Below, one piece after another: positions 1 through 64,000 of a stretch of DNA of 64,000 nt. The DNA comes from Terramyces sp. JEL0728. Lineage: Eukaryota > Chytridiomycota > Chytridiomycetes > Rhizophydiales > Terramycetaceae. Position 1 is the first letter of the stretch. Every line of letters starts with the position of its first letter. The stretch covers positions 124,001-188,000 of the forward strand of contig JADIIU010000005.1 in the NCBI GenBank assembly GCA_027603945.1, in the 5' to 3' direction. A program made the position numbers and the translations under genes. The notes beneath the pieces are model-generated. The model was not told the DNA's origin. It saw only the letters and a program-made list of their open reading frames with translations, and searched no databases.

Positions 1-2406
1 TTTGGACGATTTTCTTCATTTGAAGTTCATCTTCTTCAGTCATTTGACGAGTGGCCTTGGCAGCAACTTCTCTGTCTTCGCCGTATTGGTATCTCCATCT
101 GATATATTCGTTAGGAGTTTTGTCCAAATGCTGTTCGACGTGGTGGAAAGCGTGTTGGGCAACGTAAGCAACTCTCAAGTTAGGGTGCTTGACGACATCA
201 CCAGTGTCTGGGATGACTTCTCCGGTAAGGACTTTGATGGCGGTGGATTTACCAGCACCATTTGGCCCGATAACAGCAACACGAGAGTTCAAAGAACATT
301 GCAAGGAGACATCAAACAAGGATTGACGGGTAGCGCCAGGGTAGGTAAAGTTGATGTTGGTCATCTTCAAAATAGCCTTGTCCTTGGATTTGACACCATC
401 GAGGAAACCAGGTTCTGGGAACTTGAAGGAGAATGCAGCAGCAGACAATTCGTAGTAAGACTTTGCTTCTGGCTTTTGTTCGACGAATTTGGACAAGTTG
501 CCCTTGTATGCCTTCAATTTTCTGTTTTCGTAGTGGATAATGTGGGTACATACTCTGTCGAGGAAACTAGAATCGTGAGAAACAATCATGGAAGTAACAT
601 CCTTTAATCCAACCAAGTAATCGCACAACCAAGTGACGTTGGCAACATCCAAGTGGTTGGTAGGTTCATCAAGCAACAAGATATCGGCGTTTTCCATCAT
701 GGCTCTGGCCAATTCGAGCTTCATCTTCCAACCACCAGACAGGGAACCAACTGGTTGGGAACGACGGTATTCATCGAAAGCAAAGGATTCCAAAACACCA
801 GCAACCCAGTCTCTTTCGAATTCCTTGTCAAACAAACAAAAGTCCAAGACAGACAAGTCAGCTTCGGAAGCTTGGAGTTTGTGTTCAACGAAAACAGTCT
901 TGAGTTCGTCGGCCGGAGGGAAACCTTCAACTTGTCCGTTGGCAATAGCACGCATAAGAGTAGATTTACCACATCCGTTAGGACCGCAAAGACCGTAACG
1001 TTGACCTCTGGTCAGACGGAGTTTGGTGTTGTTCAAAAGAATCATACCACCGTACGCCAATGAGAATTCACAGTTACACAATTCTTCACCTTCATCAGCA
1101 TCATAGACATCAGCTTCCTTTTGGCGGAGTTTGTCCAATTCAGCGTAGTGGTCCAAAATTGGCTTGATGACTTTCTTGGAGTTTTCGTGTCCAAGAACTG
1201 GGTCAAGGTATGGAGTAACGCAAGTAGCCCAGTCAGCAAGGGCCAATACTCTGGAGTTGAACATGACAATAATCAAAGAAGCAACAAATCTGGCAGTGTC
1301 AACATCAAAAGTCTTTTCAGCAACCTTTTTGGTTTCGGCAAGAAGCATGTCAACAGCAACTTGGTGTTCTTTTTCCAAACGGGCTTCGACAGCAGCAGGG
1401 TCTTCGATTTCAGCAGAAGAACCACCACCGACTCTGATAAGAGTGGCTCTAGCGTTGGATGCAACGTTTCTAAGTTCTGGATCAGCAGCAATTTCAATGG
1501 TTCTATCTAAACCTGGCATGAGTTTAGGCAAGAACTGATGGGCATCAGCTGGGTTTTCTACAAGTTTACACATGTTATCAATAATAACACAGTTTTGACG
1601 TAAAACAGCAGGTTTACGTTCGGTAAGAGCACGAACCAACAAAGGAACCATGATGGCAAGAGTTGGAGCTTTGATTTCTTGGACAAAGGTGGTAGCAGCG
1701 AGCTTGAAAACACACTCTGGTACTTCTTCTGGTCTAGAGATACAAGAAATAAGAGCTGGCAAGAATGGAATAACGTCAATGTTATCCAAAGTGCCGCAGA
1801 CTTGGGTCATGCACTCGGTAGCAGCAACTTTAACCTGTTGTTAATCATTCTTCTTACTTCAGGTTTAGTAGCCCACATAGTGTCAGAGACAACTGGGACA
1901 ATTAGTGGTAAACATTCTTGAACTTGTGAAGCAGAGGTTTTGGTGAGGTTGCCCAAGAATTGAAGGGCAGCAAACTTTGTTTGCCATTTCTTTTCGTTGG
2001 ACAAGTTTTCCAACAAAATAGGAACAAGAATTGGGACGGCAAAACGAGATGGGAGAGCCATCAAGGAATCAGCTGCCAATTTAGCAGCGTCTCTAACAGA
2101 AGCTTGTTTGTCACCATATCCATTGAGAATAGCCGTGAGCTCTGGAATTAAATATGGTTCAGCAGGATGTCCCAACTGAGCAGCCAATTCCTTGTATGCA
2201 AACATAGCACCTTCTCTAGCATAGTCTGCTTTTTTGTTAAGACCAGCTTGCTTCAAAGTAGCTAAAACTTGGCATTCAATCAAGCCAAAAGAATAACCAG
2301 CGGTTTTGACAGTAGCTGCCAAGTCAGAAGCAGCCTTTTGACGTTCTTCAACTGGAGAGTTGGAAATGACGTTGGTCAGTAAGTCAGCGATTTGTTTTTG
2401 AGCCAT
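1..2406 (-). CDS. eEF3: Translation elongation factor 3 (ABC-F ATPase), C-terminus beyond window
   Basis: Ribosome-associated ATPase that helps release deacylated tRNA from the E site during cytosolic elongation; essential in fungi and also known from some other protists. The start is ATG at 2406. The N-terminal ~320 residues are HEAT repeats. The first ABC domain follows, with Walker A GPNGCGKST, signature LSGGWKMKLELARAMM and Walker B LLLDEPTNHLD. The second ABC domain has GPNGAGKST, and a chromodomain-like insert (EYIRWRYQYGED) comes just before the window edge. One 23-nt intron at 1835-1857 joins ATKPE to VKVAATECMTQV. The remaining second ABC domain and basic tail lie outside the window. 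Codon choice is strongly biased and more uniform than in neighbouring genes, as expected for an abundant protein. Identification is near certain; only the C-terminus is missing because of the cut. Confidence 0.97.
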
Positions 2407-2889
2407 CTACATTAGCGAAAAAATTACAGTTTAAATAATTAGCTGACAGAAGTGTAGTCTAAAAAAAATTTTTTTTGTTTAAATACCTGGACGGTGGGCG
2501 TGGCTGTCCGCGGGTTTTAATTGGTCAATCTAATTTTTCAAAGTTTCACAAAAGATTGGGATCTTTAAGCAACAGCAGTTCTTTCCAGCGAATGCGCCAT
2601 TTTCACGAGTAGATTTGAATATTGCAACCCCCACCAGCGTAATTTATGTTTTTTCCTTATCGCCCTATCGCGCTGCACGTTTTTTTAGTCATTTCCAATC
2701 ATTCTAGAAAACACGTGATAGCAGCCATGCTTCGTGCTACCAAAATTGTTCCCACCTGAAACACGATAGAACAATGGAGACTGAGTAATTCCATGCGTCA
2801 AGTGTTTCATATTAAACTTTTTCAGTTTCAATTTCATTCAAAAAATTTTGTGTAGCAATAAATTTTCCACCAGAGAATAAAAACGTGCG
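2407..2889. promoter_or_regulatory. Divergent intergenic region between eEF3 and MLH3
   Basis: 483 bp separate the two divergent start codons, the largest gene-free stretch in the window. Visible elements are a GC-rich patch at about 2490-2512 (GGTGGGCGTGGCTGTCCGCG), a CCAAT-box-like ATTGGTCAAT near 2520, a CACGTG E-box at 2712-2717 and A/T-rich runs near each start. The GC-rich and CCAAT elements are nearer eEF3 and probably serve that highly expressed gene. I see no ORF, tRNA or repeat here. Assignment of elements is inference. Confidence 0.5.
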
Positions 2890-4484
2890 ATGGAGAAAAT
2901 ATCGGCTCTGTATAGCTTGGACTCTTGCAAGAAGGTCTGCATTGAATTGCTCTTGAATAGCATTGATTCCCACTCCACAAGCACAGAAATAATGGTGAAC
3001 TGGAGGGATTTTTCTGTCTCATGTTATGACAACGGACTGGGATTTGCTGATTTGCATCCAATTGGTACCGCACATGGTTTTCGATCGCTGACCTAGTTGA
3101 ATCTAATAGTACTTATGGGTTTAGAGGAAGGGGTATTTGGCTTTAACCAAGCACTATACAACATTGCAATGATCAGTAGGGAGCTTGAGATAATTTCAAA
3201 GCATGAGAATACAGTTAATTACAAGATCGTAAAGCAAGGAGAGCAAGAGGTTAAACGACTGCTGCTCGGGAAAGGTACCACAGTCAGTTGCCGAGGAGTA
3301 TTCCACTCTACTCCAATGAGACAAGCTGTGGATGAATCGGATATCAAAAAAGAATTCATCCGATATGCGTTAATTAACCCTCAAGTAGCAATTTCATATC
3401 AATCAGAGCACTTGAAGTTCTCGTTGGAGAGGACAAAGTCCAGTTTGCACTCGTTTGAGAGAATTTATGGAACACAGGCAACTGAAATCCCTGAATTTGT
3501 CAGAGGCGACTTTAAAATATCTGGTTTTCACTATCAGATGGACAAACAGTTTGTCTATGTAAACAAAATACCAACCACTCTGTTGATGAAATTTTGCAGG
3601 AAATTGCTATTTGGATTTGTTCTTGATTTACGCGTTCCAGAATATTTCATTGATAGAAATGGAGAAATGATGTTCCAAGTATATTATTTTGATGCAGGAT
3701 TTAAGCTTTCTTGAGCACTTGATTGCTGAGGCACTTGGATCATCTGATGCCAAAGAAGCACATGATGTAAAACTAGAACAGCGCAATAATTTATCCAGGC
3801 CAGTGTTGATATCCAGTAATGCTAGGCCGCTATTAATCGAAAAGAGTATCGGCAGTTGGGTGAATCTGGTAAAGCTAGTGAAACAGACGATCCCCAAACC
3901 AAAACACTCGTTTGAAATCAACCTTGATTCTGAACAGCTAAACAGCTTGAGAGTAGTTGGACAAGTTGACAGGAAATTCATTGCTTGCGAAACTAATGGG
4001 TTGATACTTGTTCTTGACCAACATGCTGTAGATGAGCGAATCAAGTTGGAGCAATACTTGCATCAATTCAAAACTCAAATCAAGCCATTACAGTACGGAT
4101 TCCGATTCAACGCCTATTATCAAGAGCTAATTAAGCAATATTCCAAAAAACTACTTGGAATTGGCATAACAATGAAAAATGCAGGATTTGCAGTCACCAG
4201 AGACTACAGAACAAACGATATAAGGATTCTTGTTAATCTCATCCAAGAATCCTTGGAATATTTCGACAAGGTTGGTCTGAATCTGATTCCCAACCCAGTT
4301 GTAGATCATTTCAAATCAAAGGCTTGTAGATCTGCAATCATGTTTGGCGCCAAATTAAGTAACAACGAATGTGAAAAGCTATTGGGTGAATTGCTACAGT
4401 GCAAGGTAAATTGATGCTCAATAGTTTCCATTCCAATGCGCTCATGGCCGACCATCAATTGCTCCGTTGATTTCGTATAAATAA
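2890..4484 (+). CDS. MLH3: MutL homologue MLH3 (meiotic crossover endonuclease subunit)
   Basis: The MLH1-MLH3 heterodimer (MutL-gamma) nicks joint molecules to make meiotic crossovers. The model is 505 residues from four introns (3077-3096, 3133-3151, 3679-3697, 4406-4424; 20, 19, 19, 19 nt). The GHKL ATPase has the N-box ELLLNSID, DNGLGF, and after splicing YGFRGRALYNIAMIS. The C-terminal half has the endonuclease motif DQHAVDERIKLE, ACRSAI and, in the last exon, FPFQCAHGRP, all MLH3-type. The glutamate and asparagine of the N-box are kept. Two oddities: the normally invariant GFRGEA reads GFRGRA, and the segment that usually contains TSK between DNG and YGFRG is short. The protein is much shorter than animal MLH3 because the central linker is small. 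PMS1/PMS2 is excluded by the C-terminal motifs. MSH4, its pathway partner, lies about 4 kb downstream. Confidence 0.93.
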
Positions 4485-4697
4485 ACGCATCTGTAAATTG
4501 CGAATGAGTGTTTCCCTTTGTGTTGATTGTGCTGCCCTCCCCGAATGATGTTACCGAGCAATAGTCTGGCTATGATAAAGCTTTTATTCTGTCAAGCCAT
4601 TTCTATTGTGTTCTGATTTCGATTACACAGCCAATTTTGTATCTGGCTATGATACAGCAAAGAATAAATACTGACTGGAAGGAATGAAGACCAAAGT

Positions 4698-5912
4698 ATG
4701 AACGAGAGACAAATATGCTGGATAATCTGCTTTGCTGTATCACTGTCAATCTTTCTCCCAGTATTCTTGATTTACAACCTGCCAGAAATTGAACGAGCCA
4801 GCTATACCCCATCAACATGCACTTTCAAGAACTCTACAATTACCACAAAATACTGCTGCTCTGTTACTTGCACCTCATGCTCCGAATCTCCGTCGAATAT
4901 CAAAGAATGCGGCAGCTTGGTGGATATTTACAATTCGCGTAATCCTAGCAACTGTTCAAGTACAAATAGTTGTGCGGTAGACGGCGAAATGTGTTATGGA
5001 GGCTACAAATGCTGCACTACTTGCTGCCAGACCTGCAAAAGCTGTTCTACTTCCTGCGATTCAAAAGGGAATAACTGCAAGGAAAGTTGTACTTCTTATG
5101 ACTGTAACTGCTATTGTTGCTCTGATGTAAATCATTTACTGTGCAATGTAAATTGCCCAATTTGCTATACCGTCGTAGCTGATGTTTCGTTTATCCTGTC
5201 CAGCGGATCTCTGAAAAACGGAACAGTCACTCAAGATATGGGACCAAACAACTCTCATGACGCTCAGAGTTTCTTGGATACCCACAAGTCTGGATTTCAA
5301 CAAACTTGCTACTACAATCCAAAGGATCCAAATACAGTGCTGCTTGACATTAGCTACACTCCATCGAAATGGGTATGGTTTGCTTTTGGAACCCTGCCTT
5401 TGTTTGTAACGCTGGTTTACGGGTCATACATTGTACTGGACGAAATGCAGGCCAGTTACATTCCAAGCAACATGTGGTTTATCTGGGTTGGAATAGTGTT
5501 CCCGATCGTTATATTTCTTCCAATCAGAATATGGGGGATCCTAGACTACACAGGAACACGGGTGTTTACTTTTCTGATTTGCATCCTTGTAGGAATTGGT
5601 TACTTGCCTGTGTACGTCAATCTCCGAAGCCTTTCAGTATTTGCAGCAGTGTTCTTGTATCTGGTGATATCTTTTATTCCATTCTCAATCCTACTGCCAT
5701 TCTTTATCATCGAAGCCAATGGACCAGCGATCGCAATATGCTCAATCATTTCCCTGGTATGGGCAATTTTCAGTCCAATATTCATCGTAAATATCTCAGA
5801 AGCAATTAAAAAGTTTCAAGAAAGACTAGCTGAACGCTCGAGGGTTATAGTTGAAAACATTGCCCCTATCCCAACTACTGGGAATGATCAATTACCACCG
5901 TATAGTAAATAA
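4698..5912 (+). CDS. Cysteine-rich multi-pass membrane protein, paralogue A
   Basis: I do not recognise a named family. This intronless 404-residue protein has a first hydrophobic helix at residues ~7-27 followed by NLPEIERASYTPSTC. A ~180-residue ectodomain is very rich in Cys (CCTTCCQTCKSCSTSC, SYDCNCYCC, CPICYT). Five more hydrophobic segments follow between residues ~225 and 375, and a short polar tail ends in LPPYSK. Several NxS/T sites suggest the Cys-rich part is lumenal or extracellular. It aligns along its first ~300 residues with the protein at 7145-8555, sharing the LPEI..A(S/A)YT start, the Cys spacing, CYYNPKDPNTV/CYYDPKNMATV and the SYT..KW/SW transition. Paralogue A has two extra C-terminal helices and lacks the proline-rich tail of B. 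A surface or lysosomal receptor-like role is only a guess. Confidence 0.85.
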   Translation: MNERQICWIICFAVSLSIFLPVFLIYNLPEIERASYTPSTCTFKNSTITTKYCCSVTCTSCSESPSNIKECGSLVDIYNSRNPSNCSSTNSCAVDGEMCYGGYKCCTTCCQTCKSCSTSCDSKGNNCKESCTSYDCNCYCCSDVNHLLCNVNCPICYTVVADVSFILSSGSLKNGTVTQDMGPNNSHDAQSFLDTHKSGFQQTCYYNPKDPNTVLLDISYTPSKWVWFAFGTLPLFVTLVYGSYIVLDEMQASYIPSNMWFIWVGIVFPIVIFLPIRIWGILDYTGTRVFTFLICILVGIGYLPVYVNLRSLSVFAAVFLYLVISFIPFSILLPFFIIEANGPAIAICSIISLVWAIFSPIFIVNISEAIKKFQERLAERSRVIVENIAPIPTTGNDQLPPYSK

Positions 5913-6353
5913 ATAAGCAAATAATTGAATGTATTGAATTGCGGATAGGGATCTATATCCAGTACTAGTTGATAGGATAATGAATCTCTCTGCCCTTCCA
6001 TGTTTGCTGTCCGACAGATATTGGTACGGATTTCCATTGGATAACAATGTGCCGTTCGGTTGCTATATTTTCAATTATATCACCAAATGTCATTATCTGG
6101 AGCATAGGAAATCGGGTTCCATAATTACTTTGGAAGAAGAACTGTTAAAGTATCTTTTCTTGAAGAATTCTGGACTGAATTTGGAGGGGCCAACAGTTTC
6201 TTTATAGACACTGGTTTGCTTTTGCTTGGCAACTCTTCTTTCCGCAGCAAAGCAATTCGTTTGTATTTCAAAAACATAATAACGAGAATGATTGTATGCA
6301 TACACACTAATGCATGCTGTGTAAAGTACAAGTAATTCCTTGAATAGTCTAGA
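5913..6353. other. Mostly non-coding gap between paralogue A and a membrane protein
   Basis: 441 bp between two gene ends (stop of paralogue A on +, stop of the 6354-7112 gene on -). It contains only short, mutually overlapping ORFs: one on - at 6125-6331 (listed separately) and one on + at 5980-6207 (75 codons). Neither has a family I recognise, and neither gains length by splicing with 18-27 nt introns. I see no RNA gene or repeat. The simplest reading is 3' flanking sequence of two convergent genes with one possible small gene. Confidence 0.4.
6125..6331 (-). CDS. Possible small single-pass membrane protein
   Basis: 68-codon ORF starting at ATG 6331. It begins MYFTQHALVCMHTIILVIMF, a hydrophobic segment of about 18 residues, followed by a basic stretch (KYKRIALLRKEELPSKSK) and a polar tail. 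The order hydrophobic-then-basic is typical of a small type III or tail-in membrane protein. It has no recognisable homology and overlaps a 75-codon ORF on the other strand, so it may be chance. Confidence 0.25.
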   Translation of the reverse strand: MYFTQHALVCMHTIILVIMFLKYKRIALLRKEELPSKSKPVSIKKLLAPPNSVQNSSRKDTLTVLLPK

Positions 6354-7112
6354 TTAGGATGGAATACCCTCTGGGGCTTCGAAATTAATGTAAACCAGAA
6401 ACCCGATGGCAGCCCAGCTGTTAATTATAGCAACGATGTTTCCTACAATCAATTGGGCAATTTCTGCCTTAATAACAGTAGTTTCCGTGACTTCTGAATC
6501 TATCTCGAACCTTTTCAATTTGCGATACAGAATCATGGAGAGAAATATGCCAATGAAATTATCAAATATTAGTGATGTGAGAGTTTCCAATATTTCAATG
6601 TAATTTAGCATTTGCGTGTATCCTGGTACGTAATTCTGCGTTACATGTACAGCAGCTGTGAAGAGAAATAAAACAGAATATGATGCAATGAGAAAGTCGA
6701 TTTTGTTTTTGGTTATTCGATCATCCAGAACTTTGAAAGTGTTGAGCGTCTGGATGTTTATTAGAATTAGGGATAATCCAGTTATGTGCGCTTCTAATAT
6801 GAGCAGATCATTATTGAGACCATTGATGATACTTTCGTGGATATTCAATGGTGGGAGGTTGGTTATTGCCATTCGATGCGCAAGGCTGATTAAATCAAAA
6901 ACAAGGACCACTGAAATAAATCTGCTGTATTTCTTTTGGAATAATCCATTGTATTCATAATAAAACAATACCAGAATCGATACAATTGCTATTGATATTA
7001 CAATGTTAGAAACTAGGAATAAGATCATATCGGTGGTTACGTCAACTTTAATTGTGGGCAAAGAACAGACGGATGGGCAGTTTATTTCAACCAAAGATAA
7101 CAAAGCTATCAC
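6354..7112 (-). CDS. Unrecognised multi-pass (6-7 TM) membrane protein
   Basis: Intronless 252-residue protein. Hydrophobic helices are visible at about residues 29-52 (MILFLVSNIVISIAIVSILV), 64-84, 107-126, 141-163, 184-203 and 221-244. A short Cys-containing N-terminus (EINCPSVCSLP) may be lumenal. The spacing is compatible with a seven-helix receptor-like fold, but I see no DRY, NPxxY or other diagnostic motif, so no family is assigned. It sits between the two related Cys-rich membrane proteins and is transcribed divergently from paralogue B with only 32 bp between start codons, so the two probably share a promoter. Whether the three proteins work together is an inference from position only. 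Confidence 0.75.
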   Translation of the reverse strand: MIALLSLVEINCPSVCSLPTIKVDVTTDMILFLVSNIVISIAIVSILVLFYYEYNGLFQKKYSRFISVVLVFDLISLAHRMAITNLPPLNIHESIINGLNNDLLILEAHITGLSLILINIQTLNTFKVLDDRITKNKIDFLIASYSVLFLFTAAVHVTQNYVPGYTQMLNYIEILETLTSLIFDNFIGIFLSMILYRKLKRFEIDSEVTETTVIKAEIAQLIVGNIVAIINSWAAIGFLVYINFEAPEGIPS

Positions 7113-7144
7113 AGAGTATCGGGCTCATACTATAAAAATAGAAT
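7113..7144. promoter_or_regulatory. 32-bp divergent spacer (multi-TM protein / Cys-rich paralogue B)
   Basis: Only 32 bp lie between the two divergent ATG codons (62 bp if paralogue B starts at its second Met, 7175). The spacer contains a TATAAAA run at about 7130. Transcription of both genes must start within the spacer or within the neighbouring coding sequence. Confidence 0.4.
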
Positions 7145-8555
7145 TTGGAGGGAGAAATCTTTCCAAAACGCGCCATGATCCAGTGTAAAACTATAGGGTT
7201 CATTGTCGGATTGGTGATAGCAAGTGCGGTATTCTTTCCGGTTTTCTTTAAAGTAAATCTTCCGGAAATACAACGGGCAGCATACACACAAACAACGTGT
7301 CAAAACCTTAATTCAACGATTGTCTCGCGGTACTGCTGCTACTCTACTTGTTCAAGCTGTAGTAGCTCTGTATTTGGCACATCAGATTGTGGACCGTTGA
7401 TTAACACGTACAATTCGTATTCTCCTAGCGCCTGTTCCAGCAATACCACCAATCAATGTCCTACACAAGGCCAGACGTGCGGAAGTGGGTATAAATGCTG
7501 TGATACATGCTGCGATACATGCACTTCGTGTACCACATCGTGCTCAAACAATGTATGTACTCAATCGTGCCATTCATACGATTGCAACTGCTACTGCTGC
7601 CAGAGTGTCAACAATTTACTGTGTACAATTTCCTGCCCTTTATGCTATACAGCAGATATAGAGGTTTCATATCCAGTGTCTGGAGGATCGCAAGTTGCTA
7701 CTTATTCGCAAGATTTCAAAACTGATTTAACTTTGGCAAAAGCATTGGTCAATTCCAAGCCCGTAGGTGGTTCAGAATCGTGCTACTATGACCCAAAAAA
7801 TATGGCAACAGTAACGTTTGATGTTTCGTATACAGTTGGCAGTTGGGTTGGGTTTGGAGTCGTAGCACTGCTCATGTGGACAGTGTTGGTTTATGGGACA
7901 AAAATTTTTATATGCGACAATTACTGCCCGAATTATTCTAATGCAGCCAACATTTTTCTATGGTTTGGGATTCTGTTGCCGTTTGGATTGTTCTTGCCTC
8001 TGAAACTAGCTGCTAGAGTCGACGATAAGACCAGAAATGATTTTCTATACGCAATGATAGCCTCAATTATTATTGGAGTAGTCCCGCTGGCAATTGCCCG
8101 ACGATACAATAGAAGAACACAGGCAGCAGTTGAAGCAGTCAAGCTTGGTAATTCAAACTAATGTAGATGGACACGTGGAAACAGTACAAATCACCCAAAG
8201 TGGAATTATCATCCCGGGAGTATTAGCAAATGATATCAGAGTTCAGCAGCCTTCTAATGCATACGCATCTCCAACTTTTCCGCAGAGGATATATCAACCT
8301 CCAAACAATCCGCCACCTGGATCTTTTATACCTCCAAATCAAACTCCAGGATATTACCAACCACCTCCTGGTCCTCCGCCCACCCAATACAAATCTACAG
8401 ATGGATTGATGCAGTCTTCCCAAGCACTGCCACAGTATCCTAATGGTGTCTATCAACCGCCAAGCAATCCACCACCAGGTGTGTATCAACCTCAAAACTC
8501 TGCTTCCAACTTGCATTACCTACCACCAAAAGGACCTCCTCCAGGTTCAAATTGA
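7145..8555 (+). CDS. Cysteine-rich multi-pass membrane protein, paralogue B, with proline-rich tail
   Basis: 463 residues from two exons; a 19-nt intron at 8148-8166 joins the membrane part (..EAVKL) to the tail (DGHVETVQITQSG). The start may be 7145 or, by comparison with paralogue A, the Met at 7175 (MIQCKTIGFIVG). After a first helix comes a Cys-rich ectodomain (GYKCCDTCCDTCTSCTTSC, HSYDCNCYCC) like that of the 4698-5912 protein, then three further helices. The cytosolic tail is about 130 residues, rich in Pro, Tyr and Gln, with three imperfect repeats of the type (I/V)YQPPxNPPPG. Such tails commonly recruit WW or SH3 adaptors, but I see no canonical PPxY. The A/B pair looks like a local duplication with divergent C-termini. 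Function unknown. Confidence 0.87.
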
Positions 8556-8670
8556 CCCACAAGGTGAAAACGCTAATTCTTTCTATTCCGGCTACTCCAG
8601 GATTCGAAACCTTAACCTTAATTTTTGGTTTTTAAACAACTCAAGATTTATAGTTTCTAATAAAATACTT

Positions 8671-11272
8671 ATGCTTTCCAATAATCCAGATACTCCTTAT
8701 GAGTCTCAGAGCAGACCATCCACTTCAAAGTCCCTTTCTCTATTCGGAACGAGGCCTTCAACTGCAATGTCCAAATCAGTGATTTCACCCATGATAGTTG
8801 CTATTTCAGAAGCAAGAGGTGCTTACTCAGAAATAGGATTAGTCTCTCTGGATCTTGAAACCTCGCTGTGTACAATCACTCAGTATGCCGACACTGCTTC
8901 CTATGTACACACCATTCATAAATTGGGAATCCTAAATCCTGCCAAAGTGATTTTCTCAAAGTCATGTATTGATCCACCTTCCTTGTTGTATCAAGCAATA
9001 GGTGATTGATGTTAACTCAGCACAAGAAATTGAATCAAGTCTTTATCCATCAGATCGCGGATGGTTTAATCAAGAGTATGGAATGGAAACACTGAAGCAG
9101 TATTGTATAAAAGAAATCAATTTCTCGATTGCAAGTCCTATTTAACTGTAGAATGGAAAATACTATGCGCTGGCTGCTATATCTGCATTGTTCAAATTCA
9201 TTGAATATACACAGAAAATGGTATTCAAGAACCACTCTGTAAAATTTTCCTATGAATCCATTGACGGAACAATGCTTATTGATTCCACTACTGCCACATT
9301 ACTTGTATCTATAACTTATCTAGGAATTGTTTGCAAACAAGTTTGGCAATAACAGAGCGTGTTTGTTGGGTTTGTTGGATAAAACGAAAACCGGGATGGG
9401 TACAAGACTCTTGAAATCAAACATTTTGCAGCCATTAAGAGGTTTCTCTCTCTAATTAGATATTGAAACAATTTCAAACCGACAAGATGCTATTCAAGAA
9501 ATCCTTGAATCAGAGTCATTACTTTATGAATTAGCAAAGGATTTGAATGATATACCTGATTTAAACAAAGTTATAACAGGGTTGATCCAAATCCCAAAGA
9601 AAATTACTACAAAATACTCGGAACAGTCCATCAATAGAATCCTGGCGCTAAAATTCGCTCTACAAAAGACTCAGGTACTAGCAGAGTGTATGGACACTGC
9701 ACAAAGCCCATTGTTGACCAAAATTCACAAAGTACTGATGTTTAACGCAGATAATCTCTGATCCTTGCATAGCCTTTATACTCGCCCACATTGACACTAT
9801 AATTGATCCAGAAGTACCTCTTTTTCTTTAACACAAGGCCAATTTTGAAAAAACTCCAATTGGTTTAAGAAATCAACGATGCCATGCAGTTAATTCCAAC
9901 TTGAACCAATTACTGGATGTAGCGAGACAAACATATAAGGAAGGAACCAATGATATCCATGAACTACTTGAGCATTACTATCAAGAATATGAACTACGGA
10001 TTGAATTAAAATTCAAGAATGCAGATGGCTATTCAATGTGCATTGGTGAAGATCAATTAGAAAGTGGATTACCACCAGAGTTTGTCAATCAGCAAAACAA
10101 GAACTCTAAAATCTATTTTACAAGTATGCAAATGGTAAACTTGAACATGAGAATCAAAGAATCTCTCAAGGAAATTTACAAATTGAGTGAAGAGTAACTT
10201 TTGTTAATCAAGGGAAATAACCAAATTGGTTATCTATGTTCATGAATATCTACCTATTTTCTACAGATTGGCCGAAGCAATAGGTCTGTTTAACTTAATT
10301 AGCCCTACTTGATGTCATAGTTTCTCTTGCCAAAGTCGCAAACCTTGATGGATATACAAAACCAGAATTTACTGATACTCTTGCGTTCAAAAACTCTAGA
10401 CATCCTGTAATGGAAAGAGAATTGATGTTCAAACCAAATGATGCATTTGCAGATTCCCAGTCAAGGATACAACTTGTTAGTGGTGCTAATATGTCAGGGA
10501 AATCAACCTACTTGACGCAAATTGCTTTAATTGTGATTATGGCACAGATTGGCTCTTTTGTCCCTTGTGAATTTGCAACTGTGAGAATTACAGACAAATT
10601 ACTTGCGAGAATTGGACATGATGATAGCTATCAAGCACAGATTTCTTCGTTTACAAATGAAATGTATGAAACTTCATTTATTCTTGATAATTTCACCGAT
10701 GAATCTCTCATTATCATTGGTAATTCATTTTAATACCAGATGAGCTAGGACGTGGTACTTCTACATCAGATGGAACAGCAATTTCAATCGCGGTCTGTGA
10801 ATATCTACTCCAAAAAAAGGTATTTCATTCTAACCAAGGCTTTTGTGGTTTTTGCAACTCATTTTGACAAAATTTACAATTTCTTGTCAACTGGACCAAA
10901 CGTATTGATCCTACACTTTCAGTGCCCTGACTCTCTCCACTGCTATACGATCAAGAATGGAGCATGTACAACAGAGTGTTATGGGGTTGAATTAGCAAAA
11001 AAGGCAGGGTTTGGTGCAGAATGCACGACACAAGCAGCCGAAATATCCCAAAAGCTCAGGGATACTTGGAGAGAATTGAATGAGAATAATCCTGTATATC
11101 TCGAACGAATCCTTCTTTCGCAGAAACAAAAGGTAAAATTAGAGTGACAAAGACAATTCACCAATTGGCTCAAATTCTCAATCACTCTACTCTGTCCAAC
11201 GATCAGGTCCGTTTGATTTTAATCAAACTTCAAAACAGTCAAAGAAAGTCGAATAAATTGTCGCATTTCTAA
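8671..11272 (+). CDS. MSH4: MutS homologue MSH4 (meiotic crossover factor)
   Basis: MSH4-MSH5 (MutS-gamma) stabilises recombination intermediates for class I crossovers; it does not repair mismatches. The model is 794 residues in 12 exons; introns at 9002-9020, 9131-9151, 9305-9323, 9442-9459, 9732-9750, 9814-9837, 10194-10212, 10284-10302, 10720-10739, 10820-10838 and 11133-11152. As in the family there is no mismatch-reading domain I; the protein opens with a disordered Ser-rich stretch and then EARGAYSEIGLVSLDLE. Diagnostic blocks are PLRDIETISNRQDA, the clamp, KPEFTDTLA, Walker A GANMSGKST (Pro replaced by Ala), Walker B IIIDELGRGTSTSDG and FATHFDKI. The intron at 9131 has a GC donor. MSH4 rather than MSH5 or MSH2 is supported by the N-terminal block and by EFTDTLA. 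Confidence 0.93.
9131..9151 (+). other. GC-AG ultrashort intron in MSH4 (21 nt)
   Basis: The intron begins GCAAGT, the classical GC-AG donor consensus, and ends TTTAACTGTAG. Removing exactly these 21 nt joins EINFSI to NGKYYALAAISAL in frame and deletes an in-frame TAA. The alternative GT donor two bases downstream would give a 17-nt intron and break the frame. Confidence 0.75.
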
Positions 11273-11303
11273 AACAAGCGTTTCAAATTCTTTTTACTTG
11301 GAA

Positions 11304-11861
11304 ATGTTTTCATTCAGCAAAAATAAGGTAATACTACTAGCTGTGGATGATTGCGACCTAGTCGGAGCAGCTGTTAAATGGACAATCCAGTCCTGTATTC
11401 AGAAAGGAGATACCCTCGTCATTGCATCATGCTCAAGCACAATAGTTCCAACTGGAAGGAACATGGAAGCGTTTGGTAACTCAATGGTAATGTAGCTGGA
11501 CTGAAAAAGAAAGCAGCCGAAGATTTAAAGCTGAAATTGAAAGCATTCACACATATCGCTCAGCAGGACAGCGGAATTACTGGGTTTCAAGTGATGTATG
11601 AAATTGGAGGGTCAAAGCATAACCAGAATGACTTGATTATCAATCTCATTCAGACAAAGCAACCAAGAAAAGTTATTTTGTTCCTGGACCCATCCCAGCA
11701 GTCAATAATCAACAGGTAAAAACGGTATTAACACAAGATTTACAATTGGAGATTCCGCAAAGTACATTTCGCGATACTGTCAATCTCCGCCAACCATTCT
11801 TACACAGGATATGGTGAGAAAGCTAGATGATATGGACATATGGTCGTTAGGAACCATGTAG
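11304..11861 (+). CDS. Universal stress protein (UspA)-like protein
   Basis: 171 residues, three exons, introns at 11476-11495 (20 nt) and 11716-11737 (22 nt). It opens like a UspA fold: KVILLAVDDCDLVGAAVKW, followed by QKGDTLVIASCSS, a helix AAEDLKLKLKAFTHIA, then ITGFQVMYEIGG and PRKVILFLDP, and a final block RFTIGDSAKYISRYCQSPPTIL, which resembles the family's G-x-x-S-x-Y..CPV ending with a weakened nucleotide-binding glycine motif. UspA-type proteins bind ATP or sense stress; binding by this member is uncertain. The first ATG in frame is 11304. It lies 31 bp after MSH4 on the same strand. Confidence 0.6.
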
Positions 11862-11955
11862 ATTAAATAAATTAAAGATTATCGTGCCGCCTTTGGTCCA
11901 GCACTGAACACACCTCCTTGAGGCTGTCATGATGCAATTTATTTAAAATTAAATG

Positions 11956-13601
11956 TTAATCAGAATCAGAATCGAAATCAAACTTGATTCTTCTTGGCGA
12001 CCTTGGGGATCCATCGTTGGTTAATGTTTCCATTGAGGATAGGTCCTTTGAATATACATCGTCTGGAGAGTACAGACGAAGGGGTAGTGGAAGGAAGGAC
12101 GTCACAAGCTCAAACAGATCAGAGAGAGAGGTATTCTTTGGAATATTGGATTCAGTAGGCTTGTTGAGAATTTTGTCTTTGAACCATAGTCTCCAAGACA
12201 AGTTTTCAATACGTTTGCTCCCAATATTGTCTTCTCCGATTCTTTTCTTTGCAAATTCCTTCCAAGTGTCAATAACGTTATGACGTTGATCAGTAATCAT
12301 AGAGATTAAGGAATGTTGGCGTTCTTGCCCTTGAAGGGCTACCAACACTTCATTCCTAATGTTTGTGTTTTCATTAGAATGGGTCATCCATGCAGGTTCT
12401 TCGAAATCTAGACCTGGACTAGCAAGGCAATCAGACATGCTATTTCTCCTTTGGATGACTGGAGAAGGCTTGCTTAGCCTATTGAGGAGAATCTTGCTGT
12501 ATCTCTGGCGCGAGATATCCTTTAGCTTTTCTTGCTTTTCTTTTGGAGGGACATAGTTTTTCCAATAGCCGTCCCACGATAAATTCTTTAGCCCTGCAGT
12601 AGAAGATATTTCAGCTTTTACTTCGTTGGCAAAGTCGATTGCTGTTTGATTTTCCCTTTTTGCTCTTGGTTCCAGAAACCAAACATCTGCAACAAGTCTC
12701 CACCGAGTCATGAGATAAAATAAACTAATGTCAATATAGACTTACTGATAAGAAAAAGTCTGGGTTCTTGAATGCCAGTAAGCGTCAGCCCAAGATTTGT
12801 TGTACTTGATAGCAACTGGCGCTACCTTTGCTCCAAGTTCGAAAGCACCTTTCTGGAACAACACAGTGTACTCATTGTTGACGCAGGTGCCTTCTGGGAA
12901 TATAAGCAATGGGCTTTTATCAGTGTTGAAGACATGTTCTCGCATCTTGTGGGCGATAACCGATCTGTCGTGCTTTTGCGATCTGTCGAAATTCAACGAT
13001 CCGTTTAGATTCAAAATGTGCTTTTGAAAGTATCCAATAATACCGCCTTGCTTTTGTGCTACTGTTGCGTGGGGGAAGCCATAGGCAGAAAGGACAATGT
13101 AGTCTATGATGGAGGTATGATTTGATACAAAAATGTGGGGTTCGTCCAAGTCTGGTTTCTTTCCATGGTATCTGATTTTGCTTCCCCAAGACCACAAGAA
13201 GGCTTTACAGTAGAGTTTGAACAGCAAGCGCTTCAACCGCTCACTTTTAATCCGCAAAACAATCGGAAGTGCTACAAAAAATGCAGCGCTAGCTCCTAGC
13301 AGGATAAACACTCTACAATCAAACACAGCGTACCTAATAGGAAGTAGAATGAAATATCGAACCCCCATCCCAGCAATAGACACTGGGGCTCTCAATCCCT
13401 TCAACAGGTATGAAATGATCTTGTTCCTCGGTTTTGGTGCAAAGCACTTTGAGAATTCGTCATTCGCAATTGCCTGAGCTCCATATGCTATAAAAGACAA
13501 TCCGTCCGTCAGAGCAGATCTAAATTAGAAATCCCGTACCCTCTCTTTTTCAAAAGCGTCTGCTCAAAATTTGGCATTACTTCTGTTTGTCGGCTCGACA
13601 T
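11956..13601 (-). CDS. Glycerol-3-phosphate acyltransferase (GPAT3/4 type) with extra C-terminal domain
   Basis: ER enzyme that transfers acyl-CoA to glycerol-3-phosphate, the first step of phospholipid and triacylglycerol synthesis. 534 residues, introns at 13520-13539 and 12725-12745. The N-terminus (MSSRQTEVMPNFEQ..) leads to two hydrophobic segments (GMGVRYFILLPIR and VFILLGASAAFFVALPIV). Acyltransferase motifs follow: NHTSIID (HX4D), FDRS, FPEGTCVNN and VAIKYN. A GPAT4-like block after the second intron reads RWRLVADVWFLEP..TAIDFANEVKAEI. Beyond residue ~360 comes a tail of about 170 residues not found in animal GPAT3/4: Ser-rich, with QGQERQHSLISMI, IENLSWRLWFKDK and an acidic end DFDSDSD. 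The SWRLW element resembles a short motif in fungal regulatory proteins (DUF1752/AreA N-region type), from memory only. The halves would look like two genes if the 21-nt intron were missed. Confidence 0.9.
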
Positions 13602-14043
13602 TGCGTTTTAGTCAAACTCCCTCCAACAAAGTTAAATGGGTAGGGCATTTGACCTGACCAGCGCCACGTTTTTGTTTTAAGGGAGTCAGGAGGCAATTAA
13701 CCCGTGAGGACATAATGGTTTTAAACTCGAAATCCAAACTCGAGTTACCGTGCGCATGTTTTTAGATCAGGTATCGGAGAGTATTACTCCTCTTGTTTTC
13801 CATTAGTAAGTTCAATGTCTTTGCACGCCCCGCGTTTTTTCATTAGCACGAAAAAGGAAATTGACTTGATATTCAGCATCACGTTTTGTGCAGCGTATAT
13901 CATTACTCATCAGCGTCGCTATGGTGTTGGAGTTTGCCGCAGCCAATCCAGCCTTTCAAACTGAAACAGCTGAATTTCAGTGAAATTTCAGAAAAGTGCC
14001 GTAAATTAGATAAGAAAAAGATATCACCACCCAATCAAATTTA
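13602..14043. promoter_or_regulatory. Gene-free stretch between UTP10 stop and GPAT start
   Basis: 442 bp upstream of GPAT and downstream of UTP10, both on the minus strand. I see no ORF of note, no tRNA-like cloverleaf and no repeat. It should hold the GPAT promoter and the UTP10 polyadenylation region. A run near 13721-13745 (TTTAAACTCGAAATCCAAAC followed by TCGAG) has a short inverted CTCGA/TCGAG element, but nothing that I can name. Confidence 0.4.
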
Positions 14044-17000
14044 TTAAGCAGTAAAGTACTGTTGAATAGGTTCTCCCAAGAACTGCTGGATTTGAAGACA
14101 GACATCTTGGCAAAGCTGTTCAACTTCAGGATCTTCGTCTTCCATCAACTCTGCCAAAAATGGAATGGTTTCAGGGAAGAAAACAAGCATTTCTTCGCCT
14201 AATCTGAGGTAGAGCTCAGAAATCAGGCTGAGGGCAACCCAGCGGACACTAGCTTCGGGAGATCTGGTTTTCATCAAAGCAGCCTTATTGATTTGCTTCC
14301 ATGCATCTTCCTGATGAAAAGCTCGAGCAAGTTGTCCGATACATGGAATTACAAACTCAATCATATTTTCTTTGTAATTCTGTCCATGAGCTCCAATCAA
14401 GTCGATCTGATCTACCAGGGGTTTGAGAATTTTGTCAAATCTGCTTTGATTTACAAATCCTAATGGTTAGCAGGAAATTACCATTAGTATCATACGTGAA
14501 ACATTTGAGTAATGACACCAAGACTGGCTGCCAAAGAACTCTGATATCCTTGGTCTGCAAAATATCCTCTAAAATAGTAACAGCGTGGTCCATAATGTAG
14601 CCATAATAAGGAACAAAGATCGTCTTCAAATTTTCCAGCAAAGCCTCGGTGAGTTTAAACAAGAACAGCTTGTTTTCTTCTACATATTAAAGTTAAATAC
14701 CATTTTCACTGGCCAGCCCCCAATCGACGACTTTCAAGAAAAGAGGTTTGAAGGTCTTTTCGTTCATTTTCATTGTGAATTTGATAAAGACTGTCTTCAA
14801 CTTTGCTTCTACCAAATCTGTATCCTTGGATTAAAAAATAATTACGGATTCAGTGTACGAAACTTGTTTTTTAAAGTCGAATAGAGTAATGAACAGCTTG
14901 AACCAATCCTTTGCAAATTCCAAAAGCCTTGCTTGTTTGGTGCACGAAATGATTTCTGCCAACACGTTAACACCTTGAATAAATGACGATGCGCTTGATT
15001 GGATCATGTTTGGGATTTGTTTTTGGACCACGGGGAAGAGGATGCGATGGTCGATCAAAGTTGGAATCTTCACTAACAATCCAGTGACAGATTTTTGAAT
15101 AGATTCGCTATTGATTGTAACTAAAGAATTGCTGGTTAAGATTGAGATAAACTGAACCAAGTAGGAGCTGGTGAATTGTGGAATGGTTTCAATGAAAGCA
15201 TCAAAACACGCAAGCCCGCTTTTGATTACCACATGAGACGATACAATTTGATCAACTTCTTCGACATTCTTTAATGCAGATTCGGTGTATTTGAGGAATG
15301 TAGGCACGAATTTTGGCAGGAATGGAATGGTTCTAGTGCCCAACACTCTGATAAAGGATGCAAGCGCAATCATTGACGACGAATACACCTCGATTTCTGG
15401 GTTGAGCAATCCATGCTTTCCTATCAATAACTTTAAAATTTCAGTGTATTTCGCAAGTGACTTTTGACCAAGAACAGTAACCAATACTGCAAAGGTGATA
15501 AGTACGTGTTGTTTGATTTCCAAGCTATTTGTTTCCTCTTCTTCAGTGAATAATTCGCACAGTTTGTCAGTAATAACATCAAATTCTTCCGGCACAATCT
15601 CATCTGAGCCAATAACTTTAATACGGTCTTGAAGCATGCCCATAGCTCGCTTTTTGATGTTTGAATCTGTGACAGACAGCAGCTTTGTAGTGACATCCAA
15701 AAATATAGGAAGGGTCAACAGGGAATTTGCAATGTTCAAATTGTCGTACAGTAATTCCTTGAATGATGAAACATATTTTGCGGTTGAAGAGGCAGTGTCC
15801 GTAAACTCGTACTTGTGAGCAGCTGCAATTTCTTGCAAAATGTTCTTGATTAAATTCAAGTGCACATCAGAGTCTGTTTCGGAATTATCAGTAGATCCAA
15901 TTTTTTCTGCAGTGTAGTTGAGAGCATGATTAACAAACTTTAATATTTGTATTTTGATCTGTCTAATTGTTTTAGTTTGAAGAGTGCTGCAATCAAGCAC
16001 TGCTGGCAATTCCTGCGAGCTTTTTTCATGGGGAGTGGTTCCAAATATTTCAACCATCGAGTTCAAAGCAGTAAATTGAGTTTCCATGTCGAATTGATGT
16101 AACAGCTCCATCGAGAATTTCTTTACGTTCACCGAGTCTCCAACTGTGCCAATTTGCTTATCCGCAGCAATAATTTGACTTGAGAGAAGCAGAGTAATTA
16201 AAGATCCTAAATACTGCGTTTGCCCAAGCGTTTTCACAAGAATGGTAAAAAGACGCAAACGTCTGTGACTTGGAACATGGGTGAGCGCATTAACAAATAT
16301 GTCCAAGATTGCTTTGACATAAGTTAAAGAGTCTTCCTCTCCAGAGTTCAACAAGGACGGCAGGATTGTTTCCAGGGTTTGTTGAACAACATGGAAGCTG
16401 TAATTATCGTCTTGTCGTAAAATGTTGGCACCCATAAAAGTAAATACTGGCATAATATTGACCAAAACAATATCTGGAAGTATTTTTCCAATTGCAGCCA
16501 ACAAGAGTAGCGCAGCATTGTGAGTTTGCGGATTATCGGTGAATCTGATGCACTGCACAATCAAATCAGTGCGAAGAGTTTCCTCTGTTAGTTCGGAGGC
16601 TTCAGGGCATTCATTCATGATGGATCCAAGTGCGGACAGAATTAATTGTTTCGCATATTCAATGTTGGTAAATGTTTCGGTTGAAAAGTTTAACAATCCA
16701 CCCAGTAGACTTACAATTCCGGACACCAACTGAACGCTTTCACTGTCAATGGTTAAGAATTGCAATAATTCCAAGAATGCAATCAAAATGTAAATCTTTT
16801 CTTGCTGTCTGTCTCCATCGGCCTTGGATTTTTTGACAACTTCAGTATCTTCAAGAGACGATGCTATTTGTGATAATTTTGGGTCCATGACCGCAGCAGA
16901 CAGCTTGATCTCTTTCAAGCATTTCCTAATTGGCAATGAAAGCTGAACTGGTCCCAAAGCGAGAGTGTCAACCAAAACCGAGAATACCAATTGACGATGA

Positions 17001-20000
17001 ACAATATTTAATTTATCAAACCATTCCCTTCCAACATTGTTGATGGCAAACAAGCAGGTTTCAATTTGATATTCAGTGTCAAATTTGGCAAACAATTGGC
17101 AGAATTGATTGAGATAGATTCCAGACTTCTTCCCAAATAGTGAGGCACTGGAATTTAAAGAATAAATGCGAACCAAATATTCAATGAGAGACGGATTGTA
17201 GACTACCTTATCAGGAGAATGCTGAAGAACTGACAATTCGCTTTGCAGCAGTGGGTGGAGAGTTTTCAAAAGCAGTGGAGTATCCAATCTTGCAAAGATT
17301 AAAAGCATCTTTGCTTGGCTAGCTTTATCGGTGAGTGCCAAAATGTTTGTCAATACAAAGTCTATGTAGTCCTCTCTCCATTTCAACTTATCACCGTGTA
17401 TGTATGTGACAATGGAATGGATGTTGTTGACCAAATATTCATCATCAGACAGCATTTCCTCCGCTCTGGAATGCAATTCGTTTACGAGTTCCGCAGCAGA
17501 ATTTGTCAACAAATAGTTGACTTTGTTTGCCTTTTCGTTGTAGAATGTGTCCAGTCCGTAAATCTCTACCTTTTTGTTGGATTTAATGGATTTGTAGAGC
17601 AAATTCAATTCCTTGAGCAGGGAAACAGCAGAAGATCGAACTTTTAACTCAGGATTAGACAAGCAAATGAACAAGGAGGGTACGATGAGTTGTAAATCCT
17701 TTCCTTTTCCACTTGCAGTCATTCCCTGTACAAAAACAGCTGCAATTTTCAAAATGGTAGTTTGAATTAAAGGAGTGTCGTGGATAGTTGCCACTGCAAG
17801 GCAGAATTCAAAGACATTGCTGCAATGGTTTTGGAATAGTTTTTCAAGTAAAACTTTCTGGAATTTCGATCCAACATTCACAATGGTTTCAAAAAGCTGG
17901 AAAACTAGGGTTTCATATATCAACGCAGGAGAGGTTTCAAACCAGGCCGCAGAAGCCTTTTTCTGGATGCTAGTGATAATTCCTGACAAGGAGGCTGGAT
18001 ATAAATAGTTTTCAAATCTGTGTAATCCATTACCTCCAGCTTTTTTAAGCAGTTTTTCTGTTGGGAATCCATCTTTCAAGGTCAGTAGGTCAGCTGGGAT
18101 TTCCGCATAGTATTTAGCAAACATTGGGGTTGACAGGTATCCAGCTAGTACCGACAAATATTTTAAAGTCGATTCAAGCTGTACCTTTTTCAAGAAAATA
18201 GCTCTGTTCAACACAAGCATGGAAAGTGTGCGCATTGAAGCATTCTTAGAACTGTATCCATTGCCGTAAAAATCAGTGTCCAAACCGGCATGGTTAACAA
18301 AAAGCTCAACGACAAAATTTAGCCTTGCTTCCAAACCAGACTCTGCACTAAATACAGCTGCCAATCCCTTCCCATTATGCGAAATTTCAAATTTCTTTAC
18401 AAAAAATGAGATCCACTTGTGGGCAATCTCCAAATTCTTTGAGAATATTGCAGGAGTAATACTTCCAAACAAGACATGCTTGACATCTTCTGATTCCAAT
18501 TGTGCGTCTGAATCTGCGATTGCAATAACAAGAGCAAGTGCTTTTGATTGGATTTCGGTGAAAGTTTCATTAGAGGCAGCTTGCAATAGCACTTTTAAAA
18601 GTTGGGATCGATCTACAAGTAAAGTTAATCCAGGAATTTCCAAAACATAAGATACGATCTCGTCAGAATCCTTCAATCTTTCCAAGAGTACTGGACCTAC
18701 AAAAGTTCTGATGTCGTCTTGCAGTTCCTCATCGTTTCCTTGTAATATTTCAGAAAGCCTTTCCAAAGCTAGTAGACGGATTTTTGCCTCGACATGCTGC
18801 AAACTGAGGTAGAGGGTTGTATTTCCAGGTTGGAAAGATTCTGAAATGGTCCCAGAAAAGATTTTTGAAAACAATTCGTACAGCTTTTTGCTTTTCTTCT
18901 TTCCTCGAAGAATTGTGTTGAGCTGTTCGTCGATTTCCTTGAATCTTTGAGAATGAATTTGTTGGAGGATTGCAGTGCCGTTTGCCAAGTATGATTCTTC
19001 TTCTTGAACCCTATTCAAAATAAGTTTGATTGATTCACTAATGACTGCGTTTGAAAGGTCTGTATGGCGCAAGACCTCTACCAAGGTAGGAACTGCAGCT
19101 CCGTGACCACCTTGTAAAGCAACTTGAGTTAGAGTCCGCAACAAAACCGTCATAAACTTTTCACATTCAAAATTTTGAACTACTTTGCGCAAATATTCCA
19201 ATAAGGAGCTTGGATTAATCGTAACTTACCTTTGCTCTAAGAGAGACAATACTACTTCAGTAGGAATAGCTTGAATATCCTGGCTCTCACCAACAGTGAC
19301 TAGACAAAGGATACTCATGTACAATAAGCTTTTCTGCAAGTTCTTTGTTGCAGCAATCAATATTTGAGATAGAATATCTTGGCCAAAGACAATCTTTTTC
19401 GACAAGAGCGCCAGCAGCATTTGCATGGTGGAACGAAAGTCGGAATCAGCGCTTTCCAATCCTTCCAGCAACGAAGGCAAAAGCACACGCAAATCATTAT
19501 CCTGCACGGTCTTGAGTGTGTTAAAGTATTCAATCAAAGTGCAAGCATAGAATGCAGAAAGAGAATTGTTCTTGATGCCGAGCTGTCTGTTTTCAGAACC
19601 CTGGTGTTAATGACAGATACCATCTTCAAGACATAGGCAATCAACGATCTATCTCTTGAGCAATTTTGGACCAAGATTGTTCTGGTTAGTGGAACGTTGC
19701 TCTTTTGCACTGGCTTCAAAAACTGCCACATTGGTTTCCCACTGCTATTAGTTTGTGCTTACTCCAAGGCTAAAATCTTGCAAAATCTAACGAATTGAGG
19801 AGTTTCGTGGTAGGGCAAAATGCATTGCAGAACTGCGTCCACGTTCATTTCATTAATCCTAAAGTTAGCTAAAATTACTTGAATCTTCTGACCAGCCATT
19901 CCAAAGCATTAAACGCATCCTTTTGAAGGTAGTATGGCGACAAGATATTTAGAAATAAAGCAATATTCTTGTCCAATACCGAATTTTCTTGAGCAGTCTA

Positions 20001-20254
20001 AATAAATTTCCAATTACCAATTGCATACGATCCTGGCCTTTCATTGCAACAGAAAATAGTGTTTCTCCAAACTGACTGAATTGAGAATCCATTGAAACCA
20101 ATTTTTCAAATCCTGAGCGACCAAGTTCAAAAATAGTTTCTCTATCAATATCTGCCGCTGCTTTCGCATCGAATAGCAACGAAGCTCTAGTTTTTGACGG
20201 CAATGGCGCCTTACTAGACGCTATTTGCTGGAGTTGTCTTTCCAAGAAGGACAT
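14044..20254 (-). CDS. UTP10: UTP10/HEATR1, U3 snoRNP small-subunit processome component
   Basis: A very large HEAT-repeat protein of the t-UTP subcomplex that couples rDNA transcription to 18S rRNA processing in the nucleolus. 2015 residues; introns at 19998-20017, 19859-19878, 19745-19762, 19601-19620, 19209-19229, 14825-14845, 14680-14700 and 14460-14481. The N-terminus is typical: MSFLERQLQQIAS, RASLLFDAKAAADIDR, then ALEWLVRRFK. Most of the protein is one 4.4-kb exon of helical repeats. The C-terminal BP28CT domain is clear: DWGLASEN, FTYDTNGF, VRWVALSLISELYLRLGEE, PETIPFLAELMEDEDPEVE and LGEPIQQYF. Introns cluster at the two ends, the usual pattern after partial intron loss. The V-ATPase gene starts upstream on the same strand with an 88-bp gap. 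Confidence 0.95.
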
Positions 20255-20342
20255 TTTCGAATTAAAAAAAAATATGAAATTTTTTGACTTTGTGCCAGAG
20301 CTGGACGTATTAAAAATAATAGAGTTTATTGCCTATTAATCA

Positions 20343-20943
20343 CTAAGATGAAGGGCATGATCCGGTACTAGCTTTAGTGTTCAAAATGAGAGCGACGATG
20401 AACCCATACAACCCCAAAACTTCAGCGAAAATCAAGATCAAAATCATACCTACATAAAAAACCAAATACCGACAAACAATCTTGGCTGTTGAGCAGATCC
20501 TCTAACACCAGCGTCTCCAACGACACCAATAGCGAATCCAGCGGCCAAACCAGATAAACCGACACTTAATCCAGCTGCAAGAGAAATAAATCCTGCGTAT
20601 AAAGTCATTTCTTGCTGAACTAGTGTAAACAAATTGGCTTACGTCCACCAGAAACAAGGACAGCGACCACGACACCATAAATACCAACGATACCAGCCTA
20701 CTGTTAGTTGAAAGCTTTACCATGACAATAGGAATAGCGTTTTTAATAATAAGTTCAGGACGCATAACACCCATTGCACAAATACCAACACCAGCCTTAG
20801 CGGTACCGTAAGCTGCTCCGAAACCTGAAATTAGCAATTGACCTACAGCAGAACACGATCGCAATTGCGCATCCAAGTGCTGCAAAGAAAGGACTCGCGT
20901 TAGTTGCGTTATACCTGTAAGAAGGACAAGCTTCAGAAAACAT
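20343..20943 (-). CDS. VMA3: V-type H+-ATPase proteolipid subunit c
   Basis: Membrane rotor subunit of the vacuolar proton pump. 163 residues, the normal length, in six exons; introns at 20894-20914, 20825-20846, 20698-20720, 20620-20642 and 20450-20469, so 18 percent of the gene is intron. Spliced blocks: [90 protein letters not shown] and [18 protein letters not shown]. The last contains the essential proton-carrying Glu of the fourth helix. The tail [10 protein letters not shown] resembles subunit c more than c''. A c' (VMA11) assignment is possible; c and c' differ little. Confidence 0.94.
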
Positions 20944-21235
20944 TTCAAGATTAACAAACTTTTTTCGTGTCGAATGAGATATCAAGCCACAAGATGTTAG
21001 AACTAGGGCTGCTACACTGAAAACGTATAATATCTAGCCTCCCAGATGGGTAATAGCGGCTGGTATTCTCAGTTATTACTGTTGCACTAGGAAACAGTGC
21101 GCAAGCAAGTGGCCGTAAGCAGGATTTAATAAAATATGGTATCAATACTGGCTCCGGTACAGGTTCTCTTTATTTCCTAGTTTGTGCGTGACTGGCTGTT
21201 TTTATGTTTGGGTAAACAAATCACCTTGTTCCAAA

Positions 21236-22718
21236 ATGTATGCAATAATGAAAAAAGTAACGGTGCCCAAGTGCACTACGAATGATTATGCTTTTCTGAA
21301 TGATGCAAAGGGGTTCTATAAGCCCACTTTCAAATTGGAAAACAAAGAAAACAAGGATGCGTACAACAGGATCTTCAAAGGAAAGAAACCGCTATCGAAA
21401 GAGGAATGCGAATCGGAATTCAAAGTACAATGAATTTTATCTAGGAATATAGAGAAACCCACGACAGTAATCGTGACCTGTTGAACCAGGAACGAGTGAA
21501 CCAACTGAATGCGTGTTTTTGCAATGTGATTGAAAGCATGACTACATACAAAGAGTTGATTGCTGAAATCCAGGTTCAAATTAACTAACGCAGAATGAAT
21601 ACATGTTGGTTCTCGGCGCAGTGCTACTCAAAGAGCAGGAGATGGTGTTCCTTAGAAACAAGATTCAATCTGGACTGGGTAGTTTGGCAACACCAAAACA
21701 GTTATCTGATCAGCAAAAGAAATTAGCTTTTTTGAAAGCAAAATACGAAAGGTGTCAAATTGTCCGCCAATACTACTTGGATGAAATCGACAACAACAAA
21801 GTAAAGTTTGCTGCAAATGTAGCTGCACTGTATGATTTGGAGCTGGAAAAGTGGAAACTAAAGAAAAGGAACGATATGCTCCAACTTGGCCGATGGCACT
21901 TTACAAAGGACTGGCTGGCAGAGAGAAAGGCAAACGATCCTGAACTACAGAAAATCTTGGAGTCGATGGACAAAAGAGTACTTTCTCGCTAAAATAGTAC
22001 GACCAATTTCGAAAGCTGATGATCGAAGACGAAGAATTGACGATGCATGATTTTGATTCGATCGAACTAAAAAAGATGAAGGTAAATGCAACTAATGAAG
22101 CAATACGTGGATGATCAGAAACGAAACTGTAAAAATTTACAAAAAGAAATTGAAGATTACACAGGTAGAGAAGAAAGGCTTCGAGCGAAAATAAACAAAG
22201 TTAAAAGCAAAATCAAGGATGTTGAAGATATCATGATTCCATTTGGCGTTGATCTGCTAGATGGAGAGCAAGATGAAAACTCTCGTGGCGAAAGAAGTTC
22301 TATACACAGATATTCAAGGAAAAGCGTTCAAAGGAGAAACACAACTGCTGAATTAAAACCTCCAATTAAAGATATAATGAGAAGACCCTCGCTAATGGCA
22401 CCCAATTCCAGCAAGAGAATGTCAATATCGCAACCTTGGAGGCGAATGTCGCTTGCTGCAATGTCCAACAGAGGTTCTATCAGTGAGACGGCAAAAACAT
22501 CAACATCAATGAAAACCGATTTGGAAACAGTGCCGCAAAGCAAAAAGAATTCCGCAGATAACATAGTTCTCCAAAGTAGACGAACATCCATAATAATTTC
22601 TGGCCCAAACTATTTCAGAGGCAATATGAAAACTCATCAGCAAATCAGTTCCGAGCTCAATGTCATGTTTGACGAAGTGATTGGGCTGAAACCTGCACCA
22701 GAAAATATTCCTGAATAA
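21236..22718 (+). CDS. Coiled-coil protein of unknown function
   Basis: 467 residues, five exons; introns at 21425-21444, 21574-21593, 21978-21997 and 22082-22100. The start is ATG at 21236 (MYAIMKKVTVPKC). The first ~300 residues are charged, helical and heptad-like (EYRETHDSNRDLLNQERVNQ, LSDQQKKLAFLKAKYERCQI, LELEKWKLKKRNDM, DDQKRNCKNLQKEIEDYTG). They include the conserved-looking block LGRWHFTKDWLAERKANDPE. The last ~150 residues are basic, Ser- and Arg-rich and probably disordered (RRPSLMAPNSSKRMSISQ, SRRTSIIISG). The layout resembles axonemal or basal-body coiled-coil proteins, but I cannot name a family. Its stop lies 7 bp from the convergent stop of the CCDC148-like gene. Confidence 0.8.
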
Positions 22719-22725
22719 ACTCTTC

Positions 22726-24570
22726 CTATTCAAACTTTATTGTGCTTATTTGATCGGGTCGCTTTACTGGAGGCTGTATGCTTTTCAGCACGTTATTTGC
22801 GTATTTGGAATTTGTCAAGCCATTTCTATATAGTGCTATTGATATCTTCATTCTGTTATCCTTTATGATTTCGTCAGATGTGTACCCGACTGGTTTATAC
22901 CACTGGTTTCCCGTTTTCTTTTCTCGATGCTTCGCAAAGGATGATGTATCCTTGGTTGTCCTGCTCCAATCACTAGAATTATCACAGGAATACCTCTCTG
23001 CCTGTACAGCTACAGATTGTCGCAAGCTGTTTAGTTTTTGCTCCAGCTTCAGCCTCTCTTTTAACATTAGCTCGTATTGGGCTTCCTTTTCTTTAATTTT
23101 CTTTTGTCGTTCTTGCTCTCTTATTTTTACTCGCTCTTCATTAATCTTAATTAGCAAAGTGGTACTGAATTTTGAATTTCCTGTTCTGCTCTCAGCCTTT
23201 CCTGTAGCTCTAGTTCCAATTCTTGTTGTTTCACTTTCTTTTTTTCTAATTCTTCTCTGTATTGTTCCAGATGGAACTTTATGGATTCTCTTCTCTTTGC
23301 CTCTTTCTGCTGTACCATTTGAACTTTTCGCAGCTGCTCTTCGTGGTACACCTTCCGCGTTTCAAAAGAAAGAATCATTTGATTGATTTTTTGCTCTCTC
23401 CATTGTTTTAGAGTTTGATGTCTCTTTTCCATTTTACTCAGTTGTTGTTCTTTGGATTTTTCGTGTTCCAGCTCTGATTTGATCGCTGCTGCTTCATCCT
23501 ACATTAATTAAAAGTACACTGATATGTTTTAGCGTTGTTGATATAAATTCGCCTTTCATTTTCATGTACATTGCGCGCAAACAATCTCTCTGAATTTCAA
23601 AGGACTTTTGACGATCAATCCAGTCGTATTGACTTGAAATAACTTTATGATTTAATTTCGGTATTTCCAGCTGAATTCTGTCACAGAACATTGTAAATTT
23701 CTCTTTAGTTTGATGGCTGTACTCTTCTTTCAATTTGGCAAATAATTCAAAAATATGTGAGTTGAGATATCCATAAGGCTGTTCGACGATATCCACGTAC
23801 AACCCTTTTAGTTTCGCCAATTCCTGTTCGTACCACCGTCCAATTCTAAATTATTTCAAAAGTACTTGCAGGATTCGTTGAAATGATATGTCTGCAAATC
23901 TTCATGCTGGTATTTCAAATCTCTAAATCGCATAATGGCTCCATCATATTCAATCCATTCATCGAAAACACCATCCTCGTCTGGATCAGTGTTTATTTTG
24001 CTGATTTCGTTTTCCAACCTGTGAATTTTTTTGGCATCCTAAGTATTAACATTACCCAGCAGTACCTTTCCATTCAACTCCTGTATCCTCTCCTTTTGGT
24101 GTTGAATTTTTTCCAACAAGACTTTGTCTGATTTGTCACTGTGATGCATATCTTTTGACAGGTAATGCAACTCCATCACATCGTCGCGCAATTCTACTTT
24201 TAACTCGAACATACCTTCTGCCTCAGACATATCCGTGATTTCCCTATGCCAGTACCATTTCATCTCATCTCCATGGTCAAACTTTAGAAAGTGATTTTGG
24301 ATATCCAACAGGGATGTCTTTCTCCAATGGTATAGCCTTTCAATCTCATCCAGCCATATCGCTCTATGCTTTTGTAGTGCCACGGTATTTTTGAATTTGA
24401 AACGATAGGTATCAAAGGTTTGTAGCTGAGTTAAAAAAAGCTACTTTTCGTTCAGACTCTTCCGCCTTCAGCTTCATTTTGTTGATTATTAGCTCGGCCC
24501 TATTCAAAGACCGCTCTTGTTCTACTTTCCGGCATTTTCTCCGTAGGAATGCAGTTTCTAATGAAGACAT
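22726..24570 (-). CDS. CCDC148-like coiled-coil protein
   Basis: 579 residues, six exons; introns at 24426-24444, 24039-24065 (27 nt, the longest in the window), 23846-23865, 23499-23517 and 23146-23165. It is mostly coiled coil (VALQKHRAIWLDEIERLYHW, QWREQKINQMILSFETRKVY, RVKIREQERQKKIKEKEA). The C-terminus carries a block I associate with animal CCDC148: LNSLRQSVAVQAERY, then GYTSDEIIKDNRMKISIALY and RNGLTNSKYANNVLKSIQPP. CCDC148 is found mainly in ciliated organisms, though its role is poorly known. CCDC112 is the main alternative. The start codon lies 18 bp after the stop of the RasGEF gene on the same strand. Confidence 0.65.
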
Positions 24571-24588
24571 TTATACGCGAAATGATTT

Positions 24589-27500
24589 TTATTTGGTCAT
24601 CCATTTATCTCTCAACCGCAATTGGTCGTCCCCACTCTTTGCTTCACACAGACAGCTATATTTATATAGCGGAGCTTCTTTCAGCGCGCGTAGATTATTG
24701 CAATAGTCTTCGGCAATCTGCATTCCTATACTATCTCTTTTAATTGCCAATGGACTGCTAGTCAGATTCGTGAAATGAACAATATGGTTGTAAATAAGTG
24801 TTATCTTGTCAAAGTTGATTGTTCTTTCTGCTTTATCTTGGTCTGGTGTTGCATTAACATATGTGGGATTGCCTTCGTTCATGAAAAACAAATCTTTGAG
24901 CAACAGAGATAAAACTGGAATATATGATTTGCCTTGGTCCAACTCTTCTATGGCCGCACGAAAAACTTTGTAGTTTCCTACCGGAGTAGTCAGTTCTTCA
25001 ACTCCCTGGAGCTGCTTCATCCTTTTTGGCTCAACGTTCTACCATAAGGAATGTATTACCTCCCAAGTAGCTTTTAATCTGCTTACAGAAACCAAATTAA
25101 GACCAGAGACGATTGCGAGCAAGGAATTGAAGTTGTTTGTTTTTTGACACTTGGTGGCCAGCTTTATGATTCTTTCAACTACTTTCACTCTGTTTTTCAT
25201 TTCTGGCTGGGTACAGATTTCAGTTGCAACCCAGTAACTTATCTACAGATTAAAAATTGCTACATTATTAAAATGGTTCACAATATCATTGATACACGCT
25301 ATTTCCTCTTGTATTATCGTTTCTTTTTGCGATTCCCACGTGTGAATCAATAATGACAGCGGAGTAACTGTTTGCAGCATCTCTTTTTCTTTCAACATTA
25401 GTGCATTCGCTAGATCATCAAGATCAAGATCTAGGAACGGCATTTCTTTCTTTTTTTCTGTGGGAGAAATTACATTTGGCTTTTCATTCCCTGAAGAAAC
25501 AGTCTGTAAAGATAGCCTTCTCTTGTCGTTTGCTATCGAGCTAACTGTAGAGAGCATAGATGTTCTCCTGTCGGAACTTAATTTAGATGATCTGGGGTGC
25601 ACGCCTTTTTGTTGTATCAGGCATATTAACAACTGTTGCAGCTGCGTAAACTGCGTTTTATACTTTGCATCTAAATCTTGATCGGCTTTGGTTGCTCCAA
25701 AGGAATCTGTAATAGCTTTGGCAAAGTAGTTGATTTGAGATTTCATTTCATCCCTTGCAAAATCTGGACTGAATATTCCGCTGATCCAAGTTAGCACGAC
25801 TGATATTGTTCTATATTATCCCTTTAATACCGCAATTTGATTACTGGCTTCCATTGGGAATGATAATCGTTTGATGGTACTAAGGGATGCAGACGCCCTT
25901 GAAGCTTGCGCAATAGAGTAACCCCGTCTATGAATCCTCGATAACACTGCAAAACCATCCAGATAAAATGTTTATCTATATCAATTGGATATTACTTGGC
26001 CCGTAGATATCTGTCATTCTTTCAACTAATTTATCTAATTTCACAGATGATATTTCAAATGGCGAAATAGGTTTGCCTGCGATTAGCCTAAACCTACCGT
26101 TACTGTCATTGTTGTACTGTATCTGCTCAATTCCATCTGCAACGCTGTTTATTCTGAACAAGGCTGGCGTTACGTTCTCGTCCACCAATGTATCGTCTAT
26201 TTTACCGTTGAAGAATGGCAAGCGGTCAAAGTTGTCCAGTATTATTCTGTATTCTCTATCAAAGATCTCAAAATACATGTCTGTATCGTTTAGTCTGACA
26301 TTTGATCCAAATCCCTCTGACACCACAGCTGACAATGAATTAAACATTGCAATAATTTCAATCTGCATTAATTCAAAATACCATTTTTTTGTAGCTTGGA
26401 GCTTGGAATTTTACTTCGGAATCATTGTTTTTTACAATTAATTCAAAGTCGATAGTATTCTTCAGCGATTTAGAAAACGAGTTTTTCAAACCCATTTCAG
26501 TTATTACTTCAGTAGTGATCGCTATATTAAAGATTCTTACGTTCGATAACGAGCAAAATTGAATCATCAATCCGTATTATGCAATCGTGGAATTCGTTAT
26601 CCACCCATATCTTCATTTGGTCCTCTATACTGATTCTGGTAGGGGTAGTGTCTTGAGAAACTCTTTTTTTCATTGAAGACAGTGAAAACGAAGGCGATTT
26701 TGAAATTTTTACAGGTTTTGGAGACGGCTGGGGTGACTTTGAAGGAGCAGAGTTCAGTATATCCAGGAGATCGACGCTCCCACTTTCCTTTTCGTCTACT
26801 TCCACTTTGCTAGATGAAGAAAGAACAGACGCAGAGCTTGCCTTTACTAGCCTGATAACCGGCTCGTCCATGTGAGCTGTCGAAGGTGCTCGAACATTGA
26901 TTTCACACTTGGGAGTAGATTTCAACATATCCAATATCCCCATTTCAGTTTGTGAAGCACCCCCTTCCTCGTTTTCCATCGGAGGAGGAAACGATGCTCT
27001 AGATAGCTTTAGTGGTTCTGCTTTGATATCGCCCAAACTAGGGTTGCGAGATTTCTTTTTGAATATGAATGGCGTGGCATCAACTTGGGAACTCTCTGGT
27101 TGTTCCATGAGCGAATTGAAACTTTTTGCAGATACGCTGTTTCGTTTCTTTGATTGAATTGCAGGTAATCCCAGCTTAGTAGCGATACTTCCACTCCTCC
27201 TCCTTTCATATCCATATTTGTTTGACGATATTATCGTTCGAAAAAAGGATTTGTCTTGCTCCACTTTCCGTTCCTATGTTAGCAAAATTTACAGGTGTGT
27301 ATCCAGCATTTTTCACCAATTCGGAATCAATATTTTGTACAGAGTAGATTCCTCCTCCTTCCAGTATAGCCATCCCTCTGGTGTCTGTCGAGCATTTTAG
27401 CCCGGTTTTGTGGTTGTAGATTACCGAATCTTCACCATACCGTGATTTGACATTGATTTCAGTGTCTGCCAAGTAGTAGAGGGAATTTAATATAAGGATT

Positions 27501-27619
27501 TTTGATTGATGGTCAATGTGTTCCATTAAATGTAAACAATTTTTGTTGACCATTCCCATTGTTTGATCATGCCCAAAAGTATTCAACTGGAAAGGTGACC
27601 ATAATAATATGGTAAACAT
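24589..27619 (-). CDS. Ras guanine-nucleotide exchange factor (RasGEFN + CDC25 domains)
   Basis: Activates a Ras/Rap-type GTPase by nucleotide exchange. 963 residues, eight exons; introns at 27274-27292, 26522-26540, 26363-26381, 25976-25995, 25811-25830, 25243-25263 and 25039-25059. The N-terminal ~110 residues (LILNSLYYLADTEINVKSRY) look repeat-like, perhaps ankyrin, without a firm match. A disordered Ser/Pro-rich part follows, then an unassigned region from MKIWVDNEFHDCIIRID to about residue 520. RasGEFN is at ~530-620 (HFIWMVLQCYRGFIDGVTLL). The catalytic domain runs from ~700: HFNNISYWVATEICTQPEMK, NNFNSLLAIVSGLNLVSVSR, LKATWE, SYIPVLSLLLKDLFFMNEGN and INFDKITLIYNHIVHF. The start could instead be the Met at 27559 or 27553, since ATG 27619 is only 11 bp after the nicastrin stop. 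Its target is unknown; a Ras-like GTPase gene lies at 38864-39820. Confidence 0.88.
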
Positions 27620-27630
27620 AATACAATTTA

Positions 27631-29637
27631 TTAGTTATTGAATTTGGGGAATATGCGGGGCCAGTAGTAAGTAGCTGCTGCTGTCAAAATTGTCAGCAAA
27701 ATCCCGCCAGCCAATTGTAGAATCTCCACTGTTGGATTGATGGTTTTAAAGACTCTGGTTTGAGCAGTGTCCCATCTATATTAAAGAAATACTACGTTGT
27801 TTCTGTCCAAGTGCCGTTTAAAGTCCCGACAACTTCATACTGATTGGAATTATAATTAAACTCTAATCCAGTGCCGTATGCATCGTGATATCTAGTCATT
27901 GCTTCAATACAGCTCCCTAAAAAGCAAAACTGGTTTCCCTACCATTAGTATTACTTACAGAGCAGTCTGTTTGTTTGGTGCATTTCCCCCCGATATTCTG
28001 GGCAGTAATATTAGTCATCATGTTGTGAATAAACGTTGCTTGTCTGGAAGCACCTCTACCAAAACCAAAAACGCTGGAATAAGAGGCTTCTACATCTGTA
28101 TTTGCGCCAGAGTTGTAAACCGTCTGCATCAAGGAACAAGAAAAATTGCGGGTAGCACAGTCCAGCATTTGATGGATTAGCGTACAATTAGCCGCGATTT
28201 GAGGTGGAGCTGGGTTTCCGCTTGCCAAAGTATATATCTTTGATGCAGTAACATTAACAAATTGGCACAGGTGCGTGATATGGTTGTCATTCCAAGTCGG
28301 TAAATCCAATTCCGACTCGAAATATGGGTTGGAATACTGTTTCTCATAGTCCGCAAACACAACTCCTGGAATTTTCTTTCTGGAAAGAAACGACATCAAT
28401 GATGAAGGAGGTAGCTGGTTATTTACATTAGTAAATGCTGGCGAAATTGTCAAGTTTAGTTGTCCAGATTGATTGAATCCTTGTCCAACTGATGAAGATG
28501 CAAACGTCTGTGCTAGCTTTGTAGTTTGATCATTCACAGTGTCGACATGCATAAAAATATTTGTGGATTTACTAATATCACTTTGCAATAATCCAACGGT
28601 ATCAAATTCAATCATTGTTTCAATATTTTCAAAATTGATCTTTGTAAAATCGATTTTAGCCTGGCAAGGTTGAGCACAATCGCCGTTTACATATGGACAT
28701 CCAGATGTAGCTTGCTTATTGTTGTCCTTGCATACAAATGGTGTTGCTATATCTTTTACAAATCTTTGTGACCCCGCGAATCCCCATGTTTCTGCGCCAA
28801 AGAAGGTAAAAACAATATTCTTTGGCAGGACAGTGTTTCCCTTTGACAATGCATCCGCAATCGCCATTAGTACCACAGGAGATGCCCTTATTGCAGTTCC
28901 AAATGATAGATCCCTCACAAGTGCATTACTGTCAAATCTGGACGACAATAGTATAATTGGTTTCTTATCAGTGTTGCTGATATTTGCATTGAGACTACTC
29001 CACACAGATAATTCTCCGATTGGTTGGCAGAAACCTATCTAAGCGATAAAGCACCTCTTTTTAAGCATATTGACGACTTGCCGACTGACCAAGCTTGGCC
29101 TGCAAATTCCATGGAATATAAAGGAAATGAACTTTGAGAGTTCTTGTTATATTGGAGCGCATCATTCAGTGAAGCTGGAATATTGTCTTTTAGTATTTCA
29201 AAGATTGGAAATCCATAATTATAGTACGCAAGTCCGTTTCCATTTGGATTCCAACTATAGTTTGAATTGGGATATAAGCCATATTTTGAGTTTGGGTTAG
29301 GTAATCCGAATGATAGACTATTGGCACTGTCTTGAATCAATACTAATCCTGCAATCTTGCCGGTATTTTGGAGTTTGGTGATCGATGAAGGGAATAGCGA
29401 TATTGGCAATACGACTGCATATTTTTGGTTCAAAGAATTATCAATAAAGGATTGAAGGTCATCGCTGCTTTGTATCTGCGTGAGAATCCCAGTGTATTTT
29501 CCTTGCGCATCCGCTCCAACCTGCCCGTCTTCACTTAGCAGTCTCGATGAAGCACTAGAATAATCTATACCTTGATATATTTTGCTATCCAGGAACATGT
29601 CTGCCATCACCAGTGTTGATAGCAGCAGGAATTTCAT
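27631..29637 (-). CDS. NCSTN: Nicastrin, gamma-secretase substrate-receptor subunit
   Basis: Type I membrane glycoprotein that gates substrate entry to presenilin in gamma-secretase. 648 residues; introns at 29035-29054, 27939-27958 and 27776-27795 (all 20 nt). It has a signal peptide (MKFLLLSTLVMADM) and a large peptidase-fold ectodomain with many N-glycosylation sites: ILLSSRFDSNALVRDLSFGT, TFFGAETWGFAGSQRF (keeping the Glu and the Gly-Ser of the human GETFDYIGS block), LPPSSLMSFLSRKKIPGVVF and the paired Cys region. Before the single C-terminal helix (LQLAGGILLTILTAAATYYW) the conserved GTWTETTWDTAQTRVF corresponds to the family's TWTESxW. Typical metal ligands of M28 peptidases are not kept, as expected. 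Yeasts lack gamma-secretase, so presence beside eEF3 is informative for placement. Presenilin, APH1 and PEN2 are not in this window. Confidence 0.92.
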
Positions 29638-29771
29638 TTTTGATTTGGTTGGCTTTTCACAAAATCAAGCCCAACCAAATCCAAATTTCAGTAACAGTAC
29701 TCTTAGACCAGGATGAATATATTAGCTTATCAAAGAAATACCAGCAGTCACTGCAAAGCTTTAAGATAGAT

Positions 29772-30530
29772 TTATTTGGTTGATTTGATTACATTTGAGC
29801 CATAGATAATTTGGCTGAATTCACCAATCAAATTCATGCAGTAGCAGTCTATTTTGAACGACCCTGCTGACATGTAGCCCTCCAGTTCAAACAGCTGGAA
29901 ATTCCCCACTACTCCTCTCGGTTGCTCATATATTGCTACGAAAGGGTCTACACTATCGCTTTTTTTCAATCGATCAGCCCTAATCTGTACTAGTCCCATC
30001 CATTCTACTATTTCATTGTGGTTTTCCAAATCAATGATTACATAATTGGACAGCGAATATGATTTTATGGTAACTGGTATCTTTTCCATGTTGAATTCAC
30101 TTGAATATTCAAAAGAAATGAATTCAGCCTCTCCCAGATCATCCAGAATCTTTCTTGTGCGATCATTTATTTCCTTTACAGTAACAGTGTATCCGTTATC
30201 TTTTTTGCCCACCAATCCAAATTTGAAATACTCCTGCTTGTCCAGCTTGATTGTAACACAGTCAGAAACAGAGATATTGCTGTTGAAACATTTTATCTTA
30301 CCAAATACATTAGTTATCAGTGATTTGAATCGGAAATAATGCAGCTGCGGTGCTGATTTTCCTACTATATATGCCCTTTGTATTATATCTGCCTCTATTC
30401 TATCTGTTTTGGTGATTGTCATTCTTTTTTTTCGGGCAAGAATTCTGAGCTGAATTTGGAAATGGTAAGCTACTTTAGTTCTGGAAGAGTAAACTTCTGG
30501 AGAGTAGCGGTTCCCTCTGTGCAATTTCAA
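29772..30530 (-). CDS. RPP40: Ribonuclease P/MRP subunit RPP40-like protein
   Basis: Protein subunit of nuclear RNase P/MRP, which processes tRNA and rRNA precursors. This intronless ORF encodes 252 residues. The best alignment to animal RPP40 is VTIKLDKQEYFKFGLVGKK (human-type VTIEVSKDTYEELGLVG) and, later, NEIVEWMGLVQIRADRL with SVDPFVAIYEQPRGVVGNFQ and LEGYMSAG, matching the family's WLGAV..NADL, FISTY and the following Thr/Gly block. The protein is shorter than human RPP40 and its N-terminus is poorly conserved. No catalytic residues are expected because RNA is the catalyst. Similarity is moderate, so the call is likely rather than certain. It begins the minus-strand run RPP40, nicastrin, RasGEF, CCDC148. 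Confidence 0.6.
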   Translation of the reverse strand: MKLHRGNRYSPEVYSSRTKVAYHFQIQLRILARKKRMTITKTDRIEADIIQRAYIVGKSAPQLHYFRFKSLITNVFGKIKCFNSNISVSDCVTIKLDKQEYFKFGLVGKKDNGYTVTVKEINDRTRKILDDLGEAEFISFEYSSEFNMEKIPVTIKSYSLSNYVIIDLENHNEIVEWMGLVQIRADRLKKSDSVDPFVAIYEQPRGVVGNFQLFELEGYMSAGSFKIDCYCMNLIGEFSQIIYGSNVIKSTK

Positions 30531-30710
30531 TACATTGATCGGCGACTACTCAGCGTGCATATCAAGGTGGAATCTTTATTTCTTGTTGAATTCTAGTCGT
30601 TTTAGGTGACTGGAATTGGTTACCGGTGTTCCCCAGCATCACCAGTTCCATCCCAAGTCCATTTATTTCTTTTGACATTCTGGAATTTCCAAATCAATTT
30701 TTTGAATTCA

Positions 30711-31499
30711 ATGGAGCAATTCAACGATGAAATACTGGCAATGGAATCGATATACAATGTAAATTTAACTACAGACCCAATAGAATTTGAGACACCCATC
30801 GGTCGCATCAAATTTCATTTCCAATTTGAGAATTACAGACCCACTGCAGACTTTAAAATACCAGCGATATTTCCGATTGATTTACAAAAGGAATTCGAAA
30901 AGTCCGTGGGAAATGATCTACAGAAATGCAATGAGTTCACCGGTGATTGTGTACTGTACGATACCATTGAATTTATACGGGAATATCTGGAATCTGAGTT
31001 CATTGTCAAAATTGAAGAATTCAAAAAGACTGCGGGTAATTTGAATACCAGCAAAGAAACAGTCGCAATTCAAAGAGTAAAGGAGGAGACTCTGGCTTTG
31101 CGCGTAGGAGAGGATGGATACGGCATTATCCCAATCACAGTCCACCACTCAGAACAAACAATTGAATCCAAATCAGTCTTTGTTGCTCATTGCGCACGAG
31201 TCACAAACGAAAAAGAACTGGAAATGGCCTTGGAAGCACTGCTGATGAACAGCCGACTCAAGAAAGCAACGCATAATATAGTAGCATACAAATTTGGAAG
31301 CATTAGTGATTTTGATGATGATGGAGAAGATCAAGCCGGATCCAGATTACTGCATTTGCTTAATTTATTGAACTTGGATAATGTCGTGATAATGGTGTCG
31401 AGGTGGTTTGGAGGAGTGCTACTAGGGCCGGCAAGGTTCAAAATTATAAATAATTGCGCCAGGGATTTGCTGGTATCTGCCGGCTATATCAAGAAATAA
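30711..31499 (+). CDS. YIH1: IMPACT/YIH1, regulator of the GCN2 kinase
   Basis: Binds GCN1 and competes with GCN2, damping the amino-acid-starvation response. 262 residues, intronless. The start is ATG 30711 (MEQFNDEILAMESIYN), the expected beginning of the RWD domain (residues ~1-105). A linker leads to the UPF0029/Impact domain (~150-262): SKSVFVAHCARVTNEKE, ATHNIVAYKFGS, DDDGEDQAGSRLLHLL, VVIMVSRWFGGVLLGP and RFKIINNCARDLL, all hallmark motifs. Length matches yeast Yih1 (258). It is divergent from the RPP40-like gene with 180 bp between starts. Confidence 0.95.
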   Translation: MEQFNDEILAMESIYNVNLTTDPIEFETPIGRIKFHFQFENYRPTADFKIPAIFPIDLQKEFEKSVGNDLQKCNEFTGDCVLYDTIEFIREYLESEFIVKIEEFKKTAGNLNTSKETVAIQRVKEETLALRVGEDGYGIIPITVHHSEQTIESKSVFVAHCARVTNEKELEMALEALLMNSRLKKATHNIVAYKFGSISDFDDDGEDQAGSRLLHLLNLLNLDNVVIMVSRWFGGVLLGPARFKIINNCARDLLVSAGYIKK

Positions 31500-31578
31500 A
31501 TTGTGTCTGCATTTTAATAATGGGAAATGCAAGTTGGAGATTGCAATATTTTAACTTTTCTTGTGCAACAGAGTTAAA

Positions 31579-33465
31579 ATGCAGAGAAGTGGTTCAGGGG
31601 AATCCCTAGATCAAACTGAAAATTCAATCACCAGCAAGATAGTAACAAGAAAGCTATATCAGAATATACAGAACCAGTCAATCATCAGACGGACATCTTC
31701 ATTTGGCGGAGGCCCAGTGTTCATTCAACCAGCAAGCAAGCCAATAATAGACCGAAAGAGGTGGATTATTCTATTTCTATCATCGCTGTTATTATTTGGA
31801 AACTTTTATGCATTTGATAACCCTGCAGCACTAAATTCTCAATTACAAGGATTCTTGGGACATGACTACGATACCTGGCAGTACGAACTGAATTTGCTAT
31901 ATTCCGTCTATTCTTTTCCAAACATGTTTCTGCCATTTCTTGGCGGTACCAATTATTAATGTAGGGCAGCTAATAGATCGCTACGACACAAGATATGTGT
32001 TACTGGTCCTTTCTTCAGTAATATGTATTGGGCAGACTATATTCGCATTTGGGGTTACAACCAGAGATTTCAATTTGATGTTGATTGGAAGGACGCTCTT
32101 TGGCATTGGGGGAGAGTGTGTCTCTGTGGTTCAAGCGTCAATTACTACAACCTGGTTTCAAGGAAAGGAATTGGCCTTTGCTTTGGGGATGAGTAAAAGG
32201 ATTTAATATAGATTTGTGTATTGGACGGCTAGGGTCAATGCTGAATAGCGTTTCTTCGCCTAGAATCAGCTCTGCGTTAGGAATACTATCTGCAATATGG
32301 ATAGGATCATTTTTTGTATATGTTTCATTTGTAGCTGCTGTTGTATTAGCCATACTAATTACTTTGAAAGATCCAGAGCCAGATACCACACCACTATTGT
32401 TTGACTCTGTTCAGCACAGTCCTGTACAGGAAGAGTCGGATGAAATTACCGACATTAGATATCTCCCGGTGTCGTTCTGGGTGCTGTGTGCGCTGTGCAT
32501 TTCATTGTATGGCACCGTGATCCCTTTCAATACCACCTTATCTGACTTTTTAATGTCAAAATGGTATCCAGGAGATCCTGCAACTGCCGGTTTAATCATG
32601 GGGTAAATTGCATTAATTCAGTATCCCTGATTTGCTGTCTGCTTTTGTGGTTCCCTTCTTTGGATATGTAGTTGATAGATTTGGACATCGGGTGTTGTGG
32701 TTATGCTTTTGCTCCGTAGGTCTAGTATTTTCACATTTACTGCTTGGGTTGACAGATTTAACACCAATAGTAGGGATGGTAGTGCTGGGATTTTCTTATT
32801 CTATTTATGGAGTTGTTTTATGGCCATCAGTGGCAACTTGTGTTAATTACTGCGAACTGCTGTACGAAACGAAAGGAATCAAATTAAAGATACTTGGTAC
32901 TGCATTTGGGATTTCTACATCGGCGTTGAATGTGTGTTTGACCATCTTGCCCATATTCACCGCACAAATCCATGTAATATGGCAAGGTTTTTTGCCGGTA
33001 GAAATGTTTTACGCTGGATTAGGTGGACTTGGTACTTTATTGACTGTTGTGCTATTCGTACTGGACCGTAATAACAACAATGTTCTGGAAAGGTCGGATA
33101 GCAACTACATGCACCAGAACGATAATGAAACTACAAATTCAAATTTAACAGATGATGGGGAAAGTCCACTCCTTCAAACCACTGGTGACAGAAATATCCT
33201 TCCAGAGCCTAACCATTTACAGTTGCCAAAGGCATTCTCTGAAGAAATCAACAGATATTCCATGACAAAAGCCTTTTCAGCAGAAATGAATCGAGATACA
33301 ATTTCATGTGCTGAATCTACATCTAGGAGTTTCCTGGCTGCTGGTCCAGAGCAACTTCAAGTTCTAGGAACCGGCAGATTCTTTTCCCGTCCACTGCCTC
33401 TCAATTCCAAAGAGGTCGCTCATCAGTTTGAACAAGCAAGTGAGGATGAAGCCTCGATTGAATAA
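31579..33465 (+). CDS. MFSD1-like major facilitator transporter
   Basis: Twelve-helix MFS transporter; animal MFSD1 is a lysosomal dipeptide exporter. 609 residues; introns at 31946-31964, 32193-32211 and 32603-32621, all 19 nt. After a polar N-terminus the first helix has LFGNFYAFDNPAALNSQLQG, followed by YSVYSFPNMFLPFLGG, LIDRYDTRYVL, GIGGECVSVVQASITTTWFQ and GKELAFALGMN, all recognisable MFSD1 family blocks. The second half has IPDLLSAFVVPFFGYVVDRF and GIKLKILGTAFGIS. A long cytosolic tail (~130 residues) contains a repeated KAFS(E/A)E(I/M)NR motif and acidic patches that could be sorting signals. Substrate is inferred from the family only. It ends 89 bp from the convergent bS21m stop. Confidence 0.85.
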
Positions 33466-33554
33466 AAGAATCGTTGAAATTATATTCCGTTTCCTGGAAC
33501 TTTTGGTCGCAACTAAACCAGCAAAAACCAAATTACTAATGCAATTGAAATATA

Positions 33555-33881
33555 TTATAAATGATCATAGTTTTGTTTTTCATCAGCAGATCTCTGCTTC
33601 ATGTGTAGCGCAACCTTTACATTCTTTTTGACAGCTGCAAGATACACTCCCCAGTCCCTTTCCTTTCTCAATCTCTTTTTCTTATCATGGAAACTTTCAA
33701 ATCTTTGTTGCGAACGAACGACCTTACGAACATTGCTTTCATTCAAAATATTTCTTAATTCGTTGTACGCTTGGTTGACATTCTTGTCCACTATAACTGA
33801 ACGGCCGAGTGATACTGGTGCAGTCTGCCATATTTGTTTCTTGTATCCCCTTGTAAATTGCAGCAGTGATTTCAATTGCAT
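33555..33881 (-). CDS. MRPS21: Mitochondrial ribosomal protein bS21m
   Basis: Small mitoribosomal subunit protein. 108 residues from ATG 33881 (MQLKSLLQFTRGYKKQIWQ), whose first ~25 residues form a basic amphipathic presequence. The core VDKNVNQAYNELRNILNESN followed by a basic helix VVRSQQRFESFHDKKKRLRK matches the bacterial S21 pattern of a conserved Tyr/Leu helix and an Arg-rich helix. An upstream in-frame ATG at 33914 would overlap the divergent MEMO1 gene, so I prefer the downstream start. Divergent from MEMO1 with 16 bp between starts. Confidence 0.75.
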   Translation of the reverse strand: MQLKSLLQFTRGYKKQIWQTAPVSLGRSVIVDKNVNQAYNELRNILNESNVRKVVRSQQRFESFHDKKKRLRKERDWGVYLAAVKKNVKVALHMKQRSADEKQNYDHL

Positions 33882-33897
33882 TTTTTGATTGAAAAAA
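33882..33897. promoter_or_regulatory. 16-bp divergent spacer (bS21m / MEMO1)
   Basis: The sequence TTTTTGATTGAAAAAA is all that separates the two start codons. There is no room for a core promoter, so each gene's transcription must start inside the other gene or in this A/T run, which also may open the DNA. Confidence 0.55.
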
Positions 33898-34800
33898 ATG
33901 AAGAGACCTGCCACTCATGCTTTCAGTTGGTACGAAGGCGATCCTCAAATTTTAAACCAGCAATTGGAACAGTTTTTAAACAATGCGGATACAGCCCCTA
34001 GTAACGCCCGTGCTATTATTGCACCTCATGCCGGATATCGGTTTAGCGGACCGACTGCAGCATCTGCATACAACTCAATTTCACCCGAATCTATCCAACG
34101 AGTGTTTTTGTTGGGTCCGTCCCATAAAGTATATCTCAAGGGATGCGCACTTTCGTCCAATGAGTATTACGAAACTCCACTCGGCGATATAAAGCTTGAC
34201 CTTGAAGGTAGTTGATCACTAACAAGTCATTCGCAGTCTATTGGATACTCGCAAATACTCTACCATGAGTGCGAGTGTTGACAAGAATGAGCATTCGCTT
34301 GAACTGCACTTGCCATTCATCCAAAAGATAATGTCGAGGTAATTGGGATTAACTGCAGCAAATCAGGACACTACACCTTGGTCCCAATCCTCGTTGGTGA
34401 CCTAACGCAAATTGATGATATCGCAAGGACACTTACTGCGTATTTGAATGACAAACAAAATCTATTTGTAATTTCATCAGATTTCTGCCATTGGGGAGAA
34501 CGGTTTGACTTTACCCCATTTGACCCTTCAATAGCGATACATTCTTACATTGAAAATCTAGATCATCAAGGGATGGATCTTATTTCGTCATTAAGCTATC
34601 CAGCGTTTTTAAAGTATCTAAAGGAAACCAAAAACACCATTTGCGGTAGGAACCCAATCCTACTATTGCTTAGGACAGTCGAACTTTTAGGTGCTTCCCA
34701 CTGGGAACTAAAATTTGTAAAGTATGCGCAATCGTCAAAAGTTGTGGAAACACGCGACTCTTCGGTTTCCTATGCAAGCGGCTATCTTTTGAAAAAGTAG
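33898..34800 (+). CDS. MEMO1: MEMO1-family protein (dioxygenase-like fold)
   Basis: MEMO proteins share the fold of extradiol dioxygenases, bind copper or iron and are linked to redox signalling. 287 residues, three exons; introns at 34208-34226 and 34339-34358. Family blocks are RPATHAFSWYEGDP, IIAPHAGYRFSGPTAASAY, VFLLGPSHKVYLKGCALSS, the middle exon HSLELHLPFIQKIM, VPILVGDL and VISSDFCHWGERFDF. The metal-site histidines of the family (in PHAGY, DxNEHSLE and the DFxHWG motif) are all present. Length is normal. Confidence 0.93.
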
Positions 34801-34831
34801 CTGTTCAATAAACGTGAAATATTGTAATTAT

Positions 34832-35454
34832 TTATTGCGGAGCTTCAAGTATCTGCTCTTCTTGAATTGCAGTTGACGCAAAGTTGACAGCTTTTTGGTT
34901 TCCAAGATACTTTTGTCAATAAAGCATTACCATTGATAGAAAAAGAATCGGATTGGAAGGCGGTTCGCCGTCCTTTACTAATTTCAATAGCTTTTCGATT
35001 GCCGGTGACAGTGTTGGCAAAACAGTCTGTTCAATATAAGAACTCGCATCTTCCTGATATGGAACAGGGGCAGCTTTTACCTGTCTTGCTTGGCGCACTC
35101 CGTCGCTGCATTCTGATGTGGAATTTCGGACACCATAAAATGAGCTCGGTTGAATGACTACCTCCTTTTCAGGCTCCTCAATCTTTACTGTCTTTTCTTC
35201 ATAGTCCACATCTACCGACCTGAACGAGGTTTTGGAAATCAATTTATGAGATGAAGAACTTGAATGTGTCGATTGCTTTCTGGAGAAGATGCTCGACCTT
35301 GTCGTAGCTGAGGTTGACTTTCTACTTGACGTTGGTCTGCTGTCTAGTGCTTTAACAGAATCCGCAAAGCCTTCTGGCATTAACTACTATTACCAATTAG
35401 CTCATCTTCAGAAATATTTATGGAAGAATGTCGTTTTGTAATGGGAGCAGACAT
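34832..35454 (-). CDS. Dpy-30-like (RIIa-type docking) motif protein
   Basis: 193 residues, three exons; introns at 35374-35393 and 34910-34930. The start is ATG 35454 (MSAPITKRHSSINISEDELI). The first ~110 residues are Ser/Thr-rich and disordered. The C-terminal ~60 residues contain YIEQTVLPTLSPAIEKLLKL and PPSNPILFLSMYLGNQ, which resemble the Dpy-30 helix pair (xxTVxPxLxxAL..PxNPIxFLAxYL). Dpy-30 motifs occur in chromatin complexes and in many radial-spoke and other axonemal proteins. The long disordered front argues against canonical DPY30 itself. Assignment rests on a short motif. The start is 29 bp from the divergent STRAD start. Confidence 0.45.
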
Positions 35455-35483
35455 GGAATCGCGTAAACTTTCAAAATTTTAAA

Positions 35484-36969
35484 ATGGCCCTTTCCAATTC
35501 ACAATCTCCAAATGCCTCTGAAACAGCGGTGAATCGTATATCTCAGCCTAGCACGAATAGCACAGCTGGAACACCACAGCACGGCCACGTCCAATCCAAT
35601 TTTGAAATAACACCGCAGTTGGAGAATATGCTGGTTAAAGATCCCAAATCTGGTTCTAATAGCAAAATATACAAGGCCGGATCTGGTTCTCCAATGAATT
35701 CTAACAGCAATATTGACAAACACAAGGAAAAATGGGGATCGTCAACTGGTCTGCAAATCTTGACAAAAGTAACTGGTTCTAATATAGCTCCATTTAAAGA
35801 AACATGACGACAGCGATACAATATTTTCAACTTCGTTAAACGACTATGAGATTTTAAAGGATATTGGAGGCGTGGAAGATATTTCATTTTTGTATTTGGC
35901 AAGGTACACTCCAACAGGAAAAACAGTAACTCTGAAACTCACGGATCTGAGTTTATCAATGGATTATGAGTTTATTGACGAAGTGATTGTATTTTTTACT
36001 TACAATAGCGAACTGTGAGAAATGGAAGATTGCTTGGCCATCACCATATATTGACACCGTATATTTCATTTGTGGAAGAAGATCAATTGTGGACTGTGAC
36101 TCCACCAGTCCATGGCGGGTCTATTCGCGGCCTCATTAGAGATCAGTTTTCTGATGGGTTAACTGAAAATGTAACAGCTACTATTCTAAAAGATGTGTTA
36201 AAAGCACTTCAGTATATCCATGAAAACCACATGATTCATAATGATATTCGCGCAGACAATATTCTAATTGATATCAAAGGAGAAGTAAAACTAAGCGGAT
36301 TTAGACAGCTGATTGTGCTACAACAAGGAGGACGCGTTAACAAGACGGCATTCTCGTTAGTTGGAGACAATCTCGAATGGACGGCCCCTGAGGTCATTAC
36401 CCAGGTAGCGAAACCTTAACGGCAGAATACAAATTACACTTCAAGCGCTGATATTTATAGCATAGGAATTGCTGCAATGGAATTGGCATTTGGAAAAACA
36501 CCGTTCGACAATTGGTCACCGCTAAAAGTACCTTTTGTTTAACTTTGATTCTTCTTTGCAAAACATCTTACGAATGCCCAGCAATGAAATCCCCAAAAAC
36601 ATTCAGCAAGCATTTCTATCAATTCCTACAAGGTTGTTTATCAAAGAATCCAGATGATAGGTAACACCAAGCTTATCGCAGACCTACTGTTGCTGAATGT
36701 TTGGCACATCCATTTATTAAGCAAGCAAAAAATGCATCTTATTTGGAGCATTCGATCATTCGAAAAATTTCAAGTACATTTAATTAACAAGAATCTCCTC
36801 TGAACTCATCAACTTCTCCAGCAAGCTACACAAACTCCAGAGAAGGATCTGCAAGTAATGTGTTTCTCATGTAGAATCCCCGACAGTTGAAAAATATAAC
36901 ATTGACGATCAGTTTGAAGGGGTTGATTACTTTGTAAAGCACCATTCGACGGAAAAACTAGATTCTTAG
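35484..36969 (+). CDS. STRAD-like STE20-family pseudokinase
   Basis: STRAD activates LKB1 together with MO25. 448 residues in eight exons; introns at 35769-35787, 35989-36008, 36405-36425, 36528-36547 (GT-TG, see separate entry), 36661-36681, 36774-36791 and 36855-36874. After a disordered N-terminus (residues ~1-95) a kinase fold follows: YEILKDIGGVEDISFLYLAR, TGKTVTLKLTDL, HHHILTPYISFVEEDQLWTV, ALQYIHENHMIHNDIRADNI, EVKLSGFRQL, WTAPEVI and ADIYSIGIAAMELAFGKTPF. The catalytic HRD is HND and the DFG is SGF, so phosphotransfer is not expected, as in STRAD. The tail EGVDYFVKHH may replace the WEF motif that binds MO25. SPAK/OSR1 would keep active-site residues. Confidence 0.85.
36528..36547 (+). 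other. Candidate GT-TG ultrashort intron in the STRAD-like gene (20 nt)
   Basis: GTACCTTTTGTTTAACTTTG has a normal donor and a TTTAAC branch motif with the usual spacing, but ends TG where all neighbours end AG. Removing it avoids the in-frame TAA, keeps frame and gives FDNWSPLKILLCKTSYECP, which fits the STRAD family. Neither of the next AG sites gives a better model: one gives a stop and another deletes about 20 conserved-position residues. An assembly error (A read as T) is the alternative. Confidence 0.6.
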
Positions 36970-36990
36970 ATAATGTTCTCTAAAAATATA

Positions 36991-38823
36991 TTATTCAAAA
37001 ACAGAATAGTAGTTGCTTGGCTTTTTGAATTTGGAAGATTGCGTATGATCGTTTGCATTAGCCAAACGTAAAAGCAAATCTTCATTCCACCAACTCGCTT
37101 GAAATTGGATACCTATTGGCATACCGTTTGATGAATAGCCAACTGGACAGGTAACAGCTGGGATGCCGAGCAAGTTTGCTAAAAAGATGTATTTCATGGC
37201 TTGGCCAGAGGTAGAATAGTCAGTAAGGCCATATTCCAAAGCTCCTTTTGGAATTTCCGGAGACGTAATACCAGTAGTTGGAGTTACAACAACATCAACT
37301 TCTTGAAACAGCTCGCGCAGGTAGTTCATGCCAAAGGTTCTGAACCTGCAAGCGGCCAAGAGATCCTAATATAAAATATGATGTACCATGGAAGAAAGTT
37401 GGTCAAAAATACATAATCCCAGTCTTGTGGAATAGCCAAACTTTGGTCTATTTTCGAATAAAGTTTTGGATGAAAATTCAGCAGCAATGGAAATACTAAC
37501 GTTCAATAATAATTACGAATGGGCATTTCGGAGATTATGGAGGTTTGGAATTGTGATTGGGACTAGTTTGGCTCCTAGTTTGATGTAATCATCCAATGCG
37601 TGCTTGCACTGCTGAACAATTTCCGAATCCTACTTTAATAATGAATATACAGCATCGTCAAAGTAAGGATAGTAGATACCAATCTTTACGCCTTTTAAAT
37701 CAGTCGCGTTGGCAAAGCTTGCAATCGATTTGTGAGGCTGCATTAAAGTATACTTTTCCGATTTGTATGGGCCAGCAGAAAGATAGTATGCAAGTGCTAA
37801 ATCATGAGCATTGCTTGCAAGAGGTCCAACAACCCCGACAGAAGGAGCGAGGGGATAAGCTCCAGTGCCTGGCAAACGTCCAGCAGTAGGTTTTAATCCA
37901 TAAATTCCATTATAAGCGGCTGGAATACGGATTGAACCACCTCCATCTGCACCAATACTAATTGGGCAAAACCCTGCCGCAACGATAGCGCCAGAACCAC
38001 CAGAAGACCCTCCTGTCCAGTGATTCAGATTGTACGGATTGCGAGGAGTGCGAACAAAGGGGTTGCAGTTTGTAACATCGAATCCTAGCTCGTGCATTGC
38101 TGTCTTTCCAATAATAATCGCGCCAGCCTCTCTCAATCGTTGGATTATGACAGCATCTTCAGTTGGTTTGATGTCAATGCAAACTGTTCCAACATTGGTG
38201 TTGTAAGGGAGAGCGTTCATTTCGTCTTTTACCGCTATTGGCACTCCATCTAATGGCCCCAAAGGCTTTCCATTTTGATATCTAATTTTTGAGGCTTGAG
38301 CTTGGTGCATTATATCATCCCGATGGTGCTTCAGCAACGCTTTCACCCCGACATCTTTTGCTTCATCTAGTTCTATGAGGCCCAACAGTTTAGTCATCAA
38401 ATCCACTGGCGAACTCTTTCCTGATGTGTACAAAGCAACGTAATCTTGGGATGATTGAAATGATGTTTTTTGATATCCGCTATGGAGGACTTTAACCGAG
38501 TCTTTCAATGATAACAGCTTGGGAGCGTTAGCAGTAAGTAAAAGGTAAGTTTCTTGATCAAATGGATAGTAGCTTGGTATTTCATCCAAAGCAATCTTTT
38601 TCAGATCAAACAAGCCAGAATCTTTCCCCAAGAGATAAGCTAATCCTGGGATCCATTCGATAAGATTAGCAACTACAACTAGCGGCCATCCGGAGAGTTT
38701 GGGAGCAACAATTGGCTTCAAATCGTATTTTGGTTCTGTCATTTTTGGAAAAGTTCTGCAATGATTTGGCACATGACCAAGACATATTTTATTATTTAGT
38801 ATTAATTTCATTGATTTCAACAT
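36991..38823 (-). CDS. Amidase-signature hydrolase (fatty-acid-amide-hydrolase-like)
   Basis: Hydrolyses an amide bond with a Ser-cisSer-Lys triad. 589 residues, four exons; introns at 37630-37650, 37496-37516 and 37366-37386, all 21 nt. The N-terminal ~100 residues precede the signature domain and contain a hydrophobic stretch (GWPLVVVANLIEWIPGLAYL). The Lys is in GVPIAVKDE (near residue 200), the cis-Ser in HWTGGSSGGSGAIVA and the nucleophile in IGADGGGSIRIPAA. The last exon has VDVVVTPTTGITSP and IPAVTCPVGYSSNGMPIGIQ. The start may be ATG 38823 or the Met at 38739. Substrate cannot be told; fungal homologues are often annotated only as amidases. Its stop lies 21 bp from the convergent STRAD stop. 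Confidence 0.92.
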
Positions 38824-38863
38824 CTATAAACTGATCAGCCAAACTCAGCACGGAGCTCTAAAA

Positions 38864-39820
38864 TTAACCGTAAATTACTGATCGGGCAAGTGAATTCGAG
38901 CTATATGCCAAATCTCTCTGGTGCCGAAAAGTACCGAGAGACGGACTCTCCACGGGTACTGGCACCTTCATCCTGATAGATTCATTAACTAGAGGCAATT
39001 CAGAAGTGGATAGGTCTTTGAATGCAGTAAGGCTAAGGACCGACCTTCTTTTACTTTCTGATGACAGCTTGTTTTCGACCAGCGTTGAATCCGAACTATT
39101 TTTCTTGAATTTGAACTGGTTCTTTAATCTCCTCATCAGAGTTCCTTTTTTCTCGGTCTCTGAAACTTCAGAGTATTCAGATTGATCATCCTTTGGATTT
39201 ACTGAGCTGAAAATTAGTTTTTGGATGTGCAGTATTAGCTCTTTAAAGCAGGCATTGACAGATGTAGGCGCCAAAGCGGTGGTTTCAAGAAACGGGATTT
39301 CCAGTATCTTTGCCAATTCCTGTCCCATAGCTAACGACACCTTCCTACTCTCTGCCCTTACTTGATGGACAGAAGAAACCAAGTCTACTTTTGTTCCGAT
39401 TAAAATGATGGGAAACGGACCCTTCATGTTTGCGAATCTGTTTTTAACTATTCCATGATAGATCGAATAACACAAATTAAAGCTTTCTCTATCCGTAACG
39501 CTGTATACAATCATAAACGCATCCGCATGAGGAATTTCGTCCAGCTCCAATTCCGGGTACTTTCCTCCGATCTCCATGCACTGTAAAATTACTCTTTGGG
39601 CCTCCAATATGTTACCAGCCATATCTGAAGTTTCTATTCTCTTCTTAGAGTACATGACATGTTGAATGGTGGAAGAATTCTGAATAGTTGGAATATATTC
39701 GCCATTGAAAGGCAGGCCCGGTTTTAGAAATCTGTTAATTAAAGTGGTTTTTCCAGTGTTGGGTCCGCCCAAAGCAAGAACTGAAAGGTGAGTAAGCTGG
39801 CATTCACTGTTCACTAACAT
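38864..39820 (-). CDS. Ras-like small GTPase with long basic C-terminal extension
   Basis: Intronless, 318 residues. G motifs: GGPNTGKTT (P-loop), DMAG (switch II, DTAG in most Ras), GTKVDL (replacing NKxD) and ETTAL (SAK-like). The P-loop position equivalent to Ras Gly12 is Pro-Asn context, as in some divergent Ras proteins. A tail of ~110 residues (RRLKNQFKFKKNSS, Ser/Lys-rich) ends LARSVIYG without a CAAX box, so membrane binding would rely on the basic patch. DIRAS/RASD-like is possible; I do not assign a subfamily. Could be a substrate of the RasGEF at 24589-27619, which is conjecture. Confidence 0.85.
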   Translation of the reverse strand: MLVNSECQLTHLSVLALGGPNTGKTTLINRFLKPGLPFNGEYIPTIQNSSTIQHVMYSKKRIETSDMAGNILEAQRVILQCMEIGGKYPELELDEIPHADAFMIVYSVTDRESFNLCYSIYHGIVKNRFANMKGPFPIILIGTKVDLVSSVHQVRAESRKVSLAMGQELAKILEIPFLETTALAPTSVNACFKELILHIQKLIFSSVNPKDDQSEYSEVSETEKKGTLMRRLKNQFKFKKNSSDSTLVENKLSSESKRRSVLSLTAFKDLSTSELPLVNESIRMKVPVPVESPSLGTFRHQRDLAYSSNSLARSVIYG

Positions 39821-39885
39821 TTAAATTGGCAAAGAAACTGTGGCAAAACTACTCAAGCCACATTTTATAAACAATTCATATATTT

Positions 39886-40815
39886 TTATATATTATTTGG
39901 TCTTCGTTCTTCAGGTGACGGTAGTACAAAGTCATTGTCGTCCAATGCATTAATCGTGGTATCGATCTTTTCCAATTTCCCCACATTTTCGGTAGAGTTT
40001 GATCTGTTATTCTTGGTTTTCTTTAAATCCCTATTAGATTCTCTGCTATCATTCCGTTTTGAATTTTTCCTTTCAGATCTTTCAGTGCTGCTTACTCTGC
40101 GCGTTTCTCGAGATCTTTGTCTTTCCTTGGAATCAGCTCTATATCTGTCGCTTCTGGGTCTGTGGGGAGATGGACTTTTTCTAGAGCTCCTTCGTTTAGG
40201 CGATCGACTGTAATTTCTAGAGTTCCTAGACCTTCTGACTGGCGAAACACTATCCCTTCGTGATCTTCGAGGAGAGATGCTGACTTTTCTTGACTTTCTC
40301 GGTGGCGATGGACTGTCTCTTCTAGATCTTCTTGGCGATATGCTTTCATCCCTTGATCTCCGTTTTCTATGTGGACTTTCATTCCTTGCGTTTCTCCTTG
40401 ACAGGCTAGAGTTCCTCGAATCTTCCTTGCGATCCTTGCTTCTGCTCCGTTTATATTCAGCATCGTTACGATCATCTCCTCTTCGTCCTCTATCGCTGTG
40501 CTTTTCTTCTGATTGGACAAACGGGTTGGTGGTCACATTCTTGGGAGTAGGATCGATCTTCAAATCCTTTATTTCAAATCCCGGCTCTGACAACTTTTGA
40601 GCCAATGTTTCCTGTGCTTTTGATGCAGCAGTTTCGTTTTTGAATAGCAAGAAACACTTTCCAGTTGACTTGCCATTCATCTTTGTTTCGCCGAATCCCA
40701 TTTCAGTCATTACCAATTCATCAACTAAAGCCTCTTCCGTTAATATTGTGAGTATGTCTTGGTCTGAAGTCCACCAATTCATATTCCTCAGCAAGAGACC
40801 CTGCAGATTAGACAT
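39886..40815 (-). CDS. CPSF6-like RRM protein with RS domain
   Basis: Intronless, 309 residues. One divergent RRM occupies residues ~5-90 (GLLLRNMNWWTSDQDIL, GKCFLLFKNETAASKAQETL). The NMNWWTSDQD motif resembles the NLTWWTTDED of CPSF6/CPSF7, subunits of cleavage factor Im that choose poly(A) sites. Residues ~105-280 are an RS domain dense in SPRRSRRDS-type repeats, followed by an acidic end. Such domains bind the splicing and 3'-processing machinery. An SR splicing factor is the alternative. It starts 21 bp after the stop of the dynein light-intermediate-chain gene on the same strand. Confidence 0.65.
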   Translation of the reverse strand: MSNLQGLLLRNMNWWTSDQDILTILTEEALVDELVMTEMGFGETKMNGKSTGKCFLLFKNETAASKAQETLAQKLSEPGFEIKDLKIDPTPKNVTTNPFVQSEEKHSDRGRRGDDRNDAEYKRSRSKDRKEDSRNSSLSRRNARNESPHRKRRSRDESISPRRSRRDSPSPPRKSRKVSISPRRSRRDSVSPVRRSRNSRNYSRSPKRRSSRKSPSPHRPRSDRYRADSKERQRSRETRRVSSTERSERKNSKRNDSRESNRDLKKTKNNRSNSTENVGKLEKIDTTINALDDNDFVLPSPEERRPNNI

Positions 40816-40836
40816 GAAAAATTTATAAAGTAAAAT

Positions 40837-41964
40837 CTATTTGGAGTTTTTATCTAACAGTGATTTGAAGAATGAATTCAGCATTTCGGTATTCTGAGGT
40901 TTGCTTTCTTTTTGAGCATTCATCTTTTCCAGCAAGGAAGAGTTCTTTTCCTGTTGTTAAAACTAATTACCAAGAGTTTTTGGATTTTTATGCTTGGGTT
41001 CTCTTTTTCAGTCTTTTCGACTGGCACAGCTCTTGGAGGAGTGGTAATTTCTGGCCGTTCTTTGGGCTCTTCAATCCCCATTAGCGAAAACTGCTTTTCG
41101 AGAAAAGCTTGTTCGTTTTCGGGTAATATTAACTGGGACTTTGCGATCTAGAGTTAAACCATTGTACTTGGCTTAAAGGAGGCGCTATTACTGTATGGTA
41201 GTCTGAAATTATGGCATCCCAGTCTTGTGTGTACAATTTAACTGAAAAATCGTGGTTTATGGCAAGTATCTTTCCATGCGAATCCCATCCTAAGGGTATC
41301 TTTATTTCCTTTTCAACTATTTGCGGCTTAATTTCTAGTTGATTCAGCAAAGCGTAGATATAATCCACCACGTTTAATGAAAATATCACTCCTGCACCAT
41401 ATTTAAGAGCAACCGTCCGGGTAATTTGCTGAATGAAATCAAAATATTGTTCCTGTAGAGAGAGGACATTTGAGCCGATAATTACTATAGGTATTCCCAA
41501 ATTCTTTATCAATACTCCTTCTCCCAATTGCTGCAGCTGGTGCTTTTTAAAGAGTGATTCAGTTCGCTTTTGTAAATCTGAAATGTCTTTGGCGGATACA
41601 TACTCTTCAATCATCTCAAAAGATTTCTTCATTTGGTTGAGGATGTCATGGGGATTTGTGTAATCAACGTAAATCCCAATAATCGAGGGATTGGTGATCC
41701 TCAGCAATTCGCCATATTGAACTTCATTAATCAATCCGTAGCAACTCATCCTGTGCACTTTGATCAGCATCAATTACCTTCGTCTTCAATTTCCATTTCA
41801 ACGTAAGAGTAATACAGTGGCTCGACGTTATTGGTTTCCTCCTTGCAAATAATATTTAAAAACTCATTTATTCCAGAGTCCCTGCTCCCAAGAATAGTAA
41901 TTGTGTTGTGGATTTGTTTTGCTGGTGGTTGAAATAGGTCGCTCCAGGACTGCTCAACTGTCAT
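40837..41964 (-). CDS. Cytoplasmic dynein light intermediate chain
   Basis: Links dynein heavy chain to cargo adaptors. 355 residues, four exons; introns at 41758-41777, 41148-41167 and 40951-40970, all 20 nt. The N-terminus SWSDLFQPPAKQIHNTITIL leads to a G-like domain whose P-loop is degenerate: GSRDSGIN lacks the Lys and Ser/Thr needed for nucleotide binding. Central blocks are GIPIVIIGSNV and ALKYGAGVIFSLNVVDYIYA. After the second intron comes the conserved QLILPENEQAFLEKQFSLM. The C-terminus NTEMLNSFFKSLLDKN matches the adaptor-binding helix of animal LIC. Dynein-1 type is favoured because dynein-2 LIC lacks that helix. The protein is shorter than animal LIC (~490-520). Confidence 0.88.
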
Positions 41965-42019
41965 TTGCGATTGTAACTAGAAAAAAAGTAAAATATCGGT
42001 TGAGTGATGCAATTATATT

Positions 42020-45000
42020 TCAATCATATTCAGATTCAATGCTCAAGTCAATTTGTTGATCTTCAACGTTAGTAGGCAGGTACGAAAACCGCTTTACCAT
42101 CTCCCTAGCTTCTACAGATTCCAGCTGCCTCTTATCACTGTATGTATTTATCGCTTCTTGGAATGCAGACAAGAACGTTTCCAGTGATATAAAGAGAAGA
42201 TTTGCGGGTTTCTTTGCGTATATTGGAGTGTTCAGCTTTGGAATATCGAATTCCAAAACATCTTCGCCAAAATATCCAGTAGCTTCAATCCACGCATTTG
42301 AAAACAGGGTGAATTTGTTTTGAATTTGCTTGATTGCCGGTAGCGTGCTGTCTAGGTATCCTGTCAAAGCTGCAAGGAAGGGGCTGTCTACTTTCATTTG
42401 ACGTAGCATGGATCCAGTTTCTATAAGAGCTTCGATTTGCTGGGTAATTTCGGCAATGTCAATTGCTCTGGCTTGGAACAAATCTGGCAGGAACTCAATC
42501 TCTGTTATAGGCTCCTTTTGTTGCACCATTTCTACCAATAATGTCATAAGGGACCAAGAGCCGTCCAAAGACTTGACTTCTTTCAAGCGTGCGAGACCTT
42601 CTATTTGGAATCCTAAAGTTTTCGCTTGCATTCCCATCCAAGGTTTGTAGGATGGATTTCCTCCAGCATATTCTTCGTTGGAAAGACTACCAAGTTGAAA
42701 AACTGCTCGAAGGATAGTTGTAATTGTATCTGAAGTTGTTAATATGTGGCAAATATTAGATAATAAAGTTAGATTAGATTCTATAGCGTCCAGCTCCACG
42801 GGTAATTGCAATTTGTACAATAAAGCCAATACGTGGTTATCCAACTCTGCTTTTTTTGAGCATGCAATCAAGAAAGATTCTGCAGGGGCAAATGGCGGTG
42901 ATTCTGGGGTAATACTTTGAACACTTGCCTCAAGAACCTCCAACTCCTCTTTCGTTGGTAAAATAGATTGCAAGATAACCAAGTCATCGGCGCTAAGCGT
43001 ACTTTGGTTTATATCCCCTAAAAGATCAAGTAACTGTTCGTCATTCAGGTGTATTCTGCGGAAACGAGAAATTAAAGTAATGGAAATGTTGTTTGCCCTG
43101 CGCATTGGAAGGAATGTTGTATATTTAATTCTAACGTTAGAAAGGGTTTACTGAGGAATTATCTTTGCAGCTCTGGTTGTCTTTTTCGGTGCTACAATGG
43201 TAGTTGTTTCTTCAAACTTTTGGGTTTCGGTAGCAGCTTTTGCAAATCCGCTTTCAATTTCGCTGACAGAAAGTTGTTTCCTGGTCGAAAGTTTAGCTTG
43301 CAGCTCCAAGACCAATTGACTTTGATTATTATTTTCTTCTTCTTCATTTTCAGATTGGCCTTCGTTGTCTTCCGCATCGTGAAATAGAATCTCATCCATC
43401 AAACTTGATAAATTCTCGTCTTCTTCATTCTTATTTTGAGTAGTTTCAGCAGGGGCGGAATTATTTCTTAACCTAGGAGCAGTTGCGGCTCTTCTGGCCA
43501 TCCCCCTTGATTTGATATCTAAAATGAGTTTGTCCATTTCCATTAGTTCGTTTTCCAAATAATCCACATCTTCCTCGATCGGCGGTGATTGTTTCAGCGA
43601 CTGTAAACTCTTCGAAGAGTTTAGAACCCTCGATTTACTTTTGTTTAAAAGGGATTCAAGTCTCTGCGCTGTTGCGATTGCTCTTGCCAAGGTGGGATCA
43701 TTAGTGGTTTCCACTGACGATCTGTTGCTTGAAGAATTAGAAATGTCACTGTGGTATGACGCAACTGCCGATGATTTCAATTTTGAAGTTTGCGAGCCGT
43801 CAGATAATCTCGGTCTACTTCTGGCTTGCTGAGTTAAAGAAGTTAGTAATGCACTATTTATCTTTAACATGTCCTCGAGTATTGCACTGGCTTTTTCAAT
43901 ATTATTGTTTGCTTTCTGTAAACCAATACATGCTATATCAAGTTGTAGTTACCTGCAGCCCTTGTATATCCTAATAACTCAAGCTCAACCCGATTCTGAT
44001 CCAGAATCTGAACATAATGAGCACCAATCAATTTCCTTAGGCAGGTAGCAACAGTTCGGTCCACTTGTTTGGAATAGGATATTTTGGACGAATTTGACGC
44101 TCTTGTTGAGTGTAGTAATGACAATATTACTGAAAAATTTGGCGGAAACTTGTCTCTGGCTACACTGTGTTTTGAAAACTCCAAACTCGCAGTTGAGATT
44201 TCAATATTCCCTTGATTCATAAATCCAGTGTGGAACGAAAAGGAAGTGAGAGTGCTGATATCTCTACTTTCGTTTTTGACGTTGATCAAGATGAACCTAA
44301 TCTGGATATCGTTTTGCAGCCTTACCTCTTCATTTGGATTGTAAAATATCACAGTAGAATTTTCTTGCCGCACTTGAAACACAACTCCGGTTGGAGACTG
44401 TAATCTATGTCGCAGGGATGATGCAACAACTTTTCCGTTTTCATATATTTCAACCCCTGGCACCAAACCCATGGCAGGATCAAAAAATGGAAGAGTGTTT
44501 ATAGTAATCCTGTTCAATTTCAAAATGTAAGGATACGGCACTCTTCCCAGAGAGCCAATCACGCTATCCAAATAATTGACATATCTTGAAGACACGATAT
44601 TTTCCAAAACAATACCGCTGTCAACGTTTCTACGGTAACAAAAGTATTCTAAAGCTTCTTCTGCATCCTGAAATATATCTGCATACCGCAGATAGCCTGC
44701 TGTTGCCATTCCTGTTTTACCAATACCATCCAAACAGTGCAGTACTGCGATATTTTGAGGACAGAGCGATAACCATGCATGTATCGACTGAAATATGTCC
44801 AAGAAATTCTTCACGTTGAAATTGTACGCTTTTGTAAGTGAGAACAGTTGAACTTGGTTATCAAATACGGAGCAATCGTAGGCTGCTTGCGACGAATCCG
44901 CTAAATTAACTTTTTAAATTACCAGCCAAATTCCATATCATGTAATTGTTGGGATATTTTGTGTTGAGAAAGTAGGAGAGATCCTTGATATTGTTTGTCC

Positions 45001-45391
45001 TGTTTCGCTTGCTGCTTGCGTATCTTGTTGGCAATCCACATACCAATATCCTATTGGTAATCCTGGTAATATCCAACTTGTTTATCACATTTGTTGCAAC
45101 ATGATTATTCGAAAATGCCTCTGGTCCTAAAATCCACTCTTCAGGCGTAGATTTCAAGTTCCCATTGTACACTTCGTTTGCGTTGTGATATCTCTTTCTA
45201 GTCATTTGAATTTTCTGCTTTCTACTCTGTAGTCGTCTTGGTTCCATGAAGCAGTCATCATTATCTAGCAGCAAAGTTTCATAATTCCTATTTGAAAGTT
45301 GATCGACGGTATTTCTGTTGTTTCCAGGATCTGTATTCAGCCGCCTTCCGATTTCCTGGAGTTAGTTGGATTTTACTGCTATTATCGACAT
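42020..45391 (-). CDS. PTEN/tensin-like + C2 + FH2 formin
   Basis: Actin nucleator of 1095 residues, five exons; introns at 45356-45376, 44901-44922, 43933-43952 and 43131-43151. The first exon is only 15 nt (MSIIA). Residues ~100-250 are a PTEN/tensin-type phosphatase domain (DITRITNRILVCGLPTRYAS, IWNLADSSQAAYDCSVFDNQ). The signature loop is HCLDGIGKTG: the Cys is present but the catalytic Arg of CX5R is Lys, so activity is doubtful. A PTEN-type C2 follows (~260-440). A coiled, acidic linker comes next without a proline-rich FH1. The FH2 core begins at MRRANNISITLISRFRRIH and includes ILPTKEELEVLEASVQ and GFQIEGLARLKEVKSLDGSW. No clear lasso tryptophan motif is seen. The layout recalls plant class II formins. 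All exons join in frame, so a single gene is well supported. Confidence 0.87.
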
Positions 45392-45537
45392 CCTTTGAAC
45401 TTTGTGGCAAGCGAAAAAGCCCACCAAAAGCCAGTTAGTGCGCTCAACAAAATAATTAAACACTGGAATTATGGATATCTGAATTAATTACTCATTAGAA
45501 TTTATTATGCTGGGTTTCCTATAATTTTTCCGTTCAA

Positions 45538-46317
45538 ATGCAAAAAATAGCTGTCGTTTCTGGAGCATCAAGAGGTATTTGGGTTTAATATGCAGGCATT
45601 GGATACGCAATCGCAAAGCGGCTATCGCAAGACGGGTACCACATTATTGCAATAAGCAAAGATCCTGTAAAGCTGGAACAACGGGTCAAAGAATTTCCAA
45701 AGGCCACTGCACTTCCGTTTGATTTATCGAAAGTGAAGGAAATTCCAACTTTGGTTGAGGTACTATTTCCTTTATTAGCAAATCCGCAAAGTTGAAGAAG
45801 ATTCCAAGATTCCTATTTCGATTCTAGTAAACGCAGCTGGGATTACCCATTCAAAGCTGTTGAATTCGACTACCTTGGAATCAATTGAATCTCTGTTTAA
45901 TGTAAATCTTACCGCTTCAATCCTACTTTCACAGGGTATATTGAAGAATATGTTGAGAAATAAACACGGTAAATCCTTACTAACCCAGGTTGCATCATCA
46001 ATATCGCATCTGTCATAGGAAACACAAAGGGTAGTCCCGGCCTGTCTGTTTACTCTGCTTCTAAGGCTGGCCTGGTTGGATTTACGCGGTCGCTTGCAAA
46101 GGAGGTTGCAAAGAAGAGTATCACTGTGAATGCCATCGCGCCTGGGTTTATTGAAACTGATATGACTAGTAGCTTGGATCACACTGCAATCACAAACTAT
46201 ATTCCCCAAGGAAGACTCGGAAAGCCGGATGATGTCGCTGAAGCAGTTTCGTTCTTGGTAAAGTCTCAGTATGTTACTGGGCAGTGCATTGTTGTCGATG
46301 GTGGGTTAAGTCTTTGA
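45538..46317 (+). CDS. FabG-type short-chain dehydrogenase (3-oxoacyl-ACP reductase)
   Basis: NAD(P)H-dependent reductase of 239 residues, four exons; introns at 45575-45595, 45760-45778 and 45969-45988. Cofactor motif VVSGASRGIGYAIAKRL, then VNAAG, the catalytic Ser in IINIASVIG and YSASKAG (Tyr-x3-Lys), ending ITVNAIAPGFIETDM, GRLGKPDDVAEAV and QCIVVDGGLSL. These match FabG/CBR4, the mitochondrial fatty-acid-synthesis reductase, although I see no clear presequence. A different SDR substrate is possible. It is divergent from the formin with 146 bp between starts. Confidence 0.9.
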
Positions 46318-46497
46318 GAATAAATAATTGGCAGCCGAATTTATTGCTTCATCTGCCAGAGGAAGCAATCCTCTATAATTGGTCTTCTATCACTTTCCCG
46401 CACTCATAAGTATATTCAATGAATAGCGGGTGAATTCCATTAGTCTCTGCATCTGGAACTTGTCTGGGTACTCTCACCTAATCTCCACAAGTTGAAT

Positions 46498-49103
46498 ATG
46501 AAATTGCTCCCAAAGGAAATCGACAAACTATTATTGATTCAAGCGGGCAGTCTTGCTCAACGAAGATTGGCTCGCGGGGTCAGATTGAATCAGGTTGAAG
46601 CTGTTGCATTGATTTGCACAGTATTGATTGAACATGTTAGAGGTGCAATATCACTTAATTAGATGGAATACACTCACTATCAACCTTGGCTTCACTTGGA
46701 GCACAGTTATTAGGAAAGAGAGTGGTGCTACCTCAAGTTGGTTCTTCTTTAGACCACGTATCAGTAGAAGCTACTTTTCCTGATGGAACAAAGTTGATTA
46801 CGGTTCACAATCCAATATCTACCTTGAACGGTAACCTGGAAGACGCATTGTATGGTTCATTCCTTCCAGTGCCTTCTTTGGACAAATTCCCAGCCGTGGA
46901 AGCAGATGATGAACCTGGAAAGGTTATTTAATATTAAATGTAGGTTGTTGTGCTGAAATCTGATATTACCCTGAACCAAGGTCGTAGACTGCAGTCAATT
47001 GTTGTGACAAATAACGGGGATAGACCCATCCAAGTTGGATCGCATTATCATTTTATTGAAACCAACGCACAACTCGCATTCGATAGAGAATTAGCCTACG
47101 GCTATCGCTTGAACATTCCCGCAGGAACTGCTGTTAGATTTGAACCTGGCGAGAAAAAGAAAGTTGATTTGGTCGAAATCGCTGGAAATAAAATAATAAC
47201 AGGGGGTAATTGTTTGGCAACTGGAAAGTATGATGTTTCTACTGTTCCTGCTATTTTGAAAAAGATTCAGGAGCAAGGTATATTCTATTAACATAGGTTT
47301 CCTTCATGTCAAGCAGCCTAATCCTGGTAAAGCTAGCGTAATCAAAATGAGCAGAGAGAGATATGCTGCAGCTTATGGCCCAACTGTTGGTGATCAAGTT
47401 AGGCTGGGAGATTCCAGTCTCTACCTTGAAATCGAAAAGGATTTTACTTCCTATGGTGACGAATGCGGTAACTTTGAACTTAATCAAGTATTTGGTGGTG
47501 GCAAGGTCATTAGAGAGGGAATGGGCCAAGCAACTGGAGTTAAAGACGCGGATGCTCTGGATTTGGTTATTGTCAATGTAATCGTTGTCGATTTCTCTGG
47601 AATCTACAAAGCAGATATTGGTATTAAAAATGGATATATCAAAGGTATTGGAAAAGCTGGAAATCCTGACGTGATGCACGGTGTTACCCCTGGAATGGTA
47701 ATTGGAGCAACTACTGAGGTTTTAGCTGGAGAGGGGAAAATCATTACTGCTGGTGCTATAGATACGCACATTCACTTTATTTGTCCACAGATCTGTACCG
47801 AGGCATTGTATTCTGGTATCACCACTGTTATTGGAGGAGGAACTGGCCCAAATACTGGTACTAATGCAACTACTTGTACTCCTGGAAAATTCCACATTAA
47901 GGCAATGTATAAATCAACAGATGACTTGCCATTAAACTTTGGATTTACTGGAAAAGGTAATTCTAGCTCTGTTGTCGGACTTGAAGAGCAAATTGAAGCC
48001 GGTGCAATTGGTTTAAAGCTGCATGAAGATTGGGGAACCTCGCCTTCTGCTATTGATACGTGTCTAAAGGTTTGCGATAAATACGATATCCAAGCTACAA
48101 TCCATACAGATACATTGAACGAATCGGGCTTTGTTGAAACCTCAGTTGCTGCCTTCAAATCCAGAACCATTCATGCCTACCATACCGAAGGTGCTGGTGG
48201 TGGCCATGCGCCAGATATAATTTGTGTTTGCGGGGAATTGAACGTTATCCCATCCTCAACTAACCCAACGAGACCATACACCAAGAACACATTGGATGAG
48301 CATTTGGATATGTTGATGGTTTGTCATCACTTATCCAAAGACATACCAGAAGATATCTCATTTGCCGAATCAAGAATTAGAGGCGAAACAATTGGAGCAG
48401 AAGATATTCTTCACGATAATGGATCTATTTCAATCATATCGTCAGACTCTCAAGGTAAGCACTTTTCTAATATAGCCATGGGCAGGGTTGGCGAGGTGAT
48501 CTGCAGAACATGGCAAACTGCTCATAAGATGAAAATAAACCGAGGAAAGCTATCAAAAAGCGAAAAGGGTGACAATGATCGTATCAAGCGGTACGTATCA
48601 AAGTATACTATTAATCCGTAAGCTTTGATTGACATAGTGCTCTCGCCCATGGTATTTCTCACGTTGTGGGATCTGTAGAAGTTGGAAAACTCGCGGATTT
48701 GGTCCTGTATTCCCCAGCATTCTTCGGGACAAAGCCAGACCTTGTACTGAAAGGCGGATTAATTGTCAGTTGTCAAATTGGAGACCCCAATGCTTCCATT
48801 CCTACTCCCCAGCCTGTTCATTCAAGACCAATGTTTGGAGCTTTCCCTTCAGTTCTTTCTATGAATTGCTTTGCATTCATTTCTAAAGTCTCAGAGTCTA
48901 ATGTGGCAGGCTATCAATTGAAAAAGAAGCTTGTGCCTGTAAAAGGCTGTCGATCTGTAAAGAAAACAGATATGAAGCATAATAGCCATACTCCAAAGAT
49001 CACTGTGGATCCTGAAACTTATCAAGTTACGTGCGACGGTGAAATTTTGAAATCGTTGCCAAGTGAAAGGCTACCAATGGCTCAATCTGTATTTTTGATT
49101 TAA
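46498..49103 (+). CDS. Urease (single-chain gamma-beta-alpha fusion)
   Basis: Nickel enzyme that splits urea into ammonia and carbamate. 841 residues, the size of fungal and plant urease; introns at 46643-46662, 46923-46943, 47278-47296 and 48618-48637. Order: gamma part ([20 protein letters not shown]), beta part ([20 protein letters not shown]), alpha part from [20 protein letters not shown]. Active-site residues are visible: HIHF, the carbamylated Lys in [13 protein letters not shown] and the flap region [12 protein letters not shown]. The C-terminus VLGSLPSERL-like block reads [14 protein letters not shown]. Accessory proteins UreD/F/G are not in this window. The gene ends 19 bp before the UNC13-like start on the same strand. 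Confidence 0.97.
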
Positions 49104-49122
49104 TAAAAAAGTTTAACTTTTA

Positions 49123-52100
49123 ATGGAAAAGACTGTACATGGAGAAGAGTTTTTTCTGAAATTGATCAAAATAATACTAACGGATGCAGATCAAGGAAAG
49201 ATACTCAAGAAAAGCGGATCCAATTCAAGGATTTTGCAGCTTTGGAAACCAGAGTCGGATATCAACCCACCAGTGCTGAATGAAGCGAGCTATCCGCTTC
49301 AAATGCGCCAAGTATTGCAATGCGTCCAAGGTTTCCTAAATATTGAACCGACCATATTTTTTGAGAGAGTTGATGCGATTAATCGAACTCTGACGAGCAA
49401 ATCAATCTTTCAAGATCTGCTGATATACAAGTATTTTCTATCAAATGGGAATATGTTTGATTATGAATTTCTGTCTCAGGATTGCTTTCTTAATTGGAAA
49501 TCGAATGAGGAGAAATGGATTAGCAGCTATTTACCCTCCAGCATTTACTGGAATATGGACCAGTCACGTGAATTGGTTTTGATAAATATAATAAGCTTGG
49601 AGAATCTAAAAGCAAAGGATCAAAACAGATACAACAATCCGTACATTGCGGTCCGATATATGGATCAGGAATGGATCTCTCCGGTAATGGAAAAAACGTG
49701 TAATCCTTCTTTTGATTTTGTTGTGCCAATGTAAATGCTTTTAATGTAGCTTGGTTTCAAAATCATCACACGAACAAATCACCATTAGTGTATGGAATAG
49801 GATATCGGGGAAATTGCGGAATGAAAAGATTTCAAAGGAAGATCACTTTTTAGGTTGCCGGAAGCTACCTGTCAATGAACTGGATAGTCTCGCAGGCAAA
49901 TCTGTTACTTTTGGATTGCAAAAGAGGTCGAAAAGGAGCCATGTTACAGGTACAATACACATTGGGGTCCAAACTGCAAGAAACTTTCTCGAAATGGCAG
50001 CAATCCAAGTAATGCCTACAAGACCCATTCAGAGCTACCGGACTTTAATTACTTCACTATATGAATGGGAAATGCTGCGAACCAGCTCGGGCAGCCAAGA
50101 TCTTTCAAATCTCAGTCTCTATATTATCGATAGAGCAAGGAACCTATGGCGAATTAGAGACCAATCTTCTATTATTCTATTTTATGAGGTAGTGGCATTG
50201 ATGTATACCAGAAAATGTTTGAATATCGATACACTGCACAGACACTATTCTTTAGCATTTGATGTAGTTCATGAAGTGGATAATGCCACCCATAATGAAG
50301 TAAAATTTACTAATAAGATTACATTATTTGATACAGTTTCAAAAAACGTGATTGTGGAACTGGACATTCAGCTAAAACTATTTTTCAATAACCTGAACTA
50401 TGTCGAAAAAGAAAAGAATTTGTCTTGTAAGCAATTGGAGAAATTGGCAGACATATGCTCAAGGATTTACTCCAGTCCGATGATAACCACCAGCTTGGAT
50501 ATCGTTGATTTTATGGGACAAACAAAGAAGCTCTTAGTGGTAAGTGTATTTAAAAGCAGGAATCTCTAAATTCACGCTTTGGCGGATTGCATGCCCTGTC
50601 GTCGGCTGCTACCGAAGAAATCCCTTTGATATCCTTAACTCAGCATGTTGCTCAAGAATTGGAGTTTTACAAAACAGACTACGATATTTTAATCTTTGGG
50701 TAACAGTATAGTAATCCAGGAAGCTCCACTTGCCGTCTGTCGGAGCAGACGTGTTTTACCAACACTACCGTATACTATTGGAATCGCTGCTGACTTTGTA
50801 CAATGTTGATGCACCTGAATTGGGACCGCTCTTTGAATTATACAAAGAAGTTAGAAAGCTTCACATTGTTTATGAAAGTATAGACTACAGGTTATCATTA
50901 ATAATGCTAGATTAGCGGAAAGGTTTACCATGGTTAGATGGTTCGGTCCGTTTGTTCAAAAATGGTTAGCACAGACCGGTAACTTGTACTAATATAGTAA
51001 AAATGCATGAATGGATTGCTGGTTCAGTCCAAAGAGAAGACTTTCACAGAATATCCCCCAATACCCCACATTCCAGCTCCATTATTGATTGTTTCACAAT
51101 TATTCAAAATCTAATAGACTTTATTAAAGGTCTCGATTGGCCAAACGAAGCTGACGCTCGAAAATTCTACTTTGAGATCTACAAGGAATCGATTCTGGGG
51201 CTTAATACGTACTGTTATCTGCTTACTGAAACAGTGATTGGCGAATTAAATTCAACAAGACAATTGCAACCACCGCCGTACTCTAATTTAATGCTAGACC
51301 GCCAAAGAAAGCAAAGATCGGAAAGATCAAGGTGACGATACCAAAAATGATACGGAAAAAGCAGCTCGCATCGTCCTTTTCTGGCGAGAGAATATCTGCA
51401 AAAGCGTGTATTTGTCTGCTCAATATTAATGCTATTGCGGAAAAATTTAAATCAGTGCTAGATAGATTGCCTTTGCTTAACGACACCACCAATTCAGATT
51501 ATCAGAGCAAAAAATTTGTATTTTCCATCAACATTATAGATGCAACTCTACAAGTGACAAGGCCGTGGGTTACTAAAATTGGAGTAAAGGTGGTGAATAG
51601 GCTGGGAAAAGATATTGGAGCCACGAAATTCCTCCCGCAAAGAAAATCGATACGGTGGGACGAAACAATCTTTACCGTTTACAACAATAATGTTCAAACG
51701 GTTAGTGTTTGTTTATTGCACTCTCTAGGAAACCATCAGGATATTACTTTTGCAGTAGGACAGTTGAATTTGAGCGAATTAAGAACAAAGGGGTTTTTGG
51801 AAACCAAAATACCATTATCTGGATATGGTTGGATACGAATAAAATGTCAAGTGTTGGAAGATACAGCGGATGTGCTCGATTCAATGTGTAAATGGATGTC
51901 GAGAAACTATGAGCAAAAAATTGTGCAATATTTTGTTCATCAAGTAAAGCCTACTTAACATGATAGCTTACGTATGATTTTAGAGATAGGATCCATCCGC
52001 TGTCTTTAAAATACAAGACCAATGCTGTTGCAAAATTCTTCAAAGACCAAAGCGAGCTGAAGTTAACTGTGGCAGACATTGAAGAAATCGAAGAGTATCT

Positions 52101-52566
52101 ATCTCCTCTATTTGATTTCCTAAATTCAAATTTAGAAGTGCTAATGTCAAATATTGAAGACGTGGTTGCATTTAAAGTGGTTGATGGAATTTGGTCTCAA
52201 TTCGTCATTGATGCAGAAGCAATGATCGTTCCTAGTTTGGGAGAAGATCCGAAAGAAAGAAAACAGTGGGATGAAAGAAGATTCCAGTTTTTCATAAAAT
52301 ACATCGAGGTAACTATTTGCTAACGACTCCAGCTTGCATCTTATTTTTTCATTGGAGAAGGAAGAGAGGCAAACTGCCTTGACGTGCCCAGCTACGTTGA
52401 GCTGAAAAACATTATTCAGCATTACTTTTCATCCAAGGAAGATCTTGTTCAGCTGTACAAAAAAACTCCTCTTGATCAAGACGGGTTCTGGATTTTAAAA
52501 TTGATTAAAATGAAAAGTGGAAAGGAGCAGGTAGAAGCAGAACTGCAGCGCCAAACTGAAATTTAG
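49123..52566 (+). CDS. Munc13/UNC13-like protein (C2 and MUN/MHD domains)
   Basis: Munc13 proteins prime vesicle fusion by opening syntaxin; fission-yeast Ync13 acts in exocytosis and septation. 1092 residues in nine exons; introns at 49731-49749, 50540-50559, 50700-50719, 50891-50910, 50979-50997, 51278-51297, 51944-51966 and 52309-52332. A first C2 lies at ~145-270 (ELVLINIISLENLKAKDQNR, DQEWISPVMEKTCNPSFDF). The MHD1/MUN segment is at ~480-700 (LPSVGADVFYQHYRILLESL, ARKFYFEIYKESIL). A second C2 is at ~760-910 (KFVFSINIIDATLQVTRPWV). MHD2 is at ~930-1060 (EYLSPLFDFLNSNLEVL, AMIVPSLGEDPKERKQWDER). Acidic Ca2+ loops look incomplete in both C2 domains, so calcium regulation is doubtful. Confidence 0.85.
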
Positions 52567-52790
52567 ATAATACATTGTTTTTTGGTCTTTCGAACTTCTT
52601 TTTACAACTCTACTTGTTAGAGCGCACATATTTCTATTTGCCAGCTTCATTTACAACTATCCTTAGAACGACACAACGGTTAAACTAAAGGTATGTTGAA
52701 ACTCGTCTGCAACTAATGAAACCCGCATTTGGAAACGGCAAAGACCGAAAATAGAAAGTGCGGTGATTTTTTAACTTCCAAATTTTAGAG

Positions 52791-54253
52791 ATGGCTGTTG
52801 GAGTATTTGAATTGCAGTTTGATAACCAGAGGACTCTATTTCTTCCGGGGCAAAAGGTGGAAGGATTTGTAAACTTGAATTTGACAGCAAACACAAACAT
52901 TACTCTGCTAAGAGTGCGGTTAACCGGAAAAGTTGTCACTCACTTGCAGAAGGGAAATGCAGGACTTAGCAATGAAAATTCTACTATAACCATGTTCAAA
53001 GTTTGATTGTGATTAATCCAGGATTTTACAAATTTGGTTGGAGACGGGAATATGAATACTATGCCTGTTGAAGTACCTGCTGGAGACCATGTATACCCGT
53101 TCGAATTTAGATTACCACCGACTAGTTTACCTGCCTCATTTGAAGGGCCGTTTGGATCAGTAAAGTATGTGATCTCTGCTGTACTTGTAAAATCAGGTTT
53201 GAACCCCCTAATATAGGATACAAAAAGCAAATAATCGATTCGGAAATCATTATTCCGTCAACTAGAGATGTAGGCGTAAGTGATTTAGCCGATAGTGTCT
53301 CAATCAAGAAAGATGGATACGCTGGATTACTGTTTTGGAAATCTGGATACTTTTCAGTTACAGCATCTATCCCAAAAGGAGGATTTGCTTCAGGTACCCT
53401 TATTTTAACATCAAGAGGAAATTGCACCAATAACGCTGGATATAGTGAACCATTCGAACCATGGTCTTATTCTCCACAGGTAACTGATTCGTGACCGCAG
53501 TGTGTATCTTAAACAAAAAGTTACTTATGTTACCATTGATCGCACAAGGGGCCCTAGAACTGAACGTATTCATCGTTTAAATTATGCCGAGGAGTTTCCT
53601 CCCTCAATCCGTGAAATTAACAGACTGATCCAATTTCCAGTACCTCCAAGCAGTGTCATGAATCCTGATATCGATACAAGTATATTGAAGGTGCAGCACT
53701 TTTTTGATATCAAAATCCAATCTGGGGCGAGATTTTCCTCAATTATCAAAATTCAACTTCCAGTTGTAGTTGGTAACTGATTCTAACCATAGGTGGGTTT
53801 CCTTATTTATTATTTGAAGATTCTATGATGAGGCGATCGGTGGACACTCTCCCAAGATATGTTCCTTCCACGCAAGGCTCCTCAGTCGACAACGAATGGC
53901 GACCAAATAACCGAGGAAGTATACTATTCGACGACACTAATAATTCAGAATATGAGCTATCTACTGCCAATATGATACCCCCAGATTTAGAATATCCCGA
54001 AGAATCTGATAATTCGGACAGTCTTAACTTTTCAGTGGAAGATTTGGAGCAGCGTTCAATCACGCCAACTCAATTGACAGTATTGAATCGACAACTCTCA
54101 GGGTCCGAATTGCAGCTACATTCAGCTACACCCGGTGACATGGGATGTACCAAGGACGATCTGCAAACTGCTAGCCAAAGTAAAGATTCCGAAGACATGT
54201 CAGATGCGATGCATGGAATGATGGTAACAATAGAAAGAAGCGAAAAGTGCTAG
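52791..54253 (+). CDS. Arrestin-domain (ARRDC/alpha-arrestin) protein
   Basis: Alpha-arrestins recruit ubiquitin ligases to membrane cargo for endocytosis. 452 residues, six exons; introns at 53001-53021, 53197-53216, 53394-53415, 53480-53500 and 53773-53792. The N-domain begins VFELQFDNQRTLFLPGQKVE and GFVNLNLTANTNI, then YPFEFRLPPTSLPASFEGPF and GSVKYVISAVLVKSG. The C-domain has GYFSVTASIPKGGFASEEIA, PITLDIVNHSNHGL and FFDIKIQSGARFSSIIKIQL. The last ~130 residues are acidic and disordered, with no PPxY, so direct binding to a Nedd4-type ligase is not evident. Order and length match ARRDC1-5. Confidence 0.88.
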
Positions 54254-54312
54254 TTAAAATAAAATTCTATTTATACTAAATTTATTCTTGATTTTACACG
54301 TAATTTTTTAAC

Positions 54313-57300
54313 ATGACACTAGTGTTAGACGAGCTTCTCGCCTTTCGAGAAGATTATCTTCGACAGGGCGGCAACAACACCAATATCTTATTACAAATTT
54401 CCAACCTAGAAAAAGAAATACTAAATACGAGATCCAAACATGACACTTCAAATAATGGCATTTTGGATGAAATCAAAACCAACCACGAAAAAGAAATTCT
54501 AGTGCTTGAGAATGAACGAGAAAAATCTATATTACAATACGAAATCGAACAACTTCATTGGTAGTTTTTTCTAATGCTTGTCTATTAACATCTGAAAAAA
54601 GCAAAGAAAATGACCAATACTATGTTGTTGATATTGCAGACTTGAAAAAAGCAAAATATATTAAAGAGATAGGATTTGTTCTTGAATTTTTATTCTGTAA
54701 AACTCAGGACAATGATTCAAACATAAAGTTGACATTCTCGATATTTCAAGGCGATAAAGCCAAGACCAGCATAAAAACAATTCATAGCAAGGAAAACAGC
54801 AGAGGAGTGTATATTTTGTCCCAAAAGCAGTCATATTCGAAAGTAAGCAGTATCTAATATAACAGTTTGATTCAAATGACGGGGTAAAAGTAATAATGGA
54901 TGTTCGCAAACTAACAGAATCGTCAAGAGAGAAAAAAATAGGATGGACCTCTTTTCCTATTTTCAACAAAAATGGCGATTTACACTATGGCCACTGGAAA
55001 ATTAACTTGAATTACTACCCAATTAATTTTATAGATGAAACTTTTGACAACTCCCAAAAGAACTTCAATTGCCAAATAGTATATCGTATTTATCCCAATT
55101 ATTCACCTCAACCTGAAAGGCTCCTCAAATTAATTGCAGATGAAAGCATATATCTGAATTTTCAATGCCAAAAAGAATACAAGTCCGAAATGCCAGCACA
55201 ATCAACAGATGTCGTGTTGCCTCCTGAACTTAAAATTGAACCATTGGGCGAGCCAAATATAGTCACATCAAAGAAATTGCCTTTCCTGAAGCAAGACAAG
55301 CATAAACACGAAAGTAAAAATATAAAGCAGGAACAGAAAAACGCTCCGCAAAAAACAAACACAGAAGCTACTGCTGAGCAGCCTATTTCTACAACAAATG
55401 AAGAGAAAGTGACCAAAAAAGTTGGTAGCAAACAACTTTCTATTGGGTTTCAATTCAGCGAAATCAATAATCTGAATTGTCCTCAGTCTGCAAAATACTT
55501 GCTAAACTTTAAAGCCACTGATGGCAAATCATCCACTCTACTTTTTAAAACATCGGAATGCGAGGTACTCTTTTTCTTACCAACCCAAGCCTGGAATAGT
55601 CAGCAATCAGTATGGCTGGGAATTTGGATACTTTTCAGAAACATTAATTGATTTGTCTTCAAAGAAAGGATGCATCGAGCTTGTAGTAAATATCTATTGT
55701 AATTTTAGGGAATAACCTCCAAGAATACCTCAGAAAAAGTGTTGGCAAGTGCAACCTTTGACATGTTTAAATATCATTTTTCGGAGCCATTTGGTTATTC
55801 ATCCTTAATTCATAGATATAAACGATGGATCCCAATCTATTATTTTGGAAGGAGAAACCCTCATCGGAAAGGCCAACCTCCCTGTTCGTGTGTATAAGCC
55901 AAAATTTGGAAGACCAGCAATTAAAAAATTTTGTCCGAGACTAATTGTTCCAGATATTCCCGAAGAAGCATTTTACTTTGTACCTGTTCAAGTGGACGAC
56001 TCTGGGAGCAAGGACGATATCAGTTCAATTACAATTTACATTGATGCAGGTCCCTTTTGTTAATATAGGCCGATTTTTACCAGATAACTGTACCGCTACT
56101 CGCATCTCTGGCACAATATATAATATAGGGAAAAGATCCCTCTTAAAGAATTGTAAGATTGTCACAAAACAGGATCTTGATCAATCTGTGTACAATCCTG
56201 AATATAAGGTATTTTAAACTAACATCTAGTACTCGGTCACATTTAAAAAAGGCGATGTACCGGCCTACAGCTTGCTTTTATTAGAAATACAAACTCTCGA
56301 TATTATTTCGAGAGAAATCACCACCGTTGGCTTTGCAAGTGTGCCATTATTTTCTGCAGCTGAGTCGCAGAAACCCACCGATTTTAAATATCTATTTGGT
56401 GCGTTTCAAATTCCTATATATGTAGACCCTTTTAAACAAGAAAATTGGGGCAGTTTTTGGAAACCTAACGGTATGAAGAGGTTTGAAAGAGCACTAATCA
56501 AAGGACCAGAGTTCCTTGTGCCACATTACTTGTTAGAATCAGTGCTAATGAGGGGGAAATAGCGGAATATTCCTCCAAACAGTTTCAGACATTTGAAGTT
56601 GATAAACCACTGTCTAGTGATTTAAACTTGTACTATTTTGTATATTCTCAAAAAAAGTCATTTAGCGTTCGAGACAGATTATTAGCAATGGGAGACATTC
56701 CCAAAACAGTAACGCAAACTGAAGAAAGTTTAACTGTGTGGGCTACAAAACTATTCGAACAGAAAAGAAGTATAGCGGAATCAATTGATCTGTCGTATAT
56801 CGCAAAGTATGATCCAGCTTATGGATTTAAAATTGCGATAGATAAGGCTGAAAATTTGGAACAAAAAGGATTCACGGTCGCAGTAATTAGCTTTTCGACA
56901 TATCCCTTTAAAAAGGATCAAAAATTGAATTTGAAATACCCAAATGATATTTTATATACAAAATTTACCAATTTAAACTCAGAGTACAAACATCCCGAAT
57001 TCGACGATGGATATTTTGTAAGTAGGGTTTTATTAAGTGGTATAGACGTAGAAATTTCAACCAAGATGTTTGGACAATAATTGAGCTGTTCTCTATTTCC
57101 AATGAGGAAATTGATTCGATTGTAACAGTAACTAATGTAGGGATGGACTGCATGTCCAGTATTTCACCCACAAAAATATGTAAGAATGGGGAGGTATCAA
57201 TTACCATTATTTGAGGGTGATATTGATATTGAAAGCTTAATGCCCTACACTACCTTTGAGGATGCATGGAAAAACGAAGAATTGAGTGTATCTAAAAATT

Positions 57301-57547
57301 TTGGTTCAGTTACCATCCGAATTGTTGACGGCAGAAGAGAATCAGAGATAACCAAAGAGTCGGTAATAGCCAATTGACGCAGAACATCTCGGCTTACTTT
57401 CTTGGCGCAAGCTCGTCAAAATTCAAAAAGAGCGGCTATTCAAATCTCGTAAAGTCACTTAAACCAAAGAAATTGTCCAACGAGGAATTCGTAGAACAGG
57501 CCTACGCAGCCTTCGTTGATTACACGAACTTGCCATATATACCTTAG
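54313..57547 (+). CDS. CCDC17-like protein (coiled coil + repeated C2-like domains)
   Basis: 999 residues in 12 exons; introns at 54561-54580 (or to 54601), 54843-54865, 55565-55589, 55686-55708, 55794-55815, 56050-56068, 56209-56229, 56481-56503, 57018-57037, 57122-57140 and 57363-57382. A short coiled coil comes first (residues ~25-83). Two beta-rich modules follow, each with a GWT..P(I/V)F..GR/GHW motif (GWTSFPIFNKNGDLHYGHW and GWTACPVFHPQKYVRMGRYQ). Between them are the blocks IDAGRFLPDNCTATRISG and RTRVPCATLLVRIS, which I recall from animal CCDC17. A Lys/Thr-rich linker separates parts. Animal CCDC17 is expressed in ciliated cells; its role is unknown. The family name is from memory and deserves a search; the gene itself is secure. 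Confidence 0.65.
54561..54580 (+). other. Second candidate GT-TG intron (20 nt), or 41-nt GT-AG alternative
   Basis: GTAGTTTTTTCTAATGCTTG carries a CTAAT branch motif and ends TG. Splicing it turns HW-stop into HCLLTSEKSK in frame. An intron extending to the AG at 54601 (41 nt, with TTAAC at 54585-54589) also keeps the frame, but would be by far the longest in the window. I cannot choose from sequence alone. Confidence 0.4.
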
Positions 57548-57618
57548 TGGACGCATTTGAATTGTGAATGTGGATATGTGCTTAATATAATACTGAATGA
57601 ATTGTTTGACGCGTTTTT

Positions 57619-58284
57619 ATGGAACATACACCATTCTCTATCGCTGAATACACAAATGGCCAGCTAAATAGTGACAATTGCGGGAGTGATGATACTCTAA
57701 TCTGTAGTAGTAGAGCTCATGGTATTGAATTGCATCAACAGGTGTATAGTAGCAAAGCAAAAATGGATCATTGCAATGGATATCGTATTGGCGTCGAGAA
57801 ACCATTTGCATTCCAGTTTTATACCCGAGGATGAAGAATATATCAATGTTGTGGTTGAAACGCCAGAAGAAACCTCAAAAGACTTCCCAGACCTGACTAA
57901 TTATGGTTGGTAATAGTTAACCGAGATAACTCAATATACAACATGGAAAAGAATCTTCAAAAGTCAACGGCGTTACTATCAAGGTTACTTTGGAGATACG
58001 AGTTGTTGGAACTCGCTGGTTACAGCCAATTCAATCACCAAATTGACTGGAAGCGTGTATCTTTCTGTAAGCTAAGAAATACATTTTCAGATTATTTTTC
58101 AAAAGGTAGAAAGATGGAATACAGCTTTCACCAATTTCCACAGAAATCGGAGCAGCCAACAGTCAGGTTCCAACTTAGACCAGATAGCGGTCGTATACAT
58201 ATGTCCAGTACATCAGGATCTCCGTTTACCCCTCTAATTCATGGGAGTTTTCGAGACATCGAGAAAGGTTCAAATATAGAATAA
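57619..58284 (+). CDS. Unrecognised 207-residue protein
   Basis: Three exons; introns at 57686-57707 (22 nt) and 57906-57925 (20 nt). The spliced product opens MEHTPFSIAEYTNGQLNSDN and has a likely amphipathic helix CINRCIVAKQKWIIAMDIVL. An acidic section follows (IPEDEEYINVVVETPEETSK), then a Trp/Tyr-rich helix (TALLSRLLWRYELLELAGYS) and a basic, disordered end. There is no signal peptide or transmembrane helix and no family I recognise. The first intron is the only one of usual size that links the start to the long downstream frame, so the N-terminus is less sure than the rest. It lies 71 bp after the CCDC17-like gene and 27 bp before frataxin, same strand. Confidence 0.6.
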
Positions 58285-58311
58285 AATCCCAAAATTTTTG
58301 AATTTCAAAAA

Positions 58312-58734
58312 ATGTTTTTGAAAAGTAGAATATTTCGAATTGTTAATAGCAGAATCAGATTAAATTCGACGTTAACTGAAAGTGAATACCATAAATATGC
58401 GGATATATATTTTGATAATTTGGTAGAATATTTGGAAGATTTTGGCGATCAAACCTCCATTCAAGGCTATGACGTCCTATACTCTGTAACTGATTCTTGA
58501 CAATAGAGCGGAGTCATGACTCTTAAGCTTGGGGAAAAAGGAACATATGTGGTCAACAAACAACCTCCCAACAAGCAAATATGGCTTTCATCGCCAATGT
58601 CAGGACCAAAGCGATTCGATTTGAACAGCACAAAGGACATGTGGGTTTACAGCAGAACAGGAATCGGAATCAATGATTTATTAGACCGTGAATTATCCGA
58701 ATTGTTGAGTAGTAAAATCAAAACCCCAAAATAA
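58312..58734 (+). CDS. FXN: Frataxin
   Basis: Mitochondrial activator of iron-sulfur cluster assembly. 133 residues, two exons; intron at 58486-58506 (21 nt). The presequence [20 protein letters not shown] is basic and amphipathic. The acidic first helix [19 protein letters not shown] is followed by GYDVLYS and, after the intron, [20 protein letters not shown] and [17 protein letters not shown], the frataxin signature. [18 protein letters not shown] completes the fold. Length is typical for the mature protein plus a short presequence. Its stop is 2 bp from the convergent bL9m stop. Confidence 0.96.
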
Positions 58735-58736
58735 AA

Positions 58737-59363
58737 TTACTCGATATCTTTTATTATAATCTTGATGGAAATTGGATCTATATCTTCAGAAATGGAGATG
58801 GTTGCTTGATGTTCACCAATTTCCTTGAATCTCCCTTGAATTTTTTCCTTGTCAATGTTTATATTCAAATTTAGTAAGGAATTTGCGATATCAGTTGGGG
58901 TGACAGACCCGAATATTTTGTCAGAGTCCTTCTTAATTCTTACTCTTTGAAAGTCCAAACTTTGAATTTTTAATACCGCATCTTTCAGTTCTATATCCGA
59001 CATGATGTGTTCAATTTGCTCAATTGGATTTGCTGTTTGAATCGAATTGATATTGTAAGGAACAGTGACTACAGCAGGAGTAATATTTTCCAAAACATCT
59101 GCAGTTTCTTTTAATGGAGGAACCCAATTATCTGGTAAAATAGGTATTCCTCTATGTCTTGGCACATAATAGGCTTTTTTGAATGGTACCAAGTAATTCC
59201 TAGCATAACCCAAGTTTGCAAGGACGATATCCCCTGCTTTTCCCAGTCCCTCCACGTTTTCCTTGAGAAATAGATGAATGTCCGGCTTCTTGAATTTAGT
59301 CCTCTATCATTAATGAATAATCACTATCTGGTGTTTTAAATTTACTGGAAATAACAATTTCAT
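58737..59363 (-). CDS. MRPL9: Mitochondrial ribosomal protein bL9m
   Basis: Large mitoribosomal subunit protein. 201 residues, two exons; intron at 59304-59324 (21 nt) after the first 13 codons (MKLLFPVNLKHQI). The bL9 N-domain is clear: IHLFLKENVEGLGKAGDIVL followed by GYARNYLVPFKKAYYV (bacterial-type GLGKKGDVV..GYARNFLIP). The C-domain keeps SDKIFGSVTPTDIANSL, the RKDG..LFGSVT equivalent. A linker of about 60 residues lies between. Start ATG 59363 is divergent from a small ORF at 59395. Confidence 0.9.
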
Positions 59364-59394
59364 TTTTTTGATTGAGAAAAAAAAGTTTGAAATA

Positions 59395-59517
59395 ATGCCA
59401 AAGTCTGCTCGCACAATCTTTGGAGGAAACAACTTGGCTCAGGCTGTAATCCTGGCTGCTTGCTGCTTGCTGATGCTGATTAATGATTCTGTGCGTAGAA
59501 ATTTACTCAGAGTTTAG
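59395..59517 (+). CDS. Possible small single-pass membrane protein (40 aa)
   Basis: ATG 59395 opens 40 codons with one hydrophobic helix (LAQAVILAACCLLMLI) between a short basic N-terminus (MPKSARTIFGGNN) and a basic end (DSVRRNLLRV). Size and shape resemble small mitochondrial or ER membrane subunits (for example Tom or OST4-type), but there is no diagnostic motif. A 20-nt intron at 59489-59508 (GTGCGTAGAAATTTACTCAG) is also possible and would change the last residues. The divergent position 31 bp from the bL9m start supports a real gene. Confidence 0.4.
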   Translation: MPKSARTIFGGNNLAQAVILAACCLLMLINDSVRRNLLRV

Positions 59518-59635
59518 TTTGCGTGCACGGTTCTCTCTGTAGTTGATTTCAGCCCAATATCAAGCATAAAATCAATGAGAATATCTCAAGGGAATACTGG
59601 TTATAAAAGTTTGCTTTTTCAAAAAAAAGTGTGAA

Positions 59636-60238
59636 ATGCAAAACCCAAGTTCATCTCCAACCACAGGAGCAGTAGCACAGTTGAATCGAGTACTTGAAAG
59701 TTAAAACATTAGAGATATCAAAAGCTACTAGATGATCTAACTCCATTTACAACCCAAAGGTGGACTGGAACAGGGATTCTTGGTTTACTGTATATTATCA
59801 GGGCAGTTACTGCTAATGGCTGGTATATTGTTACAGTAGATTGTTTTTAATTGCAGTATGCCCTCGGAATTTATTTGTTGAATGTATTCCTTGCATTTTT
59901 GACACCTAAATTTGATCCAGCTCTTGAACAAGAATTAAACGATGCAGAAGATGACGGTCCAATGCTTCCAACAAAATTGGATGACGAATTCCGCCCCTTT
60001 ATCAGAAGATTGCCAGAGTTTAAATTTTGGTAACTGAATTTAATCCAGGTATTATTCCACAAGGGCTTTCTTGATTGCTTTCACCTGCACCATGTTTGAC
60101 GCTTTTGATTTACCTGTATTCTGGCCTATCCTTTTAATGTATTTCATTTTATTATTCATCCTCACAATGCGAAGACAAATTCAACACATGATAAAGTACA
60201 AATATGTTCCTTGGAATTTGAACAAAAAAGTACTTTAA
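59636..60238 (+). CDS. RER1: RER1, Golgi-to-ER retrieval receptor
   Basis: Multi-spanning early-Golgi protein that returns escaped ER membrane proteins and unassembled subunits. 179 residues, four exons; introns at 59690-59712, 59836-59856 and 60030-60048. Family blocks: [86 protein letters not shown] and [18 protein letters not shown], then [16 protein letters not shown]. Length matches yeast Rer1 (188). Mammalian RER1 also acts on gamma-secretase assembly, and nicastrin is encoded here, but 30 kb away. Confidence 0.96.
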
Positions 60239-60314
60239 ATTAATCTTAGAAGTATAATGCAGCCGCACCAGCGAAACCAAATCAATAAAGATATTCTAAA
60301 CAAAACTTGTTTAA

Positions 60315-62448
60315 TCAAATAAAAACGTAGCTGATAAAGGAGCTATAGTCGTAGCCTTCAGCTTTCTTTGGCAATTGTGTCTTCAAATACTCTACTACTT
60401 GCGGAGTTAATCCACCGCGGTAGAAATCAGCTTCGGTGACAAAGTCTTTGTCTCCAGCCAATGCCTTGAAAGCAACAAACAAGTGATCTTGGGTTAATTT
60501 GTCTTCCTCTAAGCTTCTGGCGTATTCAATAAACTATTTTAGCATCATATTACTTGTTCAAAGTTAATTTCATTGGAGCCTTGAGAAGTCTTCAAGAAAG
60601 TGTTTTCAAATTCGTTTTGGTCAAGAACAGTACCTTCTGCTTGCAATGCAGCTTTGAATTCTTCACGAATGAGGCCATTGGAGTTGTCTTTGTCAAAGAT
60701 GCGGAAAGTTTCGGAATACTGTTCCAGTTGTTGCGGAGTAAAGTTGGTCTTTGATCTGGCGATAATTTGATTTTCAATGAATGCAGTCTTCTTTACTAAG
60801 CTTTGAGCAACCAATTCATATTCAAAGGACAAGTCTTCAACAGAATAAATAGTGTATCTAGGTTAAGAAAAAGTACTCATTGTCTTCAATATTGGCTTCA
60901 ATTAATTGGGAATCTAATCCAGTCAATTCAGACAATTGTTCGCCAAATGGAGTGATCTGGCTTTGCAATTTTTTGGTAACTAGAAGTTGAGTTTCAAGCC
61001 CGCCATCTAAAGATGCTAATTGCAGGGAAATATTATTCAAAGCTTCTTGTATTTGACTAGCAGCATCTGCAAACTTTCTTCTCAAAGCATCTTTAGCACT
61101 TTTGTTAGTACCATATTACTCTCGAATGTAGTTGGTCAAAGTTCTCTTTCTTGAGGCTTCGGATAGAACAAGGGCTGTCCAGTGACTGTCAAGTTGGTCT
61201 TTGGTCAAATGGGCTGGTGGAGCATATGATCTCAAATTATAGGTCTTTAATTTAGTTTGGATATTTCCAAGCAACGAGTCCAAATCTCTCCTTTCAGTCA
61301 CCCATCCTCTCTTTTTAGTTCCTTTGTATTTTTCGAATTCCAAAAGTTGGGTTCTCGCATCCAAGTATCCAGAGAATTGCGGATTGACCCAGGTTCCTTG
61401 GATTTGTGCTAAAGCGTCAATTAGTGCAGTGGCTCTCTTTTCATAATCGTTTTGCATATCCCAAACGTTTTGAAGAAGCTTCAATTAAAAACGAATACCA
61501 GTCCTAATGCGCCAACTCTTCTTCCTGCAACACCAAATTTATCCAAAGCAGAGAATGCGTGGAAATATTGCGCAACGTACGTCATTACGGATCTTTCATC
61601 AGGCTAATTTAATTTTGAATTACTCTGATTACATCGACAACATCCTCAACTGCAAACAGTTTTGGAATACCCAAGTGCTTTTCTGCAATATCGAATGCTA
61701 ATTGGGTATTTGCATGCTTTTGTTTCTGATATTACGCTATGATTACCTTGTCCAAGGCCCAGTAATTCAAAAGGTCTGGACGATGGCGATGGATCAAGGC
61801 ACACAATGCAAGACCATCCATCCAGCTCGAAGTAAAGTTTGAAATCTTGAAATCTGCCTCGTAAGGAGCAGTTCTTCTTTGACACCACAACAAAAGACCT
61901 TCTTTGGCAGTCAAACCTTCTTCGCTGATTTCTGCAATGGAGAATCGCAAAATAATTGTCCAAATCAAACCCAAAATCAATTTTTCATTAGAGTCGACAA
62001 TATCCTACAGTTATAACAAAATACTTCTGCTCCGATATTGGTGAGATTTACCCCTCTCTTCTTGATAAATTCTAATGCTTTGTTCTGATTTTCAATTTTC
62101 TGCAGTCTAATTCTTGGATTTCTGTTGAATTTACCAAGAGATTCGTCCCCGATAACCTCTATCGTTATACATTATCTACGCAACAATAAAATCAAATTTT
62201 CTCCGTTTGAAAGATCGGTTGTCAAGTCTACAATTGGTGGAGCACCGCATTCCTTCAGGTGGATATTTATCCAGTTGGTAAAGGCTGGCGTTACTCGTTA
62301 ATTACTCTTTTTTTGTACTTGCTCCCAACTCTTGTCAAAAATTCTATATTAAATAAGCGGGTTACTTGGCAGTGTCAGTAACTGTTTCTGTCGCTGCTTT
62401 GCTCAAATCTTGGTTTGAAGTTTTCACAGTAGTAGTTCTTTCGAGCAT
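60315..62448 (-). CDS. Alpha-actinin (short, yeast-like form)
   Basis: Actin cross-linker. 642 residues in 11 exons; introns at 62344-62365, 62285-62305, 62159-62179, 62005-62024, 61726-61746, 61604-61623, 61479-61498, 61099-61119, 60858-60876 and 60534-60553. Two CH domains form the actin-binding region: [20 protein letters not shown], then [20 protein letters not shown] and [20 protein letters not shown]. The neck [20 protein letters not shown] matches the conserved linker after CH2. The rod is short, about two spectrin-like repeats ([40 protein letters not shown]). The C-terminal calmodulin-like part has one canonical EF-hand loop ([17 protein letters not shown]: [13 protein letters not shown]). 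Size and rod length resemble fission-yeast Ain1 (two repeats), not animal actinin (four). Confidence 0.94.
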
Positions 62449-62562
62449 GATTCAAAAGTTAAAAAATTCACGTCACCAGATAGGGGATTTGCATATCGCG
62501 GATGACGTTGAATAAACAAGAATAAAAAGAAAGTGTTATTTTACTATAAAAAGATCCAGCCA

Positions 62563-64000
62563 CTAAGGTTTCTTTACTTGGCCATCGTGGCTCTTGTTTT
62601 GGAATGCGAAGCTAACTAATTTGGTAGCTCGTGCTTGAGCGTTCAATATTGGATCAAACACCTTGTGAATTTCCATTTCGCTATAGTGATTCCATGTGCT
62701 AGTATCAGCAGCGGTTGCCCCAGTGTTTATCGCGTTTTCGGGTGGTCTAATGAGCTGCTTTCCGTTTTGGCACCGCTTGCATCTGAAAGTGTCGTGAGTA
62801 TCGCAGAGAGTATCTTCATTGAACTTGAATAGTTGCCGGAGATTTTCCAAAGAGAAGTGTCTTTCTACATCTTGCTCTTCATCGACCACACACGAAGACA
62901 GGGACTGCTTGTGTGCCTGACCTAATTATTACATACAGTTTACGCTGGAATATTTTTTCTTCGATAGTGCCAGTAGCAATAAATCGATAGATGAAACAGA
63001 CCTTTTTCTGTCCATCTCTCCAGACTCTTGCCAATGCCTTACATCAACGCTAATTACCTGAGCATCATTTGCGGGATTCCAATCTGGATCAAACAAAATC
63101 AATCTATTAGCACCAATCAAATTAATACCACAGCCCCCAGCTTTGGAAGACAGCAAAAATATAAATTCTGGCTGGGAGGAGTCATTGAATCGGTCTACAA
63201 TTTTTTGTCTTTTTGGAATGGTCATACTCCCGTCCAATCTACAAAAGGCCCATCTCCTTGCCCTGCACATCTTGTCTATATAATCCAATGTCTGAGTATA
63301 GTTGCTGATCAATACTACGATTAAATTAACGTACCAATTTTGTCATCTGATTCTTTTTTCATTTGAACAATCATTTGCTCTAACAAACAGAATTTACCAG
63401 AGAATTCAGGTAAACAGTCATTGAAGTTGAACCCTGGTGGCAACCAGCTGCCGGGAACATCTTTTGCAGTCAATAATGCAGGGTGGTTGACAATCTTTTT
63501 CATCGTAGTCATTGCTTTCAAGGTAGACTGCCCACCTTTCTTTTCGTTGTTTTCAGATTTAATCAATCTCTGCATCTCCTGTTGAGCATAATGTTTGTAC
63601 AGCTTCTTTTGGAATTCAGCCATTCGGCAAAACACTATATATTCATATTTCGTAGGCAGGTATTTTGTGAGTAGTTCAGCGGTTCTTCTAATAATGAACT
63701 TATTGGCGGTGGAAAGCAATTCCTGAAGACATTCTTCACTTCGAAGCTTGTCCTTGTCAGTTGCATCAGCATCTCTTCCTCGCAGAATTGGAATTTCGTA
63801 CTTCTTTCTAAATTCTGCACCAGTTCCAAGCACATTTGGGATGGCAAAACTAAGCAAACTAAAATATTCAGTCAGGTCATTTTGAATAGGGGTTCCGGAG
63901 AGTATCACCCTTCTCTTTGCATTCAAGGCATTCAAAGCAATATAGGTTTGTGAGTCTGCATTTTTTAGTCGATGGCCTGTATTAAAATCACGTACCTTCA
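62563..64000 (-). CDS. RAD54: RAD54 Snf2-family recombination translocase, N-terminus beyond window
   Basis: dsDNA translocase that drives strand exchange with RAD51. The C-terminal ~450 residues are present; introns at 63977-63995, 63315-63334, 63038-63057 and 62922-62943. The window edge cuts inside the DEGH box (..[18 protein letters not shown]). Then come helicase motif [23 protein letters not shown] and the long RAD54 insert. C-lobe motifs are [68 protein letters not shown] and [40 protein letters not shown] and a CxxC end (CKRCQ) are RAD54-specific. Together with MLH3 and MSH4 it shows an active recombination system. Confidence 0.95.

What the first reader, a model, noticed from the sequence alone, without database searches (positions are those of the whole stretch)
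1835..63995. Genome-wide ultrashort introns: 129 introns of 18-27 nt, none longer
Every interrupted gene here is repaired by removing 18-27 nt (mostly 19-21 nt) segments that start GT and end AG, at conserved family positions. All complete spliced models then have lengths divisible by three. Examples: MLH3 4406-4424, urease 47278-47296, alpha-actinin 60858-60876. Introns this small are known from heterotrich ciliates (15-16 nt), Paramecium (20-29 nt) and chlorarachniophyte nucleomorphs (18-21 nt); I know of no fungus-like nuclear genome where they are universal. About 129 introns in 64 kb also means the genome kept many introns while shrinking each to near the physical limit.
Basis: partly seen in the sequence, partly recalled or inferred. 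Interest (0 to 1): 0.88.

Follow-up and report, generated by a model that had tools for sequence, protein, structure and literature searches.

The report
Chytrid fungus with 20-base introns
In the genome of a chytrid fungus, most of the removable segments that interrupt its genes are only about 20 bases long, close to the smallest sizes known, which makes the fungus a possible new model for how small an intron can get.

Summary
The window is from Terramyces sp. JEL0728 (Chytridiomycota, Rhizophydiales) or a near-identical strain. With a flat length prior and no motif, GT..AG alone among the boundary pairs tried peaks at 19-21 nt. Protein-to-genome alignment with introns free from 4 to 400 nt finds the same introns. 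All 20 sampled 10-kb stretches of other contigs have them: 202 calls of 18-24 nt, mean 20.1.

Corrections: a 41-nt intron is likely inside the window (54561-54601). Elsewhere, introns of 54, 67, 114 and about 120 nt interrupt chaperonin and ribosomal-protein genes. One window intron looks GC..AG.

Geometry: the branch A is at intron base 14 or 15 in 329 of 377 short introns, before 14 in 3; 5-6 nt follow it in 327. Four long introns keep a 6-nt tail, with the extra length upstream. Best reading: ordinary U2-type introns shrunk to a steric floor. U2 snRNA, Prp8, SF1 and a U2AF2-like gene are present; U1 and U6 were not found. No RNA data were available. My searches of open papers found no fungal precedent.

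The parts
1835..63995. region of the finding; 108 calls of 18-27 nt on both strands in the window, listed with sequence
4406..4424 (+). 19-nt intron, MLH3
   Evidence: missed by the gene finder
9002..9020 (+). 19-nt intron, MSH4
9131..9151 (+). 21-nt GC..AG intron, MSH4
9305..9323 (+). 19-nt intron, MSH4
9442..9459 (+). 18-nt intron, MSH4
9732..9750 (+). 19-nt intron, MSH4
9814..9837 (+). 24-nt intron, MSH4
10194..10212 (+). 19-nt intron, MSH4
10284..10302 (+). 19-nt intron, MSH4
10720..10739 (+). 20-nt intron, MSH4
10820..10838 (+). 19-nt intron, MSH4
11133..11152 (+). 20-nt intron, MSH4
   Evidence: missed by the gene finder
47278..47296 (+). 19-nt intron, urease
54561..54601 (+). likely 41-nt intron, the one window intron over 27 nt with homology support
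   Evidence: 3 of 4 spanning proteins; weak motif
54843..54865 (+). 23-nt intron
   Evidence: 5 of 5 proteins
55565..55589 (+). 25-nt intron (part of what the gene finder called 144 nt)
   Evidence: 4 of 5 proteins
55686..55708 (+). 23-nt intron (other part of the 144-nt call)
   Evidence: 3 of 5 proteins
55794..55815 (+). 22-nt intron
   Evidence: 4 of 5 proteins
56050..56068 (+). 19-nt intron
   Evidence: 4 of 5 proteins
56209..56229 (+). 21-nt intron
   Evidence: 4 of 5 proteins
57122..57140 (+). 19-nt intron
   Evidence: 3 of 5 proteins
60534..60553 (-). 20-nt intron, alpha-actinin
   Evidence: 6 of 6 homologs
60858..60876 (-). 19-nt intron, alpha-actinin
   Evidence: 6 of 6 homologs
61099..61119 (-). 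21-nt intron, alpha-actinin
   Evidence: 6 of 6 homologs
61479..61498 (-). 20-nt intron, alpha-actinin
   Evidence: 6 of 6 homologs
61604..61623 (-). 20-nt intron, alpha-actinin
   Evidence: 6 of 6 homologs
61726..61746 (-). 21-nt intron, alpha-actinin
   Evidence: 5 of 6 homologs, the sixth giving 117 nt
62005..62024 (-). 20-nt intron, alpha-actinin (47 nt in the GenBank model)
   Evidence: 6 of 6 homologs
62159..62179 (-). 21-nt intron, alpha-actinin
   Evidence: 6 of 6 homologs
62285..62305 (-). 21-nt intron, alpha-actinin
   Evidence: 6 of 6 homologs
62344..62365 (-). 22-nt intron, alpha-actinin
   Evidence: 5 of 6 homologs, the sixth alignment starting after it

Best explanation
These are ordinary U2-type spliceosomal introns (GTA..YTAAY..YAG) of Terramyces sp. 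JEL0728 or a near-identical strain, worn down by deletion to about the minimum that its spliceosome accepts. That minimum is the sum of two distances: at least about 14 nt from the first intron base to the branch A, and about 5-6 nt from the branch A to the end. The first distance has a floor but no ceiling, because some genes also carry 54-123 nt introns with the extra length upstream of the branch site; the second stays near 5-6 nt in both size classes. Shown: the segments, their lengths, boundaries, motif, geometry, frame effects and the longer exceptions. Inferred: removal from the RNA in the living cell, deletion as the route, and crowding of the 5' splice-site helix against the branch helix as the cause of the floor.
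For: Peak at 19-21 nt for GT..AG only, against 11 decoy pairs in the window and 6 in 320 kb. Same introns from protein-to-genome alignment with lengths free from 4 to 400 nt, where decoy boundaries score lower. Present in 20 of 20 sampled stretches. Branch A at base 14 or 15 in 329 of 377, before 14 in 3; tail of 5-6 nt in 327. Motif-free set: 64 at 14, 39 at 15, none at 12 or 13, of 132 with a clear site among 212; decoys spread out. Homology-only set: 29 short introns with an exact site have it at 14-18. The 54, 67, 114 and 123 nt introns each have an exact site followed by 6 nt. U2 snRNA at 140 bits with GTAGTA; Prp8 PROCN at 774 bits; SF1-HH at 66 and 43 bits; U2AF large-subunit match at 252 bits. 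The GenBank alpha-actinin model has 9 of the 10 introns with the same ends.
Against: No RNA evidence. The two distances are uncorrelated (0.01) only in the motif-model set, whose scoring favours short tails; in the motif-free set the correlation is -0.70, with 18 sites at bases 8-11, which I take for false sites without having tested it. 80 of 212 motif-free introns have no clear branch site, and 14 of 47 homology-placed ones have no exact YTRAY near the end. The 41-nt intron does not fit the fixed tail. U1 and U6 were not found; the U2AF match is below the family cut-off of 310 bits as a whole. The gene-finder set and the length prior were built partly on the same sequences.
Confidence: 0.85

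Rival explanations
1. A specialised spliceosome that measures the intron and needs about 20 nt; longer introns are removed poorly or not at all.
For: Narrow distribution: 371 of 377 introns of 17-27 nt are 18-23 nt.
Against: CCT gamma, alpha and epsilon and uL30 need 54-123 nt segments removed to match their solved relatives, next to 20-22 nt introns with the same motif.
Confidence: 0.08
2. The segments are not spliced but tolerated in another way: read through, bypassed in translation, removed at DNA level, or sequence errors.
For: No RNA data were seen, and the GenBank models themselves disagree at some places.
Against: GT/AG ends with a branch-site motif at a set place, not shown by decoys; in-frame stops and frame shifts; a U2 snRNA and splicing proteins in the genome.
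Confidence: 0.03
3. On the side question of why a few long introns remain: they persist because they carry something, such as small nucleolar RNAs. The alternative is that they have simply not shrunk yet.
For: The uL30 (RPL7) intron of about 120 nt contains a match to snR39 with GTGATGA and CTGA boxes, 28.7 bits. I recall that yeast snR39 and snR59 sit in RPL7 introns.
Against: The match is under Rfam's cut-off of 40 bits, E 0.43. No family was found in the 54, 67 and 114 nt introns, which also match nothing longer than 14 bases elsewhere in the sample. No snoRNA reached its cut-off in 277 kb.
Confidence: 0.4

Closest known systems
Chlorarachniophyte nucleomorph introns (PMC4494063, passages)
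   Same: Many GT-AG introns of 18-23 nt with modes at 18-20; two exceptions of 40 and 41 nt.
   Different: Relic endosymbiont nuclei with some 290-600 protein genes each; U4 absent. Here a 15-Mb fungal genome with introns up to about 120 nt.
Mikrocytos mackini introns (PMC10245619, passages)
   Same: Numerous, very narrow length range, conserved motif.
   Different: 16-17 nt; a parasite with a strongly reduced spliceosome and 224 introns in all. Here mode 20 nt, far more introns, and longer ones too.
Stentor coeruleus introns (PMC9505925, passages)
   Same: Branch A at a fixed place, 5 nt before the end.
   Different: 15-16 nt with the branch A at 10-11 and no strong branch consensus. Here base 14-15 with a clear YTAAY.
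Paramecium and Nyctotherus introns (PMC5014332, abstract start in the listing)
   Same: Genome-wide ultrashort introns.
   Different: Around 25 bp, ciliates.
Introns of other fungi and chytrids (PMC8476143, passages)
   Same: Intron-rich chytrid lineage (3.93 per kb in two species).
   Different: Its example of relatively short introns is Cryptococcus at a mean of 63 bp; here about 20 nt.

Membership tests
U2-type spliceosomal introns | GT-AG (rarely GC-AG) ends | tested here: met
   GC-AG
U2-type spliceosomal introns | branch site near the 3' end that fits the U2 recognition sequence | tested here: met
   YTAAY; U2 carries GTAGTA
U2-type spliceosomal introns | removal restores a protein continuous with its relatives | tested here: met
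U2-type spliceosomal introns | spliceosome encoded | tested here: inconclusive
   U2, Prp8, SF1 found and a U2AF large-subunit match under cut-off; U6 not found; U1 not found, but that search proves nothing by the tool's own note; U4 and U5 not tested
U2-type spliceosomal introns | excision seen in RNA | not testable with these tools
   no reads available
genomes with ultrashort introns (nucleomorph, mikrocytid, heterotrich type) | bulk of introns under 30 nt | tested here: met
   377 of 399 calls are 17-27 nt
genomes with ultrashort introns (nucleomorph, mikrocytid, heterotrich type) | practically no longer introns | tested here: not met
   54, 67, 114 and about 120 nt introns; likely 41 nt
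genomes with ultrashort introns (mikrocytid type) | reduced spliceosome | tested here: inconclusive
   three proteins and U2 looked for and found; no full inventory
snR39-type C/D snoRNA in an RPL7 intron | Rfam match over the cut-off | tested here: not met
   28.7 bits against 40

The most novel reading that the evidence does not exclude
A family of free-living, culturable chytrid fungi (Terramyces and Boothiomyces) has independently reached nucleomorph-sized introns while keeping SF1, U2AF2 and a strong branch consensus. Intron length there reads out two separate minimal distances of a spliceosome that is not reduced, and the few longer introns are those that carry cargo. Public gene models of these fungi lose exons because of it. 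That these fungi are free-living and culturable is recalled, not tested.
Probability: 0.45. Interest if true: 0.85.

Novelty: new variant of a known kind. Interest (0 to 1): 0.74.

Why it matters
It puts genome-wide ultrashort introns in a fungus, so extreme shortening would need neither a ciliate nucleus, a relic endosymbiont nucleus nor a mikrocytid parasite. Short and long introns side by side in the same genes make the minimal distances of the spliceosome testable. It also warns that surveys leaving out introns under 30 bp (PMC10639083, passage) cannot see such genomes, and that GenBank models of these fungi appear to skip exons.

Tried and rejected
A flat-prior gene finder up to 300 nt scatters long 'introns', mostly low-coding stretches absorbed into genes as I read them. 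Of 22 calls over 27 nt, four are placed by homology (54, 67, 114, 123) and one is likely (41); 144 nt was resolved into 25 + 23, and 205 nt in MSH4 into short introns. The other 15 were not tested by homology, among them 78 and 143 nt in L026 and 215 nt in uL30.

Idea that long introns share an AGATCT hairpin element: the 54-nt intron has a perfect 8-bp stem, but no repeat turned up in the sample. U6: two weak matches are near-identical to each other and lack the U6 core; two patterns gave nothing above control or nothing. The SSU rRNA search did not complete. The ureB sRNA match was not taken as an RNA gene.

Dropped before the count of 47 homology-placed introns: P0006's 117 nt; P0121's 106, 206, 59 and 46 nt; P0125's lone 24 nt; the 14 + 4 nt pair replaced by the GC-AG intron; places in 54313-57547 where fewer than three proteins agreed (several, with choices of 8-270 nt); alignments of L001-L004 to paralogs (choices of 12-107 nt); a 20-nt gene-finder call in CCT gamma before the aligned part. 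For uL30 the alignment gives 117 nt and the gene finder 123; 123 was used. CCT alpha, gamma, epsilon and uL30 were picked because long gaps were seen, so the share of long introns in the 47 is biased upward. GC-AG at 9131-9151 is the best of 15 boundary pairs against P0121 (334, next 328), but against P0122 a 12-nt AT-AG choice scored higher (146 against 138).
Full report
WHAT THE SEQUENCE IS. The window lies at C5:124001-188000 of a 15.0-Mb assembly of 231 contigs. The spliced alpha-actinin model (60315-62448, -) matches HDV01_005698 of Terramyces sp. JEL0728 at 99 percent identity over the full query, and the gene at 54313-57547 matches another protein of that species at 86 percent over the full query; both sit on a 266,629-base contig. 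Terramyces is in Chytridiomycota, Rhizophydiales. That it is a free-living saprobe is recalled, not tested.

IS IT REAL. A gene finder with codon scores only, a flat length prior and no splice motif places 18, 27 and 14 introns at 19, 20 and 21 nt in the window at one setting; at that setting GT..AG has 63 calls of 18-22 nt and eleven decoy boundary pairs have 4-13. In 320 kb from 36 sequences GT..AG has 191 calls of 18-23 nt and six decoys 23-49; in the other length bins GT..AG has no more than the decoys. A motif learned outside the window, with a flat prior to 300 nt, gives 67 of 109 calls at 18-22 nt. With a length prior set by hand it gives 111 calls, 108 of 18-27 nt.

Independent route: I aligned homologous proteins to the DNA with introns free from 4 to 400 nt and nothing but GT..AG required. 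For alpha-actinin, 4 of 6 homologs give the same ten introns, 19-22 nt, at the same bases; one alignment starts after the first intron and gives the other nine; one replaces a single 21-nt intron by 117 nt. For MSH4, three of four references agree on 18-24 nt introns over the stretch they share, with one place that the GT..AG rule could not fit. There a 21-nt GC..AG intron (9131-9151) gives the best score against one reference and the second best against another. The fourth MSH4 reference is discussed below. GenBank's alpha-actinin model has nine of the ten introns with the same ends and stretches one from 20 to 47 nt.

IS IT GENOME-WIDE. I sampled bases 20001-30000 of 20 other contigs. All 20 have such introns, from 1 to 20 each: 202 calls of 18-24 nt, mean 20.1, plus 12 longer calls. 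Scaled up, that is roughly 15,000 in the genome (my extrapolation). In 221 kb of predicted coding sequence there are 399 calls of all lengths, 1.8 per kb; known introns were missed, so this is probably low. Two other chytrids average 3.93 per kb (PMC8476143, passages), so this lineage may also have lost introns, or my count falls short.

Longer introns exist. In the window, 54561-54601 (41 nt) is chosen by 3 of 4 spanning proteins, one of them the GenBank model of the same species and two from Boothiomyces; the fourth gives 38 nt. Its motif is weak. Outside, CCT gamma, alpha and epsilon and uL30 align to solved relatives with no gap near the junctions once 67, 114, 54 and about 120 nt are taken out, and the alignment with free lengths chooses 67, 114, 54 and 117 nt. 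Of 47 introns placed by homology, 42 are 18-25 nt and five are longer. These genes were partly picked for their long introns, so the true share is lower.

GEOMETRY. In 377 short introns the branch A is at base 14 (172) or 15 (157) and before 14 in three; 5 or 6 nt follow it in 327; the two distances are uncorrelated (0.01). That set was scored with a motif that favours short tails. In the motif-free set 132 of 212 have a clear site: 64 at 14, 39 at 15, none at 12-13, 18 at 8-11, 11 at 16-21; here the correlation is -0.70, which I put down to false sites near the 5' end without having tested it. Decoys have a clear site in 57 of 193, spread over bases 7-22. In the homology-only set 29 short introns with an exact site have it at 14-18, none lower; 14 of all 47 have no exact site near the end. 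The 54, 67, 114 and 123 nt introns all have an exact site followed by 6 nt; the 41-nt one does not. So the tail is mostly held, and the 5' segment has a floor without a ceiling.

MECHANISM (inferred). The 5' splice site must pair with U6 and the branch site with U2; with a few linking bases these helices would need about 14 nt (recalled structural knowledge). Stentor, whose branch A is at base 10, shows no strong branch consensus (PMC9505925, passages), which fits but proves nothing. After the branch there is no room for a pyrimidine tract, yet SF1 is present over cut-off, and a U2AF large-subunit match covers most of the model at 252 bits, under the family cut-off of 310 as one piece. U2AF might read the T-rich stretch before the branch; untested.

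SISTER GENUS AND ANNOTATION. The Boothiomyces sp. JEL0838 MSH4 model lacks residues 329-349, 469-524 and 628-657 in Terramyces numbering, where splice junctions lie at 328.0, 349.0, 467.7, 491.3, 630.3 and 657.0. The first gap is exactly one exon; the second starts and the third ends at a junction. Three of eight other references have no such gap, and five have gaps of their own, mostly at the N-terminus. In Terramyces itself one GenBank model has 391- and 79-nt introns where related proteins show several of 19-25 nt. I infer that gene predictors skip small exons between ultrashort introns and that Boothiomyces shares them. No Terramyces MSH4 was among the 120 listed relatives.

LITERATURE. 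Nine searches of open-licence papers, several with capped lists, showed no report of ultrashort introns in a chytrid or other fungus among the listed papers. The library lacks most subscription papers. Precedents in other lineages: nucleomorphs 18-23 nt, Stentor 15-16, mikrocytids 16-17. One pan-eukaryotic survey left out introns under 30 bp.

VERDICT. A real and strong pattern, overstated in one respect, in an unexpected organism. New as a fungal case as far as I could search; the phenomenon itself is known in other lineages.

Noticed in passing
window 9131-9151: A 21-nt GC..AG intron in MSH4 with GCAAGT donor and TTTAAC before the end.
   Followed up: yes
P0121 (Boothiomyces sp. JEL0838 MSH4, GenBank model): Lacks three stretches that start or end at Terramyces splice junctions, one being exactly an exon; suggests exon skipping by the gene predictor and shared ultrashort introns.
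   Followed up: partly
window 54313-57547: GenBank model of this species has 391- and 79-nt introns where related proteins indicate several of 19-25 nt.
   Followed up: yes
window 58737-62448: GenBank model HDV01_005698 runs from alpha-actinin into the neighbouring gene (bL9-like by my reading) through a 1023-nt intron.
   Followed up: partly
L012 3082-3204: Intron of uL30 (RPL7) contains a snR39-like C/D snoRNA match, 28.7 bits, under Rfam's cut-off of 40.
   Followed up: partly
L007 reverse strand 1704-1757; L005 reverse strand 1434-1500: The 54- and 67-nt introns contain AGATCT inverted repeats that can fold; no repeat family seen in the sample.
   Followed up: partly
window 47511-47800 (-): Rfam 5_ureB_sRNA match of 82.6 bits lies antisense inside the urease gene; probably just urease coding similarity.
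   Followed up: no
whole genome G000: No convincing U6 found by covariance model or two patterns; missing from the assembly, interrupted or divergent.
   Followed up: partly
L029 and L030 (contigs C199 and C111): The two weak U6 matches are near-identical stretches on two contigs, perhaps a repeated element.
   Followed up: no
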